Under the pieces are notes generated by a model, which made no database searches, had not been told where the DNA came from, and saw only the letters and a program-made list of their open reading frames with translations. Made by a program: the position numbers and the translations under genes. A stretch of 64,000 nucleotides of DNA from Streptomyces sp. Edi2 (GTDB lineage Bacteria > Actinomycetota > Actinomycetes > Streptomycetales > Streptomycetaceae). Below, piece after piece: positions 1 through 64,000 of the stretch. The stretch lies in the NCBI RefSeq assembly GCF_040253635.1, contig NZ_JBEJGX010000003.1, positions 3,782,001-3,846,000 of the forward strand, in the 5' to 3' direction. How positions within the stretch are numbered: position 1 is the stretch's first letter; each line of letters starts with the position of its first letter.

Positions 1-1
1 C

Positions 2-154
2 GCCTACGTCCCCGGGGCGCCGTTCTTCGCGGGGCCGCCGGATGCGACCGCCGTCCGTCTGTCGTTCGTGACGCACTCCCCGGAGGAGATCCGCGAGGGG
101 CTGGGACGGCTGCAGAAGGCTCTGGAGGGGGCGCGCCGGAGCGAAGGCCCCTGA
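2..154 (+). CDS. C-terminal fragment of PLP-dependent aminotransferase
   Basis: The window opens inside a gene; the last 50 residues are visible. The fragment contains FFAGPPDATAVRLSF followed by a helix rich in charged residues (EEIREGLGRLQKAL), which is the C-terminal signature of class I/II aminotransferases of the 2-aminoadipate/MocR-like group, where the RLSF strand and final helix close the small domain. The substrate cannot be told from this piece. It reads toward the following SDR gene, 86 bases away. The PLP lysine and most of the protein lie outside the window, so the family call is moderate. Confidence 0.6.
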   Translation, partial: AYVPGAPFFAGPPDATAVRLSFVTHSPEEIREGLGRLQKALEGARRSEGP

Positions 155-240
155 CGGCGGCAGCTCTGGCTTTCCCTGTCCCCCGGGCCTAACCTGACGC
201 GCCATCAGAAGCGCGTCGCGGGACCGGCCGGGAGGCACAC

Positions 241-1026
241 ATGCTGCTGCGGAACAAGACCGTCATCGTCTCGGGCGTGGGAGCCGGGCTCGGCCATCAG
301 GTCGCGGCGGCCTGTGTACGGGACGGTGCCTCGGTGGTGCTGGGAGCCCGTACGGAGGCGAATCTCGCCAAATCGGCGGCACAGATCGACCCTTCGGGCG
401 GCCGCACGGCCTGGCGGGCGACCGATATCGGCGACGAGGAGCAGTGCGAGGCGCTGGCCGCGCTGGCCGTGGAGCGGTTCGGCGGGATCGATGCGGTGGT
501 CCATGTCGCGGCGCTGGACTCGCTCTTCGGAGGCCTGCGGGACGCCGACTTCGACTCCTGGCGCAGCGTCGTGGACGTCAATCTCTTCGGCACCCTGCGG
601 ATGACCCGCGCCTGCCTGCCGTCCCTGGTGGCGCGCGGCGGCGGCTCGGTGGTGATGATCGGCACCCAGTCGTCGGTCGCCGCCCCCTCGCAGGTGCAGC
701 AGGCGGCGTACGCGGCGTCCAAGGGCGGGCTGGTCTCGGCGATGTACTCGCTTGCGCGGGAGCTGGGGCCGGACCGGATACGGGTCAACACCGTGCAGCC
801 CGGGTGGATGTGGGGCCCGCCGGTGGAGGCGTACGTCACGTTCCAGGCGCACGGTGAAGGCGTTCCGGAAGCGGAGGTGCTGGGCCGGCTGGCGGAGCGG
901 ATGGCGCTGCCCGAGCTGGCGACGGACGCGGACGTGGCTGAGTGTGCGGTCTTCCTGGCCTCCGACCGGGCGCGTGCCATCACCGGCCAGTCGCTGCTGG
1001 TCAACGCGGGGGAGCTGATGCGGTAG
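241..1026 (+). CDS. SDR family NAD(P)-dependent oxidoreductase
   Basis: This 261-residue protein is a classical short-chain dehydrogenase. The cofactor loop near residues 11-17 reads GVGAGLG, a variant of TGxxxGxG. The catalytic serine lies in the IGTQSS segment and the YxxxK pair is in AAYAASKGG. The C-terminus has the usual VFLASDRARAITGQSLLVNAG substrate-loop end. Such enzymes interconvert alcohols and ketones using NAD(H) or NADP(H) in the cytosol; the substrate is not predictable. The start is supported by GGGAGG about six bases upstream. No regulon palindrome lies in front of it, so it may not belong to the catabolic set further right. A stem-loop follows immediately. Confidence 0.88.
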   Translation: MLLRNKTVIVSGVGAGLGHQVAAACVRDGASVVLGARTEANLAKSAAQIDPSGGRTAWRATDIGDEEQCEALAALAVERFGGIDAVVHVAALDSLFGGLRDADFDSWRSVVDVNLFGTLRMTRACLPSLVARGGGSVVMIGTQSSVAAPSQVQQAAYAASKGGLVSAMYSLARELGPDRIRVNTVQPGWMWGPPVEAYVTFQAHGEGVPEAEVLGRLAERMALPELATDADVAECAVFLASDRARAITGQSLLVNAGELMR

Positions 1027-1050
1027 CGGCCCCGCCCCTCCGCGGGCCGC
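1027..1050. terminator. Stem-loop terminator after SDR gene
   Basis: A perfect 7-bp inverted repeat (GCGGCCC and GGGCCGC, 10-base loop) begins directly after the SDR stop codon, in the convergent gap between this gene and the ADP-ribosylglycohydrolase. There is no T-run, as is usual for Streptomyces hairpin terminators. Three imperfect copies of CGGCCGGTCCGTCT follow at about 1070-1118. Confidence 0.5.
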
Positions 1051-1114
1051 ACCACCGGGCCCGCGCCCCGGCCGGTCCGTCTCCGGTACGGCCGGTCCGT
1101 CTGCGTACGGCCGG

Positions 1115-2233
1115 TCAGGCCCGCGGGTACCGGGCGAGCCACCCCGGCGACGAGCCGGCCGGGCCGTGCAGCGCGGGCCCCTGCGTCATCTCCATCGAGA
1201 AGTCGTCGGCCAGCTGCAGGATCGTCTCCCGGCCCTCCAGCTCGACCAGCCACACCGGCGGCAGCGCCGTCTCGCCGTGCAGGGTCCCCAGCAGGTTGCC
1301 GCAGATGGCGCCGGTGGAATCGCTGTCCCCGCTGTGGTTGACGGCGAGCAGCAGGCCGTGCCGGACGTCCTCGGCGACCAGTGCGCAGTACACGCCGATC
1401 GCCAGCGCCTCCTCGGCCGTCCAGCCCGCACCCAGCGACTCCACCCGGGCGGGTGTCGGCATGCCCTGCCGCACGGCGCCGAGCGCGCGCTTGAGAGCGT
1501 CGGTGGTCTCCTCGTGGCCCGGGCGGGTGGCCAGGTGCGCCAGCGCCTTCTGCACGGCGCCGTCGAGGTCTTCGCCGCGGGCCAGCGAATGGCTGATGAC
1601 CGCGAAGGCGCCGGCCGCCAGATAGCCGGTGGGGTGGCCGTGCGTCTGCGCCCCGCACTCGGCGGCGAGCTGGAAGACAAGCTGCGGCTCCCAGCCGACC
1701 AGCAGGCCGAACGGCGCGGAGCGCATCACCGCGCCGCAGCCCTTCGAGTCCGGGTTCTTGGGCGCTTCGAGGGTGCCCATCACCTCGTCACCGAGGCCGC
1801 TCAGGCAGGCCTGGCCGGGCGCCCTGCGGGAGTACAGCCACTCCTCGCGGGCGAGCCAGCCGTCGTCCTTCTTGCGCTCGTCCGGGCCCCAGTCGCGCTG
1901 GGTGGCGGCCCAGCGCAGATAGGCGCGGTGGACGTCGGTGGGCGGATGCCAGGCGCCGGTGTCGCGGCGCACCTGGGCCCGGATCAGCCCGTCCACGGTG
2001 AACAGGGTCATCTGGGTGTCGTCGGTGACCGCGCCGCGCCGCCCGAAGGCGGGTACAAAATCAGCCACGCCTTCCTGGCCGTGCGCCGTGCGGATCGCAT
2101 CCAGCGAGTCGAATTCGATACCGGCACCGAGCGCATCGCCGATGGCGCCGCCGAGCAGACAGCCGCGTACCCGGCTACGGAAGTCCTGCTGTTCCGCGCG
2201 CCCCCAGATGGCGCCGCCTCCCGCTGCGCTCAT
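1115..2233 (-). CDS. ADP-ribosylglycohydrolase family protein
   Basis: This 372-residue protein belongs to the ADP-ribosylglycohydrolase (DraG/ARH) family, all-alpha enzymes with a binuclear magnesium site that remove ADP-ribose from protein side chains or small molecules. The metal-binding motifs are visible: GDALGAGIEF near residues 32-41, TDDTQMTLF near residues 70-78, and the C-terminal NHSGDSDSTGAICGN. GGGAGG precedes the ATG by about five bases. The gene points away from the hydroxyacid dehydrogenase, with a shared 200-base upstream region. The target in the cell is unknown; no partner ADP-ribosyltransferase is in the window. Confidence 0.9.
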   Translation of the reverse strand: MSAAGGGAIWGRAEQQDFRSRVRGCLLGGAIGDALGAGIEFDSLDAIRTAHGQEGVADFVPAFGRRGAVTDDTQMTLFTVDGLIRAQVRRDTGAWHPPTDVHRAYLRWAATQRDWGPDERKKDDGWLAREEWLYSRRAPGQACLSGLGDEVMGTLEAPKNPDSKGCGAVMRSAPFGLLVGWEPQLVFQLAAECGAQTHGHPTGYLAAGAFAVISHSLARGEDLDGAVQKALAHLATRPGHEETTDALKRALGAVRQGMPTPARVESLGAGWTAEEALAIGVYCALVAEDVRHGLLLAVNHSGDSDSTGAICGNLLGTLHGETALPPVWLVELEGRETILQLADDFSMEMTQGPALHGPAGSSPGWLARYPRA

Positions 2234-2433
2234 TGCGCCTCCCGAAGCTCACGACGTTCGGGGGCCTAGCAGAGGCCCCCTGGGGCAGCACTGTAATCGT
2301 TCAGGATTGATCAATTTTCGGCCAGGAGGGTAATGCGAATAGTCACTCACAAGGAGGCTTTTGGCCGGTACGGTCCCGATCAGTACCATCCGGCCACCCC
2401 GGCCGCCCTCCTCGCCCTCCTGGGAGAATCCGC

Positions 2434-3393
2434 ATGACGTTGCGCTGCGCCGTACTCGACGACTACCAGGACAGCGCCCTCTCGATGGCCGACTGGTCCC
2501 TCCTGGCGGGCGCCGTGGACGTCCGTACGCTGCGGCAGCCCCTCGGCTCCGAGGACGACGTGGTGGCGGGGATCGGCGACTGCGAGATCGTCGTCGCGAT
2601 GCGCGAGCGCACCCCGTTCCCCGCCTCGCTCCTGGCCCGGCTGCCCCGTCTGCGGCTCCTGGTCACCTCCGGGATGCGCAATGCCGCCATCGATCTGGCG
2701 GCCGCCGCCCGGCACGGCGTCACCGTCTGCGGCACGGCCAGCAACACCGAGCCGCCCGTCGAACTGACCTGGGCGCTGGTCCTGGGCCTCGCCCGCCACC
2801 TCGTCACCGAGAGCACCGCGATGCGCACCGACGGGCCCTGGCAGAGCACGCTCGGCGCGGATCTGCACGGCCGCACGCTCGGCCTGCTCGGCCTCGGCAA
2901 GATCGGCACCCGGGTCGCCCGGATCGGCCAGGCCTTCGGCATGAACCTGACGGCCTGGAGCCGGAATCTGACTGCCGAGCGCGCCGCGGAGGCGGGCGTC
3001 CGGCTCGCCGCCTCCAAGGAAGAGCTCCTGGAGGCGAGCGACTTCGTCTCCGTGCACCTCGTGCTCAGCGACCGCACCCGCGGCCTGCTCGGCGCGGACG
3101 AACTGCGCCGGATGCGGCCGACGGCGTACCTCGTCAACACCTCCCGCGCCGCCATCGTCGAGCAGTCCGCGCTGCTGCGGGCGCTGCGCGAGCACGGGAT
3201 CGCCGGTGCCGGCCTGGACGTCTTCGACCAGGAGCCGCTGCCCGCCGGCCACCCGCTGCGCACCCTCCCGAACGTGCTCGCCCTCCCCCACCTCGGCTAT
3301 GCCACCCGCCGCAACTACGAGGGCTACTTCCAGCAGGCCATCGAGGACATCACCGCCTTCCTGGCGGGCAGCCCGGTCCGCGAACTGGGCTGA
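2434..3393 (+). CDS. D-2-hydroxyacid dehydrogenase family protein
   Basis: This 319-residue protein is an NAD(P)-dependent D-isomer-specific 2-hydroxyacid dehydrogenase, like phosphoglycerate or glyoxylate/hydroxypyruvate reductases. The Rossmann motif GLGKIGTRVA is near residues 152-161. The catalytic arginine lies in NTSRAAIV (around 230), the glutamate in DQEPLP (around 264) and the histidine in LPHLGY (around 286). It lacks the C-terminal ACT domain of SerA. GGGAG lies seven bases before the ATG. An upstream AAGGAGG followed by TTG at 2361 opens an out-of-frame reading frame and was not used. The exact 2-oxoacid substrate cannot be assigned. Confidence 0.88.
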   Translation: MTLRCAVLDDYQDSALSMADWSLLAGAVDVRTLRQPLGSEDDVVAGIGDCEIVVAMRERTPFPASLLARLPRLRLLVTSGMRNAAIDLAAAARHGVTVCGTASNTEPPVELTWALVLGLARHLVTESTAMRTDGPWQSTLGADLHGRTLGLLGLGKIGTRVARIGQAFGMNLTAWSRNLTAERAAEAGVRLAASKEELLEASDFVSVHLVLSDRTRGLLGADELRRMRPTAYLVNTSRAAIVEQSALLRALREHGIAGAGLDVFDQEPLPAGHPLRTLPNVLALPHLGYATRRNYEGYFQQAIEDITAFLAGSPVRELG

Positions 3394-3410
3394 CGCGGAG
3401 CGGGCGGCGC

Positions 3411-3444
3411 CGGGGCCGGCGGACGGCAGAGCCGCCCGGCCCCC
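3411..3444. terminator. GC-rich hairpin after hydroxyacid dehydrogenase
   Basis: GGGGCCGGCGG pairs with CCGCCCGGCCCC, leaving one bulged base and a nine-base loop, 18 bases beyond the stop codon. This probably ends the dehydrogenase transcript before the small gene that follows. Confidence 0.45.
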
Positions 3445-3501
3445 GCCCGGGGGGTCAACCGTTCGATCATGGCGGCGGTGCCCGCTGGGCATGCTGTCCC
3501 C

Positions 3502-3759
3502 ATGTCCGAGTACGAGTGGGATCGCACCACCATGGCCGTTGTCGCCTCCGCGCTCTCCGGGGACAGCGACGGCGCGGTGGAACTCCTCCGTCCGCTCCCC
3601 CAGAGCGATGTCTGCCATATCGCGGTACGGCTCGCCGCGATGGCCGCCGACGCGCTGATCGTCGCCGCCCAGGACAGCGGAGGCGACCGCGAGGAGGCAC
3701 TGTCGCAGTGGCAGCAGTGCATCCTGCAGCACGAGGCCGAGTACGAGGGCGGCGAGTAG
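3502..3759 (+). CDS. Small hypothetical protein (85 aa)
   Basis: This short acidic, alpha-helical protein begins MSEYEWDRTTMAVV and ends EAEYEGGE. No domain is recognised. The composition (Ala, Glu, Asp rich, no membrane segment, no signal peptide, no cysteine pair) suggests a small soluble helical protein. The ATG at 3502 is preferred over an in-frame upstream ATG at 3469 because the upstream leader looks like non-coding sequence, but no convincing ribosome-binding site is seen for either. It stands alone, between a terminator-like hairpin and the convergent fbiC gene. Confidence 0.55.
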   Translation: MSEYEWDRTTMAVVASALSGDSDGAVELLRPLPQSDVCHIAVRLAAMAADALIVAAQDSGGDREEALSQWQQCILQHEAEYEGGE

Positions 3760-3900
3760 CGGGGCCCCCGCGGCCGGCCGGAGCGCCGGATCCCGGGGGG
3801 CGGCGCGCCGGGCAGCCGGCCTCGTGGCGCCGGCGCGTCAGGCAGCGGGCCTCGTGGCGCCGGCGCCGCCTTCCGCGCCCGGTGCAGGCCCGCTCCCCGG

Positions 3901-6549
3901 CTACTCCACGACCGGCAGCAGCTCCGGCAGATGGCCGTCCGAGGCGAGGGCGGCGGCCCGGCGTTCTTCGGTGACCGGGGCGTACGTCGTGGTGCGCGGG
4001 CGGGCCGGGCGGCCGGCCAGGTCGGCGATGGCGATCAGGTCCTGGATGGAGCGGTAGGAGCCGTAACTCGAGCCCGCCATCCGGGAGATGGTCTCCTCCA
4101 TCAGCGTGCCGCCGAGGTCGTTGGCGCCGGAGCGGAGCATTTCGGCCGCGCCTTCGGTCCCGAGCTTGACCCAGCTGGTCTGGATGTTGGTGATGTGGGG
4201 GTGCAGCAGCACCCGGGCCATCGCGGTCACCGCGCGGTTGTCGCGCGTGGTGGGGCCGGGGCGGGCGATGCCTGCGAGGTAGACGGGGGCGTTGGTGTGG
4301 ATGAAGGGGAGGGTGACGAACTCCGTGAAGCCACCCGTCTCCTGCTGGATCTGTGCCAGCAGCCGCAGATGGCCCAGCCAGTGGCGCGGCTGGTCGACAT
4401 GGCCGTACATCATCGTCGAGGACGAGCCGATCCCCAGCTCATGGGCGGTCTTGATGACCTCGACCCAGGTGGCGGTGGGCAGTTTGCCCTTGGTGAGGAT
4501 CCAGCGGACCTCGTCGTCGAGGATCTCGGCCGCGGTGCCGGGGATGCTGTCCAGCCCGGCGGCCTTGGCCTCGGAAAGCCACTCGCGGATGGACAGGCCC
4601 GTACGCGTCGCGCCGTTGACGACCTCCATGGGCGAGAAGGCATGCACATGCATACCGGGGACGCGTTCCTTCACGGCGCGCGCGATGTCGAAGTACGCCG
4701 TGCCGGGCAGGTCGGGGTGGATGCCGCCCTGCATGCACACCTCCACCGCCCCTACGTCCCACGCCTGTTGGGCGCGGTCGGCCACCTGGGAGAGGGAGAG
4801 GGTGTAGGCGTCGGCGTCGGTGCGGCGCTGCGCGAACGCGCAGAAGCGGCAGCCCGTGTAACAGACGTTGGTGAAGTTGATGTTCCTGGTGACGATGTAG
4901 GTGACGTCGTCCCCCACGGTGTCGCGCCGCAGGTGGTCGGCGATGGTGCAGAGGGCGTCCAGGGCGGGCCCGTCGGCGTGCAGCAGCGCCAGGGCCTGGG
5001 CGTCGGTGAGCCGGGTGGGGTCGTCGGCGGCCTGCGACAGGGCCTGCCGCACGTCGGCTTCGATGCGCTCCGGTGCCATCCCCGGGGCGGCGGCCTCCCG
5101 CAGTGCCTCCCAGTCGCCGTAGACCTCGTCGAAGTCGTCGCGGCGGTCGGCGGTGCGGCCTTCGGTGTCGATGGTGTGGTGCAGGTCCGTACGGCCCGAC
5201 GAGATCATCGTGAAGCCCTCGTCGGGCTCCTGCCAGGGGCGGCCCACCACGGGGGCGTCCTCCACGGCCAGGCCCGTCTCCGGGTCGGCGAGCGCCCGTA
5301 CATGGGGCAGCAGGCGGGGGTCGAGCCAGGGCTCACCGCGCTGCAGGAACTCCGGGTAGATGGGGAGCCGTTCCCGCAGCTCGAACCCGGAGGCGGCGCA
5401 GCGCTCGGTCAGCTCGTCGATCTGGGGCCAGGGGCGCTCGGGGTTCACGTGGTCGAGGGTCAGCGGGGAGACGCCGCCCCAGTCGTCGATCCCGGCGTCG
5501 ATGAGCATTGCGTACTCGCCGTCGACGAGGTTGGGCGGTGCCTGGATGCGCGTCGAGGGGCCCATGATGTGCCGGGCCACCGCGATGGTCGCGGCCAGCT
5601 CCTCCAGCTCGGCGTCCGGCATGCCGCGCATCGCCGTGTCCGGCTTGGCGCGGAAGTTCTGCATGATCAGCTCTTGGATGCCGTGGTACGCGCGCTGGAT
5701 ACGGCGCAGCGCGAACAGCGACTCGGCGCGCTCCTCGTACGTCTCCCCGATGCCGATGAGCAGTCCGGTGGTGAAGGGGACGTTGGAGCGTCCGGCATCC
5801 TCCAGGACACGCAGCCGGACGGCCGGCTCCTTGTCGGGCGATCCGTAGTGGGGACCGCCGGGCTCGCTCCACAGCCGCTCGGCGGTCGTCTCCAGCATCA
5901 TCCCCAGGGACGGGGCGACGGGCTTGAGCCGCTGGAAGTCCGTCCAGGACAGCACCCCGGGGTTGAGGTGCGGCAGCAGACCGGTCTCCTCCAGGACGCG
6001 GATGGCCATGGCGCGGACGTACGAGAGCGTGTCGTCGTAGCCGTGCGCCTCCAGCCATTCGCGGGCCTCGGGCCAGCGGTCCTCCGGCTTGTCGCCCAGG
6101 GTGAAGAGGGCTTCTTTGCAGCCCAGTTCGGCGCCGCGGCGGGCAATGTCCAGCACCTCGTCGGGCGACATGAACATTCCGTGGCCGTCACGGCGCAGCT
6201 TGCCGGGGACGGTGACGAAGGTGCAGTAGTGGCACTTGTCCCGGCACAGGCGCGTCAGGGGGATGAAGACCCCGCGGGAGTACGTGATGACTCCGGGGCG
6301 GCCGGCGGCCTCCAGGCCGGCATCCCGCACCCGGGCCGCGGAGGCACACAGGTCCGTGAGGTCCGCGCCGCGCGCCTGCAGCAGCACCGCGGCCTCGCCG
6401 GCGTCCAGCGCCACACCGTCGCGGGCCCGCTTGAGCGCACGGCGCATCGCGTTGGCCGCCGGCCGCTCCTGTGAGGCGGGACCGGAGGCCCTTTCGTGGC
6501 CGGTCCCTTGGTCCGATGCCTGGTCAGGTCCCTGCACGCTGGAAGTCAT
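3901..6549 (-). CDS. fbiC: Bifunctional FO synthase CofG/CofH (FbiC)
   Basis: This 882-residue fused radical SAM enzyme makes 7,8-didemethyl-8-hydroxy-5-deazariboflavin (FO), the chromophore of coenzyme F420, from a pyrimidine precursor and tyrosine. The N-terminal half is CofG-like, with the radical SAM cluster motif CRDKCHYC at residues 102-109. The C-terminal half is CofH-like, with a second motif CYTGCRFC near residues 562-569 and the conserved [15 protein letters not shown] segment. Length and arrangement match actinobacterial FbiC. The ATG at 6549 follows GGAGG with no spacer; an upstream GTG at 6655-6657 is in frame, so the start may be misjudged by about 36 codons. The product fits the several F420/LLM-type oxidoreductases in this window. 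Confidence 0.95.
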
Positions 6550-6708
6550 CCTCCGAGGATACGAGCGCCCACCGACAGCGCCGCCGCCGGAGATCGAGTG
6601 GTCGGTGTGCCACTGATCACTACGGCCCGTGGTTCCGTCCGGGCCCGGAAGGGGCACTTCCCGGCGGCGGTTCCGGGCACGCTTGCACAGCGGCGGCCCC
6701 TGGTACGT

Positions 6709-7107
6709 CTACATACCGGCCAGCAGTTCGTCGGAGTATGTCCGGGTCAGGAACTCCATGTTGTGGCCGTCGGGGTCGTTGAGGTACAGACCGCGGCCGC
6801 CGTCCCGGGTGTTGATCTCCTGTGGCCTGGTGTGCATGGGGTCGGCCCAGTAGGAGAGCTCCCGCTCCTGTATGCGGTCGAAGATCGTGTCGAACTCGCC
6901 CTCGGACACCAGGAACGCGTAATGCGTGGGGACGAACTCGCCGCCCGCGACGTGCTCGGCGTAGTCGAGGGTCACCCCGTTGTCGAGCTTCAGGGCCGCG
7001 AAGGGACCGTAGGCCTTGGGTTCGGGCGCGCCGAGCAGACCGGCCAGGAACCGGGCGGAGGCGAAACGGTCCTTGCTGTGCACGATCGTGTGGTCGAGGC
7101 GAGGCAT
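6709..7107 (-). CDS. VOC (glyoxalase/dioxygenase fold) family protein
   Basis: This 132-residue single-unit vicinal-oxygen-chelate protein has two beta-alpha-beta-beta-beta modules. Metal-ligand candidates are His6 in LDHTIVHSKD, His in PTHYAFLV near residue 82, and Glu in HNMEFLTR near residue 120; the GRGLYLNDPDGHNMEF block is the usual family ending. Members act as lyases, isomerases, ring-cleaving dioxygenases or antibiotic-binding proteins, so no reaction is assigned. AAGGAG lies six bases before the ATG. It is 159 bases upstream of fbiC on the same strand and might be co-transcribed with it. Confidence 0.85.
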   Translation of the reverse strand: MPRLDHTIVHSKDRFASARFLAGLLGAPEPKAYGPFAALKLDNGVTLDYAEHVAGGEFVPTHYAFLVSEGEFDTIFDRIQERELSYWADPMHTRPQEINTRDGGRGLYLNDPDGHNMEFLTRTYSDELLAGM

Positions 7108-7577
7108 GGGATCTCCTTGATCTCTCTGGCCGGGCGGTCAACGTGTCCCCTGATCTGCTGAGGCAGCGCGGGCCGTCGGGCTCCTTGGCCCATCGGCCTT
7201 TTTGGCCCACGGCCTTCATGGACCGCTGATCGCCTTGGGCCGCTGACCACCTGAGCCGCCGATCTTCCGGGACGGTTGATCTTCCTGGCCGTTCACCGTT
7301 CTCACCGGGCCGCCGGTCTGCGGGGAGATCCGCGGCCCTTCACCTTCGACGCTACGACTGCGGAGGCCGCAGCGGATCGTTCTCCGGTACCGACCCGGGC
7401 GGGAAGCGGTACACCGCTGGTCCTAGGCCGGGTCCGAGGCCGCCGCAGGCAGCCGGCCGGTGGAGGGCCCTCCCCCGGGGCCCGTGCGCCATCCGCTCCG
7501 CCATCCCTCCGCCGTCTCCGCCGTCCGCTCCGCCGTCCGTCACCCCTCCCGCACGCCGCACTCCCCTGCGTCACCCG
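7108..7577. other. Intergenic stretch without a convincing gene
   Basis: These 470 bases separate the VOC gene from the LLM oxidoreductase gene, both on the minus strand. Short open frames exist on both strands, but they have arginine-rich composition typical of frame shadows and no ribosome-binding sites. The part nearest 7108 should hold the VOC promoter. No clear repeat or hairpin terminator was found. Confidence 0.4.
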
Positions 7578-8402
7578 TCACAGGTACTGCGCGAAGTCGT
7601 CCAACGTCCGCAGCACCTCGGCCTCCCCGGCGGGCGGCAGCTGCAGCACCACCTCCTGCACGCCCAGCTCGCGGTAGTGCGCCAGCTTCCCGGCCGAGGG
7701 CTGGACCGCGTAGGGCACCACCACCGGCTCGCCCGTACGCCCGGCGTCCGACCATGCCTGCCGTAGTACCGGAACGGTCTCCGTCAGCCCGCGGCCGCCG
7801 ATCGGCAGCCACCCGTCGGCGTACTCGGCGATCTGCCCGAAGAGCTTGGGGCCGGCCGAGCCGCCGAGGAGGGTGCGCGGTGCGCCGTGCAGCGGTTTGG
7901 GGTGGGCGAGGGAGGCCCGTACGGACCCGAATGCGCCCTGATACGCGGTCGGTTCCTCGGCCCACAGGGCGCGCATCAGCGCCACCCGGTCGCGGGTCAG
8001 CTCCCGCCGGGTCGACCACTCGACGCCGTGGTCGGCTGCCTCCTCGACGTTCCAGCCGTAGCCGATGCCGAGGGTGAAGCGGCCGCCGGAGAGGAAGTCG
8101 AGGGTCGCGATCTGCTTGGCGAGGTCGACCGGGTCGTGCTGGGCGACGAGGGTGATGCCGGTGCCGAGGGCGAGCCGTTCGGTGACCGCGGCGACCTGGC
8201 CGAGCGCGATGAACGGGTCGAGGGTACGGCCGTATTCGCGGGGCAGCGGCTCGCCCATCGGGGCGGGGGTGTCCCGGCCGGCGGGGATGTGGGTGTGCTC
8301 GGGGAGATAGAGGCCGGCGAAACCGCGCTGCTCCAGCTCGCGGCCCAGCCGGTCCGGCCGGATCGTCTCGTCGGTCAGGAAGATCGTGGTCGCGATCCGC
8401 AT
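7578..8402 (-). CDS. LLM class F420-dependent oxidoreductase
   Basis: This 274-residue protein has the luciferase-like TIM barrel. Characteristic segments are the first strand MRIATTIFLTDE, the LYLPEHTHIP loop, the LALGTGITLVAQHDPVDLAKQIATLDFLS block, and GRFTLGIGYGWNVEEAADHGV, which is typical of the F420-using subgroup (TIGR03619-like). It probably moves hydride between F420 and an unknown carbonyl or alkene. GGAGG lies nine bases before the chosen ATG at 8402; the longer frame starting at 8441 has no such site. Proximity to fbiC is consistent with F420 use. Confidence 0.88.
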   Translation of the reverse strand: MRIATTIFLTDETIRPDRLGRELEQRGFAGLYLPEHTHIPAGRDTPAPMGEPLPREYGRTLDPFIALGQVAAVTERLALGTGITLVAQHDPVDLAKQIATLDFLSGGRFTLGIGYGWNVEEAADHGVEWSTRRELTRDRVALMRALWAEEPTAYQGAFGSVRASLAHPKPLHGAPRTLLGGSAGPKLFGQIAEYADGWLPIGGRGLTETVPVLRQAWSDAGRTGEPVVVPYAVQPSAGKLAHYRELGVQEVVLQLPPAGEAEVLRTLDDFAQYL

Positions 8403-8461
8403 GCGGGAACACCTCCGTGTCAGGCGGGTGAGTGACCGCATGGTGCCTCACCGCCCGACGG

Positions 8462-8470
8462 TTATCCACA
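8462..8470 (+). promoter_or_regulatory. Perfect DnaA-box-like nonamer TTATCCACA
   Basis: The sequence TTATCCACA, identical to the general bacterial DnaA box, lies in the gap between the divergent LLM and PHP-domain genes. It stands alone, so it may be chance or a transcriptional DnaA site rather than an origin. Confidence 0.3.
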
Positions 8471-8633
8471 GGCCTTTCGCTCTCCGTCACACGCGCGTAC
8501 AACAGTTTTCACGCGGTGCGACGAGCCGGCCGCGCAGCGGAACCAGACGCCCGCGGGCGGAACGGACGGGCACGACAGGCGCATGGGACAGGCCCGAGGC
8601 GGCACGGGGAGACGGAGATGGACGGGGGCCGAT

Positions 8634-10184
8634 ATGGAACGACGCGACGTTCTGAGACTTTCGGCGGTTGCGGGCGCGACGGGTGCGTTTACGCTCGGAC
8701 GTGTGAGCTTCGCCGACGCCACACCCGCTGCCGGGCGGCCCGGAGGCGGGCCGGGCGGAAGCGGGCAGTCCGGGGACGGGCCGGGCGAGCAGACCCGGCG
8801 GGTGACCGGCCATCTGCCCACGGGAGCACCGGACTTCGTGTATCTGCCGGTCGAGGTGCCGCACGGCGTCCGCGAGATCGCGGTTGCCTACCGCTACGAC
8901 AAGCCCACCGTCCCCGAGGGCACCCCCGGCAACGCCTGTGACATCGGCATCTTCGACGAGCGGGGCACGGGCCTCGGCGGCGCCGGCTTCCGCGGCTGGT
9001 CGGGCGGGGCGCGTACGGAGTTCTTCCTGCGCGCCGACGAAGCCACCCCCGGATATCTGCCGGGCCCCGTCAACGCAGGCACCTGGCATATCGCCCTGGG
9101 GCCGTACACGGTCGCGCCCCAGGGGCTGTCCTACGACGTCACGGTCACCTTGCGGTACGGGCCCCCGGGGCACACCCCGGCGCCCGTCCATCCGCCCGAA
9201 CGCGCCCGGGGCCGGGGCCGTGCCTGGTACCGCGGCGACAGCCATCTGCACTCCGTCCACTCCGACGGCAAACGCACTCCCGCCGAGATCGCCGCGCTGG
9301 CCCGCGCCGCCGGGCTGGACTTCCTCAACACCTCCGAGCACAACACCACCTCCGCGCACCGCGCCTGGGAGGGTCTGTGGGGCGATGACCTGCTGATCCT
9401 GACCGGCGAAGAGGTCACCACCCGCAACGGGCACGTGGTGGCGATGGGCACCGACCCCGAGGCCTTCATCGACTGGCGCTACCGGGCCCGCGACAACGCC
9501 TTCGGAAAGTACGCGCGCGCCATCCGGCGGGCCGGCGGCCTGGTCATCCCGGCGCATCCGCACGCCACCTGCATCGGCTGCCACTGGAAGTTCGGGCTGA
9601 ACGAGGCCGATGCGGTGGAGGTCTGGAACGGCCCGTACACCCCCGATGACGAGATCACCCTCGCCGAATGGGACAACACCCTCGTTGCCCACACCCGTGG
9701 CCGCGCGGACTGGCTGCCGGCCGTCGGCCACAGCGACGCTCACCGCGACCCGGATGTGGTGGGCCTGCCGCAGACCGTGGTGCTCGCCGACGATCTCTCG
9801 CGCCGTGCGCTGCAGGACGGCATCCGGGCGGGCCGGGTCTGGATCGCCGAATCGTCGAAGGTCGATCTGGCCTTCTCCGTCACCGGTGAGCGCGGCGAAC
9901 ACGCCGGGATCGCCGAGCGCTTGGAGCTCCCCCGTACGGCGAAGGTCACGGCCCGTCTGAAGGTCTCCGGCGCCCCGGGCTGCACGGTCTCCTTCCTCAC
10001 CGACCAGGGGCGCCTGTACTCCACCCCGCTCCCCGCCTCGGGCAGCGGCACCGTCACCTGGCAGACCACCCCCGACCACGCCGCCTACATACGCGCGGAA
10101 GTCCGCCACCCTCCGACGGCAGCGGACCTGCCGGGTCCCATGGCGGCCATGACCAACCCGGTCTTCCTGGGCCGCTGGGACTGA
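8634..10184 (+). CDS. Secreted CehA/McbA family metallohydrolase (PHP domain)
   Basis: This 516-residue protein starts with a twin-arginine-like signal (ERRDVLRLSAVAGATGAFTLG), so it is probably exported folded. An N-terminal beta-sandwich region (about residues 50-190) precedes a PHP-type metallohydrolase domain with DSHLHSVHSDG, the NTSEHN motif, an HPHA motif and GHSDAHRDPD, all supplying metal ligands. CehA and McbA hydrolyse carbaryl and PHP domains hydrolyse phosphoesters; the substrate here is unknown. The ATG at 8634, with a G-rich ribosome site before it, is preferred because it starts the signal peptide; a longer in-frame start lies at 8583. No neighbour clarifies the function. Confidence 0.85.
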   Translation: MERRDVLRLSAVAGATGAFTLGRVSFADATPAAGRPGGGPGGSGQSGDGPGEQTRRVTGHLPTGAPDFVYLPVEVPHGVREIAVAYRYDKPTVPEGTPGNACDIGIFDERGTGLGGAGFRGWSGGARTEFFLRADEATPGYLPGPVNAGTWHIALGPYTVAPQGLSYDVTVTLRYGPPGHTPAPVHPPERARGRGRAWYRGDSHLHSVHSDGKRTPAEIAALARAAGLDFLNTSEHNTTSAHRAWEGLWGDDLLILTGEEVTTRNGHVVAMGTDPEAFIDWRYRARDNAFGKYARAIRRAGGLVIPAHPHATCIGCHWKFGLNEADAVEVWNGPYTPDDEITLAEWDNTLVAHTRGRADWLPAVGHSDAHRDPDVVGLPQTVVLADDLSRRALQDGIRAGRVWIAESSKVDLAFSVTGERGEHAGIAERLELPRTAKVTARLKVSGAPGCTVSFLTDQGRLYSTPLPASGSGTVTWQTTPDHAAYIRAEVRHPPTAADLPGPMAAMTNPVFLGRWD

Positions 10185-10265
10185 TCCGGCAGGGAACGTG
10201 ACCGGTCGCGGACGGAGAGCCATGATCAGTCACAGGCAATACGACCAATCCCGGGAGGGGCATCC

Positions 10266-11228
10266 ATGCGTGCCATGCAGTTCGAACGATTCGGTGACCC
10301 GGAGGTCCTGACCGAGGCCGAGGTGCCGGACCCGGTGGCGGGGCCGGGCGAGACCCTGGTCGAAGTGGAGGCCGCGGGCGTCAACTTCGGCGACATCAAG
10401 CACATCGCGGGCGAGCACACCGAGGGCCCGAACGCGCCGAGGGGGCCGCTGCCGCGCATCCCGGGCATGGAGGTCGTCGGCCGGACCGCCGACGGCCGGC
10501 GGGTCCTCGGGTACGTCCCGCAGGGCGGCTATGCGGCGAAGACCGTCGTCCCCGACCGCGACCTTGTCGCCTTACCGGAGGGGGTGAGCGCGGGCCAGGC
10601 GCTGTCCCTGCTCATACAAGGCCTGACGGCGTGGCATGTGCTGCGGTCGGTCGCCCGGGTGCGGCCCGGCGAAAGCGTGGTGGTCCATGCCGCCGCGGGC
10701 GGGACAGGCAGTCTCGCCGTCCAACTGGCCCGGGAGTTCGGGGCGGGCCGCGTCATCGCCACCGCGTCCTCCGAGGAGAAGCGCGCCTTTGCCCTCGGAC
10801 TCGGCGCGGACGCGGCGATCGACGGCGACGCGGAGGGCTACAAGGACCGGATCCTCGCGGCCAACCACGGACGCCCGGTCGACATCATCCTGGACGCCAT
10901 CGGCGGCCCGGTCCTCGACGCCGCACTGGACACACTCGGATACCTCGGACGACTGGTCACGTATGGCGCCTCCTCCCGACAGGCCGCCGCTCCCCTCGTG
11001 CCGAACCGCCTCGCGGTGGAGAACATCGGCGTCGCCGGCTTCTGGCTCATCCCGCTCCTTGCCCGCAACGGCCCCGGTGGGACGGCACTCAAGGAACTGC
11101 TCGACCTCACGGCACGACGATGCCTGCGGCCGCTGGTCGGCGCGGAGTACGACCTCGCGCGTGCTCGCGACGCGCACGAGGATCTGCTCGGCCGCCGCAC
11201 AAAGGGCAAATTGGTCCTCCGCCCGTGA
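10266..11228 (+). CDS. Zinc-binding-type quinone oxidoreductase (MDR superfamily)
   Basis: This 320-residue medium-chain dehydrogenase/reductase has the N-terminal GroES-like fold and a nucleotide-binding domain with VVHAAAGGTGSLAVQLAREFG near residues 140-160. It lacks the structural-zinc cysteine cluster of alcohol dehydrogenases, as expected for the NADPH:quinone oxidoreductase/enoyl reductase branch. A typical reaction is NADPH-dependent reduction of an activated double bond or quinone. GGGAGGGG lies six bases before the ATG. It is 81 bases downstream of the PHP gene on the same strand and convergent with the aldehyde dehydrogenase gene. Confidence 0.88.
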   Translation: MRAMQFERFGDPEVLTEAEVPDPVAGPGETLVEVEAAGVNFGDIKHIAGEHTEGPNAPRGPLPRIPGMEVVGRTADGRRVLGYVPQGGYAAKTVVPDRDLVALPEGVSAGQALSLLIQGLTAWHVLRSVARVRPGESVVVHAAAGGTGSLAVQLAREFGAGRVIATASSEEKRAFALGLGADAAIDGDAEGYKDRILAANHGRPVDIILDAIGGPVLDAALDTLGYLGRLVTYGASSRQAAAPLVPNRLAVENIGVAGFWLIPLLARNGPGGTALKELLDLTARRCLRPLVGAEYDLARARDAHEDLLGRRTKGKLVLRP

Positions 11229-11358
11229 ATCCGATCTCGAAGCCGACCCTCACAGCTGACCCTGAAGCCGACCGGCGGTCCCCCTTCCCCGCCCGGTCTC
11301 CTCGCACCGCATCGGCAGGTCCGGCAGAAGTGACCCCGCGCCCCGGCCCCGCCTTCCC

Positions 11359-12819
11359 TCACCCCGCCCAGACAATCGCCTGCCACTCGCTGTACGCATG
11401 CAGGGCGTACGAGCCCACGTCCCGGCCGACCCCGCTGCGCTTGAAACCCCCGAAGGGCGCTTCCATGTTGCGGCCCACCGTGTTCACACCCACCCCGCCG
11501 GCCCGCAGTTGCCCGGCCACCCGGAAGGCGCGGGCGGTGTCGCCGGACCACACGTAGTCGATGAGCCCGTAGTCGCTGTCGTTGGCGAGGGCCACCCCCT
11601 CGTCCTCCTCATCGAAGGGCACCACCACGACGACCGGACCGAAGATCTCCTCCCGGACGACCCGCATATCGGGGGTGCAGTCGGTCAGCAGCGTCGGCGC
11701 GACGTAGAAGCCGCGCTCCGGAACGGACGGCCGTGCGCCACCCGCCACGACCCGTGCGCCTTCCTTCCTGCCCAGCTCCACATACGACTCGACCCGGTCG
11801 CGGTGCGCGGCCGAGATCACCGGCCCGACCACCGTCCCCTGCGCACGGGGATCGCCGACCCGGAGATGCCCGATGTAGCGGGTCAGCCGCTCGACCAGCG
11901 CCTCGTACACCCCTCTCTGCACGATCACCCGCGTCGGCGCCGTACAGATCTGCCCGCTGTAGAAGGAGTAGGTGGTGCCGATACCGGCCACCGCGGAGTC
12001 CAGGTCCGCGTCGTCGAAGACCACCGCGGCGCCCTTGCCGCCCAGCTCCATGAGCTGGCGCTTCATCCCTCGTCCGCACACCTCGGCGATGCGCTGCCCG
12101 ATGGCCGTGGAACCGGTGAAGCTCACCATGTCCACGTCCGGCGAGTCCACGGCCGCCTCACCGGCCTCCGCGGAAGCACCGCTCACCACATTCACCACTC
12201 CCGGCGGCGCACCCGCCTCCGCCAGCGCCGCCGCCATCCGGTACACCGACAGCGGGTCCTGCGGGGCGGGCTTCACGACGACGGTGTTGCCCATCGCCAG
12301 CGCCGGGGCGATCTTGCCCGCCGGGTTCGCCCACGGGTTGTTGTACGAGGTGATGCAGGCGACCACGCCGACGGGCCGGCGTACGGCGAGAGCACCCAGC
12401 ACGGCCGCCCGCCCAGTCGGCCCCGCCTCGTTGATCTGCGGAGGCAGCCCCTGTTCGACCGGCTCCAGCGCCCCCTTCGCATACCGCCGGAAGCGCGCCA
12501 CCCCCACCGCGACCTGCATCCCGCGCGCGGTCCGGGTCGTGGCCCCGCTCTCCGCCTGTGCCAGCTCGGCGTGCGCCGCGAAGTCGCGCTGCATCACTTC
12601 CGCAGCCCGGTCGAGAATCGCGGCACGCTCCTGCGGCGAAGTGCGCGACCAGGGCCCGAAAGCCTCGCGCGCCGCGGCCGCCGCCTCGTACACCTGCGCC
12701 CGGCTCGCCTCGGGCGCGAGCCCGACGACCGCCTCCGTCGCCGGGTCGATGACCTCGTAGCGACCACCGTCGGGCTCGACCCACTCACCCCTGATGAACA
12801 GCCGTTCCGAGACCGTCAC
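11359..12819 (-). CDS. NAD(P)-dependent aldehyde dehydrogenase
   Basis: This 486-residue protein is a standard class of the aldehyde dehydrogenase superfamily. The general-base glutamate is in MELGGKG (about residue 255), the nucleophilic cysteine in SGQICTAPTR (about residue 292), and the SYNNPWANP segment carries the conserved oxyanion-hole asparagine. VVREEIFGPV and APFGGFKRSGVGRD are also conserved. It oxidises an aldehyde to an acid in the cytosol. The start is GTG at 12819, with only a weak ribosome site. It lies upstream of the amidohydrolase-LLM-SDR block transcribed leftward and could process an aldehyde made there, but shares no operator. Confidence 0.92.
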   Translation of the reverse strand: MTVSERLFIRGEWVEPDGGRYEVIDPATEAVVGLAPEASRAQVYEAAAAAREAFGPWSRTSPQERAAILDRAAEVMQRDFAAHAELAQAESGATTRTARGMQVAVGVARFRRYAKGALEPVEQGLPPQINEAGPTGRAAVLGALAVRRPVGVVACITSYNNPWANPAGKIAPALAMGNTVVVKPAPQDPLSVYRMAAALAEAGAPPGVVNVVSGASAEAGEAAVDSPDVDMVSFTGSTAIGQRIAEVCGRGMKRQLMELGGKGAAVVFDDADLDSAVAGIGTTYSFYSGQICTAPTRVIVQRGVYEALVERLTRYIGHLRVGDPRAQGTVVGPVISAAHRDRVESYVELGRKEGARVVAGGARPSVPERGFYVAPTLLTDCTPDMRVVREEIFGPVVVVVPFDEEDEGVALANDSDYGLIDYVWSGDTARAFRVAGQLRAGGVGVNTVGRNMEAPFGGFKRSGVGRDVGSYALHAYSEWQAIVWAG

Positions 12820-12988
12820 CTGGCACTCACCGCGCCCATGTCCCCTCTATTTCCTCGATCCCCTCTCTGCCCTTCCACCACGGCTACGTGACGCGGACCG
12901 AGCCCCTGACCGCGCCCCTGATCCGGCCCCGGCCCCACCCCCGTCACTTCACACGCACCACCCCCATGCGCCGGGCCCACCACTCCCG

Positions 12989-14830
12989 TCATTTCGTGTT
13001 CACCGTCCTCGTGTCCCGGCCCGACCGCAGCACGGTTCCCGGCACCGCGCCGGTCACCACGTCGTCGCGGATCGTCTCGACGCCGTTGACCCACACCGCG
13101 TTGATGCCGACCGCCCGGGAGTCCAGCCGCGGGCTGTCGCCGGGCAGATCGTGGACGAGCGTGGCCTTGCCCGCGTCGATCCGCTCCGGGTCGAAGAGCA
13201 CGAGGTCGGCGTGCCAGCCCTCCTCGATGCGGCCGCGCTCCCGCAGGCCGAAGAGCTGCGCGGGGTCATCGGTGAGCATCTTCACCGCCTGCTCCAGGCC
13301 CACCAGCTTCCTGCCGCGCAGGCAGTCGCCGAGGAAGCGCGTCGTGTACGGCGCACCGCACATCCGGTCCAGATGCGCGCCCGCGTCGGAGCCGCCCAGC
13401 AGGACGTCCTCGTGCTGCCAGGTCTCGGCGCGCAGCGCCCAGGAGGCCGGGTCGTTGTCGGTGGGCATCGGCCACAGCACCGTCCGCAGCCGGTCGTTGG
13501 CGCAGATCTCGACCATGCAGGCGAAGGGCTCCAGGCCGCGCTCGGCCGCGATGTCCTGGACGACGCGCCCGGTCAGGCCCTCGTTCTCCGGGGAGTAGGT
13601 GTCCCCGATGACGTACCGGCCGAAGTCGGTGAGCCGCCGGAAGACCCCCGCCTCCTTGCTCTCCGCGCGCCGCAGCATCTCGTGCCGTACGCCGGGGTCA
13701 CGGAGCTTCGCGATGCGTTCGGGTACCGGCAGGCCCAGGATCTCGCCCCAGCCGGGGAGGAGGTTCAGCGCGCAGAAGGTGCCCAGGGACATGTTCATGG
13801 GGGTGAGGATCGGCATCGTCAGGGCCACGATCCGGCCGCCGGCCTCCCGGGCCCGCTCGCCGGCGAGCAGCTGGCGCGGCACCCGTGCGGGCACCGCCGC
13901 GTCGATCGTCAGCACGTTCCAGTTCAGCGGCCGTCCGGCCGCCGCGCTCATCGCCACCAGCAGCTCGATCTCGTCGTCGCCGAACTGGTCGAGGCAGCCC
14001 GACACGATCGCCTCGATCTGGGTGCCCTCGTGCGCGGCGACGGCCCGCGACAGCGCGAGCAGTTCCTCCGGTCCGGCGTGCCGGGAGGCGACCGGCTTCC
14101 CGTAGCCGTCGGAGTGGGTGGAGGACTGCGTGGTGGAGAAGCCCCAGGCCCCGGCCTCCATCGCCTCGTGGAAGAGCGCCAGCATCTCTTCCAGCTGCCG
14201 GGCTGTCGGCTGCCCGCCGATGGCGTCCGCGCCCATCACGTACCGCCGCAGCGCGCAATGGCCCACCATGAAGCCCGCGTTGACGGCGATCCGTCCCTCC
14301 AGCGCGTCCAGGTAGTCGCCGAACGAACTCCACGTCCAGGGGGCGCCCTCTTCGAGCGCCACCAGGGACATGCCCTCGACCTTGGACATCATCCGGCGGG
14401 TGTAGTCGGCGTCGCCGGGCCGCCCGGGGTGCAGCGGCGCCAGGGTGAAGCCGCAGTTGCCGCCCGCCACGGTCGTCACCCCGTGGTTGAGCGAGGGAGT
14501 GGCGTACGGGTCCCAGAACAGCTGCGCGTCGTAGTGGGTGTGCGGATCGACGAAGCCGGGGGCGAGGACGAGGCCGGTCGCGTCCTCGCTCGTCCTCGCC
14601 TCCTCGGTGCCGATGCCGACGCCGGGGCCGACGCCGGGACCGGGGCCGGGGCCGATACCAACCCCGCTCCCGTTCCCGCTGCCGGTGCCTGCGCCGGTCC
14701 CGGTCCCGGCCCCCGCCCCGGTCGGGGCGATGACGGCGATACGGCCGTCACGGATGCCGACATCGGCGGTGTACGAGGGCGTTCCCGTGCCGTCCACAAC
14801 GGTCGCGCCCTTGATCAGGTGGTCGAGCAT
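12989..14830 (-). CDS. D-aminoacylase/N-acyl-D-amino-acid deacylase-type amidohydrolase
   Basis: This 613-residue amidohydrolase has the metal ligands HxH in DPHTHYDAQLFWDPY (about residue 95), the TTVAGGNCGF motif conserved in D-aminoacylases (the Cys binds zinc), LDQFGDDE, and the late HLDRMCGAPYTT and EGWHADLVLFDP signatures. The family deacylates N-acyl-D-amino acids, but distant members act on other amides or ureas, so the substrate is uncertain. A Gly/Thr/Pro/Val-rich insert (about residues 34-75, encoded near 14606-14730) splits the N-terminal beta-sandwich. The ATG at 14830 follows AGGGGA. It is 41 bases downstream of the LLM gene and probably in one transcript with it. Confidence 0.85.
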   Translation of the reverse strand: MLDHLIKGATVVDGTGTPSYTADVGIRDGRIAVIAPTGAGAGTGTGAGTGSGNGSGVGIGPGPGPGVGPGVGIGTEEARTSEDATGLVLAPGFVDPHTHYDAQLFWDPYATPSLNHGVTTVAGGNCGFTLAPLHPGRPGDADYTRRMMSKVEGMSLVALEEGAPWTWSSFGDYLDALEGRIAVNAGFMVGHCALRRYVMGADAIGGQPTARQLEEMLALFHEAMEAGAWGFSTTQSSTHSDGYGKPVASRHAGPEELLALSRAVAAHEGTQIEAIVSGCLDQFGDDEIELLVAMSAAAGRPLNWNVLTIDAAVPARVPRQLLAGERAREAGGRIVALTMPILTPMNMSLGTFCALNLLPGWGEILGLPVPERIAKLRDPGVRHEMLRRAESKEAGVFRRLTDFGRYVIGDTYSPENEGLTGRVVQDIAAERGLEPFACMVEICANDRLRTVLWPMPTDNDPASWALRAETWQHEDVLLGGSDAGAHLDRMCGAPYTTRFLGDCLRGRKLVGLEQAVKMLTDDPAQLFGLRERGRIEEGWHADLVLFDPERIDAGKATLVHDLPGDSPRLDSRAVGINAVWVNGVETIRDDVVTGAVPGTVLRSGRDTRTVNTK

Positions 14831-14871
14831 GGGCGGTGCGTCCCCTTCCCCTGGGCGGAAATTCCGCGGGT

Positions 14872-15996
14872 TCAGCTGCCTGCGGCCTGACGGAACCGGG
14901 TCGTCCGGTGCACCGGATCCGTGTCGATCTTCGGGATCACGTGTTCGCCGATGAGCTTGACCGTGTTCATCGTGTCCTCGTACGAGATCCCGATCGGCAG
15001 CCCGAAGCTCAGCTGGTCGGCGCCGGCCTGTTCCCAGCGCTTGCACTGCCCCAGCACCTCGTCCGGGTCGCCGCAGATCATCAGCTCCTCGGCGATCAGC
15101 AGCTCGATGAGCTCGGCGGTGTAGTCGGGCAGCAGCTCGGGCCACTCGGGGATGCCGTCGGGCCGCGGGAAGGTGTCGTGGTAGCGGAAGACCAGCGACT
15201 GGAGGTAGTTGAGCCCGCCGCCCACCGCGATCTCCACCGCCTTGTCGTGCGTCTCGGCACAGATCGCGGTCGAGGTCACCATCACGTTGTCGTTGACGAA
15301 GCCGCCGACCGGCTCGGCCTCCCGGATCGCCGTCTTGTACTGCTCCAGCACCCACTCCATGTCGGAGACCTTCTGCACGCTGAAGCCGAGGACGCCCAGC
15401 CCCTTCTTCGCCGCCATGGCGTACGAGGACGGGGAGCCTGCCGCGTACCACATCGCCGGGTGCGCGGCCCCGTACGGCTTCGGGAAGATCTTCCGCGGCG
15501 GCAGTTGCCAGTGTTTGCCCTGGAACCCGACGTACTCCTCCTGGAGCCACATCTTCGGGAACTCGGCGATGGTCTCTTCCCAGATCTCCTTGGTGTGGTT
15601 CATGTCGGTGATGCCCGGGAGGAAGCCCAGGATCTCGTGGCTGCCGGCGCCCCGCCCGCTGCCGAACTCGAAGCGGCCCTCGCTGAGATGGTCGAGCATG
15701 GCGACCTTCTCGGCGACCTTGACGGGGTGGTTGACCTGTGCGAGCGGGTTGAAGATCCCGGATCCCAGGTGGATCCGCTCGGTCGCGTGCGCCAAATACC
15801 CCAGAAAGACGTCATTGGCGGAGAGGTGCGAGTACTCCTCCAGGAAGTGGTGCTCGGACGCCCAGGCGTACTTGAAGCCGGACTTGTCCGCCTGGATGAC
15901 GTACTCGGTCTCCTCCATCAGCGCCTTGTGCTCCGCGAGCGGGTCGGTCTCGGCCCGCTTGCCCACGTATCCCTGTACAAAGAGCCCGAATTCCAA
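14872..15996 (-). CDS. LLM class flavin-dependent oxidoreductase (monooxygenase type)
   Basis: This 374-residue protein has the bacterial luciferase fold with ASEHHFLEEYSHLSAN, IHLGSGIFNPL, DHLSEGRFEFGSGRGAG and a long helical C-terminus. This form resembles FMN-dependent luciferase-type monooxygenases (alkanal or Baeyer-Villiger type) rather than the short F420 reductases. The start is a TTG at 15994-15996; an in-frame stop lies just upstream and the TTG begins the expected first strand MEFGLFVQGYVG. The nearest G-rich motif (AGGGG) is distant. A perfect copy of the regulon palindrome lies 34 bases upstream at 16030-16046, making this the best-placed target of the regulator. Confidence 0.88.
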   Translation of the reverse strand: MEFGLFVQGYVGKRAETDPLAEHKALMEETEYVIQADKSGFKYAWASEHHFLEEYSHLSANDVFLGYLAHATERIHLGSGIFNPLAQVNHPVKVAEKVAMLDHLSEGRFEFGSGRGAGSHEILGFLPGITDMNHTKEIWEETIAEFPKMWLQEEYVGFQGKHWQLPPRKIFPKPYGAAHPAMWYAAGSPSSYAMAAKKGLGVLGFSVQKVSDMEWVLEQYKTAIREAEPVGGFVNDNVMVTSTAICAETHDKAVEIAVGGGLNYLQSLVFRYHDTFPRPDGIPEWPELLPDYTAELIELLIAEELMICGDPDEVLGQCKRWEQAGADQLSFGLPIGISYEDTMNTVKLIGEHVIPKIDTDPVHRTTRFRQAAGS

Positions 15997-16029
15997 GGAG
16001 GTTCACCGTCCCCTGAGCCATTCGCCATT

Positions 16030-16046
16030 TCTGACGTACCGTCAGA
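16030..16046. promoter_or_regulatory. Regulon palindrome 1 (perfect TCTGACG-TAC-CGTCAGA)
   Basis: Both 7-base arms match exactly around a TAC centre. The site lies 34 bases upstream of the TTG start of the leftward LLM monooxygenase gene, a normal position for a repressor overlapping a promoter. It is the reference copy from which the other sites were recognised. Confidence 0.8.
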
Positions 16047-16104
16047 TTCGATGTGCCGACTGTTCCACCGCACACGGGGAGCGTCAATAGCCGTCGCGCG
16101 CCGG

Positions 16105-16121
16105 ACTGACGCACCGTCAGA
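16105..16121. promoter_or_regulatory. Regulon palindrome 2 (ACTGACG-CAC-CGTCAGA)
   Basis: This near-perfect copy overlaps the stop codon of the upstream SDR gene, 75 bases from site 1 centre to centre. Together the two sites flank the likely promoter of the LLM-amidohydrolase pair. Confidence 0.7.
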
Positions 16122-16902
16122 ACAGACTGACCCCCGCCAGCCAGCCCCCGTCGACGACGAACGGCTGCCCGGTGATGTACGACGAGTCCTCGCACGACAG
16201 GAAGAGCGCCAGCTTGGCGACCTCCTCCGGCCGGCCGATCCGGCCCAGCGGCACCAGCTTCCGGTAGAGCTCATCCACGGCCCGCTTCGACTCGACCGGG
16301 TCCGCGCTCGGGTCCAGTGCCGCGGGGTTGGTCATCGGGGTGTCCACCGCCCCCGGGCACACCGCGTTGACCCGGATCCTCCTGGCCGCCAGCTCCACCG
16401 CGGCGACCCGGGTGAGCCCGAGGACCGCATGCTTGGTCGCGGCATACGCGCCGACGAAGGCCATACCTGTCAGGGCCGTGTACGAGGCGGTGTTGACGAT
16501 CGTCCCGCCGCCCGCCGCCTCGATCTCCGGCGCCACCGTACGGATCCCGAGGAAGCACCCGACCTGGTTGACCTGCACCACCTGCTGGAACTCCTCCAAC
16601 GGCGTCGACACCAGCTCGTTGAAACGAAGAATCCCCGCGTTGTTGACCAGCCCGTCGATCTTCCCGAAGGCGTCCTTGGCGGCGCCGGCCGCCGCCTCCC
16701 AGTCCGCCTCCCGCGTCACATCCATATGGACGAAGCGGGCCCGGTCCTCCCCCAGCTCCTTGGCCAGCGCCTCGCCCTGCGCGTCGAGCACATCCCCGAG
16801 CACCACCTTCGCGCCCTCCGCGGCGAACAGCCGCGCCTCCTGCTCACCCTGCCCGCGCGCCGCACCCGTCACGATGACAACCCGCCCGTCGAGCTTGCCC
16901 AT
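16117..16902 (-). CDS. SDR family oxidoreductase (3-hydroxysteroid/hydroxyacyl type)
   Basis: This 261-residue classical SDR has TGAARGQG at residues 12-19, NNAG near 88, and the catalytic Ser with Tyr-x-x-x-Lys visible as YAATKHAV. The ending [16 protein letters not shown] is typical. It resembles glucose/3-oxoacyl or hydroxysteroid dehydrogenases and probably oxidises a secondary alcohol with NAD. The ATG at 16902 follows GAGGAG with about seven bases spacing; the longer frame to 17043 is rejected because it has no ribosome site and reads through simple repeats. It lies between two LLM genes on the same strand, so a shared oxidative pathway is likely. Confidence 0.88.
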
Positions 16903-16984
16903 GCCTGCACTCCTCTGCTGGTGAGTACGCCTTCGGCTGTTCCGGTCCGTGAGCTGTGCGCCGCGAGTTGTGCGCCGTGCGTCG

Positions 16985-17118
16985 TGAACGGTGAGTGGTG
17001 AGTGGTGAGCCGGGAGTGTGGCGAGCGTTGAGTGGCGAGCCATGAGCGTGGTGAGCGGTGACGAACAGCCGCCCAGCCGCCCAGCCGTTCAGCCGTTCAG
17101 CGCTCAGCCATTCAGCGC
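16985..17118. repeat. Simple tandem repeats between SDR and LLM genes
   Basis: The left part holds repeated GTGAGTG units and the right part repeated CAGCCGCC/CAGCCATT-type units, including a duplicated 15-base element ending CAGCCATTCAG that overlaps the LLM stop codon. No hairpin terminator or gene is seen. Confidence 0.5.
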
Positions 17119-18087
17119 TCAGCCATTCAGCAACGGCGCCACATCCGTCCCGAACGCCGCCATCTGCTCCGTCAGCTCGTCACCACTACGGCTGCGGAAC
17201 CGCACCTGGATCTGGTCCACTCCCATGGTCCGGTACTCCCGCAGCGACTCCGCGATCCGCTCCGGCGCCCCGGACAGGGTCCGCCGGCCGACCTCCCACC
17301 CCGGCTCGCCGATGTACAGCGGCTCGGCGATGGCGCCGATCACGACCGGCGTACCGACACCGGCAGCGGCCCGCAGCCTCCGCAGCTTTCCGATCTGCGC
17401 CGGCAGCTCCGACCGCCGGTCGCCTTGCGGCAGCCAGCCGTCGCCGCGCACCGCGGCCCGGCGTACGGCGGCGGGCGAGGATCCGCCCACCCAGAGCGGC
17501 GGCCGAGGCGTCTGCACGGGCCGCGGCGCCTGCCCCAGCCCCTCGAACGCGAACCGCTCCCCCGCGAACCGGGGGAACTCCTCCGGCCCCAGCGCCGCCT
17601 TCAGCGCGTCAATCGTCTCGTCCAGCACCGCCCCACGCCGCTCGAAGTCCACTCCGAGGACGTCGAACTCCTCCGTCACGTGTCCGGCGCCCACCCCCAG
17701 AATCAGCCGCCCACCGGAGAGCCGGTCGAGCGTCGCGTACTGCTTGGCGGTGACCAGCGGATGCTTCAGCCCGGCCACCGCCACATGACTGAGCAGCCGC
17801 ACCCGCTCGGTGACGGCGGCCAGATGCGCGAGGGTGGCGACCGGGTCGTACCAGACGGTGCTCATCGCCTCGGCCAGCCGCCGCGGGATCGCCAGGTGCT
17901 CACAGCAGGCGATATACGCGAACCCGTACCGGTCGGCGGCCCGCGCGACCGCGACCAGCTCGACGGGCCCCGCCGCGGCCTCCCAGCTCTCCGCGAAGAG
18001 AGTGCTCTGCGACTGCACCGGCAGCTGCATCCCGTACACCAGCCGCCCGTCCTCCGGCCGCCATACCCCACCGCGCACGCCGTCCAC
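17119..18087 (-). CDS. LLM class F420-dependent oxidoreductase
   Basis: This 322-residue luciferase-like protein shows ADRYGFAYIACCEHLAIP, VRLLSHVAVAGLKHPLVTAKQYATLDRLSGGRLILGVGAGHV and PRPPLWVGGSSPAAVRRAA, all typical of the F420-dependent subgroup. It probably oxidises or reduces a cyclic intermediate. The GTG at 18087 is chosen because GGGAGG lies five bases upstream; an in-frame ATG at 18117 would sit inside a regulon palindrome. Two palindromes, at 18102-18118 and 18144-18160, precede it. It is the first gene of the leftward group LLM-SDR-LLM-amidohydrolase. Confidence 0.87.
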   Translation of the reverse strand: MDGVRGGVWRPEDGRLVYGMQLPVQSQSTLFAESWEAAAGPVELVAVARAADRYGFAYIACCEHLAIPRRLAEAMSTVWYDPVATLAHLAAVTERVRLLSHVAVAGLKHPLVTAKQYATLDRLSGGRLILGVGAGHVTEEFDVLGVDFERRGAVLDETIDALKAALGPEEFPRFAGERFAFEGLGQAPRPVQTPRPPLWVGGSSPAAVRRAAVRGDGWLPQGDRRSELPAQIGKLRRLRAAAGVGTPVVIGAIAEPLYIGEPGWEVGRRTLSGAPERIAESLREYRTMGVDQIQVRFRSRSGDELTEQMAAFGTDVAPLLNG

Positions 18088-18101
18088 AGGCCCTCCCACG
18101 A

Positions 18102-18118
18102 TCTGACGAGGCGTCATA
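18102..18118. promoter_or_regulatory. Regulon palindrome 3 (TCTGACG-AGG-CGTCATA)
   Basis: One mismatch to the 17-bp consensus. It ends 15 bases upstream of the GTG start of the LLM gene, close to its ribosome site, so binding would block the promoter or early transcript. Confidence 0.7.
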
Positions 18119-18143
18119 TACCCCGGAGCGACACATCGTGGCG

Positions 18144-18160
18144 CCTGACGCCCCATCAGA
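18144..18160. promoter_or_regulatory. Regulon palindrome 4 (CCTGACG-CCC-CATCAGA)
   Basis: Two mismatches to consensus, 42 bases from site 3 (about four helical turns), on the same face of the DNA. It lies between the LLM gene and the end of the DUF4231-like gene. Confidence 0.55.
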
Positions 18161-18188
18161 CAAGGGGCGGGCGTCGGCGCGCAATCGG

Positions 18189-19061
18189 CTACACGGCTCC
18201 CCGGGAGGCCCGCCACATCGTGTGTTCGCGGCTGATCGCCTCCTCGGCGTCAGCCACCTCCTGCATCCAGTCCGACTCCTCATGGGTCGCGGACAGCCGC
18301 TGGTGCACGATGCTCAGTTCGGTCGCCGCAAAGGTGTAGGCACGACCGAGCGACTCGTACTGCCGCACCGCGAACCAGGCGGCGCCGGCGCCCAGCACGG
18401 CCGCGAGCACACCGGGCAGATCGAAGTCGATGACCTTCAGCAGGCGCAGCACAGCGGCGAGCACGCCCAGCCCCTCCACCACGATGAGGCCGATCCGCCA
18501 GCGGCGGGCCAGAACGATGTTCACGGCCGCCTTGGTTCCGTACCACTGCTGCTGATCCGCGATGCGCCCGGCGAGATACGCCTGCTTGCGGCAGGCGAAC
18601 GGGCTCCGGCGCAACTCACCCATGGCCTGGGTGGCGGCCATGGAGCCCACCGGGACGATGCTGTCGGCCGGCGCCTCCCTGAGCAATAGCTCCAGCCGCT
18701 CGTGGAATCTGCGTTCCGCGGCGTCCGCGGGCAGCGTGGCCGGGAACGGCTCGCCCGCCACCGCGTATCGCCAGGACAGCGTCTTCGCCGACTCCGCAAG
18801 GGCACGCCCGTCGTACCAGGCACGCTCCGGCCGCTCCGCGAGCATCCACACCTCCAAGTAGACGGTCACCAAGAAGGCCAGGAGCACCACCGTGACCGCG
18901 GCGTCGTTGCTCGACACCGCACAGACGGCAGCCACAATCGCCAGCACCAGCCGCCATTTCGTGCCCCGCATATGGCGGCGCTGCCCCGAAACCGAAGCGG
19001 CATCCGCCGACCGGAACACCGCCGGAAAATCCTCGTCGCCGAGTGTTCGCCCCTCGCTCAC
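18189..19061 (-). CDS. Membrane protein of DUF4231/SLATT type
   Basis: This protein of about 290 residues has two transmembrane pairs, one in WRLVLAIVAAVCAV/AVTVVLLAFLVTVYLEVWML and one in IGLIVVEGLGVLAAVL/LPGVLAAVLGAGAAWFAV, joined by a polar helical region and followed by a helical tail (YTFAATELSIVHQRL). This layout matches DUF4231/SLATT proteins, proposed in comparative genomics to be membrane pore effectors in nucleotide- or TIR-linked conflict systems. The GTG at 19061 has GAGGGGG ten bases upstream; an ATG at 19082 is an alternative. It is divergent to the TIR-propeller gene, supporting a functional pair. The assignment is by fold pattern only. Confidence 0.6.
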   Translation of the reverse strand: MSEGRTLGDEDFPAVFRSADAASVSGQRRHMRGTKWRLVLAIVAAVCAVSSNDAAVTVVLLAFLVTVYLEVWMLAERPERAWYDGRALAESAKTLSWRYAVAGEPFPATLPADAAERRFHERLELLLREAPADSIVPVGSMAATQAMGELRRSPFACRKQAYLAGRIADQQQWYGTKAAVNIVLARRWRIGLIVVEGLGVLAAVLRLLKVIDFDLPGVLAAVLGAGAAWFAVRQYESLGRAYTFAATELSIVHQRLSATHEESDWMQEVADAEEAISREHTMWRASRGAV

Positions 19062-19298
19062 CGCAGCCCCGCCCCCTCGCATCCCGCAACATGAGTCCGA
19101 AATACGACAGAAGTGTAGAGCCGATCGCCGACGGCCATCCCGGCATCCGGGGAACGGGACCGGGCCGAGGACGAGACGCTGCGGTGATACCAACTTCGCG
19201 GCCACAAGGCACCGTTGCCACCCTCACCGGCGATGTGGATGATGCGGCAACGGGGACGTGCGGCGGCCCCGTGCCGACCTGACGACGGGGGAACCGGA

Positions 19299-22112
19299 AT
19301 GGCTGGCCAGAACGCCTCGCAGCGCACCCACCGATACGACGCCTTCCTTTCCTACAGCCATGCGGCCGACAGCGCCAAAGCTGATCATCTGCGGCGGGGC
19401 CTGCAGAATTTCGCGCGCAGCAGCTGGCGGCAATTACGGGCGCTGCGTATCTTCCTCGACAATGCCTCGCTGGCGGCGAACCCGGCTTTGTGGCCCGAAA
19501 TCGAGCGTCATCTCGCGGATTCCGGCGCCTTTATCCTGCTCGCCTGCCCGAGGTCCGCGGACTCGGACTGGGTGCAGAAGGAGATCAACTGGTGGCGCGC
19601 CGGCCCCGGGGCGCGGAGGATGCTCATCGTCGTCACCGGCGGTGAGCTGGAGTGGGACCACGGGGCGGGGGACTTCGACTGGGCGCGCACCACCTGCCTG
19701 CCGCGCACCATGGCGGGAATGTTCAGCGACGAGCCTCGGTGGGTCGATCTGCGGTGGATGTCGGAACAGGATCCCGGCTCGCTGCGGGACTCTCGCTTCC
19801 AGCAGTGTGTGGCCGACCTGGCGGCCCCGCTGCACGAGCGCCCCAAAGAGGATCTCATCGGTGCGGACGTCACCCGGCAGCGCAGGACGAAACGGCTCGT
19901 GCGCGGTGCGCTCGCCGTCATCACCACTCTCGCCTTGGCGGCCGGCCTGGGCTGGGTGGACGCCGTCCAGCAGCGGGACGAGGCCCAGCGGCAGGCTCTG
20001 CTGGCGACCTCCCGGCAGCTGGCCGCGACCGCTCTGAACCTGAAAGACGGAAATCTGCGGCTGGCGTCGCTGCTGGCGATCGAGGCGTACCGCATGCAGC
20101 AGTCACCCGAGGCCCTCGCCACGCTGAACCGGCTCTCCACGGACAGCCCTCATCTGGTGAGCATGACGTCGAGCACGAAGGACATCAGCGCGCTCGCTTT
20201 CAGCACGGACGACCAGGCGGTCGCCGTCGGTGACGAGGGCGGTGCGGTGACGGTGCGGGGTGCCGACGGCCGCACCCTGCGTGCCCGGACCTCGCTGCCG
20301 GGCCGCATCACGGCAGTGGGCTTCAGCAAGGACGGGAAGCGGCTGGCCGTCGGGGACGACAAGGGCAACGTGGGGGCCTATGACCTGACGCGCAGGACAC
20401 TGCGCCGGTTCGTTCCCCGGCCCGAGAGCGTTTCCTCGCTGGCATTCAGCACGGCGGGACAGCTGGCCGTCGTGGATGCGGACGGCACGGTGACGCTGTA
20501 CGAGGAGAGCGGGAAGCAGGTCCGTTCGCAGCGCACCGGGCACTCCGGCGACGTGATCGCCTTCCAGAACGCCGGGTCCCGCCTTCTGGTGCGCGACGGA
20601 GTGGGTGGCGGCGCCCTGCACACCGTGCCCGAGCTGCGCACGATCCTGAACAGCAAGGAGTTCGTACTGCCCGCGAGCCAGGCCGTGGTGGCCGTCTCCA
20701 ACAGCGGCCGCTGCTTCGGCTACCTCAAGTTCGGGCAGTTCATCAGCACCGGACTACCGGAGATCAAGGGCCACCAGTCCCTCGCCGACACCTGCACGGA
20801 CTTCCCCGCGCTCCCCAACGAGGAAGCCAGATTGCTGGCCCTGACCGACAACGGCCGGATGGCCGTGGGCACCACGTCCGGCATCACGGTGGTCGACGCG
20901 GAGACCAAAGGGCGCGCCAGTCAGCTCCGCAAGCTCACCGGTGTCGGCGGGCCCTCGCTGCTGAAGTTCTCGGACACGGGCAGCAGGCTCGCTTCCGTAC
21001 ACGGCCGGACGGTCGCGCTGTGGAACTTCGACCAGTTCTCCCGGACGGCTCATGCGCACGGCCTGCCCCTGTCGGACGACCAGACCATGGTCTACAGCCC
21101 GCCTCTGGCCGCCGGCCCGGACGGCCAGGTCGCCTGGAGCAACCTCATGCACGGCGACCCCTTCGGCACCGAGACCAAGCTGCACGTCTGGAGCCCGAAA
21201 GGCCGCGGCACGCTCGCGGGCGGGGAGGCTCTCATGTACGACGCGCTCGCCTTCAGCCCCGACGGCCGGACACTGCATGCCGGCCTGGACGGTGCAGTGC
21301 AGTCATGGCAGATCCAGGACACACGCCTGGTGAAACGGCACACGGTGGCCTTTTCCGGAGAGCGGTACGGCTACTCGCGGGACCCTGTCGTGATCGCCCC
21401 GCGCGCGGACGGTTCCCTGGTCGTCACCACGGACGACGGGGCCGTCCATGTCGCCGGACCGTCGGCGCAACGCACCCGGATCATGGTGCCGCGTGGCACC
21501 GGCGACCCTCAGAAGGGGCTGCTCTCCTCGTTGAGCGACGACGGCCGGACCGCCGCCGTGGAGAACACCAGGGGCGCCGTCGACATCTACGACGTCGACT
21601 CCGGAAGGAAACTGCAGTCGGTGCGCCTGAACGGCGAGCAGGTGAACGCGCTCGCGCTGGCCGCCGGGGGACATGCACTATTCCTCGTGGGCAGCAAGGG
21701 GACGTTGGCCCGCTGGGACCTGGACGAGCGGCAATTCCGCTGGCAGAGCGCCGAGCCGAACGGGGCCCGGGTGACAGCGAGCGCGGACGGCCGCACGGTC
21801 ATCACCCTTTCCGACAGCGGCGCCTTGAACCGGTGGGACGCGGACACCGGAGACCGGCTGGGCGGCCCCGACATCCCCATCCCACTCCACACACTGTCCG
21901 GAATCGGCGGCATCGGGGAGCACACCGGCTTCGTGCTGGACGACGCCGGCACGCTGTGGACGGCCACCGAGGGCGGCGATGTCCTCTCCTGGGACTTCTC
22001 GGTGAACTCCTGGATCAAGGGCCTCTGCCGGATCGCCGACCGCGATCTCACGGCGGCCGAATGGCACCGCTATGTGGGAAACACCCCGCCGCCCCGTCCC
22101 ACCTGCGGCTGA
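19299..22112 (+). CDS. TIR domain, transmembrane helix and beta-propeller protein
   Basis: This 937-residue protein begins with a TIR domain (residues 12-150: YDAFLSYSH, then SDWVQKEINWW with Glu95 at the position of the catalytic glutamate in NAD-cleaving TIRs). A single transmembrane helix (about 201-219) follows, then a helical AALNLKDGNLRLASLLAIEAYR segment and WD40-like propeller blades to the end (repeated SALAFSTDDQAVAVGD-type units). The TIR domain should face the cytosol and the orientation of the propeller depends on topology. GGGGGAACCGGA precedes the ATG. It shares a 237-base upstream region with the divergent DUF4231-like gene. A role in phage-triggered NAD depletion or signalling is an inference. 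Confidence 0.85.
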   Translation: MAGQNASQRTHRYDAFLSYSHAADSAKADHLRRGLQNFARSSWRQLRALRIFLDNASLAANPALWPEIERHLADSGAFILLACPRSADSDWVQKEINWWRAGPGARRMLIVVTGGELEWDHGAGDFDWARTTCLPRTMAGMFSDEPRWVDLRWMSEQDPGSLRDSRFQQCVADLAAPLHERPKEDLIGADVTRQRRTKRLVRGALAVITTLALAAGLGWVDAVQQRDEAQRQALLATSRQLAATALNLKDGNLRLASLLAIEAYRMQQSPEALATLNRLSTDSPHLVSMTSSTKDISALAFSTDDQAVAVGDEGGAVTVRGADGRTLRARTSLPGRITAVGFSKDGKRLAVGDDKGNVGAYDLTRRTLRRFVPRPESVSSLAFSTAGQLAVVDADGTVTLYEESGKQVRSQRTGHSGDVIAFQNAGSRLLVRDGVGGGALHTVPELRTILNSKEFVLPASQAVVAVSNSGRCFGYLKFGQFISTGLPEIKGHQSLADTCTDFPALPNEEARLLALTDNGRMAVGTTSGITVVDAETKGRASQLRKLTGVGGPSLLKFSDTGSRLASVHGRTVALWNFDQFSRTAHAHGLPLSDDQTMVYSPPLAAGPDGQVAWSNLMHGDPFGTETKLHVWSPKGRGTLAGGEALMYDALAFSPDGRTLHAGLDGAVQSWQIQDTRLVKRHTVAFSGERYGYSRDPVVIAPRADGSLVVTTDDGAVHVAGPSAQRTRIMVPRGTGDPQKGLLSSLSDDGRTAAVENTRGAVDIYDVDSGRKLQSVRLNGEQVNALALAAGGHALFLVGSKGTLARWDLDERQFRWQSAEPNGARVTASADGRTVITLSDSGALNRWDADTGDRLGGPDIPIPLHTLSGIGGIGEHTGFVLDDAGTLWTATEGGDVLSWDFSVNSWIKGLCRIADRDLTAAEWHRYVGNTPPPRPTCG

Positions 22113-22242
22113 CGGAACGGCACAACCTGTGCGGACCGATCGGCCGAACCGCTGCCGGGGCGGGGCCGGGACGGAACGCCCATGGGGGGCTCGAAGCCGA
22201 ACCCCGACCCGTCCATCCTCGTTCCCGCCCTCGTTCCCGCCC

Positions 22243-23475
22243 TCAGACTCCCCCCGCCGACGGCCCCCACAGCCCCTCCCCCGTCAACCCCAGCAGGGAA
22301 ATCGCGTTCCCCCGAACGATCTGTTCCACTACGTCCGGCGCGAGGTGTCCCATCTGTGATTCGCCGACCTCCCTCGACTTCGGCCAGGTCGAATCGGAGT
22401 GCGGGTAGTCCGTCTCGTAGAGGACGTTGCCGACGCCGATCGCGTCCAGGTTCTTCAGACCGAAGGCGTCGTCGAAGAAACAGCCGTAGACGTGTTCGGT
22501 GAAGAGTTCGGACGGCGGGCGGAGGACCTTGTCGGCGACGCCGCCCCAGCCGCGGTTCTCCTCCCAGACCACGTCGGCGCGTTCGAGGATGTACGGGATC
22601 CAGCCGATCTGGCCCTCGGCGTACATGATCTTCAGGCTGGGGAAGCGGTCGAATTTGCCGCTCATCAGCCAGTCCACCATCGAGAAGCAGCAGTTGGCGA
22701 AGGTGATCGTGGAACCGACGGCGGCGGGGGCGTCGGCCGAGGTCGAGGGCATCTTCGACGAGGAGCCGATGTGCATCGCGACGACCGTGCCGGTCTCGTC
22801 GCAGGCGCGCAGAAAGGGGTCCCAGTAGTCGGTGTGGATGCTGGGCAGCCCCAGGTGCGGCGGGATCTCGCTGAAGCAGACCGCCCGTACCCCGCGGGCC
22901 GCGTTGCGCCGTACCTCCGCGGCCGCCAGCTCCGCGTCCCACAGGGGGATGAGGGTCAGCGGGATCAGCCGCCCCTGCGCCTGCGGGCCGCACCACTCCT
23001 CGACCATCCAGTCGTTGTACGCGCGCACGCCCAGCAGCCCCAGTTCGCGGTCCTTGGCCTCGGTGAAGGTCTGGCCGCAGAAGCGGGGGAAGGTGGGGAA
23101 GCAGAGTGCGGACTGGACGTGGTTGACGTCCATGTCGGCCAGCCGTTCGGGCACGCTGAACGAGCCCGGACGCATCTGTTCGTAGGTGATGCCTTCGAGC
23201 TTGATGTCGTCGCGGGCGCAGCCGACGGCGGTGTCGAGGCGGGTCAGCGGCCGGCGCAGATCTTCGTAGACCCACCAGTCGGCTATCGGGCCTTCGTCCC
23301 CCGCGGCGCCCATCGTCGGGGCGAACTTGCCGCCCACGAAGGTCATTTCCTTGACGGGCGCCCGGACGATGCGCGGGCCGATGCCGTGGTACTTCGACGG
23401 AAGCCGGTCCCGCCAGACGTGTGGGGGCTCCACCGTGTGGTCGTCCACCGAGATGATCTTGGGGAAGGTCTCCAT
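22243..23475 (-). CDS. ACMSD-like amidohydrolase family protein
   Basis: This 410-residue TIM-barrel protein belongs to the amidohydrolase_2 family that includes aminocarboxymuconate-semialdehyde decarboxylase. It opens with SVDDHTVEPPHVW, a DxH-type metal motif, and has MHIGSSSKM and YETDYPHSDSTWP carrying further ligands. Family members perform decarboxylation or hydrolytic C-C cleavage and occur often in actinobacterial steroid-like catabolic clusters. The ATG at 23475 has no clear ribosome site and lies 20 bases from a regulon palindrome (23496-23512), so the transcript may be leaderless. The gene is convergent with the TIR gene and points away from the SARP gene. Confidence 0.87.
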   Translation of the reverse strand: METFPKIISVDDHTVEPPHVWRDRLPSKYHGIGPRIVRAPVKEMTFVGGKFAPTMGAAGDEGPIADWWVYEDLRRPLTRLDTAVGCARDDIKLEGITYEQMRPGSFSVPERLADMDVNHVQSALCFPTFPRFCGQTFTEAKDRELGLLGVRAYNDWMVEEWCGPQAQGRLIPLTLIPLWDAELAAAEVRRNAARGVRAVCFSEIPPHLGLPSIHTDYWDPFLRACDETGTVVAMHIGSSSKMPSTSADAPAAVGSTITFANCCFSMVDWLMSGKFDRFPSLKIMYAEGQIGWIPYILERADVVWEENRGWGGVADKVLRPPSELFTEHVYGCFFDDAFGLKNLDAIGVGNVLYETDYPHSDSTWPKSREVGESQMGHLAPDVVEQIVRGNAISLLGLTGEGLWGPSAGGV

Positions 23476-23495
23476 GGCGGATACGGTAGCGCCGA

Positions 23496-23512
23496 TCTGA
23501 CGGTGCGTCAGC
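23496..23512. promoter_or_regulatory. Regulon palindrome 5 (TCTGACG-GTG-CGTCAGC)
   Basis: One mismatch at the last base. The site ends 20 bases before the ATG of the amidohydrolase gene, where a -35 to -10 region of a leaderless promoter would be. Confidence 0.72.
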
Positions 23513-23831
23513 ACTACGTCCGGGAATGAACCGGGTGGCGAGGGGCGCTACTCGGGAGAGTCAGCAGCAGCGGAGTACGGCCCGAGCATCGGAAGGTCAG
23601 GACGGGGCGCGTTCAGGGCGCACAAGGGCAACTACCGGCCAGAGGGCGCGCGGAAGCGGACCCTCCGCGCCTCCTTGTGCATTGACGCATACACCTCCTG
23701 ATCACCCGAGGAGGCTTTGTGCATGCTCCGGACCCCTACTGACGTAAGGGGCTCGGACAAGGCAGACTGACCGTTGCGCACGGTGAACCGATGCGAACGG
23801 TACGAACGGATGGCACAAGGCAGGGGGACAC
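23513..23831. other. Upstream region of the AfsR-like regulator
   Basis: About 320 bases without a convincing gene. It contains two copies of TTGTGCAT (23675-23682 and 23717-23724, 42 bases apart) and between them a CCTCCT/AGGAGG inverted repeat. Such direct repeats could be binding sites for a SARP or other regulator of the following gene. Two small reading frames on the minus strand here look like shadows. Confidence 0.4.
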
Positions 23832-26774
23832 ATGGACCACAGTCCGGGGCAGGGGCGGGAGCGGCTCCGCTTCTCCGTGCTCGGTCCCGTGCGGGCCTGG
23901 CGCGGCGATGCGCCGCTGGCGGCGGGCTCCCCGCAGCAGCGTGCGTTGCTTGCCGCACTGCTGCTGCGCGGCGGCCGTACCGCCACCGCACCCGAGCTTG
24001 TCGACGCGCTGTGGGGCGACGAACCACCGCACGCCGCGCTCGCCGCGCTGCGTACGTACGCCTCGCGGCTCCGCAAGGCGCTGGGTGATGACGCAGCCAC
24101 CTTGGTCAGTGAGTCCGGCGGCTATGCGATCCGCTCCGTGGACGGCCACCCGCTGGACCTGGACCTGGACCATGCCGAGCAGTACGCGACCGAGGCCGAA
24201 AAGGCCAAGACCGTCGGCGATCGCGGCCGCGCCCGCAAGCTCCTCGACGACGCGCTCGCACTGTGGGCCGGCGAGCCCCTGGCCGGCCTTGCCGGCCCTT
24301 ACGCCGAGACCCAGCGCACCCGTCTCGACGAGTGGCGGCTGACCCTCCAGGAGACGCGCCTCGAACTCGACCTGGAAGTCGGCTGCCACGCCGAGGCGGT
24401 CTCCGAACTGACTGCCCTCACCGCCACCCACCCACTGCGCGAGCGACTGCGGGAACTCCTCATGCTGGCGCTGTACCGCAGCGGCCGGCAGGCCGAGGCG
24501 CTGGCCGTCTACACCGACACCCGCCGACTCCTCGACGAGGAACTGGCCGTCGAGCCCCGGGCCTCGCTCTCGGAACTCCAGCAGCGGATCCTCCGGGCGG
24601 ACGCCGACCTGGACGCGCCCCTGACGCTCAGCGACGGCACGGACCACGCCGACCATGGCGTCGTCCGGCCCCAGCAGCTTCCCGCCACCGTCGCCGACTT
24701 CACCGGGCGCACGCCCTTCGTCGCCGAGCTGGGCGACCGGCTCGCCACCACCGAGGGCAGCGTGATGGCGGTCTCCGCGCTCACCGGCATCGGCGGCGTC
24801 GGCAAGACCACCCTCGCCGTGCATGTGGCCCACGCCGCCCGCGAGCACTTCCCCGACGGGCAGCTCTACGCCGACCTGCAGGGCGCCGGACACACCCCCG
24901 CAGAGCCCGAGGCCGTGCTCGGCGCCTTCCTGCGCGCCCTCGGCACCCCGGACTCCGCGATCCCCGACGGCCTGGAGGAGCGCTCCGCCCTCTACCGCTC
25001 CACCCTCGCCGGCCGCCGCGTGCTGGCCCTGCTGGACAACGCCCGGGACGCCGCACAGATCCGCCCACTGCTCCCCGGCACCGAGGGCTGCGCAGCACTG
25101 ATCACCAGCCGCGCGCGCATGATAGATCTCGCCGGGGCGCATCTGATCGACCTCGATGTGATGAGCCCCGACGAGGCGTTCACCCTCTTCACCCTCATCG
25201 TCGGAGAAGAGCGGGTGAACGCCGAGCGCGAGGCCTCGATGGACGTGGTCGGCGCCTGCGGATTTCTCCCGCTCGCCATCCGCATCGCTGCCTCCCGTCT
25301 GGCCTCCCGCCGTACCTGGACGGTCTCCGTGCTCGCCAGCAAACTGGCCGACGAGCGCCGCCGTCTGGACGAGCTGCGTGCCGGCGACCTTGCCGTCACA
25401 GCCACCTTCGAACTGGGCTATGGGCAGCTCGAACCGCAGCAGGCACGGGCATTCCGGCTGCTGGGTCTGGCCGACGGCCCGGACATCTCCCTGGCCGCAG
25501 CCGCCGCCCTCCTCGACATGGACGACGATACGACCGAGAGCCTGCTGGAATCCCTCGTCGACACCTCACTGCTGGAATCCGCGGCACCCGGCCGCTACCG
25601 CTTCCACGACCTCGTACGCCTCTACGCCCGCTCCTGCGCGGAGCGCGACGAGCAGCCGCCGGCGGAGCGCGATGCGGCGGTGTCTCGGCTCCTGGACTTC
25701 TACCTGGCGACAGCTGCGCACAGATACCCCCTCGAACGCCCCGGCGACATCCTGGTCGACCACATGGAGACGCCGCACTATCCCGGACTGGTCTTCGAGG
25801 ACCGCTCCGAGGCGATGAGCTGGTTGTTCAGTGAAACCAGATGCCTGATCGCCTGCGCGCTGCAGAACACCGCACCGGGCCCCCTGCGGCGTGCCGTCGA
25901 TTTGCTGGTACTCACCAGGGACATGGCCGATTCCGGTGCCAGCAACCGGCAGTTCGAGCGAGCCTGTCTCACCCTGCTCGCCGCCGCGCTGAAGGCCGAC
26001 GACCAGCACGCGGCGGCTCGCGTGCACTGGATCCTCGCTCCCATCTACACCCAGTCCGGGCGGCTCAGCGAGGCCGACGAGCACGCCAAGCTGGCAACGC
26101 TGCGCGGGCTGTCCGCCGGCGACGACTTCTCCGCCTGCAACGGACTCAACGACCGGGGCATCATCGCCAGTATCGAGAGTCGGCTCGAGGAAGCGGATGC
26201 CTATCTGAACCAAGCCCTCCTCTCCTACCGTGACATCAACAACCGGCAGTCGGAGGCGAGCGCGCTCTGCAACCTCTCCCGCGTCCACCTGGACACCGGC
26301 AGGGTGGACAGCGCGGTTGCGCTCGCCGAACAGGGGGTCGCGCTGTACGAGGAGTGCGGTGCCTCGCGACGGCTGGCCAACGGCAAGTACAACCTGGGCA
26401 TGGCCCTCACGCTGGCCGACCGGCTGGAGGAGGCCACCCAGCAACTGACCGAGGCCCTTGTCAGCTTCCAGGACACCCGGCAGCGGTTCTGGGAAGGCAT
26501 GACGTATCTGCGCCTGGCAGAGGTGGAACTGGCGGCGCATCAGTCTGCGAAGGCGGCCAACTACGCTGAGTTGGCGGTCGCCGCACTCCGTAGCAGCGGT
26601 GGGGACCGCTGGCGCGCCAGCGCACTCGCGGTACTCGGAAACGCTCTGGGCGAGATCGGTCACACTGGGCGCGCACAGGTCTGCCGGCAGGAGGTGCAGA
26701 CGATTCACAAGAGGCTGGGACTGCCGCAGAGCGGCGGTTCGCCGCGGTTTCCCGCCTCGGTGCCTGTCGCGTAG
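23832..26774 (+). CDS. AfsR/SARP-type regulator with NB-ARC and TPR domains
   Basis: This 980-residue protein has the AfsR architecture. An OmpR-like winged-helix DNA-binding domain (about 12-100: LRFSVLGPVRAWRGD, SPQQRALLAALLLR, ALRTYASRLRKALG) is followed by a bacterial transcriptional activation domain (about 100-255), an NB-ARC ATPase with Walker A GIGGVGKT at about 318-325, a winged-helix segment, and TPR-like repeats to the C-terminus. Such proteins activate secondary metabolism or development genes by binding direct repeats near promoters, and are often modulated by ATP/ADP and by kinases. GCAGGGGGACAC precedes the ATG. The next two genes encode short DSTxPI peptides and are likely targets. 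Confidence 0.92.
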   Translation: MDHSPGQGRERLRFSVLGPVRAWRGDAPLAAGSPQQRALLAALLLRGGRTATAPELVDALWGDEPPHAALAALRTYASRLRKALGDDAATLVSESGGYAIRSVDGHPLDLDLDHAEQYATEAEKAKTVGDRGRARKLLDDALALWAGEPLAGLAGPYAETQRTRLDEWRLTLQETRLELDLEVGCHAEAVSELTALTATHPLRERLRELLMLALYRSGRQAEALAVYTDTRRLLDEELAVEPRASLSELQQRILRADADLDAPLTLSDGTDHADHGVVRPQQLPATVADFTGRTPFVAELGDRLATTEGSVMAVSALTGIGGVGKTTLAVHVAHAAREHFPDGQLYADLQGAGHTPAEPEAVLGAFLRALGTPDSAIPDGLEERSALYRSTLAGRRVLALLDNARDAAQIRPLLPGTEGCAALITSRARMIDLAGAHLIDLDVMSPDEAFTLFTLIVGEERVNAEREASMDVVGACGFLPLAIRIAASRLASRRTWTVSVLASKLADERRRLDELRAGDLAVTATFELGYGQLEPQQARAFRLLGLADGPDISLAAAAALLDMDDDTTESLLESLVDTSLLESAAPGRYRFHDLVRLYARSCAERDEQPPAERDAAVSRLLDFYLATAAHRYPLERPGDILVDHMETPHYPGLVFEDRSEAMSWLFSETRCLIACALQNTAPGPLRRAVDLLVLTRDMADSGASNRQFERACLTLLAAALKADDQHAAARVHWILAPIYTQSGRLSEADEHAKLATLRGLSAGDDFSACNGLNDRGIIASIESRLEEADAYLNQALLSYRDINNRQSEASALCNLSRVHLDTGRVDSAVALAEQGVALYEECGASRRLANGKYNLGMALTLADRLEEATQQLTEALVSFQDTRQRFWEGMTYLRLAEVELAAHQSAKAANYAELAVAALRSSGGDRWRASALAVLGNALGEIGHTGRAQVCRQEVQTIHKRLGLPQSGGSPRFPASVPVA

Positions 26775-26799
26775 CGGCAGCCAAGGCTCGCCCCTCCGG

Positions 26800-26821
26800 C
26801 GTTTATCGATCGTTCATCGCC
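26800..26821 (+). promoter_or_regulatory. Candidate SARP operator: two CGTTYATCG units at 11-base spacing
   Basis: CGTTTATCG and CGTTCATCG begin 11 bases apart, one helical turn, which is the standard spacing of SARP (and PhoP) direct repeats. A possible -10 (CAGTCT) starts about eight bases later, as in SARP-activated promoters. It lies 164 bases upstream of the DSTRPI-repeat gene and just after the AfsR-like regulator gene. Confidence 0.5.
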
Positions 26822-26984
26822 ACACGGCAGTCTCTTCTCAACCGATCCGCCGCCTCGGGGGGCAAGCGGCTCGGTGAGCGAGCCCCACCGATAAGGTGTT
26901 CGGCCGCGGTTCGCCCGTCCGGCGGCCCACGGGGGAGTTGCCGGGCGGGTGCGCCAAAAGCGCCCACACGTAGGAGTTGATCGT

Positions 26985-27248
26985 ATGGCCACCGAGAACC
27001 AGCCTCGCCCGGGTGACGAGAAGGATGTCGTCAAGCCGCTCGACAGCACGCGTCCGATCCAGCCCATGGACAGCACCCGTCCGATCCAGCCCATGGACAG
27101 CACGCGCCCCATCCAGCCGCCGGACAGCACTCGTCCGATTCCGCCGGCGGACAAGCGCGGCCCCGTCGTCGGCGGTGCCGGCGCCCCCCATGACGGTCAC
27201 TCCGTGACGGCGAAGGACAGCACGCGGCCGATCATCGACCCGCAGTAG
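26985..27248 (+). CDS. Small repeat protein with five DSTRPI motifs
   Basis: This 87-residue hydrophilic protein is dominated by a nine-residue repeat, (M/L/P)DSTRPIQP. Three nearly identical units are followed by PDSTRPIPP and, after a Gly-rich spacer, a last KDSTRPI before the C-terminal IDPQ. There is no signal peptide, cysteine or membrane segment. TAGGAG lies eight bases before the ATG, so translation is likely. Streptomyces encode other small proteins with repeated DNHxP-type units near SARP genes, and this appears to be a relative with a changed motif. It could be a structural, binding or precursor peptide; no modifying enzyme (ATP-grasp, radical SAM, YcaO) is adjacent. Confidence 0.75.
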   Translation: MATENQPRPGDEKDVVKPLDSTRPIQPMDSTRPIQPMDSTRPIQPPDSTRPIPPADKRGPVVGGAGAPHDGHSVTAKDSTRPIIDPQ

Positions 27249-27601
27249 TCGACATCGGTATCAAGTGATCCCGGGGATCAGGGGGATACCCGGGAGGGCC
27301 CCGGGGGGGGGGAGACCGGGGAACGGGGGACGTACGGGGGACGTACGGGAGGGGATGGGGGAAGTACGGGGGGCGAAGGGGCCAGCCTCGATGACATTCC
27401 AAGGGGGGAGTCATCGAAGTGGGCCCCTTTCGCGTGCGCCGACGCAGAAGGGTCCTTACTGCGGGCCGTACGCCGGCGCCGCAGCGAGCTGCAACAGCAA
27501 ATCCCCCTCATTCTGCAGCTATTTCAGGACACCTGATCGAATGTACGGCTCATGACCGGCAAGCTTCTGTTGTTCATGACTCGCCCCTTCAAGGAGTTCA
27601 G
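27249..27601. other. Intergenic region with G-runs and a two-part hairpin
   Basis: The left part (27300-27375) is extremely G-rich on the plus strand, with a run of ten G residues and repeated GTACGGGGG blocks that could form G-quadruplexes. A two-part hairpin follows at 27376-27429. The right part (27430-27601) is less GC-rich and should hold the promoter of the secreted peptide gene. No gene is supported. Confidence 0.5.
27376..27429 (+). ncRNA. Candidate structured RNA or terminator hairpin
   Basis: An outer stem AAGGGGCC/GGCCCCTT and an inner stem TCGATGAC/GTCATCGA are separated by a symmetric four-base internal loop (AGCC and AGTG) and closed by a 14-base loop containing six consecutive G residues. 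TTTCG follows the outer stem. It could be a terminator for the DSTRPI gene or a leader element for the secreted peptide gene; the G-rich loop argues for a specific function. No known RNA family was recognised. Confidence 0.4.
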
Positions 27602-27805
27602 ATGACCCGATTCACGCGCACCCTCGTCACCGTCGCCCTCGCGGCCGCTGCCGCCGGCGGCGCCGCGACTCCGGCCATGGCGGACAGCCACACCCCCTCC
27701 ACCCCGAACTTCTCCGCCCAAGACAGCACCATGCCCATCGCCGCCAACGTGGCCACCCCCGACAACCACATACCGGTCGCGCCCCAGGGGTCCGTCCAGC
27801 GCTGA
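27602..27805 (+). CDS. Small secreted protein with DSTMPI and DNHIPV motifs
   Basis: This 67-residue precursor has an N-terminal Sec signal (MTRFTRTLVTVALAAAAAGGAATPAMA, cleavage probably after AMA). The mature part of about 40 residues contains QDSTMPIA and PDNHIPVAP, linking it to the DSTRPI repeat protein encoded 353 bases upstream and to the DNHxP small proteins of Streptomyces. It has no cysteine or enzymatic feature. AAGGAG lies five bases before the ATG. A perfect 12-bp hairpin follows the gene. An exported partner or signal of the AfsR-like regulator is possible but unproven. Confidence 0.75.
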   Translation: MTRFTRTLVTVALAAAAAGGAATPAMADSHTPSTPNFSAQDSTMPIAANVATPDNHIPVAPQGSVQR

Positions 27806-27835
27806 CCGAACACAGCACCGCCCCTTCACGTGGGC

Positions 27836-27862
27836 CGGGCCCGTCGCGCCGCGACGGGCCCG
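27836..27862 (+). terminator. Perfect 12-bp hairpin after secreted peptide gene
   Basis: CGGGCCCGTCGC and GCGACGGGCCCG form a perfect 12-bp stem with a three-base loop, 31 bases after the stop codon. It isolates the peptide genes from the acyl-CoA ligase gene. Confidence 0.75.
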
Positions 27863-27913
27863 CTCGGTTTCCGGCAGCCGCTCCGCCTGCCGCGCAGACC
27901 CTGTCACCACATA

Positions 27914-27930
27914 GCTGACGATGCATCAGT
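27914..27930. promoter_or_regulatory. Regulon palindrome 6 (GCTGACG-ATG-CATCAGT)
   Basis: The inner six-base arms match with one change (CATCAG for CGTCAG). The site ends 79 bases upstream of the GTG start of the AMP-forming ligase gene, the first catabolic gene after the SARP island. Confidence 0.6.
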
Positions 27931-28009
27931 TCAGCTGCTACAGTCGCGCCGTTCAGGCCCGCCGAGGCCGTCGGGTCCGCCCCGCTCCGCTCGCAGCCAG
28001 GAGGCGCGC

Positions 28010-29719
28010 GTGTTCGAAGCCGGTCGTATACGCACGCTCTGGGAACTGGTCGAGTACCGGGCACGGGCCTCGCGCGGGGCGCCGATGTTCTACGACGGGG
28101 ACAGGCGGAGCGTCACCTTCGACGGGGTGCGCGACGAAGCGCTGCGGGTGGCGGCCGGGTTCCGGGAGCTGGGGATCGGGGCGGGGACCCGGGTGGCCTG
28201 GCAGTTGCCGACGCGGATCGAGACGGTGGTCGCCTCACTGGCGCTGGCCCGGCTCGGGGCCGTGCAGACGCCGGTCATCCCGCTCCACCGGGAGCGCGAA
28301 GTCGGTTTCATCCTGGCGGAGTCGGCGGCGGAGTTCGTGCTCGTACCGGGCGTGTGGCGGGGGTTCGACCACACCGCGATGGTGCGGAAGCTCGCCGGGG
28401 ACGGGGTGCGGGTGGTCTCGGTTGCGGGCGGGTTGCCGCAGGGGGACCCGGGGGCGTTGGCCGCCGTTGCCGGAGCGGATGAGGGGCACGCGGCAGGCGA
28501 GGGGCAAGGGGCGGCCGAGGGGCACGCGGCAGGCGAGGGGCCAGGAGCTGACGAGGGGCCGGGAGCGGGCGACGGGCCGGGAGCGGGCAACAGGCCCGGT
28601 GGGGAGGCCGGGACCACCTGGGTCTACTACACCTCGGGCACCACCTCCTCGCCCAAGGGCGTCGAGCACACCGACGCCACTCTCCTCGCCGGTGGCATCG
28701 GGCTGGCCACCGCGCTCGGGATGTCCGCGGACGACATCGGCTCGATCGCCTTCCCCTACGCGCATATCGCCGGCCCGGACTATGTCATCGCCATGCTCGT
28801 CAGCGGGTTCCCCGCGGTCATCCTGGACCGCTTCGAGCCGGGCCACGCGGCCGCCGTCTACCGGCGTCACGGGGTGACGATGGCCGGCGGCAGCACCGCT
28901 TTCTACCAGGCATTCCTCGATGAGTCACGTCGCTACCGGCAGCGCCTGCCGCAGGCCGGGCCGTTGATTCCCTCGCTGCGGCTGCTGTCCGGCGGCGGGG
29001 CCCCGATGCCCGCGGAGCTGTATGCGGCCGCCGGGCGGGAGCTGGAGTGCGCGATCGTGCACGGGTACGGCATGACCGAGTGCCCGATGATCACGATGGG
29101 CACGCCGTACGACAGCGATGAGCAGTTGTCGCGGACCGTGGGCAAGCCGGTGGTGGGGGCGAAGGTCCGGATCGTCCTGCCGGACGGGAGCGAGGCCGGA
29201 ACCGGGGAGTCCGGTGAGGTGACGCTCAAGGGGGCGATGCTCTTCCGGCGGTACACGGACCCGGCGCTGACCGCCGCGGCGTTTGCCCCCGACGGCTCCT
29301 TCCGCACCGGTGATCTGGGGTATCTGCGTCCCGACCGGCATCTGGTGCTGACCGGGCGGCTGAAGGACATCATCATCCGCAAGGGCGAGAACATCTCCGC
29401 GCAGGAGATCGAGGATCTGGTGCGCACCCATCCGGCGGTGGCGGAGGCCGCGGTGATCGGGCTGCCGGACCGGGAGCGCGGGGAGCGGGTGTGTGCGGTG
29501 GTCACGCCCGCCGATCCGGCCGCGCCGCCACTGACCCTGGACGGGCTGACCGCGCATCTGCGGTCGGCCGGGCTGATGACGCAGAAGCTGCCGGAGCAGC
29601 TGGAGATCGCCGGCGAGCTGCCGCGCGGCGGGCCGCTGAACAAGGTGCTCAAGGCATTGCTGCGGGAGCGGTATGGGGAGTGGCAGCAGGAGCGGCAGCA
29701 GGAGCGGTATACGGAGTAG
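28010..29719 (+). CDS. AMP-forming acyl-CoA synthetase (ANL superfamily)
   Basis: This 569-residue ligase activates a carboxylic acid to an acyl-adenylate and then a CoA thioester. The ATP-binding loop is YTSGTTSSPKG, the A5 motif is YGMTECP, the A7/A8 region is FRTGDLGYLRPD...LTGRLKDIIIRKGENISAQEIE, and the catalytic lysine is near the end in GGPLNKVLKA. An Ala/Gly/Glu/Asp repeat of about 50 residues (encoded at 28450-28610) is inserted immediately before the ATP loop, in a place that is normally a short linker. The GTG at 28010 has AGGAGG six bases upstream. A regulon palindrome precedes it. The acid it activates is unknown. Confidence 0.9.
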   Translation: MFEAGRIRTLWELVEYRARASRGAPMFYDGDRRSVTFDGVRDEALRVAAGFRELGIGAGTRVAWQLPTRIETVVASLALARLGAVQTPVIPLHREREVGFILAESAAEFVLVPGVWRGFDHTAMVRKLAGDGVRVVSVAGGLPQGDPGALAAVAGADEGHAAGEGQGAAEGHAAGEGPGADEGPGAGDGPGAGNRPGGEAGTTWVYYTSGTTSSPKGVEHTDATLLAGGIGLATALGMSADDIGSIAFPYAHIAGPDYVIAMLVSGFPAVILDRFEPGHAAAVYRRHGVTMAGGSTAFYQAFLDESRRYRQRLPQAGPLIPSLRLLSGGGAPMPAELYAAAGRELECAIVHGYGMTECPMITMGTPYDSDEQLSRTVGKPVVGAKVRIVLPDGSEAGTGESGEVTLKGAMLFRRYTDPALTAAAFAPDGSFRTGDLGYLRPDRHLVLTGRLKDIIIRKGENISAQEIEDLVRTHPAVAEAAVIGLPDRERGERVCAVVTPADPAAPPLTLDGLTAHLRSAGLMTQKLPEQLEIAGELPRGGPLNKVLKALLRERYGEWQQERQQERYTE

Positions 29720-29974
29720 CCGGGGCGCTGCGGCGGTGTGGCGATGAGTTCCGGGGGCCGGCGGAGTCTTCACTGGGAGCGTCACCGGAGGAGTACACGG
29801 CATCCCTCCGGTGAGCCCTCGGCAGGACGCCCGGCCACGGCTCCCCTCCGGTGGAACCCGGCGGGACGCCTTGGCGGGACGCCCCGGCACGACGCCTTGG
29901 TAGGCGCCTTGTGGCAGGACGCCCCGCAGGGCACTCCGACAGCACACGCCCAGCAGTACGGAAGGACCCCGACG

Positions 29975-30565
29975 ATGACCGACACGATCGACTTTGCGGC
30001 GCAGGCCCGGCTGGTGTCGCAGCTGGCGGCGCAGACCGCCGAGGATCAACTCGACGCCCCCACTCCTTGCGAGGCCTACGCGGTGCGCCATCTGCTGGGC
30101 CACCTCGTCGGCCTGTCCGCGGCGTTCCAGCACTCGGCGCGAAAGGACCTGGGGCCGATGACGAGTGCCGACCCGAGCGCGGCGGTGCCGGACGTGGAGC
30201 CCGGCTGGCGGGCCGAGCTGGACCGGAACCTCCGTGGGATGGCCGAGGCCTGGCACGATCCGCAGGCCTGGGAGGGCGAGACCCAGGCGGGCGGGGTGAC
30301 CCTGCCCGCCGCCATGGTGGGCCGGTTCGCGCTGAACGAGCTGGTGCTGCACGGCTGGGACCTGGCCCGCGCCACCGGCCAGGAGTACACGCCGGACGCG
30401 GCCGGCCTCGGGGTGTCGTACGCGTTGCTCGCGCCGCTGGCCGAGGGCCCGGACCGCGTGCCGGTGTTCGGCCCGCCCGTGGAGGTGGCGGCGGATGCCC
30501 CGCTCCTCGACCAGGTGGTGGCGCTCAGCGGCCGCCGGCCCGACTGGGCACCGCCGGGATCGTAG
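29975..30565 (+). CDS. TIGR03086-type metal-binding protein (DinB/mycothiol-dependent isomerase fold)
   Basis: This 196-residue protein has the DinB-like four-helix fold with TPCEAYAVRHLLGHLVGLSAAF (His ligand) and LNELVLHGWDLARATGQ (second His-containing helix), the signature of the maleylpyruvate-isomerase/TIGR03086 group. Some relatives use mycothiol for thiol transfer or isomerisation. GGAAGGA precedes the ATG at 29975; upstream in-frame extension to 29738 looks non-coding. It lies 255 bases after the ligase gene on the same strand. The reaction is unknown. Confidence 0.8.
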   Translation: MTDTIDFAAQARLVSQLAAQTAEDQLDAPTPCEAYAVRHLLGHLVGLSAAFQHSARKDLGPMTSADPSAAVPDVEPGWRAELDRNLRGMAEAWHDPQAWEGETQAGGVTLPAAMVGRFALNELVLHGWDLARATGQEYTPDAAGLGVSYALLAPLAEGPDRVPVFGPPVEVAADAPLLDQVVALSGRRPDWAPPGS

Positions 30566-30579
30566 GCGGGGGGCCTCGG

Positions 30580-30778
30580 CGGGTACCGCAGCCTCGGCAG
30601 ACGGCGGCATCAGCGGTACCTCGGCCCCGGCAGTACCGCAGCCTCGGCAGACGGCAGCTTCGGCGGTACGGCGGCCCCGGCGGTACGGCGGCCTCGGCAG
30701 TACGGCGGCCTCGGCAGTACTGCTGCTCCCTCGGCAGCACCCGCTGCGCAGCGGTACCTCGGCGCAGCCGTACCGCAA
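30580..30778. repeat. Degenerate GGTACGGCGGCCTCGGCAG-type tandem repeats
   Basis: The convergent gap is filled with about ten imperfect units of 19-21 bases combining CGGTAC and GCCTCGGCA. The units vary in order and length, so this is slippage-type satellite DNA rather than a CRISPR array or iterons. No separate terminator is visible. Confidence 0.6.
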
Positions 30779-30783
30779 CCGGA

Positions 30784-32421
30784 TCACGCCGGAGCCACCC
30801 CCGGGCCCCCGTTCCGCAGCAGAGTCTTGAGGATCTTGCCGCTGGCGTTGCGCGGGAGCGCGGTGACGAAGGCGACCTCCCGCGGGACCTTGTAGTTGGC
30901 CATCTCCCGGCGGGACCAGGCGATCAGGTCGTCAGCGGTGAGCAGGGAGCCGGCGCGGCGGACCGCGTAGGCCTTGCCGACCTCGCCGAGGCGGGGGTCG
31001 GGTATGCCGACGATGGCGACCTCGGCGATGTCCGGGTGGCGGCCGAGGAGTCGCTCTATTTCGGCGGGATAGGCGTTGAAGCCGCCGACGATGAACATGT
31101 CCTTGATGCGGTCGGTGATCCGGAGGTTGCCCGCCGCGTCGAGGACGCCCACATCGCCGGTGCGCAGCCAGCCGTCGGGGGTGATCACCCGGGCCGTGGC
31201 GGCCGGGTCCTCGAAGTAGCCGGACATCACGTGGTAGCCGCGGACGTGCACCTCGCCGGGTTCACCGGGCGGCACCGGGCCGCCCGCGGCGTCGACGACC
31301 CGGACCTCGGTGCCCGGTATGGCGCGGCCCGAGGTCGTGGCGATCACCTCGGGCGGATCGCCGCGGCGGCACATCGTGACGACGCCCGAGCTCTCCGAAA
31401 GGCCGTACGCCGTCAGGACGGTGGAGATCTTCAGCTCGCTGCGCAGCCGCTCGACCAGCTCCAGGGGGACCACGGCGGCGCCGGTGACCACCACGCGCAG
31501 CGCGGAGAGGTCGTGCAGGCCGCGGGCGGGATGGTCGAGGAGCTGCTGGTGGAGGGTTGGGGGGCCGGGGAGTACGGAGATCCGTTCGGCGGCGATATTG
31601 GCGAGCGCGGTCTCCACGCCGAAGACCGGCTGCGGGATCATCGTCGCGCCGCGCAGCAGACAGGCGATGATCCCGGCCTTGTAGCCGAAGGTGTGGAAGA
31701 ACGGGTTGACGATCAGATAGCGGTCGCCCTCGCGGAGGCCGGCCAGTTCGCTCCACACGTCGTAGGCGCGCAGGGTCTGGGCATGCGTGATTACCGCGCC
31801 TTTGGGGCGGCCGGTGGTGCCGGAGGTGAAGATGATGTCCGAGGGGGCGTCGGGGTGCAGCGCATCGGCCCGGCCGCGGACCGTTTCCGGGGGCACCGCC
31901 GCGCCGCCGGCGAGGAAGTCCTGCCAGGTGGTGAAGTCGGCGGGGGCGTCCTCGGCGAGCACCACGACCTTTTCCAGCCGCGGCAGTCCGGGCAGCGGGC
32001 CGTGGCCGGGGCCCTCCTGGGCGGCGCGACGGAGCGAGGCGACGTAGGACGTGCCGAGGAAGGTGCCGGTGACGAAGAGGAGTTTGGCGCGGGTGCGGCG
32101 CAGGACGTAGGCGGCCTCGGTGCCTTTGAAGCGGGTGTTGACGGGGACGAGGACGGCTCCGGCGGTGACTGCCCCGAGGGCGGAGACGATCCAGTCGAGG
32201 GTGTTGGGCGCCCATACGGCGACGCGGTCACCGGGCGCGACCCCGGAGGCGATACAGGCGGCCGCGGCCTCCTCCACCCGCGCGCCGAGCTCGGCGTACG
32301 ACACCCGGGTACGGCCCTCGACCACGGCCTCCCGGGAGCCGTACCGCTGGGCGGCCGCCCGCACCAGCCGGGGGATGGCGCCGTACTCCAGATCCGCCCG
32401 CGCCTCCAGGTCGTCGCGCAT
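30784..32421 (-). CDS. AMP-forming acyl-CoA synthetase (FadD3-like)
   Basis: This 545-residue ANL ligase has the ATP loop FTSGTTGRPKGA, YGLSESSG, WLRTGDVGVLDAAGNLRITDRIKDMFIVGGFNAYPAEIE and the terminal catalytic lysine in PRNASGKILKTLLR. Its overall pattern resembles FadD3-type ligases, which in mycobacteria activate the HIP propanoate remnant of steroid rings, though this is only a family resemblance. GGGAGG lies seven bases before the ATG. It is divergent from the thiolase-DUF35-hydratase operon and shares a regulon palindrome (32457-32473) with it, implying co-regulation. Confidence 0.9.
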   Translation of the reverse strand: MRDDLEARADLEYGAIPRLVRAAAQRYGSREAVVEGRTRVSYAELGARVEEAAAACIASGVAPGDRVAVWAPNTLDWIVSALGAVTAGAVLVPVNTRFKGTEAAYVLRRTRAKLLFVTGTFLGTSYVASLRRAAQEGPGHGPLPGLPRLEKVVVLAEDAPADFTTWQDFLAGGAAVPPETVRGRADALHPDAPSDIIFTSGTTGRPKGAVITHAQTLRAYDVWSELAGLREGDRYLIVNPFFHTFGYKAGIIACLLRGATMIPQPVFGVETALANIAAERISVLPGPPTLHQQLLDHPARGLHDLSALRVVVTGAAVVPLELVERLRSELKISTVLTAYGLSESSGVVTMCRRGDPPEVIATTSGRAIPGTEVRVVDAAGGPVPPGEPGEVHVRGYHVMSGYFEDPAATARVITPDGWLRTGDVGVLDAAGNLRITDRIKDMFIVGGFNAYPAEIERLLGRHPDIAEVAIVGIPDPRLGEVGKAYAVRRAGSLLTADDLIAWSRREMANYKVPREVAFVTALPRNASGKILKTLLRNGGPGVAPA

Positions 32422-32456
32422 CGCGTCGCCTCCCGCCGAAGAGCCCTGCGCCACTA

Positions 32457-32473
32457 GCTGACTGCCCGTCAGA
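32457..32473. promoter_or_regulatory. Regulon palindrome 7 (GCTGACT-GCC-CGTCAGA)
   Basis: Two mismatches to the 17-bp consensus. The site sits in the 105-base divergent region, 35 bases from the ligase start and 53 bases from the thiolase start, so one bound regulator could control both operons. Confidence 0.68.
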
Positions 32474-32526
32474 TTAGCGGTAGCCTCCTCCGCTGTCAGC
32501 ACTGACGACCGACCGTGGAGGTGGCG

Positions 32527-33678
32527 ATGGGGGCGACCCTCAAGGACGCTACGGCGATAGCCGGCATCGGGCAGACACCGTTCGCCAGACAACTCGCCGC
32601 CTCCGAGAAGACCTTGGCCTGCCGGGCGATCGTCGCGGCGCTGGACGACGCCGGTATCGCCCCCTCGGAGGTGGATGCCTTCGCCTCCTACACCATGGAG
32701 GAGACCGACGAGGTCGAGATAGCCAAGGCCATCGGCGCCGGGGACGTCACCCACTTCTCCAAGGTCGGCTACGGCGGCGGCGGTTCCTGTGCGACGGTGG
32801 CCCATCTGGCCGCCGCCATCGCCACCGGCCAGGCGAGCGTCGGCGTCGCCTGGCGGTCCCGCAAGCGCGGTTCGGGACCGCGCCCCTGGAAGAACACCCA
32901 GGTCCAGCTGCCCACCCCGGGACAGTGGACCCGCCCCTTCGGACTGCTGCGCCCCGCCGACGAGATCGGCATGCTGGCCCGCCGCTATATGCACGAATAC
33001 GGCGCCACCCGCGACCACCTCTTCAACGTCGCGCTCGCCTGCCGCAACCGCGCCAACCAGAACCCGGCCGCGATGATGTACGAGCGCCCGCTGACCCGTG
33101 AGATGTATATGACCGCCCGCTGGATCAGCGAGCCGCTCTGTCTCTTCGACAACTGCCTGGAGACCGATGGCGCGCTGGCCTGTGTCGTGGTCTCCGCCGA
33201 GCGGGCCCGCGACTGCCGGCAGCGACCGGTCTATGTCCACTCCGCCGCCCAGGGCCTGCCCGCCCAGCATCACGGCATGGTCAACTACTGGAACGACGAT
33301 CCGCTCACCGGCCCCGCCTGGACCGCCGCCCGGCAACTGTGGAAGGGCGCCGACCTCGGACCGCAGGACGTCGACGTGGCACAGATCTATGACGCCTTCA
33401 CCCCCCTGATCCCCCTCTCCCTGGAGGGGTACGGCTTCTGCGGGCGCGGCGAGGGAGCGGCCTTCACCGAGGGCGGCGCGCTGGAGACCGGCGGCCGGCT
33501 CCCCCTCAACACCGGTGGCGGCGGCCTCTCCGAGGCGTACGTCCACGGTTTCAACCTCATCACCGAAGGCGTCAAGCAACTGCGCGGCACCAGCACCGCG
33601 CAGGTACCCGGCGCCGCCACCTGCCTGGTCACCGCGGGCGAGGGCGTCCCCACCTCGGCCCTGCTGCTGAGGAGTTGA
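32527..33678 (+). CDS. Thiolase-family lipid-transfer protein (Ltp2/SCP-x-like)
   Basis: This 383-residue thiolase-fold protein resembles the SCP-x/Ltp group. A Cys at about residue 88 (GGGGSCAT) lies near the canonical nucleophile position, but surroundings differ from biosynthetic thiolases. Conserved IYDAFTPL, GFCGRGEGA, LNTGGGGLSEAYVHG segments are present. In steroid side-chain degradation, Ltp2 proteins act with a DUF35 partner as retro-aldolases; here a DUF35 gene follows after six bases, supporting that role. GGAGG precedes the ATG at 32527; a GTG four codons earlier is possible. First gene of a three-gene operon. Confidence 0.87.
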   Translation: MGATLKDATAIAGIGQTPFARQLAASEKTLACRAIVAALDDAGIAPSEVDAFASYTMEETDEVEIAKAIGAGDVTHFSKVGYGGGGSCATVAHLAAAIATGQASVGVAWRSRKRGSGPRPWKNTQVQLPTPGQWTRPFGLLRPADEIGMLARRYMHEYGATRDHLFNVALACRNRANQNPAAMMYERPLTREMYMTARWISEPLCLFDNCLETDGALACVVVSAERARDCRQRPVYVHSAAQGLPAQHHGMVNYWNDDPLTGPAWTAARQLWKGADLGPQDVDVAQIYDAFTPLIPLSLEGYGFCGRGEGAAFTEGGALETGGRLPLNTGGGGLSEAYVHGFNLITEGVKQLRGTSTAQVPGAATCLVTAGEGVPTSALLLRS

Positions 33679-33684
33679 TACGTC

Positions 33685-34314
33685 ATGAGCGCCCGTGAAG
33701 CCGTCGAGTCCGCTGTGCCCGTCCCCTCCGCCGAGCCGGGCCAACCGGCCGGGTCCGCCGCGTCGGTCCCGTCGACCGAGACCGCCAAGTCCGCCAAGTC
33801 CACCAAGTCCGCTGAAGCCGTTCGCGATGTCATGTCACCCAGCGTGACACCCGCCACTGACAACCGGCCCGACAGCGGCCCTGGCCTGCTGCTTCCCGTC
33901 GCCGATGACGACGGGGCGCCCTTCTGGGAGTACGCCGCCAGGGGCGAACTGCGCATCCAGACCTGCTCCGGCTGCGACGAACTGCGCTTCCCGCCCCGGC
34001 CCTGCTGTCCGCACTGCCAGTCGTTCGCCGCGCACTGGCAGCGGATGAGCGGCCGCGGCCGTATCTGGTCCTATGTACTGCCGCATCCGCCGCTGCTGCC
34101 CGCGTACGCCGCCCTGCCGGGCTACAACGCGATCGTCGTGGAGCTGGCCGACGCCCCCCGTATCCGCCTCGTCGGCAATCTCGTCGCCGAGGCCGACGCT
34201 CCCCTCAACTCCGTCGACCCGGCACGGCTGCGCATCGGCGCCCCGGTGAAGGCCGCCTTCCACACCATGCCCGGGGGCGTGACCGTACCCCGCTGGCTCC
34301 TGGAGCGCCCATGA
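33685..34314 (+). CDS. Zn-ribbon OB-fold protein (DUF35), thiolase partner
   Basis: This 209-residue protein has a rubredoxin-like zinc ribbon (CSGCDELRFPPRPCCPHC, four cysteine ligands) followed by an OB fold (GRGRIWSYVLPHPP...YNAIVVELADAPRIRLVGNLV). DUF35 proteins bind CoA and support thiolase-like partners such as Ltp2. The first 60-70 residues are an unusual Ser/Ala/Pro/Lys-rich extension with repeated KSAKSTKSAE, absent from most family members. Its stop codon overlaps the hydratase start (ATGA), showing translational coupling. Function is inferred from the adjacent thiolase gene. Confidence 0.87.
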   Translation: MSAREAVESAVPVPSAEPGQPAGSAASVPSTETAKSAKSTKSAEAVRDVMSPSVTPATDNRPDSGPGLLLPVADDDGAPFWEYAARGELRIQTCSGCDELRFPPRPCCPHCQSFAAHWQRMSGRGRIWSYVLPHPPLLPAYAALPGYNAIVVELADAPRIRLVGNLVAEADAPLNSVDPARLRIGAPVKAAFHTMPGGVTVPRWLLERP

Positions 34315-35117
34315 CGATCCGTACGGAGACCAAGGACGGGGTCGCCCTGGTCACCCTCGACCGGCCCGGGCGGCACAACGCCATCGACCTCGACACCGCC
34401 GCCGAACTCGCCGCCACCTGGCGGGCGTTCCGCTTCGACGACGCCGTACGGGCCGCGGTGGTCACCGGCGCCGGCGGCCGGGCCTTCTGCACCGGCCTCG
34501 ACCGCTCCGCCGACGTCCCCCAGCCGCCCTCGCCCTACTCCATCGACGATCCACTGCTCCACATCGGCCCGAAGGCCAACGACCTGTGGAAGCCGGTCAT
34601 CGCCGCCGTCGACGGAATGGCCTGCGGCGGCGCCTTCTACCTCCTGGGCGAGGCCGATTTCCTCATCGCCTCGGAGAACGCCACCTTCTTCGACCCGCAC
34701 ACCACCTACGGGATGGTCAGCGCGTACGAGTCCATCCTCATGGCGCAGCGGATGCCCCTGGGGGAAATCGCCCGGATGGCTCTGATGGGGACCGCGGAGC
34801 GGCTGGGCGCGGCCCGCGCGTACGCGATCGGCCTGGTCTCCGAGCTGACCGCACCCGGTGCCGCGGCCGAGGTGGCGCTGCGCCGCGCGGCCGTGCTCGC
34901 CGCCCAGCCGACCGAGCCTGTCCAGGGCACCGTGCGCGCCCTGTGGGCGGCCAAGGAGGCGGCCCGGGCACAGGCCCTGGCGCACGCCCCCCAGCTGATC
35001 GCGCTGGGCAATCTGCCCCCGGACCGCCAGGCCGGCCTGTTCGCCGCCCGCACGCGCGACGGCGGCCAGGAGGGCGGGCGGGACGGCAGGCGGGGCGGCG
35101 GACCACTGGTCAGATGA
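34311..35117 (+). CDS. Enoyl-CoA hydratase/isomerase family protein
   Basis: This 268-residue crotonase-fold protein has the CoA oxyanion-hole segments GAGGRAFCTGLD (about 53-64) and AAVDGMACGGAFYLL (about 98-112). Hydration of 2-enoyl-CoA normally needs two glutamates; here positions following the second oxyanion loop read EADFLIASENATFFDPHTTYGMV, so an isomerase or hydrolase variant is possible. The C-terminus is extended with a basic Gly/Arg-rich tail (GGQEGGRDGRRGGG). The gene overlaps the DUF35 gene by four bases and ends the operon thiolase-DUF35-hydratase, which matches hydration followed by retro-aldol or thiolytic cleavage of an acyl-CoA side chain. Confidence 0.87.
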   Translation: MTIRTETKDGVALVTLDRPGRHNAIDLDTAAELAATWRAFRFDDAVRAAVVTGAGGRAFCTGLDRSADVPQPPSPYSIDDPLLHIGPKANDLWKPVIAAVDGMACGGAFYLLGEADFLIASENATFFDPHTTYGMVSAYESILMAQRMPLGEIARMALMGTAERLGAARAYAIGLVSELTAPGAAAEVALRRAAVLAAQPTEPVQGTVRALWAAKEAARAQALAHAPQLIALGNLPPDRQAGLFAARTRDGGQEGGRDGRRGGGPLVR

Positions 35118-35164
35118 CCCTTACGCCGGCGGATACCCCGGCGATACGTCGGCGGGCGTACTTC

Positions 35165-35262
35165 GCTCACACATCCTTCTCGCGGGCGTGCTTCTCTCGC
35201 ACGCTTCTCTCACGCGCGCCTCTCTCGGGCGTACTTCTCTCAGACGTACTTCTCTCGCGAGC
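35165..35262. repeat. Short direct repeats of CTTCTCTC type
   Basis: About six imperfect units containing CTTCTC(TC), each followed by GCAC/GGCG/AGACGTA-type sequence, fill the gap between the hydratase and membrane protein genes. GTACTTCTCTC occurs twice exactly. No gene or hairpin was seen. Confidence 0.5.
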
Positions 35263-35327
35263 TCAGAGGGTCGGGCGTAGCGTCGGTCACGGAGGATGAC
35301 CGGACGACTCGAAGCGAGGCGACGCCC

Positions 35328-36311
35328 GTGGTGCGCAACGTTTTGGGGTCGCTGATCGCCCTCGCCGGAGCGGCGGCCGCCGTATGGAGCCCCTTCCGTC
35401 CCTGGTACGACGGCCGTCACGGCAGCGACGTACGGATCGAAGACCTCTTCAACGGCATCACCCGCAACGGCGCCGCGCTCTTCGGCTCCGTCCTCCTGCC
35501 CATGGCGTTCGCCGCCCTGCTGACCCTGATCGGAGTTGCCCTGCGCTCCCGGGCGCTGATCACCGTCGCGGGCCTGGTGGTACTCGGTTTCACGATCTTG
35601 TGGATGGTCCGCCAGGGGCAGGCCACCAGCGAGCTGACGGCCGGGGCCCGTGGCCTCGGAGCGGGCGTGGCCAGCGCACTGGGCGGCGGCGCACTGCTGC
35701 TGCTCGGCGCCCTCGTCATGCGCGGCCGCGGCCGACGGGTCCGTGGCCGCGGCTATGACGAGCGGCAGTACGACGACGGGCGCTACGGGCCCTCCGCCCA
35801 CGACGACCCCTACGGCCGGCGCGCACCGTACGACCCGTACACGCCCTACCCCCCGGGGACACCCGAGCCATGGGACGCGGGCCGCCCGGGGGCGGAGGAG
35901 TGGAACCCCGAGCCCTACCCGACGGGTCCCGGCCCCGGCGGTCACCCGGCAGGCCCCACGGCCGCCGGCGGACCTGACCACGGCGCCCACGGCCCGTACG
36001 AGGACACCCCCACCGCTCCCCTGCCGGTCACGCCGCCACCGCCGCCCGCACAGCACCAGCAGCCACCCCCGCCGCAGCAAGAGCAGCCGCCCCAACAACA
36101 GCAACAGCCTCAACAGCCACGCCCGCAGGCGCCACCCCCGCCGCCGACCATGCCGGCCCATCAGCAGCCCCCCACACCTCCCGTGGAGTGGGGCAAGGAG
36201 CAACGGCAACCACCGCGCCCCTCCCAGTCCGGAGAACCCGGACAGCCCAGGACGCCCGGGCAGCCCGGACAACCCGAGAGGCCTGAACAGCCCCCTGAGG
36301 ACCGGGAGTAG
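35328..36311 (+). CDS. Membrane protein with Pro/Gln-rich cytosolic tail
   Basis: This 327-residue protein has about four transmembrane helices in the first 135 residues (NVLGSLIALAGAAAAVW, GAALFGSVLLPMAFAALLTLIGVAL, ALITVAGLVVLGFTILWMV, GVASALGGGALLLLGALVM). A long disordered tail follows, rich in Tyr/Asp/Arg and then in Pro and Gln, with PPQQQQQPQQPRPQ-like tracts. No enzyme domain is recognised. The start is GTG at 35328. Disordered proline-rich tails next to a kinase gene (36448-39120, convergent) suggest a kinase substrate or scaffold, but this is speculation. Confidence 0.75.
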   Translation: MVRNVLGSLIALAGAAAAVWSPFRPWYDGRHGSDVRIEDLFNGITRNGAALFGSVLLPMAFAALLTLIGVALRSRALITVAGLVVLGFTILWMVRQGQATSELTAGARGLGAGVASALGGGALLLLGALVMRGRGRRVRGRGYDERQYDDGRYGPSAHDDPYGRRAPYDPYTPYPPGTPEPWDAGRPGAEEWNPEPYPTGPGPGGHPAGPTAAGGPDHGAHGPYEDTPTAPLPVTPPPPPAQHQQPPPPQQEQPPQQQQQPQQPRPQAPPPPPTMPAHQQPPTPPVEWGKEQRQPPRPSQSGEPGQPRTPGQPGQPERPEQPPEDRE

Positions 36312-36329
36312 TGCCGGACACGGCGAACT

Positions 36330-36447
36330 CACGACCACCACGTCACGACCGCCATGCCACGCCACGACCACCGCGCCACGTCACGCCCGCCGTGCCACGT
36401 CACGTCGCATCACAACCGCCGCACCAGCCCACAGCCGCCACGCCGCA
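36330..36447. repeat. CACGTCACGACCGCC-type simple repeats
   Basis: The convergent gap after the membrane protein gene consists of imperfect units around CACGTCACG and CCGCCRYGCCA. No terminator-like hairpin is evident. Confidence 0.45.
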
Positions 36448-39120
36448 TCACGCCCGCCGCGCCAGCCCCGTCCCCTTCGCCGCGTCCAACGCGTACACAC
36501 AGCGGTCCTTGCTGCAGGCGTACACCACGCCGCCGACCGCCACCGGCGAGCCGGTGATCTCGCCGCCGGTCGCCAGCTTCCAGCGCAGCTGACCGCCCAT
36601 CGCGTCGAGCGTGTAGAGGCAGTGGTCGGCCGAGCCGAAGTGCACCCGGCCCTCCGCGACGACCGGTGCGCCGATGACCTCGGCGCCGGCCTGGAACCGC
36701 CAGCGCGGGGTGCCGGTCACCGCATCCAGTGTGTAGAGCGCCTTACCGCTGCCCAGGTGGACCGCGCCATGGGCGACCAGCACCGGTTCGGTGGACTGCC
36801 GCGCCTCGGTGGCGATCCGCCAGCGGTCGCGGCCGTCCGCCGGGTCCAGCGCGTAGACCGTGCCGAGGTAGTCCGCCAGATAGACCCCGCCGCCGGTGAC
36901 TGCCGGGCCGGGGGCGAAGGCGGGCGGGCTCAGGAACACCGCGGGCGCCTCGAAGTGCCAGCGCACCTCGCCGCGGGCGATGTCGATCGCCAGCACCCGG
37001 GTGCCGGCCACGACATAGACCGCACCGTCCGACGCGGGCAGCAGCCGTACCGGCACTCCTCCGCAGGACGCGGCGTCGCCCACCGGGTACGACCAGCGCT
37101 CGGCGCCGGTCCGCGCCTCCAGCGCCTTGAGCCGTGCGTCGGCCCAGACGAAGACCGTGCCGTCGTGCACCACGGGTGCGGCCTCGGCGGTCTCGAAGTC
37201 GGTCTGGACGCCGCCGATCTCCCACAGCCGTTCGCCGGTGGCCGCCTCCCAGGCCTGGACTCCGCCACCCCGGGTGCTGGTGACCACGGTCCCGCGGTCG
37301 ACCTGGAGGGCGTAGACCCAGCCCTCGGTGTGCAGCCGCCAGCGCTCGGCGCCGTCGTCGGCGCTCAGCGCGTACAGGCTCGGGCCGTCCGAGGCGTGGA
37401 TCCGGCCGTCCGCGACCGCCATCGCCCAGGCGACGTCACGGGTCTTGAACTTGCGGCGCCCGCTGGCCACATCGAGCGCATGCACCTCGAAGGACGTGAC
37501 GTACAGCAGGTCGTCGGCGACGGCGGGAGTGCCCCACACATCGTTCGACATCCGGAACCGCCAGGGGCGCCAGCGGCCGGGGTCGGCGGGCGGCGCCTCG
37601 GGCGGCGGAGGTGGCGCGGCCTCTCCGCGGGCCGGGCTCTCCCCGGTCACGGCACCGCCGGCCGGGCCCTGCGCCGGCACACCGGTCACGGGTCCGGTAC
37701 CGGGCGGCCGTACCCAGTTCGTCGCGGCACCGGCCTGCCCACGCGGCTGCGGGCCCGGGGCGTCGGCGCGCGGCCCCGGCCCTATCGGAGCGGCCGAGCC
37801 ACCCAGGTGTACGGGGCCGGCGGCACCGTCCCCGGAGACGGCCGGCGGCGCGGCGGACAGTGCGGCGGCGGGGGACGGTGCGGCAGCCGCTGCCTGCGAA
37901 GCGGCGGGCGGGGCCGCGGAGACCGGGTCCACCCGGGCCGTCGAGACATCCGGGCCGAGCGCCGCGGGCTGCGGCATCGGGCCGGGGTTGCCACCGCGCG
38001 GGTCGGTGCCCCGGTGCGCGCCGGGGCCCGCGCCGACACGGCCGGGCCAGCCGGACTCCGCACCGGCCGGTGCGCTCTCCGGCCGCGGTGGCGCCTGGAC
38101 GGGCTGCGCCGCGGACACCGGAGGCGCCGCGGGCGGATGCGGCGGCGCGGCGGGCGCCGCACGGCCGGTGCCACGCCCGGACGCGGCTCGCTGGCCGCCG
38201 TTCGCCACGGTGGTGCGACCGCCGCGGCGGCCTTCGATGAGCGCCACCGCTCCGGGCGGCAGCCACGCCGAGGCGGTACCGCTGTCGTCGCTTCCGGAGC
38301 CGAAGAGATGCGGCGCGAGCTGGGACTGCAGATCGGCGGGGGACGGCCGCTGGCCGGCCTCCATCTGCATACAGGACTCCATCAGCGGACGCAGTTCGTC
38401 CGGCAGCCCGGCCAGGTCGGGGCCCTCACGCAGCAGCATGAAGACGGTCTCGACGGGGTTGGCGCCATGGAACGGCGCATGGCCGGTGGCGGCAAAGACC
38501 AGTGTCGAGCCGAGGGAGAAGATGTCGCTCGCGCCCGTCACGCTGCGCGAGTCACGGGCCTGCTCGGGCGACATATAAGCGGGTGTGCCCACGGCGACGT
38601 TGGTCATCGTCAGCCGGGTGTTGGACACCCCGGAGGCGATCCCGAAGTCGATCACCCGGGGGCCGTCCTCGACGACCAGCACATTCGACGGTTTCAGGTC
38701 ACGGTGCACCAGGCCCGCGCCGTGGATGGACTGCAGCGCCTCGGCGATCCCGGCCGCCAGCCACCGCACCGCCTGGGCCGGGAGCGGCCCGCACTCATTG
38801 ACTATTTCCTCGAGGGAGGGCGCGGGGACATAGGCCGTCGCGAGCCAGGGCACCGCCGCGCGCGGATCGGCGTCCACCACCGCGGCCGTGTAGAAACCGC
38901 TGACCGCGCGGGCCGCCTCGACCTCGCGTGTGAAGCGGATCCGGAACAGCTGGTCCTCGGCGAGCTCGGTACGCACCGTCTTGATCGCCACGCGCCGGCC
39001 GGACGCCGAGCGCGCCAGATAGACCAGTCCCATGCCGCCGGCCCCGAGACGGCCGAGCACCTCGAACGGGCCGATCCGCCGGGGATCGTGCTGCGTCAGC
39101 TGCTTCAGCTGCTCCACCAC
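36448..39120 (-). CDS. Serine/threonine protein kinase with PQQ-like beta-propeller
   Basis: This 890-residue protein starts with a Hanks-type kinase domain (residues 14-280): Gly loop GRLGAGGMG, catalytic Lys47 in [12 protein letters not shown] at 139-146, DFG at 158-160, and the APE-like MSPEQA. A long Pro/Ala/Gly-rich linker (about 285-520) leads to a PQQ-type propeller with repeated [13 protein letters not shown] / [15 protein letters not shown] blades. Unlike PknB or PknD, no transmembrane helix is seen between the domains, so the protein appears cytosolic. The propeller probably senses a ligand or binds substrates. Iteron-like GTTACC repeats lie upstream (39332-39417). Confidence 0.92.
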
Positions 39121-39331
39121 TTGCCTGCCACCTCCCCGTGGGGCGTAAAAGAGACTCTCAAAAGCTCACGGGCCGCCGAGAGCCACTGCCCCGTGCAGCG
39201 TCTCCCCGCCTGCGGCGAGGAGCGTCGAAACGGCCGTACGCGTGCTGATTGTTCCTGGCCGGGCCGACGGTTGCGAACCCGGGGCCTGTCCGCCGTGTCA
39301 CGGCATACCCTCCGCGGCCCGCACCCGACCC

Positions 39332-39417
39332 GTTACCCGACGTAACCCAACCACGTCTGACGTGCTGCGATACGTCCCCTGACGAGTGGTTACCGGGCGG
39401 GTTACCGGCAAGTTACC
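39332..39417. promoter_or_regulatory. GTTACC iteron-like cluster upstream of kinase gene
   Basis: GTTACC occurs at 39332, 39389, 39401 and 39412, with an inverted copy at 39342-39347. The last three are 12 and 11 bases apart, about one helical turn, as for cooperative regulator binding. The first and the inverted copy form GTTAC-N5-GTAAC. The nearest gene start is the kinase (39120, minus). Confidence 0.45.
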
Positions 39418-39912
39418 GATCTGCCACGCGCGGCACCGCCCGAAATACGGACGTTCACCACTCCGTTTGACGGGACTACCGCGGAAGCGGTTCGCCCTCT
39501 TGAGCATCCGGTGGCCGCGGTGGCCGAAACCATGCCGTTCCGCTGACTGCGCACACCCATCCCCCACCGGTCCCGCCATCCCCACCGGATACGCGACACC
39601 CACCGGTCACGCCAACCCCGCCAGCCATGCCATCCCCCGTCATCGCTCCCGCCCCAGCGGATCAATTCTGCGCGTTCGAAGGTCATTTCGGCGTCATGAC
39701 ACCTGGCGTGGCGCCCTATCAGGCATCCGGGCAGGCCGGAGAGCCGACCGCCACGGGGGCCAGATGTCCAAGCTAGCGCCGTTTCGTACGATTCACCCGC
39801 CGAGAATTCGCACGCACGAGCTATTTCGTCGGAGGCTGCGGACGGGGAAGCGGCAGGGTCAATGTTCAACTGACGGCCACCGCAAGACACTTGCGGCACG
39901 GACGGGGACCAC

Positions 39913-39934
39913 TTATCCACCAGAGTTGTCCACA
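39913..39934 (+). promoter_or_regulatory. Pair of DnaA-box-like nonamers
   Basis: TTATCCACC (39913-39921) and TTGTCCACA (39926-39934) lie 13 bases apart. TTGTCCACA is the preferred Streptomyces DnaA box. Two boxes are far too few for oriC; they may mark a DnaA-regulated promoter or be chance. Confidence 0.4.
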
Positions 39935-40104
39935 GCCTGTTGATAACACTCTTCACCGGTTCGGACCAAGCGGGGCGGCGCGAGGCGCGGCCACGGGCGG
40001 GCCCGCCACCAGCACACTCACGGCGGCTACGCACCCCGAACTCCCCCATCCCCATTTGCAGGCAGCCAAATCGCGCTCCGATCACCCCTCGGTAAGCTGA
40101 CGGC

Positions 40105-40752
40105 ATGACAGGACAAGTTCGAACCGTCGACGGCAGAGTTGCCGGCCGCCGCGGACAGGCGACGCGGCAAAAGCTTCTGGACTGCCTCAGTGAAATGCTC
40201 AGTTCGTCCCCCTATCGGGACGTCAAGGTCATCGATGTAGCCCGAAAAGCGGGGACTTCACCCGCAACGTTCTACCAGTACTTCCCGGACGTCGAGGGCG
40301 CCGTCCTCGAAATCGCCGAGGAGATGGCCAAAGAAGGCGCCACTCTGACCGATCTTGTCGCCGGACGCTCCTGGGTGGGCAAGTCCGCATGGCAGACGGC
40401 AGAGGATCTGGTCGAGGGCTTCCTCTCCTTCTGGCGGAAGCACGACGCCATTTTGCGCGTGATCGACCTGGGCGCGGCCGAGGGCGACAAGCGGTTCTAC
40501 AAGATCCGCATGAAGATCCTCAATGCCGTCACCAACTCCCTTACGGATTCGATCAAGGAACTGCAGAGCAAAAGCAAGGTCGACAAGGACGTGAGTGCGC
40601 CCGCGATGGCCGGCTCACTCGTCGCGATGCTGGCGGCGGTTGCCGGGCACCAGAAGGGTTTCCAGAGCTGGGGCGTGAAGCAGGCCGAGCTCAAACCGAA
40701 TCTGGCGCTGCTGGTACACCTCGGCGTCACCGGCAAGAAGCCGACCAAATAG
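40105..40752 (+). CDS. TetR family transcriptional regulator
   Basis: This 215-residue regulator has the N-terminal TetR helix-turn-helix (about residues 18-66: RRGQATRQKLLDCLSEML, KVIDVARKAGTSPATFYQYFPDVEGAVLEIAEEM) and a C-terminal helical ligand-binding domain ending KPNLALLVHLGVTGKK. The HTH is strongly conserved-looking and resembles widely distributed Streptomyces regulators (AtrA-type is one possibility from memory, not verified). CTGACG, half of the regulon palindrome, lies just before its ATG, but no second arm follows. It is the only TetR gene in a window with 14 such palindromes, so it is a candidate controller. Confidence 0.88.
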   Translation: MTGQVRTVDGRVAGRRGQATRQKLLDCLSEMLSSSPYRDVKVIDVARKAGTSPATFYQYFPDVEGAVLEIAEEMAKEGATLTDLVAGRSWVGKSAWQTAEDLVEGFLSFWRKHDAILRVIDLGAAEGDKRFYKIRMKILNAVTNSLTDSIKELQSKSKVDKDVSAPAMAGSLVAMLAAVAGHQKGFQSWGVKQAELKPNLALLVHLGVTGKKPTK

Positions 40753-40905
40753 CGAAATAGCGAAGCCACCGGGAAAGCATCCGAGGAAGCGGAAGCGGCC
40801 GGAGAAGCCGCTGTCGAGGCTGCCGCGCCTCGAAGTCCCGGGGCGTCCAGGGTGGTTCGCCGCCGTCGGTCCTGTATCCGTCCTGCCATAGCTGTACCGC
40901 ACACG

Positions 40906-40952
40906 CAGCGGGCGTCGCGCGGCCCCTCAGGGGTTCGCCGCGACGCCCGCTG
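40906..40952. terminator. Bidirectional hairpin between TetR and deazaflavin reductase genes
   Basis: A perfect 14-bp inverted repeat (CAGCGGGCGTCGCG and its complement, 19-base loop) lies between two convergent genes and can end both transcripts. Confidence 0.75.
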
Positions 40953-41025
40953 TGCGCATGGGGAACCGAAGGGGCAAGAGGGGCGGGAGTGAAGCCCCGC
41001 CAAGCCCCACTGCGCACCGGCCGGG

Positions 41026-41493
41026 TCACCGCCGCTCCAGCCGGAACAGCCGGATCTCCCGCGCCACCCGCGCCTGGTACGCGGCGTACGGCGGCCAGAA
41101 CGCCAGCGCCGCCTGCCAGGCCTGCGCCCGTTCCTCACCGGTGAGCAGCCGGGCCCGCACCGGAATGTCCCGGCCGCGCCAACTCACCTGGGCCTCCGGG
41201 TTCTTCAGCAGGTTGCCGGTCCAGGCCGGATGCCCGGGCCGCCCGAAATTGCTGCCGATCAGCAGCCAGCCGCTCTCCTCCGGCAGGCACGCCAGCGGAG
41301 TACGCCGCGGCAGCCCGCTCCTCGCCCCGGTCGCGGTCAACACCACACCGGGCAGCATCCGGGCGCTGAGCAGCACCTTTCCGCGGGTCAACCGGTGCAC
41401 GGCACGGTCCAGAGCGGGGATGACGTGCGGCGCGATCCGGGCGAACGTGCGGGTCGCGGAGACCTTCTGAAGCAAACGCTCACCCCGCGGCAT
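41026..41493 (-). CDS. Ddn-like F420/deazaflavin-dependent nitroreductase family protein
   Basis: This 155-residue split-beta-barrel protein belongs to the deazaflavin-dependent nitroreductase (Ddn) family. Diagnostic segments are LTATGARSGLPRRTPLACLPEESGWLLIGSNFGRPGHPAWTGNLLKNPEAQVSWRGRDIPVRAR. Family members use F420H2 to reduce quinones or cyclohexenones, or bind fatty acids. The ATG overlaps the TGA of the preceding acyl-CoA dehydrogenase gene (TGATG), so the two are translationally coupled and the reductase probably acts on the same pathway. It depends on the F420 made with FbiC. Confidence 0.88.
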   Translation of the reverse strand: MPRGERLLQKVSATRTFARIAPHVIPALDRAVHRLTRGKVLLSARMLPGVVLTATGARSGLPRRTPLACLPEESGWLLIGSNFGRPGHPAWTGNLLKNPEAQVSWRGRDIPVRARLLTGEERAQAWQAALAFWPPYAAYQARVAREIRLFRLERR

Positions 41494-43139
41494 CAGGCCT
41501 CCACCGCCTCGGGCTCTGCCTCTGCCTCTGGCTCCGGCGTACGGGCTCCCGCCGGCGCCTCGCCGGTGGCCCGGCGCACGGGCGTCCCACCGCTTCCACC
41601 TGCCCCACGGCTACGGCTGCTGAGCTGCTGTCCGCTTCCCCCGGCCCCACGGCTCCCGCTGAGCCCTCTGCCACCGCCGGCCTCCCCCACTCCGCCCGTG
41701 AACAGCCCGGCCTCCTCGGCGGCCCGCGCCCGGAGCCGGTGGACGGGCCCCAGCAGCAGTTCATCGCCGGCCGCACGCTTGAAGTACAGATGCGCCTCGT
41801 GCTCCCAGGTGAAGCCGATACCGCCGTGCAGTTGCACCGCCTCGGCCGCCACCGTACGCAGCGCCTCCAGCGCCTGCGCCAACGCCAGCGCCCCCACACC
41901 GGCCTCTGCGGCAGCGGGCCGGGCCACAACCGGCCGGGCCACACCGGACTCGGCTGCGCCGGACTCTGCAGCACCGGGCTCGGCTTCACCGGAGACGGCT
42001 GCGCCTGGGCCGACCACTCCGTACGCTCCCGGGGCGCCCCGCCCCCCGGGCCGGCCGCCGCCCGCCGCCCAGGCCGCGTAGTACGCCGCCGAGCGTGCCG
42101 CCTGCAGCGTCACATACAGATCGGCGAGCCGGTGCTGCACCGCTTGGAAGGAGCCGATGGGGCGGCCGAACTGCTCGCGCTCCCGGACGTAGGCGACGGT
42201 ACGGGCCAGCGCCGCATCGGCCGCCCCCACCGCCTCGGCGGCCAGCGCCGCGGCCGCCGTCACCCCGGTCGCGGCGAGCGCGGCGGCCACCGCCGTCCCT
42301 CCCCCGTACGGGTAACCCTCCCCGTCCACGTCCCCCAGCAACTCGGCCGGAACCTCGCGCAGTTCGAGGCGTGCCAGCGGGCGGGTCTCGTCCAGCGCGG
42401 TCTGCCGGATCCGCAGCAGCCCGGTCGCACCGGGCACACCTGCCCCCTCGGCCGGCCCCTCCGCTGCCCCCTCGACTACCCCCTTGGCGTGCGCCTGCCG
42501 GCCGTCCGGCCGGACCGCCGGGCCGAGTGCCGCCGCCCGCACCAGAAAGAGCAGGGTACGGCTGCGCGCGAACCCACCGGCGTGTGCGGCCACCACCAGC
42601 ACCTCCGCGGTGTGGCCGTTCAGCACCTGCCCGGCCTCCCCGTACAGCCGCCACGATCCGTCCTGCATCCACGCCTGAATCCCGCCGGCCCGGCCGCCAC
42701 CCGCCCAGTCGCCGTCATTCGGCCCGGTCAGCCCCAGTGCGGTGGACAGCTGCCCGCCCGGTACGGCGAGCGTTCCGGTCAGCTCCCCGGTGGCGAGGCC
42801 TGGCAGCAGTTCGCTGCGCTGGCGTTCGCTGCCCAGCGCGAGGATCAGCGGCGCGGCCAGCGCGGCGGTGGCGATCAATGGCGAGGGAAGGACGGCGCGA
42901 CCGGTCTCCTCGCAGGCCAGAGCGAGTTCGGTGGGCCCGCAGTCCACCCCGCCGTAGGCGGCGGGCAGCGCCAGGCCGGGCAGGCCGAGCTCGGCAGCGA
43001 GCCGGTGCCACAGCTGTGCGTCGTACCCGGGCGGGGTGCGTACCGCCGCCTTGACCTGGTCCGGACCACAGTGCTTGAGCAGCAGTTCGCGCAGGGTGCG
43101 GCGGATTTCGTGCTGCTCCTCGGTGAACGCGGCATCCAT
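41493..43139 (-). CDS. Acyl-CoA dehydrogenase with low-complexity insertions
   Basis: This 548-residue flavoprotein is longer than the usual 380. It has the ACAD N-terminal helical domain (MDAAFTEEQHEIRRTLREL), the LGLPGLALPAAYGGVDCGPTELALACEETGR region, and the C-terminal REQFGRPIGSFQAVQHRLADLYV and LHGGIGFTWEHEAHLYFKRA motifs. Two extra low-complexity segments are present: about 45 residues rich in Gly/Ala/Glu/Pro between FAD-binding helices (encoded 41930-42065) and a 70-residue C-terminal tail (41496-41705). It resembles second-subunit FadE proteins of steroid catabolism. The ATG at 43139 has GGGAGGAG upstream; a palindrome lies at 43210. Confidence 0.88.
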   Translation of the reverse strand: MDAAFTEEQHEIRRTLRELLLKHCGPDQVKAAVRTPPGYDAQLWHRLAAELGLPGLALPAAYGGVDCGPTELALACEETGRAVLPSPLIATAALAAPLILALGSERQRSELLPGLATGELTGTLAVPGGQLSTALGLTGPNDGDWAGGGRAGGIQAWMQDGSWRLYGEAGQVLNGHTAEVLVVAAHAGGFARSRTLLFLVRAAALGPAVRPDGRQAHAKGVVEGAAEGPAEGAGVPGATGLLRIRQTALDETRPLARLELREVPAELLGDVDGEGYPYGGGTAVAAALAATGVTAAAALAAEAVGAADAALARTVAYVREREQFGRPIGSFQAVQHRLADLYVTLQAARSAAYYAAWAAGGGRPGGRGAPGAYGVVGPGAAVSGEAEPGAAESGAAESGVARPVVARPAAAEAGVGALALAQALEALRTVAAEAVQLHGGIGFTWEHEAHLYFKRAAGDELLLGPVHRLRARAAEEAGLFTGGVGEAGGGRGLSGSRGAGGSGQQLSSRSRGAGGSGGTPVRRATGEAPAGARTPEPEAEAEPEAVEA

Positions 43140-43209
43140 CGCGGGCTCCTCCCGGCCGTGCGGCACCCCCGTCGGTCCGACGGGCTGGCTCACTCACTCC
43201 CGCTATCGA

Positions 43210-43226
43210 TCTGACGGGCCGTCATA
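43210..43226. promoter_or_regulatory. Regulon palindrome 8 (TCTGACG-GGC-CGTCATA)
   Basis: One mismatch to consensus. It lies 70 bases upstream of the chosen start of the acyl-CoA dehydrogenase gene and is the likely operator of the dehydrogenase-Ddn pair. Confidence 0.7.
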
Positions 43227-43408
43227 GTAGGGACGAGGGGTGCACTTTCCTAGGCCAGGCCCGCAAGTCGTCGGGCCGACGGGGCACGCGCTCCGCACGG
43301 CCCGCGATGACGAGAGCCGAAGACGGCGGCCGACGGCGAGGCCCGACGAGGGCGCCCCGGCGACGAACGCCCGTTGACGGCGCCCGACGGCAACGCCCCA
43401 TGACGGCG

Positions 43409-43449
43409 CTCGCCCTCGCCGTGCGGCCGGGGCCGCAGGCGAGGGCGAG
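43409..43449. terminator. Near-perfect 19-bp hairpin after barrel protein gene
   Basis: CTCGCCCTCGCC pairs with GGCGAGGGCGAG and, inside a single bulged G, TGCGGCC pairs with GGCCGCA around a two-base loop. It begins 44 bases beyond the stop codon of the leftward secreted protein gene. Confidence 0.75.
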
Positions 43450-43492
43450 GACGAGGTGAGCACGGGGACGAGGTGAGGCGTTCCCCCTCCCG

Positions 43493-43996
43493 TCAGAGGA
43501 GGAGATGGACCGTGAAGTGCGTTTCCGTGTCGGAGACATTGACGGCGTGGAGGTAGCCGCGAGCGGTGCGGTAGCGGCCCGTGCCCCCGGTGATCGCCAG
43601 GTCGATGTTGCCGGGACCGGCGGTGGTGACGTTGAACCGGCCTTGCACGGTGAGCTGCCCCTGGGGGAGGGACAGATCGGCCGCGCACTGCAGGTCGAAC
43701 TGATCAACCGGGTCGAACCGGGTCAGCCTGCAGATCTCGCTGTAGGTGCCGACCGTGCTGTTCCCGCGGAGGAGATTGCCACTGACGACGAATTCGTCCC
43801 CCAGACTCGGCCCGCCCGACCCGTCCACGTCGACGAAGCCGCCCTGAGTCTGCTTCGCGACGAGTTGGAAGACTTCCTCTCTCGGGGGATTGGGCCCGGG
43901 TCCGCTGCCGGTGGCCGCCGATGCCGAGGGTGCACAGAAAAGGAGGGCGGCAAATCCGGTGACCGCGCTCAGGGCGAATTGCTTGAAGTGACGCAC
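43493..43996 (-). CDS. Secreted allene-oxide-cyclase-barrel-like protein
   Basis: This 167-residue precursor has a Sec signal (MRHFKQFALSAVTGFAALLFCAPSASA). The mature part is a small beta-barrel with GDEFVVSGNLLR, GTYSEICRLTR, LQCAADLSLPQGQLTVQGRF and DLAITGGTGRYRTARGYL. The last motif is the hallmark of the allene oxide cyclase/dirigent-like barrel found in many Streptomyces secreted proteins of unknown function. Two cysteines could form one disulfide. The start is GTG at 43996 with GAGGAG upstream. It precedes a strong terminator and is transcribed in the same direction as the YVTN protein gene. Confidence 0.82.
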   Translation of the reverse strand: MRHFKQFALSAVTGFAALLFCAPSASAATGSGPGPNPPREEVFQLVAKQTQGGFVDVDGSGGPSLGDEFVVSGNLLRGNSTVGTYSEICRLTRFDPVDQFDLQCAADLSLPQGQLTVQGRFNVTTAGPGNIDLAITGGTGRYRTARGYLHAVNVSDTETHFTVHLLL

Positions 43997-44130
43997 AGTT
44001 TTCTCCTCTGGGACTGGAAGGGAAATGCATTGGCTATGGCCATGAAACGCGGTAATGGAGCCGTAATTACCGGACCGAGATCAATCGCAGGGATGCCATG
44101 ACGCCGCGCATCCCGGCCACTGGCTCCCGG

Positions 44131-44190
44131 CCCCTGACCCCTGACCCCTGACCCCTGACCCCTGCCCCCTGCCCCCTGCCCCCTGCCCCG
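44131..44190. repeat. Heptanucleotide tandem repeat CCCTGAC/CCCTGCC
   Basis: About four to five copies of CCCTGAC are followed by four copies of CCCTGCC between the barrel protein and YVTN protein genes. This is slippage-prone simple DNA and probably length-variable between strains. Confidence 0.8.
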
Positions 44191-44197
44191 AGAGGGA

Positions 44198-45880
44198 TCA
44201 GATATCGGGGCCGGAGACGTAGGTGAACGATCCGGAAGGCGTGCCTCCAGGGCCGGCGACCGTGACGTCAAAGGTGCCGGTGGTGCCGCTGGGCGGGGAC
44301 GTGGCGGTCACCGTGGTGTCGGAGACGATCTCGAAGGGCGCCAGGACGCCGTGGAAGGTGACCTGGTCGGTGGAGGACAGGCCGGTGCCGGTGAGGGTCA
44401 CCACGGTGCCGCCGGAGGTCGGTCCCGTGTCGGGGCTGACGCCGGTGACGGTGGACGGGCTGACGTAGGTGTAGGTCGGGCCGCCGGCGCTGCCGCCGGC
44501 GGTGAACACGGTGACGGCGACACCGCCCGGCCCCGGAGCGCCGGCGGCTCGGACGGTGAGCTGGGTGTCGGACACGGTTTGGACGACGGCCCGGGTGGGG
44601 CCGAAGTACACATCGATCGCCCCGGCGAGGTTGCGGCCGGTGAGGACGATCTCCTGGTCGCTGCCGGCGACAGGGCCCGCGGCGGGGCTGATGCCGGTGA
44701 GGGCGGGCAACGGCACGTAGTAGAAGGATCCGAGGGTTCCGGTGCCGCCCGGGGTGGTGACCGTCACGGGGACGGCGCCGTTTCCGGCGGGAGTGGTGAC
44801 GGTCAGCGAGGTCGCCGTATTGGCGGTGATGGCGGCCTGGGCGGAACCGAAGCGCACGGCGCCGGCATTGGCCAGGTGGTGACCGGTGACAGTCACCACC
44901 GTTCCGCCTGCCGTGCGCCCCTGGTCCGGAATCACCGTCGTCGCCATGACACCGACGGTGCCGGCGCCGGAGTTGGTCACGTAGGCGTGTGTTCCGTCGG
45001 GGAAGACCGCGATACCGGTGGGGCCGTCCCCCACGCCGATGTTCTCGACGACGGCGCGGGTGGCGGTGTCGATCACGCTCACCGTGTCCGGGGAGGAATT
45101 CGCCACGTACACATGGGCGCCGTCCGGGCTCACCGCCACGAAGCGCGGCTGGGCGCTGACGCCGATGGTGGCGGTGACGGCGCCGGCTGCGGTGTCGATC
45201 ACGCTCACCGTGGAGTTGGCGACGTTCGTGACGTAGACATGGGCTCCGTCCGGGGTGACCGCCAGCAGGATGGGGACGCCGCCGACGGGGATCGTGGCCG
45301 CGACGGTGTCCGTGGCGGTATCGATCACGCTGACGGCACCGGAGGAGAGGCACGCCACATAGGCGCGGGTCCCGTCCGGGGTGATGGCCACACCGGTCGG
45401 CCCGGCCCCGACGGTGACGGTGCCGGTAACGGTGTCGGTGGCCGTGTCGATCACACTCACCGTGTTGCCGGCCTGCTGCGTCACGTAGAGGCGGGTGCCG
45501 TCCGGGGTGACCGCAGCCATCGTCGGCCCCGCCGCAACGGGGATGTTCGCGACGATGGCGTTCGAGGCCGTGTCGATCACACTGACGAGGCCGTCGCCGG
45601 AGACGGTCACATAGCCGCGGGCGCCGGTCGGACTGATCGCCACATAGGAGGGGCCGGCGCCTGTCGGGATGGTGCTGCTGACCGTATCGGTGGCGGTGTC
45701 GATCACGCTCACCGTATTCGAGCCCTGGTTGGCCACATAGGCGCGGGCGCCGCCGGGGGCAAGGGTAATTCCCCCGGGTGTGACACCCACGGGAATCACA
45801 GCCCCCGCCAAGAAAGCGGCACTTAATCCGGAGTTGCGCGCCTGGCCGGGCGCCGGAATTTCTGAAGCATAGGCGAACAT
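44198..45880 (-). CDS. YVTN beta-propeller and IPT/TIG repeat protein
   Basis: This 560-residue protein has a seven-bladed-type propeller of YVTN repeats (residues about 30-310), each with a version of VTPDGTRAYVTN and TVSVIDTATDTV, followed by three IPT/TIG Ig-like domains (GISPAAGPVAG and VSPDTGPTSGGTVVTLTGTGL types). Such proteins are usually exposed at the surface and bind ligands. The N-terminus (MFAYASEIPAPGQARNSGLS) lacks a recognisable signal peptide, so export would need another route, or the start is misjudged. The ATG at 45880 follows AGGGAG. Repeats are highly similar, suggesting recent internal duplication. Confidence 0.88.
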   Translation of the reverse strand: MFAYASEIPAPGQARNSGLSAAFLAGAVIPVGVTPGGITLAPGGARAYVANQGSNTVSVIDTATDTVSSTIPTGAGPSYVAISPTGARGYVTVSGDGLVSVIDTASNAIVANIPVAAGPTMAAVTPDGTRLYVTQQAGNTVSVIDTATDTVTGTVTVGAGPTGVAITPDGTRAYVACLSSGAVSVIDTATDTVAATIPVGGVPILLAVTPDGAHVYVTNVANSTVSVIDTAAGAVTATIGVSAQPRFVAVSPDGAHVYVANSSPDTVSVIDTATRAVVENIGVGDGPTGIAVFPDGTHAYVTNSGAGTVGVMATTVIPDQGRTAGGTVVTVTGHHLANAGAVRFGSAQAAITANTATSLTVTTPAGNGAVPVTVTTPGGTGTLGSFYYVPLPALTGISPAAGPVAGSDQEIVLTGRNLAGAIDVYFGPTRAVVQTVSDTQLTVRAAGAPGPGGVAVTVFTAGGSAGGPTYTYVSPSTVTGVSPDTGPTSGGTVVTLTGTGLSSTDQVTFHGVLAPFEIVSDTTVTATSPPSGTTGTFDVTVAGPGGTPSGSFTYVSGPDI

Positions 45881-46194
45881 GACACTCCCTGAGACAGACG
45901 GGACGACCTTGTCCCGCACACGGAAATGCCTGCTTCACCGCATGGGCAACAGCGAGCAGTAAACCGGCCGTAGTCGCACCGGAGAAATACACACAGCGAT
46001 GGAGAATACCCTCCCGGGGAAAGTATTTGAAGCCCGCGTCCATACCTCCGATTCTCGGATAATCATTCCACTTCCGATTCCGCTTGCCCCGCTTCCACTT
46101 CCGGTGCCGCTCCCCTGTCGCCACAGGGTCGTGCGGACCCGGCGGACAGCGACCGGCCGCCCTGCGCACCCGCACCCTCGAACCTGACACTGAA
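45881..46194. other. Divergent promoter region of YVTN and thiolase genes
   Basis: About 315 bases without a gene. The segment around 46010-46080 is less GC-rich and contains GATTCTCGGATAATCATTCC, a likely regulatory area. The regulon palindrome lies at the right border. A small frame at 45999-46187 is not supported. Confidence 0.4.
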
Positions 46195-46211
46195 TCTGAT
46201 GTACCGTCAGA
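46195..46211. promoter_or_regulatory. Regulon palindrome 9 (TCTGATG-TAC-CGTCAGA)
   Basis: One mismatch to consensus with the same TAC centre as site 1. It ends only three bases before the ATG of the thiolase gene, where the -10 region of a leaderless promoter would be expected. Confidence 0.75.
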
Positions 46212-46214
46212 TTC

Positions 46215-47399
46215 ATGACTCCAGGGCCCCGTTACGGGAATCGCAAGGTCGCCGTCGCCGGAGTGGCCCTGTCCGACTGCGGGCGCGTGGACGAGGCCAC
46301 CCCGTACGCCCTGCACGCCCAGGCCGCCCGCCGGGCACTCGCCGACAGCGGCCTGGACCGTTCGGTGATCGACGGCTTCGCCTCGGCCGGCCTGGGCACC
46401 CTCGCCCCCGTCGAAGTCGCCGAATACCTGGGACTGCGCCCCACCTGGGTCGACTCGACCTCGGTCGGCGGATCCACCTGGGAAGTGCTGGCCGCGCATG
46501 CCGCCGACGCGATCGCCGCCGGCCACGCGAACGCCGTACTCCTCGTCTACGGCTCCACCGCCCGCGCCGACATCAAGGCCGGGCGCCGCACCTCGAACCT
46601 CTCCTTCGGGGCGCGCGGCCCGCTCCAGTTCGAGGTCCCCTACGGGCACTCCCTGATCGCCAAATACGCCATGGCGGCACGCCGCCATATGCACCAATAC
46701 GGCACCACCCTGGAGCAGTTGGCCCAGGTAGCCGTCCAGGCACGCGCCAATGCGGCGGCCAACCCGGACGCCATGTACCGCGATCCGATCACCGTCGACG
46801 AAGTCCTCTCCGGCCCGGTGATCGCCGACCCGTTCACCAAGCTGCACTGCTGCATCCGCTCCGACGGCGGCTGCGCGGTTCTGCTCGTCGCCGAGGACTA
46901 CGTCCAGGACCTCGCCAAGCCTCCCGTCTGGGTTCTCGGTTCCGGCACCTCGGTCTCCCACACCACCATGTCGGAGTGGGACGACTTCACCGTCTCACCC
47001 GCGGCGGTCTCCGGCCGGCTGGCCTTCGAACGCGCCGGCGTCCGCCCCTCCGAGATCGACCTCGCCGAGATCTACGACGCCTTCACCTATATGACCCTGG
47101 TGACGCTGGAAGACCTGGGGTTCTGCGCCAAGGGCGAGGGCGGCGCCTTCGTCGAGAAGGGGCGGCTGCTGCGGGACGGGGAGTTGCCGGTCAATACCGA
47201 CGGGGGCGGGCTGGCCGCCTGCCATCCCGGTATGCGCGGCCTGTTCCTGCTGGTCGAGGCGGTACGCCAGCTGCGTGGCGAGGCCGGCCCGGACCGCCAG
47301 GTGCGCAAGCCCGGCGGCGCGTTGCCCCAGCTCGCGGTCGCCTCGGGTACGGGCGGCTGGTTCTGCTCGTCGGGGACGGTGGTGCTGGGGCGGGGTTAG
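46215..47399 (+). CDS. Thiolase-like protein without the catalytic cysteine
   Basis: This 394-residue protein belongs to the SCP-x/acetyl-CoA acetyltransferase-like branch (KVAVAGVALSDCG, DPFTKLHCCIRSDGG, EIYDAFTYMTLVTLEDLGFCAKGEGG, NTDGGGLAACHPGM). Where thiolases carry the nucleophilic cysteine, this sequence reads SVGGSTWE (about 83-90), so it cannot work by the usual ping-pong mechanism. Retro-aldolases of the Ltp2 type and carrier-like paralogues share that feature. It may pair with the DUF35 protein encoded at 51541-52131. No ribosome site is visible, and the palindrome abuts the ATG, so a leaderless transcript is probable. Confidence 0.85.
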   Translation: MTPGPRYGNRKVAVAGVALSDCGRVDEATPYALHAQAARRALADSGLDRSVIDGFASAGLGTLAPVEVAEYLGLRPTWVDSTSVGGSTWEVLAAHAADAIAAGHANAVLLVYGSTARADIKAGRRTSNLSFGARGPLQFEVPYGHSLIAKYAMAARRHMHQYGTTLEQLAQVAVQARANAAANPDAMYRDPITVDEVLSGPVIADPFTKLHCCIRSDGGCAVLLVAEDYVQDLAKPPVWVLGSGTSVSHTTMSEWDDFTVSPAAVSGRLAFERAGVRPSEIDLAEIYDAFTYMTLVTLEDLGFCAKGEGGAFVEKGRLLRDGELPVNTDGGGLAACHPGMRGLFLLVEAVRQLRGEAGPDRQVRKPGGALPQLAVASGTGGWFCSSGTVVLGRG

Positions 47400-47457
47400 G
47401 GCCTGCCTTCAAAGTCCCGTCGTTCGCCCGCAGGGCGGGCCTCGTGGTGGACGGCGG

Positions 47458-48240
47458 CTACCCGGCGGCCGACGGACGGGTGATGACGCTGAAGGCCGTC
47501 CCGAAGGGATCGACGATCGGGGCCATGCGCCCGTAGGGGGCGTCCTCCGGGGTACCGGTGCCGCCGCCCGCGGCGAGGGCCCGGGCGACCAGCTCGTCGG
47601 TGTCCGCGACCTCGAACACCGTCTGCCAACGGGACGCGGTGGCCGCCGGATCGCCGAAGATGCCACCGATCTCATGGCCGTCGGGGCGGCGCAGGAAGGT
47701 GAAGTCGACATCGGGGAGGTCGTCGTTCCCGTCGAGAGTGAAGTCGAAGACGGCGGCGTAGAAGCGGCGGGCGGGGCCGGGGTCCGGACACGCGAGGTCG
47801 TTGCGGACCAGCGTGCACGGCTCGTTGACCAGCTCGCAGCCCGGCAGCGCACGCCCCTGCCAGAGGCTGAAGCGGGCGCCGGTGGGGTCCGCCACGACAG
47901 CCGTACGGCCCAGGTCCGCCACGTCCGCGGGCGGTGCGAGCACACGTCCCCCACTGACGGCGATCTGCTCGGCCGTCCCGTCACAGTCGTCCGTGGCGAC
48001 GTGGACGTGCCACCAGGACTCGCCCTCGACGTCGGCGGCGGAGACGGAGACGGGCCGCAGCGCCGCCACCCGCCGGCCGCGCAGCAGGCACAGGGTGTAG
48101 GGGCCACTCGCCGCTGACCGCTCCTCGCACTCCCAGCCGAAGAGCGCGCCGTAGAACGCCTTCGCTCGGTCGAGGTCGGGGACCCCGAGGTCGATCCAGG
48201 CCGGCGTTCCGAGCGGCTGATTGGTGCTGACCTCGCTCAA
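47458..48240 (-). CDS. Double-unit VOC family protein
   Basis: This 260-residue protein contains two glyoxalase-like units (residues 10-125 starting GTPAWIDLGVPDLDRAKAFYGALFGWE and 135-258 starting CTLVRNDLACPDPGPARRFYAAVFDFT). The pattern resembles YdjH/CFP30B-type VOC proteins, some linked to antibiotic resistance or hydroxyacid metabolism. Metal-ligand residues are only partly obvious, so binding rather than catalysis is possible. It is convergent with the thiolase-like gene and divergent from the FAD monooxygenase gene, sharing with it a promoter region that contains a palindromic operator. Confidence 0.82.
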   Translation of the reverse strand: MSEVSTNQPLGTPAWIDLGVPDLDRAKAFYGALFGWECEERSAASGPYTLCLLRGRRVAALRPVSVSAADVEGESWWHVHVATDDCDGTAEQIAVSGGRVLAPPADVADLGRTAVVADPTGARFSLWQGRALPGCELVNEPCTLVRNDLACPDPGPARRFYAAVFDFTLDGNDDLPDVDFTFLRRPDGHEIGGIFGDPAATASRWQTVFEVADTDELVARALAAGGGTGTPEDAPYGRMAPIVDPFGTAFSVITRPSAAG

Positions 48241-48349
48241 CTTCTGCTCCTTCGCGGTGACACTGCCCGGGCCGACGCTAGTGAGGGTCGAGGACAGGGT
48301 GTGTCCTCCTTGCCCCGTTCGTCGCGGGCAAGGATATGAACAACTGTCA

Positions 48350-48378
48350 TAGACAAGCGTCTAAGACGCTCGTATAGT
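48350..48378 (+). promoter_or_regulatory. Promoter with operator in its spacer, upstream of FAD monooxygenase
   Basis: TAGACA (48350-48355) and TATAGT (48373-48378) form a near-consensus -35/-10 pair with a 17-base spacer. The spacer contains the perfect palindrome AGCGTCT-A-AGACGCT (48356-48370), ideal for a TetR/MarR-type repressor. It drives the monooxygenase gene starting at 48473. This operator differs from the 14-copy palindrome. Confidence 0.7.
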
Positions 48379-48472
48379 CGGAGCCATCGGTCGGCGCGTG
48401 CAACGACGACCGAGCCCGCGCGTACCCGGCGCAGTCCGCTCAGGAGCACCACACCCCGAAGGGAATCCCGCC

Positions 48473-49963
48473 ATGAGTTCCGCCGTGCATCCCGCCATGG
48501 GTCCCTCCATGGGTCCCTCCATGGAACCCGCGCTGTCCGGCACCGACCGGTCCCCCCGCACGACACCCCGGACCGTGCTGATCTCCGGTGCGAGCATCGC
48601 CGGACCGGCGCTCGCTTACTGGCTGCACCGCTACGGCTTCGCGGTGACCGTCGTCGAGCGCGCCCCCGCACTGCGAACCGGCGGCTACAAGGTCGACATC
48701 CGGGGCGCCGCGATCGAGGCCGCCGAGCGGATGGGCATCCTGGAGGACATCCAGCGCGCCAGTACGGACATGCGGACCGGCGCGTATGTGAACGACGACG
48801 GCAAGCGGATCGCCACCCTCCCCGCCGATATCTTCGGCGCCCGGGCCGGCCGTGACGACGAGATCATGCGCGGCGATCTGGCGCGCATCCTCTACGAACG
48901 CACCCGGTCGGACGTCGAGTACCTTTTCGGCGACTCGATCACCTCGATCACGCCGGTCTCACCGGTCTCACCGGTCACGCCGGTCACGCCGGTCACGCCG
49001 GTCACGCCGGTCACGCCCACCGATGATCTCGACGACCGCGAAGGCGTCGGCGACCGCGAAGGCACCGACAGACTCGAAGGCGTCGAGGTCACCTTCGAGC
49101 GTGCCGCCCCCCGTCGCTTCGACTTCGCGGTCGGCGCGGACGGGCTGCACTCCACCGTCCGGCGGCTGGTCTTCGGCCGGGAAGAGCAGTTCCTACGGCA
49201 CCTCGGGGCGTATATCTCCGCCTTCTCCCTGCCGAACGAACTGGGCCTGGAGCGCGAGGAGTTGTACCACGCCCAGCCCGGCAGCCTGATCTGCGCCTAC
49301 AGCTCCACCGGGGACCCGGCCGCCAAGGCCTGGCTCAGCTTCCGCTCGCCGGAGCTGCCCTACGACCACCGGGACCAGGAGCAGCAACTGGCCTTGCTGG
49401 AGGCCGCGTTCGCGGACGTAGGCGTCCTCCCGACCGGAGGCTGGCGTGAGGTCCCACGGCTGCTCGCGGCGGCCCGCGAGGCGAGCGACTTCTACTTCGA
49501 CGGGATGCAGCTGATCGAGATGGACCGCTGGTCGCGCGGCCGGGTGGTGCTGCTCGGCGATGCCGCGTACTGCTCTTCGCCCGCATCGGGCCAGGGCACG
49601 GGAATGGCGCTGGTCGGGGCGTACGTCCTGGCCGGAGAGCTGGCGGCAGCCGGCGGTGACCTGGAGGAGGCCTTCGCGCGCTACGAGGAGGAGATGCGCG
49701 GCTATGTCGCGGTCAACCACGCGCAAGCGGCGAAGTTCGCCCGGGAAATGACGGCGGACACCCGGCGGCAGATCCGCTTCCGGCATCTGATGCTACGGAT
49801 CCTGCCCTGCATGCCGTGGAAGAGCCTGATCGCGAAGAAGATCGCCGAAGACGTGCAGCGTGGAGCCAACGCGATCACGCTCAAGGATTATCCGGCCGCA
49901 CCGGTATCGGACGGGGCCGCCGCTCCGCTCCGGCCGCCGTACGCCCCCGCGTACGCTGCCTGA
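48473..49963 (+). CDS. FAD-dependent monooxygenase (PHBH/TetX-like)
   Basis: This 496-residue group A flavin hydroxylase has the dinucleotide motif SGASIAGPALAYWL (about residues 41-54), the DG motif in FAVGADGLHSTVR, and GDAAYCSSPASGQGTGMAL binding the FAD ribityl and pyrophosphate. Such enzymes hydroxylate aromatic or polyketide substrates with NAD(P)H and O2; TetX-like ones inactivate antibiotics. A seven-unit TPV/SPV repeat encoded by a 9-base tandem (48951-49019) and an acidic stretch interrupt the domain near residues 162-200. GAAGGGA precedes the ATG. Its stop is one base from the PNPOx gene start, giving a coupled two-gene operon under the palindromic promoter. Confidence 0.88.
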   Translation: MSSAVHPAMGPSMGPSMEPALSGTDRSPRTTPRTVLISGASIAGPALAYWLHRYGFAVTVVERAPALRTGGYKVDIRGAAIEAAERMGILEDIQRASTDMRTGAYVNDDGKRIATLPADIFGARAGRDDEIMRGDLARILYERTRSDVEYLFGDSITSITPVSPVSPVTPVTPVTPVTPVTPTDDLDDREGVGDREGTDRLEGVEVTFERAAPRRFDFAVGADGLHSTVRRLVFGREEQFLRHLGAYISAFSLPNELGLEREELYHAQPGSLICAYSSTGDPAAKAWLSFRSPELPYDHRDQEQQLALLEAAFADVGVLPTGGWREVPRLLAAAREASDFYFDGMQLIEMDRWSRGRVVLLGDAAYCSSPASGQGTGMALVGAYVLAGELAAAGGDLEEAFARYEEEMRGYVAVNHAQAAKFAREMTADTRRQIRFRHLMLRILPCMPWKSLIAKKIAEDVQRGANAITLKDYPAAPVSDGAAAPLRPPYAPAYAA

Positions 49964-49964
49964 C

Positions 49965-50780
49965 ATGACTGATCAGCCCGGGCACCAGGACACGCCGGAC
50001 GCCGTTCCCGCCGGCGCCACCGCTCACCACTCCGACGCCGCGGACGCCGCGGACGCCACGGACGGCGCGGACGGGGCGGACGGCGCGGAAGCCACGGATG
50101 CCACGCACACCGGGGGCGCCGCGGAAGCCCGCGCGTTCCGGGAGCTGCTGCGCGGGCTGCGGGTCTGGGACGTCGAACTGCCGGCGTTCGACATGGCCAC
50201 AGCGCCGGACGACCCCCTGCCACTGTTCCGGCAGTGGCTGCGGGAGGCCGCCGAGGCCGGCGTCCCCGAGCCCCACACCATGACGCTCGCCACGGCGGAC
50301 GCGGACGGCGACCCCTCCGTGCGAACCCTGATGCTGCACGACGCCGACGAGCGCGGCTGGCACTTCGCCTCGCATCGCGGCAGCCGCAAGGGCCGCGATT
50401 TGGCCGTACGGCCGCGGGCGGCGCTCGGTTTCTACTGGGCGGCGGTCGGCCGTCAGGTGCGGGTCCGGGGGTCGGTGACCGTGGCGGGCCCCGAGGAGAG
50501 CGCGGCCGATCTGCACCATCGCTCCACCGGCGCGCTGGCCGCGGCGCTGGTCGGGCGGCAGAGCGAGGTGCTCGGCTCGACGGCGGAGCTGGCGCGCGCC
50601 TCGGAGGCCGCATGGGAGCGCGCCCGTCGCGAGCCGGAGGCACCGGTGCCGAGCTGGACGCTGTACGTACTGCGGGCCGAGGAGGTCGAGTTCTTCCAGG
50701 GCGACGCACAGCGCCGCCATGTACGTCTCAACTACCGCTACGAGGGCGACGGCTGGCTGAAGGAACTCCTCTGGCCGTGA
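49965..50780 (+). CDS. Pyridoxamine 5'-phosphate oxidase-like flavoprotein
   Basis: This 271-residue protein has the PNPOx split barrel: PHTMTLATADADGDPSVRTLMLHDADERGWHFASHRGSRKGRDLAVRPRAALGFYW followed by RQVRVRGSVTVAGPEES, and the C-terminal dimerisation motif HVRLNYRYEGDGWLKELLWP. Related proteins oxidise pyridoxine phosphate or serve as FMN/F420 oxidoreductases; without the full PLP pocket, the substrate is open. The first 75 residues carry an Asp/Ala/Gly/Thr-rich tandem segment (encoded 50030-50135). It is coupled to the FAD monooxygenase gene with a one-base gap. Confidence 0.85.
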   Translation: MTDQPGHQDTPDAVPAGATAHHSDAADAADATDGADGADGAEATDATHTGGAAEARAFRELLRGLRVWDVELPAFDMATAPDDPLPLFRQWLREAAEAGVPEPHTMTLATADADGDPSVRTLMLHDADERGWHFASHRGSRKGRDLAVRPRAALGFYWAAVGRQVRVRGSVTVAGPEESAADLHHRSTGALAAALVGRQSEVLGSTAELARASEAAWERARREPEAPVPSWTLYVLRAEEVEFFQGDAQRRHVRLNYRYEGDGWLKELLWP

Positions 50781-50788
50781 GTCACGGA

Positions 50789-50805
50789 GCGAGCCGGAGG
50801 CTCGC
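50789..50805. terminator. 7-bp hairpin between convergent genes
   Basis: GCGAGCC and GGCTCGC form a perfect stem with a three-base loop, nine bases after the PNPOx stop and next to the end of the leftward acetyltransferase gene. Confidence 0.55.
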
Positions 50806-50807
50806 CC

Positions 50808-51296
50808 TCACAGCTGCCGGTACATGATGTGCAGCCCCACATAGCCCTTGGTGGGGTGCAGGAAGCCCTCGGGGAGGGTCGTCATGATCCGGAAGCCCAG
50901 GGACTCCCAGAGGGCGACGGCACCGGTATTGGTCTCCACGACAGCGTTGAACTGCATCGCGCGATAGCCCTCGGCGCGGGCCCAGTCCAGTACGTGCTCC
51001 CCCAGGGCCCGGCCGACGCCGCGTCCACCGCACTGCGGATCGACCATGAAGCTCGCACCGGCGATATGTGCGGCGCCGCCCATGTGATTGGGGTTCATCT
51101 TGGCCGTACCGAGCACCGTGCCGGACTCGTCGACGGCGACGACCGTGCGGCCGGGTGCCGTCAGCATCCACATCTCGCGGGCCGTGGCCTCATCGAGATC
51201 CCGGGGGTAGGTATAGGTCTCCCCTGCCGCCACGATGGCGTGGAGGAAGGGCCAGATGGCGGGCCAGTCGGCCGCGGTCGCCTCACGTATCAACAC
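50808..51296 (-). CDS. GNAT family N-acetyltransferase
   Basis: This protein of about 162 residues has the GNAT fold: LIREATAADWPAIWPFLHAIV at the N-terminus, the acetyl-CoA loop HIAGASFMVDPQCGGRGVGRALGEHVLDWAR (Q/RxxGxG/A as CGGRGVG), and NTGAVALWESLGFRIMTT. It transfers an acetyl group from acetyl-CoA to an amine; members of this subgroup resemble PhnO/Pat-like acyltransferases. The start is a GTG around 51296, where the family N-terminus VLIREAT begins; a GTG two codons earlier is equally possible. Confidence 0.85.
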   Translation of the reverse strand: MLIREATAADWPAIWPFLHAIVAAGETYTYPRDLDEATAREMWMLTAPGRTVVAVDESGTVLGTAKMNPNHMGGAAHIAGASFMVDPQCGGRGVGRALGEHVLDWARAEGYRAMQFNAVVETNTGAVALWESLGFRIMTTLPEGFLHPTKGYVGLHIMYRQL

Positions 51297-51374
51297 GGCC
51301 ACAGCATCCCGCGGACGCGGCGGACCCGCCACCGCAATTCGCCGCGGCCCTGAACGGCAGCACGGGGCACGTGA

Positions 51375-51535
51375 GCCCAGGGGCGGCGCCGGGCTCAGGG
51401 GCGACGCCGGGGCTCAAGGGCGACGCCGGGGCTCAGGGACGACGGCCCGGGAACCCAGGAGCCGGGCCTCAGGGGCCGGGACTCAGGGACGAGAACCCAG
51501 GGCGAGAGCCCAGGGGCGGGACCTCAGGGACGCAC
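51375..51535. repeat. GGGCTCAGGGGCGACGCC-type tandem repeats
   Basis: Imperfect units built from GGGCTCAGGG/GGGCTCAAGG plus CGACGCCGG fill the space upstream of the acetyltransferase and downstream of the DUF35 gene. The first three units are almost identical. Slippage-prone, no gene. Confidence 0.6.
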
Positions 51536-51540
51536 CGGCG

Positions 51541-52131
51541 TCACACGGGCCGGAACACAGGAATGGCAACCCTCCCGCCTGCCCCACCACCAACACCATC
51601 ACCAACGCCCTCACCCTGGCCCTCGCCCGCGCCCGCGCCCGCGCCCTCGCCCGCGCCCTGGCCCGCGGCCGCGTCCTGCCCCTCCCCCTCTCCCTCGTGA
51701 CGGAAGTGCACGGCGAGCGGCATCCCGATCCGCAGTTCCGGCTCCGGGCAGTCGGTGATCTCGGTCATCATCCGGGGGCCTTCGACGAGATCGACCACGG
51801 CCGCCACGTACGGGACCCGCTCAACGAAGGGCGGGAGATCGTTACGGTGCACCACGGACCAGGTATAGAGAGTGGCGCGTCCGCTGGCCGGCACCCAGCC
51901 GACATCCTCACTCCAGCAGTGCGGGCAGAACTCACGCGGGTAGTGATGCACCGCACCGCACCCCTCTGCCCGGCAGCGACGCAGCAGCAGTCGCCCCTCG
52001 GCCGCCGCGTCCCAGTACGGCCTGGTGAAGGCATCCACCTCCGGCAGATCGAAACGCGCCGCACTCCTCGCCCCACGCGACACCGCCCCCTGCGCCCCTC
52101 CCGCCCCAGCCCCAGCAGTCCCAGCCATCAC
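51541..52131 (-). CDS. Zn-ribbon OB-fold protein (DUF35) with low-complexity tail
   Basis: This 196-residue protein has the DUF35 zinc ribbon (CRAEGCGAVHHYPREFCPHC, spacing CX5C rather than the usual CX2C) and OB fold (GRATLYTWSVVHRNDLPPF...YVAAVVDLVEGPRMMTEI). Near the C-terminus about 40 residues are a Gly/Glu/Ala/Gln repeat (GEGEGQDAAAGQGAGEGAG type, encoded 51560-51700), interrupting the OB fold before its last strand. Such proteins partner thiolase-like enzymes. GGAGG lies upstream of the GTG-ATG start pair. A palindrome at 52165-52181 precedes the gene, matching the one at the thiolase-like gene 46215. Confidence 0.85.
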   Translation of the reverse strand: MMAGTAGAGAGGAQGAVSRGARSAARFDLPEVDAFTRPYWDAAAEGRLLLRRCRAEGCGAVHHYPREFCPHCWSEDVGWVPASGRATLYTWSVVHRNDLPPFVERVPYVAAVVDLVEGPRMMTEITDCPEPELRIGMPLAVHFRHEGEGEGQDAAAGQGAGEGAGAGAGEGQGEGVGDGVGGGAGGRVAIPVFRPV

Positions 52132-52164
52132 GCGGACACCTCCACCGATTCGGCCTTCACGATA

Positions 52165-52181
52165 CCTGACGATGCGTCAGT
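52165..52181. promoter_or_regulatory. Regulon palindrome 10 (CCTGACG-ATG-CGTCAGT)
   Basis: The inner CTGACG/CGTCAG arms are perfect; both outermost bases differ from consensus. It ends 33 bases upstream of the DUF35 gene start. Confidence 0.72.
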
Positions 52182-52272
52182 TCAACCGACACGGAACCCC
52201 TCACGCAAGGGCCCCTGCGCAATCCACCGCTCCCGCCGCACGACCACGCCACCTCCCCACCCTCACCCACCC

Positions 52273-52812
52273 TCACCCACCGAGGCGGAGCCCCCGACGA
52301 TCGACGGAATACATCGCCTGGGCCGCGTCGAACTCCTCGAAACTGCCGAGGTGACACATACCGATGGCCTCAAGGAGGCGGCGGGAGCGGTCGTTGGCCT
52401 CTTGTGTGACCGCAATGACCGACGGACTGTCCGAGGGGACGTTCGCGAGGGCCCAGTCAACGACGGCGGCCACGGCTTCACGGGCGTATCCCTGCCCCCA
52501 GTGTTCGGGCAGGAGCCCGTAGGACACCTCCCGCCGCTCGTCGAACCTGGACGCCGGATCGATCACCACGGAGCCGACGACGGTCGCGCCCTCCCGTGTG
52601 GTCACCGTGAACAGGTTGGGACGGTGCGCGAAATTCTGCTGGTAGAGGCAAAGCGTCTCTTCGGCCACCGGCCCGCCGAGAAAGCGTCGAACCTCGGGAT
52701 CCGTCCAGAGCCGGGTGAACTCCTTCACGTCGGTGGGTTCAGCGGGACGCAGCAGGAGTCGCGCCGTGCCGATGGTGGTGGGCCAGGGGTTCGTGGCAGA
52801 CAGGGAAGACAT
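52273..52812 (-). CDS. GNAT family N-acetyltransferase (RimJ/RimL-like)
   Basis: This 179-residue protein matches the RimJ/RimL-type acetyltransferases: TARLLLRPAEPTDVKEFTRLWTDPEVRRFL at the N-terminus, YGLLPEHWGQGYAREAVAAVVDWALANV carrying the acetyl-CoA loop, and VTQEANDRSRRLLEAIGMCHLG. Substrates in this group include ribosomal protein N-termini, amino acids and drugs; the specific one cannot be told. The ATG at 52812 is preferred over upstream in-frame starts because it begins the family-like sequence; its ribosome site is weak. Confidence 0.85.
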   Translation of the reverse strand: MSSLSATNPWPTTIGTARLLLRPAEPTDVKEFTRLWTDPEVRRFLGGPVAEETLCLYQQNFAHRPNLFTVTTREGATVVGSVVIDPASRFDERREVSYGLLPEHWGQGYAREAVAAVVDWALANVPSDSPSVIAVTQEANDRSRRLLEAIGMCHLGSFEEFDAAQAMYSVDRRGLRLGG

Positions 52813-52945
52813 GACCTGAGCATCACGGCGCAGGACACAAAACGTGGCAGTCTCACGAATATGGCGCAAAAGCATTCGTAGAGCAGAGGGCGTTAGACCG
52901 GGCCAGAACCACGGACAGCTCAACTCGGAGCACGAGGAGGCAGGA

Positions 52946-53035
52946 ATGGTTCGCCATCACCGTGCGCACAACATGAGCCCCGCACCCGCACCCGCACCCG
53001 CACCCGCAAGCTTTACCGTGCACGCCCATTCCTGA
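52946..53035 (+). CDS. Possible 29-residue leader peptide
   Basis: GAGGAGG, five bases from an ATG, opens a 29-codon frame, MVRHHRAHNMS(PA)nSFTVHAHS, containing four Pro-Ala units from a CCCGCA tandem repeat. Its TGA stop lies inside regulon palindrome 11. The strong ribosome site and position before the ADP-forming ligase gene suggest a leader or attenuator peptide, but no conservation information is available. Confidence 0.35.
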   Translation: MVRHHRAHNMSPAPAPAPAPASFTVHAHS

Positions 53036-53047
53036 CGTGGCGTCAGT
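53031..53047. promoter_or_regulatory. Regulon palindrome 11 (CCTGACG-TGG-CGTCAGT)
   Basis: Perfect inner arms CTGACG/CGTCAG. It lies 66 bases upstream of the chosen ligase start and forms a tandem with site 12, starts 24 bases apart. Confidence 0.7.
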
Positions 53048-53054
53048 TCAGTAA

Positions 53055-53071
53055 TCTGACTGTGCGTCAGT
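53055..53071. promoter_or_regulatory. Regulon palindrome 12 (TCTGACT-GTG-CGTCAGT)
   Basis: Two mismatches to consensus. Tandem arrangement with site 11 suggests cooperative binding in front of the ADP-forming ligase gene. Confidence 0.65.
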
Positions 53072-53112
53072 TGATGAGAACGAGAGGCCTCACACAGGAG
53101 CGGGCGTCTGCG

Positions 53113-55368
53113 ATGCTTGGATCGACTCACGGCACCCTCACCACTCACTCCCGGCCGGCCCGCGTCATGGCCTGTGGGGAGCAACCACGACACACCGTCC
53201 ACGGCATCAGTGAACCGCACCCCGGCGACGGCGGACAGGGCGCCGGGGTGGTCGACCGCGATGTCAGCGGGCGTCCGCTGCACGCCCCGGCGCTCGACCT
53301 GGACCGGTTCTTCCGGCCCGAGTCCGTGGCCGTGATCGGCGCCTCGGACAGCGAGGGCCGCCCCAACGCGGGGATCACCCGCCAGCTGATCACCTGGGCG
53401 GAGCGCGTCGGCGCCCGGCTCCACCTCGTCAATCCGGGACGCGACCAGGTCTTCGGGCGGCCTTGCCACTCAGCCGTCGCCGAGCTGCCGGAGACCGTCG
53501 ACCTCGCCGTACTCCTCGTCGGCGACCCCCTTCCGGTCATCGAGCAACTCGGCGAGGCCAAGGTGAAGTTCGCCGTGGCCTTCGCCTCCGGATTCGCCGA
53601 GACCGGCGAGCGCGGGGCGGCCGCCCAGGCCCGGCTGGCCGAGGTCGTCGAGCGGTCCGGTCTGCGGCTGCTCGGGCCGAACACCAACCTCAACGCCTTC
53701 GAGCGGTTCCGTGAGGACCTGGACGGCCCGGCCATCGCCCTGATCACGCAGTCAGGCCACCAGGGCCGCCCCGTCTTCAGCCTTCAGGAACTGGGCATCC
53801 GTCTCTCGCACTGGGCCCCCACCGGCAACGAGGCCGATCTGGAGACCGCGGACTTCCTCTCCTACTTCGCGACCCGCCCCGAGGTGGGCGCCATCGCCGC
53901 GTATGTGGAAGGCCTCAAGGACGGCCGCAGCTTCCTGCTGGCCGCCGACCGCGCCGCCCGCCATCACGTCCCCGTCGTCGCCGTCAAGGTCGGACGCACC
54001 GAGACCGGCGCCCGGACGGCCCTCTCGCACACCGGCAAGCTCACCGGCGCCGACAGCGTCGTGGACGCGGCGATGCGGCAGTTCGGCGTCATCCGGGTGG
54101 ACGGGCTCGACGAGCTGCAGGACACCGCGGCCCTGCTGGCCCGTGCGAAGAAGCCCACCGCGGAGGGCATCGCCGTCTATTCGATCTCCGGGGGCACCGG
54201 CGCGCACTTCTCCGACCTGGCGACGGCGGCGGGGTTGCGGCTGCCCGCCCTCGGTGACGCCAAGCAGGCCGAACTGCACCAGTGGATACCGGACTACCTG
54301 AGCGTCGCCAATCCGATCGACAACGGCGGGCACCCGGTCGGCGACTGGCGCGGCCGCAAGATCATCGACGCGATCCTGACCGACCCGTCCATCGGCGTAC
54401 TGATCTGCCCGATCACCGGCCCCTTCCCGCCCATGAGCGACAAGCTCGCCCAGGATCTGGTGGATGCGGCGGAGCAGACGGACAAGCTGGTGTGTGTGGT
54501 GTGGGGCTCGCCGGTGGGCACCGAGGACGCCTATCGCCGCACCCTCCTCGGCTCCTCGCGGGTGGCGACCTTCCGCACCTTCGCCAACTGCATCACCGCC
54601 GTCCGCGCCTATCTGGACCACCACCGCTTCGCGGCCGGCTACCGCTCCCCCTTCGACGACGCCCCCCGCATACCGTCCCCGTCCGCGCGCAAGGCCCAGG
54701 CCCTGATGCGTCCGGGCGAACCGCTCAGCGAGCACGCGGCCAAGCAGCTGCTGCGGGCCTACGGCATCCGGGTCCCGCGCGAGCAGCTGGTGACCAGCGC
54801 GGCGGCGGCCGTACGGTCGGCGAGCCTGGTCGGCTATCCCGTCGTCATGAAGGCTTCCGGGCCGCAACTGGCGCACAAGACCGAACTCGGCCTGGTCAAG
54901 GTCGGACTGACCTCGGCCAGCCAGGTCAGGGACGTGTACCGCGAGCTCACCGACATCGCCCGTTACGAGGACGTAGCGCTGGACGGTGTACTGGTCTGCC
55001 AGATGATCGAGCGAGGCGTCGAGACGGTCGTCGGCATCACCCACGACAGCCTCTTCGGGCCGACGGTCACGGTCGGCCTCGGCGGGGTGCTCGTGGAGGT
55101 CCTGCAGGACGTTGCGGTGGGTATCCCGCCCTTCGGTGAGGACCAGGCGCGCGCGATGCTCGGCGAGCTCCGCGGCCGCGCCCTCCTGGACGGCGTACGC
55201 GGCGCACCGCCCGCGGATATCGATGCGCTGGTCGAGGTCGTGCTCAGGGTGCAGCGGATGGCGCTCGAACTCGACGGTCAGCTGGCGGAGTTGGACATCA
55301 ATCCGCTGGTCGTCCTGCCACGCGGGGAGGGCGCCGTGGCCCTCGACGCGCTGGCCATCTGCCCTTGA
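53113..55368 (+). CDS. ADP-forming acyl-CoA synthetase family protein (ATP-grasp)
   Basis: This protein of about 750 residues contains the succinyl-CoA-synthetase alpha-type CoA-binding domain (RFFRPESVAVIGASDSEGRPN from about residue 65), the ligase-CoA domain and, in the C-terminal part, an ATP-grasp domain (SEHAAKQLLRAYGIRVPREQLV, YPVVMKASGPQLAHKTELGLVKVGL, DGVLVCQMIERGVE). A swivelling His is expected after the CoA domain. It makes acyl-CoA from a carboxylate with ATP to ADP plus phosphate. The ATG at 53113 has AGGAG twelve bases upstream; other starts upstream lie within the operators. The first 60 residues are a poorly conserved leader, so the start is uncertain. Confidence 0.87.
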   Translation: MLGSTHGTLTTHSRPARVMACGEQPRHTVHGISEPHPGDGGQGAGVVDRDVSGRPLHAPALDLDRFFRPESVAVIGASDSEGRPNAGITRQLITWAERVGARLHLVNPGRDQVFGRPCHSAVAELPETVDLAVLLVGDPLPVIEQLGEAKVKFAVAFASGFAETGERGAAAQARLAEVVERSGLRLLGPNTNLNAFERFREDLDGPAIALITQSGHQGRPVFSLQELGIRLSHWAPTGNEADLETADFLSYFATRPEVGAIAAYVEGLKDGRSFLLAADRAARHHVPVVAVKVGRTETGARTALSHTGKLTGADSVVDAAMRQFGVIRVDGLDELQDTAALLARAKKPTAEGIAVYSISGGTGAHFSDLATAAGLRLPALGDAKQAELHQWIPDYLSVANPIDNGGHPVGDWRGRKIIDAILTDPSIGVLICPITGPFPPMSDKLAQDLVDAAEQTDKLVCVVWGSPVGTEDAYRRTLLGSSRVATFRTFANCITAVRAYLDHHRFAAGYRSPFDDAPRIPSPSARKAQALMRPGEPLSEHAAKQLLRAYGIRVPREQLVTSAAAAVRSASLVGYPVVMKASGPQLAHKTELGLVKVGLTSASQVRDVYRELTDIARYEDVALDGVLVCQMIERGVETVVGITHDSLFGPTVTVGLGGVLVEVLQDVAVGIPPFGEDQARAMLGELRGRALLDGVRGAPPADIDALVEVVLRVQRMALELDGQLAELDINPLVVLPRGEGAVALDALAICP

Positions 55369-55537
55369 CCTCGCACGCAACCCCAACCGCAGTCGCAGTC
55401 GCACCCGTAACCGCGGGCGCAGGCTCGGATACGAGCGCAGCCTTAATGGCCCCTGCCGCCGCTGCCCCCGCAAGCGCCCCCGCCACGCCGCAGCCCGCCG
55501 TCCACACCATGACCGCACCCTTGGGAGCCGTTCCCCC

Positions 55538-56392
55538 ATGACGCCCTCACCGTCCCCCGCTTCCGTTCCCCCCGCCGACGGCCCCGCAGGCCGCGTCGAC
55601 CCCGTCGATTCATTGATACTGCACGCCACTGACAACGGCGTCTCGTGGATCACCCTCAACCGGCCGGAGGCGATGAACGCCGTCACCCGCGACCAGCGCG
55701 AACGCCTCATCGGGCTGCTTGCCGAAGCCTCCGCCGACCCGGACGTACGGGCCGTGGTCCTCACCGCGACCGGCCGGGGGTTCTGCGCGGGCGCCGACCT
55801 CCGCGGATCGCCGTCGTCGGGCGAACGGGTCGCCGGCGATGTCGCCCGGATGATCCGCGACGGCGCCCAGCGGCTCATCACGGCGGTGCTGGACTGCGAG
55901 AAGCCGGTCATCGCCGCCGTCAACGGCACCGCGGCCGGGCTCGGCGCCCATCTCGCGCTCGCCTGCGATCTGGTGCTGGCTGCCGAATCGGCGTCGTTCA
56001 TCGAGGTGTTCGTACGCCGCGGCCTGGTCCCGGACGGCGGCGGCGCCTACCTCCTGCCCCGGCTGATCGGCCCGCAGCGCGCCAAGGAGCTGATGTTCTT
56101 CGGCGACGCCGTACCGGCCGCCGAGGCGGCCCGGCTGGGACTGGTCAACCGCGTGATCCCGGACAGCGAACTGGCGAAGACGGCCAAGGAGTGGGCCGAG
56201 CGGCTGGCGGCGGGCCCGACCCGGGCGCTGGCCCTGACCAAACAGCTGGTCAATGCCTCGCTCGACGCCGACCGGGCCACGGCCCTCGCCGCCGAGGCCA
56301 CGGCCCAGGAGATCAATATGACGACGGCGGACGCACAGGAGGGGGTCACCTCCTTCGTACAGCGACGCACCCCGTCCTATCGGGGGCGGTGA
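55538..56392 (+). CDS. Enoyl-CoA hydratase/isomerase family protein
   Basis: This 284-residue crotonase-fold protein has NRPEAMNAVTRDQRERL, TATGRGFCAGADLRGSP (first oxyanion loop) and AAVNGTAAGLGAHLALACDLVLAAESASFIEVFVRRGLVPDGGG, where Glu of the FIEVFVRRGLVPDGG motif may be a catalytic residue; the VPDGGG glycine run matches hydratases that keep only one glutamate. The C-terminus TTADAQEGVTSFVQRRTPSYRGR is typical. GGGAG lies eleven bases before the ATG. It is 169 bases after the ADP-forming ligase gene and is probably in the same transcript. Confidence 0.88.
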   Translation: MTPSPSPASVPPADGPAGRVDPVDSLILHATDNGVSWITLNRPEAMNAVTRDQRERLIGLLAEASADPDVRAVVLTATGRGFCAGADLRGSPSSGERVAGDVARMIRDGAQRLITAVLDCEKPVIAAVNGTAAGLGAHLALACDLVLAAESASFIEVFVRRGLVPDGGGAYLLPRLIGPQRAKELMFFGDAVPAAEAARLGLVNRVIPDSELAKTAKEWAERLAAGPTRALALTKQLVNASLDADRATALAAEATAQEINMTTADAQEGVTSFVQRRTPSYRGR

Positions 56393-56600
56393 CGTCCTAC
56401 AGGGGGCGGTGCCCCGGGCCGGACGCACCAGGACCCAAGCCCCCGAGCCCGACCCGCCGGCACCGAATCCCCGAGCCCGACCGCCGGGCCCGAACCCGAG
56501 CCGGACCCGCCAAGAGACCGGGCCCGACGCGCCAGGGCGGAATTCCCGAGCCCCCGCGCCAGGCCCCAAGCCCCGAGCCCGACGCGCCGGAAACACCCCC
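56393..56600. repeat. CCCGAGCCCGAC-type simple repeats
   Basis: The convergent gap consists of imperfect units of CCCGAGCCCGACGCGCC and related forms, with a duplicated TCCTA(T/C)(A/C)GGGGGCGGTG at the stop of the hydratase gene. No gene or distinct terminator. Confidence 0.55.
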
Positions 56601-57260
56601 CTACCGCTGCCCCGCCTCACACTCCCGCACCTCACGGGTGTTCCGTGTCCGCACCCCCGGCAGCCACCCCCGCACCCCCTGCCCGCTGGTGACCAGATAC
56701 CAGCGGGTGGAGGTGACGCCCGCTTCGTCGCGGACCATCCGGCCGTCGGTGACCACGCAGTGCGCGGCCAGGTCATCGCCGTGCCAGACCCGGCCGGCGG
56801 AGTTGCCGCGCGCGGCGTACTCGGCGCGCGGGTCCCTGGCCAGCCGCAAGGCGCACTCCAGGGAGCGGCCCGTACGGCAGGCCTGTTCGCTGTTGTAGAC
56901 CGTGACCTTCACCGCCGGGGTCGGGCCGGCCGGCCGGAGCGTGACGGGCCCGGGACGCACCAGCCACCACACCCCCAGCGCCACCACGGCCACCGCCGCC
57001 GCCACCACGAGCGCGACCGCGTACGGCCGCCTCCGGGGCAGTGCGACCACGACGGGCGCCGGGGCGCCGGGGTCCCTGATGCGGTCCCACAGGCCGGGCG
57101 GTGTCTCGATCTGTTCGTCCGCGAGCCGGAGCCGTGCACGCAGCAGCGCCTCGGCGTCGTCCCCGGCGCCGCCGCCCCGGCCGCCGCCGAAGTCCCGGCC
57201 GCCGCCCGCCGATCCCGCACCGCCGTCGTACCGTGGTCCGACTCCCACCACGCCGCTCAC
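56601..57260 (-). CDS. Single-pass membrane protein paired with ECF sigma factor
   Basis: This 219-residue protein has a Gly-rich N-terminus, a charged helix (DAEALLRARLRLADEQIETPPGLWDRIRDP), one transmembrane helix (YAVALVVAAAVAVVALGVWWLV, about 82-103) and an extracytosolic domain with four cysteines (ACRTGRSLEC, AAHC, REC). No zinc-binding HxxxCxxC anti-sigma motif is visible. The start overlaps the stop of the sigma gene (ATGA), so it is probably a membrane-bound regulator or anti-sigma of an unusual type, with disulfides sensing the envelope. The function is inferred only from position. Confidence 0.72.
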   Translation of the reverse strand: MSGVVGVGPRYDGGAGSAGGGRDFGGGRGGGAGDDAEALLRARLRLADEQIETPPGLWDRIRDPGAPAPVVVALPRRRPYAVALVVAAAVAVVALGVWWLVRPGPVTLRPAGPTPAVKVTVYNSEQACRTGRSLECALRLARDPRAEYAARGNSAGRVWHGDDLAAHCVVTDGRMVRDEAGVTSTRWYLVTSGQGVRGWLPGVRTRNTREVRECEAGQR

Positions 57261-57850
57261 CTCCCCGCCTGCCCGTGCTCCGAGGCAACGAGGTAGGCGC
57301 GCAGCCTGTCCAGCGCACGGGCGCGATGGCGGGCGGCGGTACCACGGTGCACCTTCATGATCTTCGCGGCCTGGTCGATGGTGTAGCCGTCGAGGTCGAC
57401 GAGGATGACGATGCCGGCCTGCCGGTGCGACAGCTTCCCCAGCAGCCGCACCGCTTCGATCTCGGCCTGCCGCCGCTCCACCCCGCCGTCCCAGCCGCCG
57501 GGCACCCCGCCGGCCCCCGCACCCACACCACCGCCCACCCCGCCCGCACCGGATTCCTCGACCCCGTCCATCCCGTCGACCAGCACCTGGCGCCGGTCCT
57601 TGCGGTAGGCGTCCCGGGCGACGTTGAGTACGGCGGTGAAGGCGTAGGCGTACGGCTCCGGATGGGCGAGGAAGCGCTGTGGACGGGCGGCGAGTTTGAG
57701 ATACGCCTCATGCACCACATCCTCCGCGGACTGTCTCGATCCGGCCAGCATCACCGCCCGTCGGTACAACCGGGGCAAGAGCCCGCAGAAGACCTCGTCG
57801 AAGGTGGGTGACGCGGCAGACGAAGCTGACGACTGTGTCGCATCGGCCAT
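57257..57850 (-). CDS. ECF RNA polymerase sigma factor (SigE-like, sigma-70 family)
   Basis: This 197-residue protein has sigma region 2 (FDEVFCGLLPRLYRRAVMLAGSRQSAEDVVHEAYLKLAARP, with the promoter-melting YAYAFTAVLNVARDAYRKDRR) and region 4 (AVRLLGKLSHRQAGIVILVDLDGYTIDQAAKIMKVHRGTAARHRARALDRLRAYL). Between them an extra linker of about 35 residues rich in Gly/Val/Ala (ESGAGGVGGGVGAG type, encoded near 57485-57580) replaces the usual short connector. The ATG at 57850 has GGGGGAG upstream. It is coupled to the downstream membrane protein gene. It directs RNA polymerase to unknown promoters. Confidence 0.9.
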   Translation of the reverse strand: MADATQSSASSAASPTFDEVFCGLLPRLYRRAVMLAGSRQSAEDVVHEAYLKLAARPQRFLAHPEPYAYAFTAVLNVARDAYRKDRRQVLVDGMDGVEESGAGGVGGGVGAGAGGVPGGWDGGVERRQAEIEAVRLLGKLSHRQAGIVILVDLDGYTIDQAAKIMKVHRGTAARHRARALDRLRAYLVASEHGQAGR

Positions 57851-58154
57851 GTACCGGAACTCTCCCCCGTGTTCGGCTACGGACGCGGCCGAGGTGGACG
57901 CTACCCGTGCGAGCGACACGCAATCAGGATCCTGCTCCTCAATCTCCCGCGAATCCCCCGAGATCGCCCCCGAGCGCCCGGCAAACCACACGTGTGGGTG
58001 GCCGGCGCCCCCGTGACCGGTGTCCCGTGCGGCCGGCGCCCCGCGACCGACCCCGGACCGACGCCCCCGCAGCCCCGACACCCCGCGCCCGGCGTCCGAC
58101 GCCCCGCGCCCCGCACACCTTCCCATCTGACGCCCCATCAGATTCAATGGAGAC
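57851..58154. other. Divergent region between sigma factor and flavin reductase genes
   Basis: About 300 bases without a gene. GCCCCGCGCC/GACGCCCC-type simple repeats fill 58010-58120 and the regulon palindrome lies at its right end. An additional GC-rich leader exists for the sigma gene at the left end. Reading frames here are shadows. Confidence 0.45.
58126..58142. promoter_or_regulatory. Regulon palindrome 13 (TCTGACG-CCC-CATCAGA)
   Basis: One mismatch (CATCAGA). It ends 12 bases before the first ATG of the flavin reductase gene, overlapping its likely promoter. Confidence 0.72.
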
Positions 58155-58787
58155 ATGATGGGACACGCTGCAATGGCGGCCACGGCCGTGCGGTACCTGC
58201 GTTCCGTCGGCGCGCCCACCACGGCCGCCGCACCCGCCACCGCACCCGCCGGGCCACGCCCGCGCCCCGCCCTGCGGGCCGTACGCGACGACGAGCGTGC
58301 TCCGTTGGACCCGGCCGCATTCCGCTTCGTCCTGGGCCACTTCGCCAGCGGCGTCACGGTCGTCACCTCTCCCGGGGAGCCGGAACCGGCCGGTTTCGCC
58401 TGCCAGTCCTTCGCCTCGCTCTCCCTCGACCCGCCGCTGGTGGTGTTCATGGTGGCGCGTACGTCGACCACCTGGCCGCGGATCGCCCGTGCCGGGGTGT
58501 TCTGCGTCAACATCCTCGGCGCCGGACAGGGCGAGCTCTGCCGCGGGTTCGCGGTCAGCGGCGGCGACAAGTTCGCCGGGGTCCGCTACGGCGCCGCCCC
58601 CGCGACCGGCTCGCCCCGGCTGGCGGACGTTCCCGCCTGGATCGACTGCACGATCCAGGCCGTGCACACCGGCGGCGACCATCTGATCGTGGTCGGCCGG
58701 GTCGACGCCCTCGGCACGGATCCGGCCGCCGCCGAGGACGGCCCGCTCCTCTTCCACCGGGGCACCTTCGGGCAGCTCCGCGGGTGA
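58155..58787 (+). CDS. Flavin reductase family protein (split barrel)
   Basis: This 210-residue flavoprotein has the flavin reductase-like barrel: FRFVLGHFASGVTVVTSPGEPEPAGFACQSFASLSLDPPLVVFMVARTSTTWPRI, GVFCVNILGAGQGELCRGFAVSGGDKFAGVRY and VGRVDALG...PLLFHRGTFGQL. It supplies reduced FMN or FAD to a two-component monooxygenase, as HsaB does in steroid ring cleavage. An Ala/Pro/Thr-rich N-terminal extension (about residues 15-45) precedes the fold. Two ATG codons (58155, 58158) follow GGAGA. It is a plausible partner of the LLM monooxygenases and is under the regulon palindrome. Confidence 0.88.
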   Translation: MMGHAAMAATAVRYLRSVGAPTTAAAPATAPAGPRPRPALRAVRDDERAPLDPAAFRFVLGHFASGVTVVTSPGEPEPAGFACQSFASLSLDPPLVVFMVARTSTTWPRIARAGVFCVNILGAGQGELCRGFAVSGGDKFAGVRYGAAPATGSPRLADVPAWIDCTIQAVHTGGDHLIVVGRVDALGTDPAAAEDGPLLFHRGTFGQLRG

Positions 58788-58977
58788 GCGCGGGCGGCCC
58801 GATGGCGCACTGAAGCACCGGTGCGCGGCGGGTACGCGGGGTCCCCTGCTCCTCAACGGCTTGTGGAGATGCGACCGGCGGCGGCCCGTGCCCGAATGGT
58901 GCAGCCGGGGCGGACCACCGTCTGCCGGCAGTGAACACCGGCCCGACCGGGCCGGACGGTCACTACAGTCCGGCCTC

Positions 58978-59703
58978 ATGACGACAATCACCACGCGTAC
59001 GGTCGCCTACCCGGCCGACGCCCTCACGATGATCGGGCACCTCGCGCTCCCCACCGGTGCCGACCGCCGGCCCGCAGTCCTGATCGGGCCCGAGGGGACG
59101 GGGCTCAGCGACGTCGAGCGCCGCCGGGCCGATGCCCTGGCTGAGCTGGGATACGTGGCACTGGCCTTTGACCTCCACGGCGGGCGCTACTTCGGCGACC
59201 CCGAGGAGATGCTGGCCCATTGCATGCCGCTGCTCGCCGACCCCGGCCGGATGCGGGGCATCGGCCACGCGGCGCTCGACGTGCTGCGCGGCGAACCGCG
59301 GACCGACCCCGGCCGGATCGCCGCCATCGGCTATGGAACCGGGGGTGCCATAGCGCTGGAACTCGGGCGCGACGGCGTCGACCTGCGCGCGATCGGGACG
59401 GTCAACGCACTGACCACGGGCCGGCCTGGCGAGGCGGCACGCATACGCTGCCCGGTGTGGGCCGGGGTCGGGTCGGAGGACCCGATCATGCCGCCCGCAC
59501 AGCGGGACGCGTTCACCGCCGAGATGCAGGCCGCCGGCGTCGACTGGCGCCTCGCGGTCTACGGCGGCGCCTTGCACGCCTTCCACCATCCACCGGTCGA
59601 GCATGCCGTGCGCCCCGGCGTCGGCTACCACCCACGGCACGCGCAGCGAGCCTGGCGCGACGTCGTCGACCTGCTCGCCGAGTGCCTGCCCGTGACGGAG
59701 TGA
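58978..59703 (+). CDS. Dienelactone hydrolase-like protein lacking the nucleophile
   Basis: This 241-residue alpha/beta-hydrolase resembles dienelactone hydrolases: PAVLIGPEGTGLSDVERRRADALAELGYVALAFDLHGGRYFGDPEEM, then IAAIGYGTGGAIALELG and VGSEDPIMPPAQRDAF, and a C-terminal His in GGALHAFHHP. The nucleophile-elbow position normally GxCxG (or GxSxG) reads GYGTGG, so the catalytic cysteine or serine is replaced by glycine. The aspartate and histidine remain. It may be a binding or non-hydrolytic protein. The ATG at 58978 is preferred over the longer frame because the fold starts there. Confidence 0.85.
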   Translation: MTTITTRTVAYPADALTMIGHLALPTGADRRPAVLIGPEGTGLSDVERRRADALAELGYVALAFDLHGGRYFGDPEEMLAHCMPLLADPGRMRGIGHAALDVLRGEPRTDPGRIAAIGYGTGGAIALELGRDGVDLRAIGTVNALTTGRPGEAARIRCPVWAGVGSEDPIMPPAQRDAFTAEMQAAGVDWRLAVYGGALHAFHHPPVEHAVRPGVGYHPRHAQRAWRDVVDLLAECLPVTE

Positions 59704-59757
59704 TCCGGCCGGCTCCTGACGCTCATTCCTGCCCGCCCATGCCGTCCTCAGGGCCGG

Positions 59758-60837
59758 TCAGCGTCCCTCTCCGAAGGTCAGCACCGCCCGCGCCACCCGC
59801 CCGTGGTGGGCATCGTCCGCCGCCTTCGCGAAGTCCTCCACCGGATAGGTCTTCGTCACCAACTCGTCGAGCAGCAGCCGCCCTTCACGGTAGAGCCGGG
59901 CGTAGAGCGCGATGTCCCGCTGCGGGCGGGCCGACCCGTAGCGGCAGCCCAGGATCGACTTGTCCAGGTACATCGACGACACCCGGAACGAGGCCTCCGC
60001 GGTGGCCGGCGGCACCCCGAGCAGCACCGCCTGGCCGTGCCGGTCCAGCAGGTCGACGGCCTGCCGGATCAGCCGGGTGCTGCCCACGCACTCGAAGGCA
60101 TGGTCGGCGCCGGTCGGCAGGATCTCCTTCACCGCCTTGACGCCGTCCGCCACCGCCGACGCGTCGATGAAGTGGGTCGCCCCGAACTGCCGCGCCACCG
60201 TCTCCTTCGCGGGGTTGGCGTCCACCGCCACGATCACCGACGCCCCGGCGATCCGCGCCCCCTGGAGCACGTTGAGGCCGATGCCGCCCGCTCCGATCAC
60301 CACGACCGAGTCCCCGCGGTCCACCTTCGCCCGGTTGAGCACCGCCCCGACCCCGGTCAGCACCCCGCACCCGATCAGCGCGGCCGACGTCAGCGGAATG
60401 TCCTCGGCGATCTTCACCGCCTGCACCGCCTTGACGACCGTACGTTCCGCGAACGCCGAGTTCGACGCGAAGCTGAACAGCTCGGTGTCGCCCCGCCGGA
60501 ACGGCTTCTGCGGCATCCCGATCGCCTTCCGGCACATCGTCGGCCGCCCCCGGTCGCACTCCGCGCACGCCCCGCAGTTGGCCAGCGTCGACAGCGCGAC
60601 ATGATCGCCGGGCTCCACATGGCCGACGCCCGCGCCCACGGCCTCGACCACCCCCGCCCCCTCGTGCCCCAGCACCACCGGCACCGGGAACGGAATGGTC
60701 CCGTCGACCACCGAAAGGTCGCTGTGGCACAACCCCGCGGCCCGGATACCGACCAGCACCTCGCCCGGGCCCGGGTCGCGCACCTCCAGATCGTCCACGA
60801 CCCGGGGCTGTTCGCCGTCGAAGATGACGCCCCTCAT
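59758..60837 (-). CDS. Zinc-dependent alcohol dehydrogenase (AdhX/Rxyl_3153-like)
   Basis: This 359-residue medium-chain dehydrogenase has catalytic-zinc ligands in GLCHSDLSV and GHEGAGVVEAVG, the four-cysteine structural zinc lobe CGACAECDRGRPTMC (about 88-102), and the NAD site GAGGIGLNVLQGARIAGAS. It oxidises an alcohol to an aldehyde or ketone with NAD and is common in actinobacterial catabolic clusters for isoprenoid or steroid-like compounds. Its ATG overlaps the stop of the upstream acyl-CoA dehydrogenase gene (ATGA), so the two are coupled. Confidence 0.9.
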   Translation of the reverse strand: MRGVIFDGEQPRVVDDLEVRDPGPGEVLVGIRAAGLCHSDLSVVDGTIPFPVPVVLGHEGAGVVEAVGAGVGHVEPGDHVALSTLANCGACAECDRGRPTMCRKAIGMPQKPFRRGDTELFSFASNSAFAERTVVKAVQAVKIAEDIPLTSAALIGCGVLTGVGAVLNRAKVDRGDSVVVIGAGGIGLNVLQGARIAGASVIVAVDANPAKETVARQFGATHFIDASAVADGVKAVKEILPTGADHAFECVGSTRLIRQAVDLLDRHGQAVLLGVPPATAEASFRVSSMYLDKSILGCRYGSARPQRDIALYARLYREGRLLLDELVTKTYPVEDFAKAADDAHHGRVARAVLTFGEGR

Positions 60838-62027
60838 ATCCGCTCCACTCTGGGCAGGCCGAGCACCCGCTCGGCGATGATGTTGCGCTGGATCTCGTCC
60901 GAGCCGCCGTAGAGGGTGTCGGCCCGGGTGAACAGGAACAGCCGTTGCAGTGCGTCGAGTTCGTACGGCGCCTGCGCGGTCCAGTCGGCGGGGCCCAGCG
61001 CCGCGGCGGCCCCGCGCACCCGCATCGCCAGCTCCCCGAGCCGCTGGTGCCAGCCGCCCCACAGCAGCTTCGCCACACTCGGCGCACCGGCGTCCCCGGC
61101 CGCCCCCAGCGTGCGCAGCGCGTTCCACCGCATGACCTTCAACTCGGTCCACTGACAGACGAGTTGGTCACGCAGCACCGGGTCCCGCAGCGCACCGCAG
61201 CGGACCGCCTCCCCGACGACCTCGGCCAGCTCCGCCGCGAACCCGATCTGCTGGACGAGGGTGGACACCCCGCGCTCCCGCGCGAGCAGCCCCATGGCCA
61301 CCCGCCAGCCCGCGCCCTCCCCGCCCACCACATGCGCGGCCACCGCACCGTCGAAGAACACCTCGTTGAACTCCGCCGTGCCCGACATCTGCCGGATCGG
61401 CCGCACCTCGATGAGCCCCGGCTGATCCATCGCCACCAGCAGGAACGAGAGCCCGCGATGGCGCCGCTCGGCCTGATCCGTCCGCGCCAGCACAAAGCAC
61501 CAGTCGGCCTCCCCGGCCAGCGACGTCCAGATCTTCTGCCCGCTGACGCGATAGCCGGCACCGTCCCGGACCGCCACCGTCCGCAGCCCCGCCAGATCCG
61601 ACCCCGCGTCCGGCTCGCTGTAGCCCTGGCACCACAGCTCCTCGCCCCGGGCGATGGCCGGCAGAAACCGCCGCCGCTGCGCCTCGTCCCCGTACGCGAG
61701 CAGCGTCGGCGCCAGCAGATTCTCCCCGATGTGCCCCACCCGCCCCGGCGCCCTGGCCCGCGCATACTCCTCGGCCCACACCACCTGCTGCGTCAGGCTC
61801 GCCGTGCGGTTCCCGTACACCCCCTCCCCACCGTCCCACCCGAGCCCGATCCACCCACCGGCCCCCAGCTCCCGCTCCCACGCCCGCCGCTCCTCGGCGC
61901 CCTCGTGCTCACTCCCCGGCCCCCCACGCCCCGCCAACGAGGCGTATCCACCCACAAGATGCCCCACAAGCCAGTCCCGAGCCTCCGCCCGAAACCCCTC
62001 GTCCCCACTCCCGAACCCAAAGTCCAC
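60834..62027 (-). CDS. Acyl-CoA dehydrogenase family protein
   Basis: This protein of about 397 residues has the ACAD domains: FRAEARDWL at the N-terminus, QGYSEPDAGSDLAGLRTVAVRDGAGYRVSGQKIWTS (flavin and substrate strand), MSGTAEFNEVFFDGAVAA, and the C-terminal TLYGGSDEIQRNIIAERVLGLP. In many ACADs the last motif is YEGT with the catalytic glutamate; here the position is Gly (YGGS), so the base must come from elsewhere. The GTG at 62027 with GGGAGGG five bases upstream fits the family start VDFGFGSGDEGF; an ATG at 62066 is an alternative. It is coupled to the downstream alcohol dehydrogenase. Confidence 0.87.
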   Translation of the reverse strand: MDFGFGSGDEGFRAEARDWLVGHLVGGYASLAGRGGPGSEHEGAEERRAWERELGAGGWIGLGWDGGEGVYGNRTASLTQQVVWAEEYARARAPGRVGHIGENLLAPTLLAYGDEAQRRRFLPAIARGEELWCQGYSEPDAGSDLAGLRTVAVRDGAGYRVSGQKIWTSLAGEADWCFVLARTDQAERRHRGLSFLLVAMDQPGLIEVRPIRQMSGTAEFNEVFFDGAVAAHVVGGEGAGWRVAMGLLARERGVSTLVQQIGFAAELAEVVGEAVRCGALRDPVLRDQLVCQWTELKVMRWNALRTLGAAGDAGAPSVAKLLWGGWHQRLGELAMRVRGAAAALGPADWTAQAPYELDALQRLFLFTRADTLYGGSDEIQRNIIAERVLGLPRVERI

Positions 62028-62080
62028 AAAGCCCTCCCACGCCCGCCCCCACCCACGTTCACTCATCCACCACGGGAGGG

Positions 62081-62151
62081 GACGGGCCGGAGGGGCCGGT
62101 GTGTGGGACGTAAAGCGAAGCAGTCCCACACACCGGCCCCGCAGGCCCGTC
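62081..62151. terminator. Long 29-bp inverted repeat (26 of 29 paired)
   Basis: Two 29-base arms (62081-62109 and 62123-62151) pair with three central mismatches around a 13-base loop, GTAAAGCGAAGCA. The outer 18 bp next to the loop are perfect. It lies between the SDR gene and the acyl-CoA dehydrogenase gene, on the same strand, and probably separates their transcripts. Confidence 0.7.
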
Positions 62152-62246
62152 ACCGCACCCACAGCCCCGCGCAGCGGACCCGGCCCGCCGCCAGGCGCAA
62201 CAAAGAGCAACCCCCACGGCGGGAAAGCCGAAAACGCGCGAACCCC

Positions 62247-63155
62247 CTACGCGTTGGGCCGCGCCTCCGCCCCCGCCGCCCTCGCCATCTCCGAAAGCTG
62301 CGCCAGCATCGGCATGGGGTCGGCCCCGACCGACCCCGGCAGCACCTCCGCCACCCGCTCCGGCGTCCACCCGCCCCCGTCGGCGTACACGGAGCGAAGC
62401 TCCCTCGGCTGGGCCCACACGGCGATCTTGGGCCCGGCAACCGTGTACACCTGCCCGGTGACCTCCCTGGCCCGGTCACTCAGCAGATAGACGACCAGCG
62501 CCGCCACATCCTCCGGCTCGCCGATCTCCGTGAGCTTCATCGGTACGTTCGCCGACATCCGCGTCCGCGCCACGGGCGCCACGGCGTTGGCCGTCACTCC
62601 GTACTTGTGCAGCCCCAGCGCGGCGCTCCGCACCAGCGAGATGATCCCGCCCTTCGCGGACGCGTAGTTGGCCTGGGACACCGAGCCCTGGTGGTTCCCG
62701 CTGGTGAAGCCCACCAGGGTGCCCGTACCTTGCCGGCGCATGACGGCCGACGCCGCCCGGAAGACCGTGAACGTCCCCTTGAGGTGGGTGGCGACCACCG
62801 GGTCCCACTCCTCCTCGGACATGTTGAAGAGCATCCGTTCCCGCAGGATCCCGGCCACGCACACCACACCGTCGATCCGGCCGTACTGCGCCAGCGCGGT
62901 GTCCACGATCCGCTGGCCGCCGGCCATGGTGGACACATCGTCGGCCACCGCGACGGCCAGGCCCCCGGCCGCCTCGATCTCCTTCACCACCGATTCGGCG
63001 ACCTCGCTGCTGGGTCCGGCGCCGTCGACGGAGACCCCGTAGTCGTTGACGATCACCTTGGCGCCCTGATCCGCACAGGCGAGAGCCACCGCCCGCCCGA
63101 TACCGCGGCCCGCCCCCGTTACGGCGATCACTTTGCCGGCCAAGAAGTTCCCCAT
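62247..63155 (-). CDS. SDR family protein (MFE-2/HSD17B4-like 3-hydroxyacyl-CoA dehydrogenase)
   Basis: This 302-residue SDR has TGAGRGIG at residues 13-20, VNDYGVSVDGAGPS (typical of multifunctional-enzyme-2 hydroxyacyl-CoA dehydrogenases), catalytic Ser in GFTSGNHQGSVSQ and Tyr-x-x-x-Lys as NYASAKGG. It probably oxidises a 3-hydroxyacyl-CoA to the 3-oxoacyl-CoA in side-chain beta-oxidation, with the hydratases and thiolases of this window. The ATG at 63155 follows GGGAAGGG. A palindrome at 63177-63193 precedes it and is shared with the divergent cyclase gene. Confidence 0.88.
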   Translation of the reverse strand: MGNFLAGKVIAVTGAGRGIGRAVALACADQGAKVIVNDYGVSVDGAGPSSEVAESVVKEIEAAGGLAVAVADDVSTMAGGQRIVDTALAQYGRIDGVVCVAGILRERMLFNMSEEEWDPVVATHLKGTFTVFRAASAVMRRQGTGTLVGFTSGNHQGSVSQANYASAKGGIISLVRSAALGLHKYGVTANAVAPVARTRMSANVPMKLTEIGEPEDVAALVVYLLSDRAREVTGQVYTVAGPKIAVWAQPRELRSVYADGGGWTPERVAEVLPGSVGADPMPMLAQLSEMARAAGAEARPNA

Positions 63156-63176
63156 GCCGTGACCCTTCCCGCAGTT

Positions 63177-63193
63177 TCTGACGGACCGTTAGA
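63177..63193. promoter_or_regulatory. Regulon palindrome 14 (TCTGACG-GAC-CGTTAGA)
   Basis: One mismatch. It lies 21 bases from the SDR start and 69 bases from the divergent cyclase-family gene, so it can control both. Confidence 0.72.
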
Positions 63194-63262
63194 TTTTTGA
63201 GCAGACACGGTACGAACACAAGACCCGGGGCGTACCGAACCCGGCCATCCCGAGGAGGGCCC

Positions 63263-64000
63263 ATGCCCCTGCCGCAGGAGTTCCACGACATCGCCGAACG
63301 CGTGAACAACTGGGGGCGCTGGGGGGCGGACGACGAGATCGGCACCCTCAACCTGATCACCGACCAGGTCGTACGGGAGGCCGCAGGATGCATCCGCAGC
63401 GGCCGCCGCATCCCGCTCGCCCTCCCCCTCCGGCAGGACGGCGTACAGACCGGCGTGATCCCCGGCCGGGTCAACCCGCTGCACACCATGACCGCCATCA
63501 ACCAGGAGATCTTCGGCCCCGGCACGGTCGCGACGACGGACGACGCAGTCACGATGGGCCTCCAGGCCGCCACCCACTGGGACGGCCTGGCCCATGTCTC
63601 CCACTCCGGGCGGCTCTACAACAACCGCCCCGCCGACTCGGTCACCGCCCACGACGGCGCCACCTGCCTCGGCGTGGAGAAGGCCACCCCGATCGTCTCC
63701 CGCGGGGTCCTCCTGGATGTGGCCCGCACCCACCCCACCGGGCAGCTGCCCGGCGGTTACGCCATCACGCCGGAAGACCTGGACGCCGCCGAGGAACGCG
63801 CCGGGACGGCGGTACGGGCCGGCGACATCGTCCTCGTACGGACCGGGCAGCTGCGGCACTACCTGGCCGGCGACCGGCAGGCCTACGCGTTCCCGTCACC
63901 CGGCCTGTCGCTGCGCACCCCGGAGTGGTTCCACGCACGCGATGTCGCGGCGGTCGCCAACGACACCCTGACCTTCGAGATCTTCCCGCCGGAGATCGAG
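63263..64000 (+). CDS. Cyclase family protein (metal-dependent hydrolase), partial
   Basis: The first 246 codons of a cyclase-family (KynB-like) protein are present; the gene runs past the window end. The GWGRWGADDEIGTLNLIT start, the metal motif THWDGLAHVSHSG (HxD...H pattern) and DIVLVRTGQLRHYLAG are visible. Members hydrolyse formyl or ring amide bonds, or act in degradation of cyclic ketones, and often occur in actinobacterial catabolic clusters. GAGGAGGG precedes the ATG at 63263. It shares palindrome 14 with the divergent SDR gene. Confidence 0.85.
   Translation, partial: MPLPQEFHDIAERVNNWGRWGADDEIGTLNLITDQVVREAAGCIRSGRRIPLALPLRQDGVQTGVIPGRVNPLHTMTAINQEIFGPGTVATTDDAVTMGLQAATHWDGLAHVSHSGRLYNNRPADSVTAHDGATCLGVEKATPIVSRGVLLDVARTHPTGQLPGGYAITPEDLDAAEERAGTAVRAGDIVLVRTGQLRHYLAGDRQAYAFPSPGLSLRTPEWFHARDVAAVANDTLTFEIFPPEIE

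Follow-up and report, generated by a model that had tools for sequence, protein, structure and literature searches.

A candidate TetR-family repressor and its probable palindromic operator in a scattered CoA-ester catabolic regulon of Streptomyces sp. Edi2

Palindromic sites and the genes they precede

The stretch of DNA analysed here, a 64,000-nt window of the Streptomyces sp. Edi2 genome, carries scattered genes for CoA-ester catabolism, a TetR-family gene and a recurring palindrome, TCTGACG-N3-CGTCAGA. The sites (unstranded), with the genes that they precede, and the TetR gene are as follows.

193..209, operator-like site with 2 mismatches, 40 bp before SDR 241-1026; a 15th probable site, additional to the 14 of the original prediction
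16030..16046, perfect site, before LLM 14872-15966 (-), Amidohydro_3 12989-14830 (-) and ALDH 11359-12819 (-)
16105..16121, second site in the promoter region of LLM 14872-15966, overlapping the stop of SDR 16117-16902
18102..18118, site before LLM 17119-18087 (-) and SDR 16117-16902 (-)
18144..18160, second site of the LLM 17119-18087 promoter, from the matrix and mismatch scans
23496..23512, site overlapping the chosen start of amidohydrolase 22243-23514 (-); orthologues keep the site (2/2)
27914..27930, upstream of acyl-CoA synthetase 28010-29719 (+)
32457..32473, shared by the divergent acyl-CoA synthetase 30784-32421 (-) and thiolase 32527-33678 (+)
40096..40112, weak operator-like element lying across the start codon and presumed -10 of the TetR gene
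40105..40752, + strand, TetR-family gene (TetR_N and TetR_C_38), candidate regulator
43210..43226, upstream of acyl-CoA dehydrogenase 41493-43166 (-) and F420H2 quinone reductase 41026-41493 (-)
46195..46211, upstream of thiolase 46263-47399 (+)
52165..52181, upstream of the DUF35/ChsH2-like gene 51541-52131 (-)
53031..53047, upstream of ATP-grasp acyl-CoA ligase 53248-55368 (+)
53055..53071, another site in the ATP-grasp ligase promoter, from the matrix and mismatch scans
58126..58142, upstream of flavin reductase 58173-58787 (+) and dienelactone hydrolase 58978-59703 (+)
63177..63193, site between SDR 62247-63155 (-) and cyclase 63263-64000 (+); orthologues keep the site (2/2)

With up to 3 mismatches allowed, the window contains 17 matches to the palindrome; 100 dinucleotide shuffles averaged 3.77 and never exceeded 9. 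The 14 positions originally listed were all recovered with 0 to 3 mismatches each, and the site at 16030 is indeed perfect in 14/14 arm positions; two further matches with 3 mismatches each, at 22108 and 47969, were treated as background. A symmetric matrix built from the 15 sites describes a motif of about 19 bp, A-TCTGACG-N3-CGTCAGA-T, the added length following from the outer flanking position: 20 of the 30 half-sites have A there, or T on the opposite arm. With this matrix, which was trained on those same 15 sites, 15 window positions score at least 18.5, compared with a mean of 0.07 in 30 first-order simulations. The assignment of the site at 16105 was corrected: it belongs to the promoter region of LLM 14872-15966. 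The predicted minimum of eleven linked transcription units was revised on recounting to 12 intergenic regions serving about 14 units. A scan of the whole genome, which the original prediction had proposed as its check, returned 74 places with at most 2 mismatches versus 14 for the reversed control, and the regulon therefore extends past the window.

The sites had been described as lying always in gaps. In a window whose coding fraction is 0.83, this stands for 14 of the 15, which fall mostly outside called genes, but not for the site at 23496, which reaches into the opening bases of amidohydrolase 22243-23514 at the start assigned to it. In the window plus the remote loci retrieved from the same genome, which cover part of the 74 places, 1 of 28 sites scoring at least 18.5 lies inside a gene; the intragenic share rises at lower scores (3/19 remote sites at 17 and 4/21 at 14).

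Conservation and placement of the sites

Absence of the sites from orthologous promoters had been named as evidence against the regulon; in 99 related loci, operon heads keep the palindrome and neighbouring genes do not. Counting genes with at least 45% identity and half coverage that lie away from locus ends, we found the site retained upstream of orthologues of thiolase 32527 (28/28) and acyl-CoA synthetase 30784 (27/27), two counts that refer to one shared divergent site, so that not all head counts are independent. It is also retained before orthologues of thiolase 46263 (27/27), acyl-CoA dehydrogenase 41493-43166 (22/22), the ATP-grasp acyl-CoA ligase (19/21), flavin reductase 58173-58787 (9/15) and the DUF35/ChsH2-like gene 51541-52131 (7/12). 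In the same 99 loci, operon-internal genes were without a site (DUF35 gene 33685, 0/28; F420H2 quinone reductase, 0/28; ECH 34311, 0/27; ECH 55613, 0/15), as were nearly all neighbours of the operons (TetR, 0/100; STK, 0/45; PNPOx, 0/35; BTAD, 1/21).

Placement also bears on whether the palindromes act as RNA hairpins or terminators rather than operators, a reading that we consider very improbable. The palindrome could fold into a 7-bp stem closed by a 3-base loop, for 3 of the 11 window sites scoring at least 20 the nearest gene boundary is a stop, and many copies in family f13 and in genome G027 are intragenic or near stop codons. Against this, 27 of 28 sites scoring at least 20 in loci of 20 relatives are nearest a start. 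Among 169 sites at score 18.5 from the window, remote loci, relatives, families f14 and f18 and genome G131, counted after dropping repeated contexts and sites close to locus ends, none lies between convergent genes and 1 is intragenic. The 10 bases past the palindrome average 1.7 to 3.7 T with no consistent run, and between divergent heads the palindrome is kept though the spacer and arms vary. Conservation and gene context thus support the original proposal that one TetR-like regulator controls scattered CoA-ester catabolic genes, which is the best reading of these sites.

The TetR-family candidate regulator

The protein that reads the palindrome is very probably, judging from co-occurrence and linkage, the product of the TetR gene at 40105-40752, a candidate absent from the original prediction. 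It matches PF00440 (TetR_N) at 26.9 bits (cut-off 24) and TetR_C_38 at 246 bits (cut-off 23.9), and its model has an all-helical TetR fold (pLDDT 91.9); a fold search gave 178 PDB matches at E of 0.001 or below, with EthR the best. The stretch GTSPATFYQYF is invariant among 20 chosen sequences, and the recognition stretch carries 1 to 3 differences in genomes G131, G141, G150 and G174.

Outside the family, and with family f13 excluded, at least 4 sites occur in 12 of 16 TetR-positive genomes versus 2 of 203 TetR-negative ones (p 9e-15, a value that overstates independence since the genomes are related). A first version of the test took in f13, whose genomes hold 51 to 177 sites; f13 was dropped because, of 33 of its sites, 14 are intragenic and 7 separate convergent genes. 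Weak TetR relatives occur in three genomes (G271, G288 and G334; E 1e-23 to 1e-27), which were scored TetR-negative in both tests and have 2, 0 and 0 sites, respectively. Two others, G260 (15 sites) and G262 (5 sites), lack a clear TetR orthologue; their assemblies are 68% complete and in 850 contigs. Genus g14, represented by G027 with its 55 sites, was left out of the support: the 16 sites inspected there include 6 intragenic ones and 3 between convergent genes.

We weighed the alternative that a single regulator is real but that another protein, of the TetR, MarR or another family, binds the sites and TetR 40105 is simply a conserved neighbour. Within the family, TetR presence and site number do not go together: an orthologue is present in 121/121 family genomes, and since these include genomes with one site, presence there does not predict sites. 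In the window's genome its promoter holds only the weak element at 40096-40112 (matrix score about 5 to 7.5), whose CTGACG half is invariant in 28/28 genomes compared. Other candidates exist: a MarR gene lies about 300 bp from one site, and at genome position 3850 kb a TetR gene adjoins two sites. The 3850-kb TetR, however, reaches E 1e-30 in only 44/121 genomes and is unmatched in site-rich genomes (for example G009, G033 and G040), and we rejected it as the regulator. Moreover, loci with sites in families f14 and f18 and genera g2 and g5 retain the 40105 orthologue without STK and BTAD, its neighbours in the window, beside it, and in five genomes (G133, G155, G174, G187 and G223) a site stands immediately upstream of it, 39 to 74 bp before the called start. 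On this comparison with the 3850-kb TetR and the window neighbours, we regard a different binding protein as unlikely.

Steroid-type genes, the proposed mechanism and known systems

In some relatives the candidate lies beside genes of steroid C/D-ring catabolism. ipdA is present in 13 of 122 TetR-bearing loci scanned, and a site occupies the gap before echA20 in 12 of the 13 loci with ipdA beside TetR (G013 is without one). SDR and TetR form a divergent unit in the 11 ipdA loci whose gene order was mapped, and EchA20-type and SDR models score above cut-off beside TetR. ipdA also occurs in all 46 genomes carrying the thiolase and in 18 of 28 sampled genomes of the window's genus. Within that genus the ipd genes are located away from this TetR; of 7 loci fetched, 6 hold KstR2 and all 7 carry another palindrome, AACAAACGTTTGGT or a variant. 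The fetched ipd locus of the window's genome has no TCTGACG-type site. The KstR2-associated form AACAAA[CT]G[TC]TTGGT was absent from the loci of G007, G035 and G013, where the TetR 40105 orthologue adjoins, and G007 and G035 have a TCTGACG site in its place. A swap of regulators at the ipd operon between two dissimilar TetR repressors is likely.

A separate protein of G110 matches KstR2 (4w97) at 8e-58 and gave no significant BLASTP match to TetR 40105-40752 (E 0.98), and none of the 23 PDB matches of the latter is named KstR2 or KstR. KstR2 was thus rejected as the reader of the TCTGACG motif, being a different protein with a different palindrome at a separate ipd locus, and the earlier impression that the motif differs from the KstR2 operator is supported.

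Our proposal, which we hold with good confidence, is that the palindrome is the operator of TetR 40105-40752, a repressor of a CoA-ester catabolic regulon for a polycyclic isoprenoid or steroid-like compound. A-TCTGACG-N3-CGTCAGA-T would serve this single repressor, whose dimer would occupy the CoA-ester catabolic promoters and hold the operons off until a CoA thioester or acid of the pathway, the presumed ligand, binds the C-terminal pocket and releases it. The regulon's task would be degradation of the polycyclic compound; in some relatives it would include echA20-ipdABC and the tetR operon itself, while in the window's genus the ipd genes sit at another locus, mostly beside a KstR2 orthologue.

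The substrate might instead be another CoA-activated compound, such as an aromatic or diterpenoid acid, with the regulon itself real. The ATP-grasp ligase and an enoyl-CoA hydratase are present, the best PDB match of an AMP-ligase is a feruloyl-CoA synthetase, and the entries nearest amidohydrolase 22243-23514 are DitZ and PtmU3. In addition, the available portion of PMC4810484 describes 55 of 57 Streptomyces genomes as lacking a steroid pathway, to be set against the frequency of ipdA in the window's genus. On the other side, echA20, ipdABC, an SDR from this type of locus, KstR2 and a lipid-transfer-protein-like thiolase with DUF35 (thiolase 32527-33678, nearest PDB entry 6ok1, a lipid-transfer protein) accompany the regulon, and we give a non-steroid substrate a minor but appreciable chance. 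An extension of the steroid-like reading is tentative: TetR, which occurs in every Streptomycetaceae-type genome sampled as well as in further actinobacterial families, could be a second master repressor of hydrindane/steroid-type catabolism that swaps with KstR2 on ipd between genera and controls a cryptic polycyclic-isoprenoid pathway (18/28 genomes), with a further core role suggested by its retention where the regulon is gone.

If the proposed pairing holds, a large catabolic regulon in a group investigated chiefly for its antibiotics gains a probable regulator and operator; many of the species should then be capable of attacking steroid-like or terpenoid acids, and the case illustrates one operon apparently passing between two dissimilar TetR repressors. 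A literature search of titles and abstract openings, covering few subscription journals, returned no description of this TetR-operator pair, and a search with the motif string in similar coverage gave nothing useful.

Several known regulators invite comparison. SCO3201 of Streptomyces coelicolor is likewise a Streptomyces TetR linked to lipid genes, with a weak fold match (4cgr, TM 0.36); we rejected it since its 15-bp site, TGGCAGATTCTGCCA in the available text of PMC7324645, differs from the motif when compared by eye. The mycofactocin regulator MftR, also a TetR regulator and one that binds acyl-CoA, was rejected on the same kind of comparison by eye, its 27-bp operator as given in the accessible part of PMC8728441 being unlike the TCTGACG palindrome. 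EthR, a TetR of Mycobacterium tuberculosis, comes nearest among solved structures in both sequence (E 3.5e-6) and fold (TM about 0.78, 17 to 20% identity), a distant relation. The remaining comparison is with KstR2: its regulon, according to the portion of PMC5380842 available, serves steroid C/D-ring catabolism in mycobacteria and rhodococci. It is a TetR regulator of CoA-ester catabolism, the role proposed for TetR 40105-40752, and in several relatives the two have the same neighbours, echA20, ipdA, ipdB, ipdC and an Rv3549c-type SDR. KstR2 operators are palindromic as well, but the TetR described here is a dissimilar protein with a different probable operator.

Distribution of the palindrome in the window and the genome

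A pattern scan of the window recovered all 14 palindromes (TCTGACG-N3-CGTCAGA) of the original prediction, each where it had been placed, and an additional copy at 193, upstream of an SDR gene. Matches with at most three mismatches numbered 17, versus 3.77 expected from shuffles. The matrix of the 15 sites, whose informative length is about 19 bp, scored 15 window positions at 18.5 or above, versus 0.07 in 30 simulations; because it was derived from the window's own sites, tests independent of it carry more weight. The sites had been said to lie always in gaps. This is true of 14 of the 15, which are mostly outside called genes and whose centers precede a unit's start codon by 23-222 bp, but the site at 23496 overlaps a called start. 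Two other features of the window were noted:

3901-6447, probable FbiC (F420 biosynthesis), a Radical SAM protein whose C-terminus is CofH-type, close to LLM genes
18189-22112, defence-like island between two site-bearing units, where a SLATT-domain protein adjoins a TIR-WD40 protein

The motif is enriched in the whole genome (9.81 Mb), with 74 copies at up to two mismatches versus 14 for the reversed control. Beyond the window, seven one-mismatch sites lie at 1126, 1195, 4718, 4778, 6051, 6503, and 7240 kb. Among the inspected remote loci, which cover a minority of the 74 copies, intragenic sites made up 1/14 at a score of at least 18.5, 3/19 at 17, and 4/21 at 14. CoA-ester or flavin enzymes recur near remote sites, as several of the 20 proteins scanned for families.

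Families of proteins near remote sites
CoA-ester/flavin group: two acyl-CoA dehydrogenases; MaoC-like/DUF35 protein; DUF35-thiolase fusion; NMO-type enzyme; LLM oxidoreductase; thiolase facing a P450; enoyl-CoA-hydratase/formyltransferase protein; styrene-monooxygenase/flavin-reductase protein
Other functions: two ABC transporters; aminotransferase; TetR; MarR; AlkZ-like protein; PAPS reductase (site inside its gene)
Without any family match: three proteins

Retention of sites in relatives

With at most one mismatch, the motif matches at least once in each of 121 family genomes (17 genera), many of which hold 15-59 matches (control, 0-2). The sole TetR among 50 window proteins scanned, which served as anchor for footprinting, is:

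40105-40752 (+), TetR-family gene, candidate regulator of the sites (TetR 40105; protein P0001)

The footprinting sample was 99 loci around its orthologues; loci of this type come mainly from Streptomyces and Kitasatospora, and also from Embleya, Yinghuangia, Actinacidiphila, Catenulispora, Actinomadura, and single others, which points to Streptomycetaceae as the probable family. Orthologous operon heads retain their sites, as had been expected of a true regulon. Each promoter has 6-16 distinct site sequences across seven operon heads, and the retention is therefore not plain DNA similarity. Sites scoring at least 17 are absent from 58 of the 99 loci.

Sites upstream of orthologues in the 99 loci (head counts are not all independent, because divergent heads share one gap)
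Operon heads: thiolase 32527, 28/28; ligase 30784, 27/27; thiolase 46263, 27/27; dehydrogenase 41493, 22/22; ligase 53248, 19/21; flavin reductase, 9/15; DUF35 51541, 7/12
Genes inside operons: DUF35_33685, 0/28; F420qr, 0/28; ECH34311, 0/27
Neutral neighbors: TetR, 0/100; STK, 0/45; PNPOx, 0/35
BTAD neighbor: 1/21

TetR 40105 as candidate regulator

Orthologues of TetR 40105 are present in 121/121 family genomes at 65-94% identity (in G074 as three pieces) and, at an E value of 1e-30 or better, in 21/224 genomes outside the family. There, with the five genomes of family f13 excluded, at least four sites occur in 12/16 TetR-positive versus 2/203 TetR-negative genomes, the latter being G260 (68% complete) and G262 (850 contigs). 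Where the orthologue occurs in distant families and genera, it is located within site-bearing loci. The recognition-helix stretch GTSPATFYQYF is unchanged in 20 chosen proteins, down to 41% identity to P0001, and is altered at one to three places in G131, G141, G150, and G174, outside those 20. The predicted structure has a TetR fold, nearest EthR; the model says nothing firm on ligand.

A site scoring 16-22 lies 39-74 bp upstream of the called TetR start in G133, G155, G174 (where the called start is long and possibly erroneous), G187, and G223. In the window, TAAGCTGACGGCATGACAGG at the TetR start resembles a leaderless promoter that includes a single perfect half-site. The element there (40096-40112), CTGACG-NCA-TGACAG, is found in 28/28 genomes listed, with CTGACG invariant and the first spacer base variable, suggesting leaderless transcription. 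Self-control in the window's genome is only a suggestion, because the matrix score at the TetR start is low.

Some observations do not fit. One-site genomes still keep TetR 40105, with 92-100% identity in the DNA-binding part, and G012 has ipdA and the TetR yet one site. Five f13 genomes (G201, G132, G171, G154, and G186) and G027, of genus g14, contain 51-177 motif copies each, and many of those examined are inside genes or at or near stop codons rather than in promoters; in G027, contig C3 carries many of the listed copies between 262 and 1513 kb. Both f13 and g14 were excluded from the supporting evidence.

Steroid C/D-ring genes and KstR2

The window thiolase 32527 is closest to the "Lipid-transfer protein" 6ok1 (3e-98), which we take to be Ltp2, and the amidohydrolase 22243 is closest to DitZ and PtmU3, which presumably act on diterpenoid-type thioesters. 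Among the 121 genomes, the thiolase is present in 46 and ipdA in 54, and all 46 fall within the 54. In the window's genus, 18/28 genomes have both, with 10-26 sites, and 10/28 have neither, with 1-7 sites. Beside the TetR in locus L084 (G133) are an enoyl-CoA hydratase (PRK07938, 414 bits; curated cutoff, 260) and an SDR (PRK07856, 366 bits; cutoff, 255); we take these models to represent EchA20 (Rv3550) and Rv3549c. The gene order of this locus matches the steroid C/D-ring order as listed in Table 1 of PMC5380842. Here, ipdA, ipdB, and ipdC were assigned by order and length, and ipdC also by a FabK-type match below cutoff.

Of 122 TetR-bearing loci scanned, 13 contain ipdA, and a site (score, 17.9-24.2) lies upstream of echA20 in 12 of these: G004, G018, G133, G223, G155, G131, G187, G233, G007, G035, Yinghuangia soli, and Embleya scabrispora. 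G013 is the one of the 13 with no site there. In the 11 loci mapped gene by gene, the opposite flank of the echA20 gap is an SDR followed by the TetR.

Fifteen ipd loci were compared. A KstR2 orthologue (at least 70% identity to the G110 protein, which matches KstR2 4w97 at 8e-58) lies within the same 20 kb in G110, G033, G104, G076, G092, G009, G079, and G003, and the palindrome AACAAA[CT]G[TC]TTGGT is present at all eight. G000 and G050 have the palindrome and no KstR2 within the stretch covered. At 40-43% identity, a relative is present in G058 and G012, both of which lack the palindrome. In the window's genus, KstR2 is found at 6/7 of these ipd loci and the palindrome at 7/7. G007, G035, and G013 have neither among the 15 loci; there, a TetR 40105 orthologue neighbors ipd, with a TCTGACG-type site in G007 and G035. 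This distribution suggests a regulator swap, in which the same ipd operon is controlled by one TetR repressor in some genera and by another elsewhere. BLASTP found no significant similarity between the TetR 40105 protein and the KstR2 orthologue (E 0.98).

The ipdABC-echA20 loci L207-L214 and L218-L221, which come from the window's genus and certain other genera, are unlinked to the TetR; most combine a KstR2 orthologue with a conserved AACAAACGTTTGGT-like palindrome. These loci contrast with the figure given in PMC4810484, where steroid pathways are counted in only 2/57 Streptomyces genomes.
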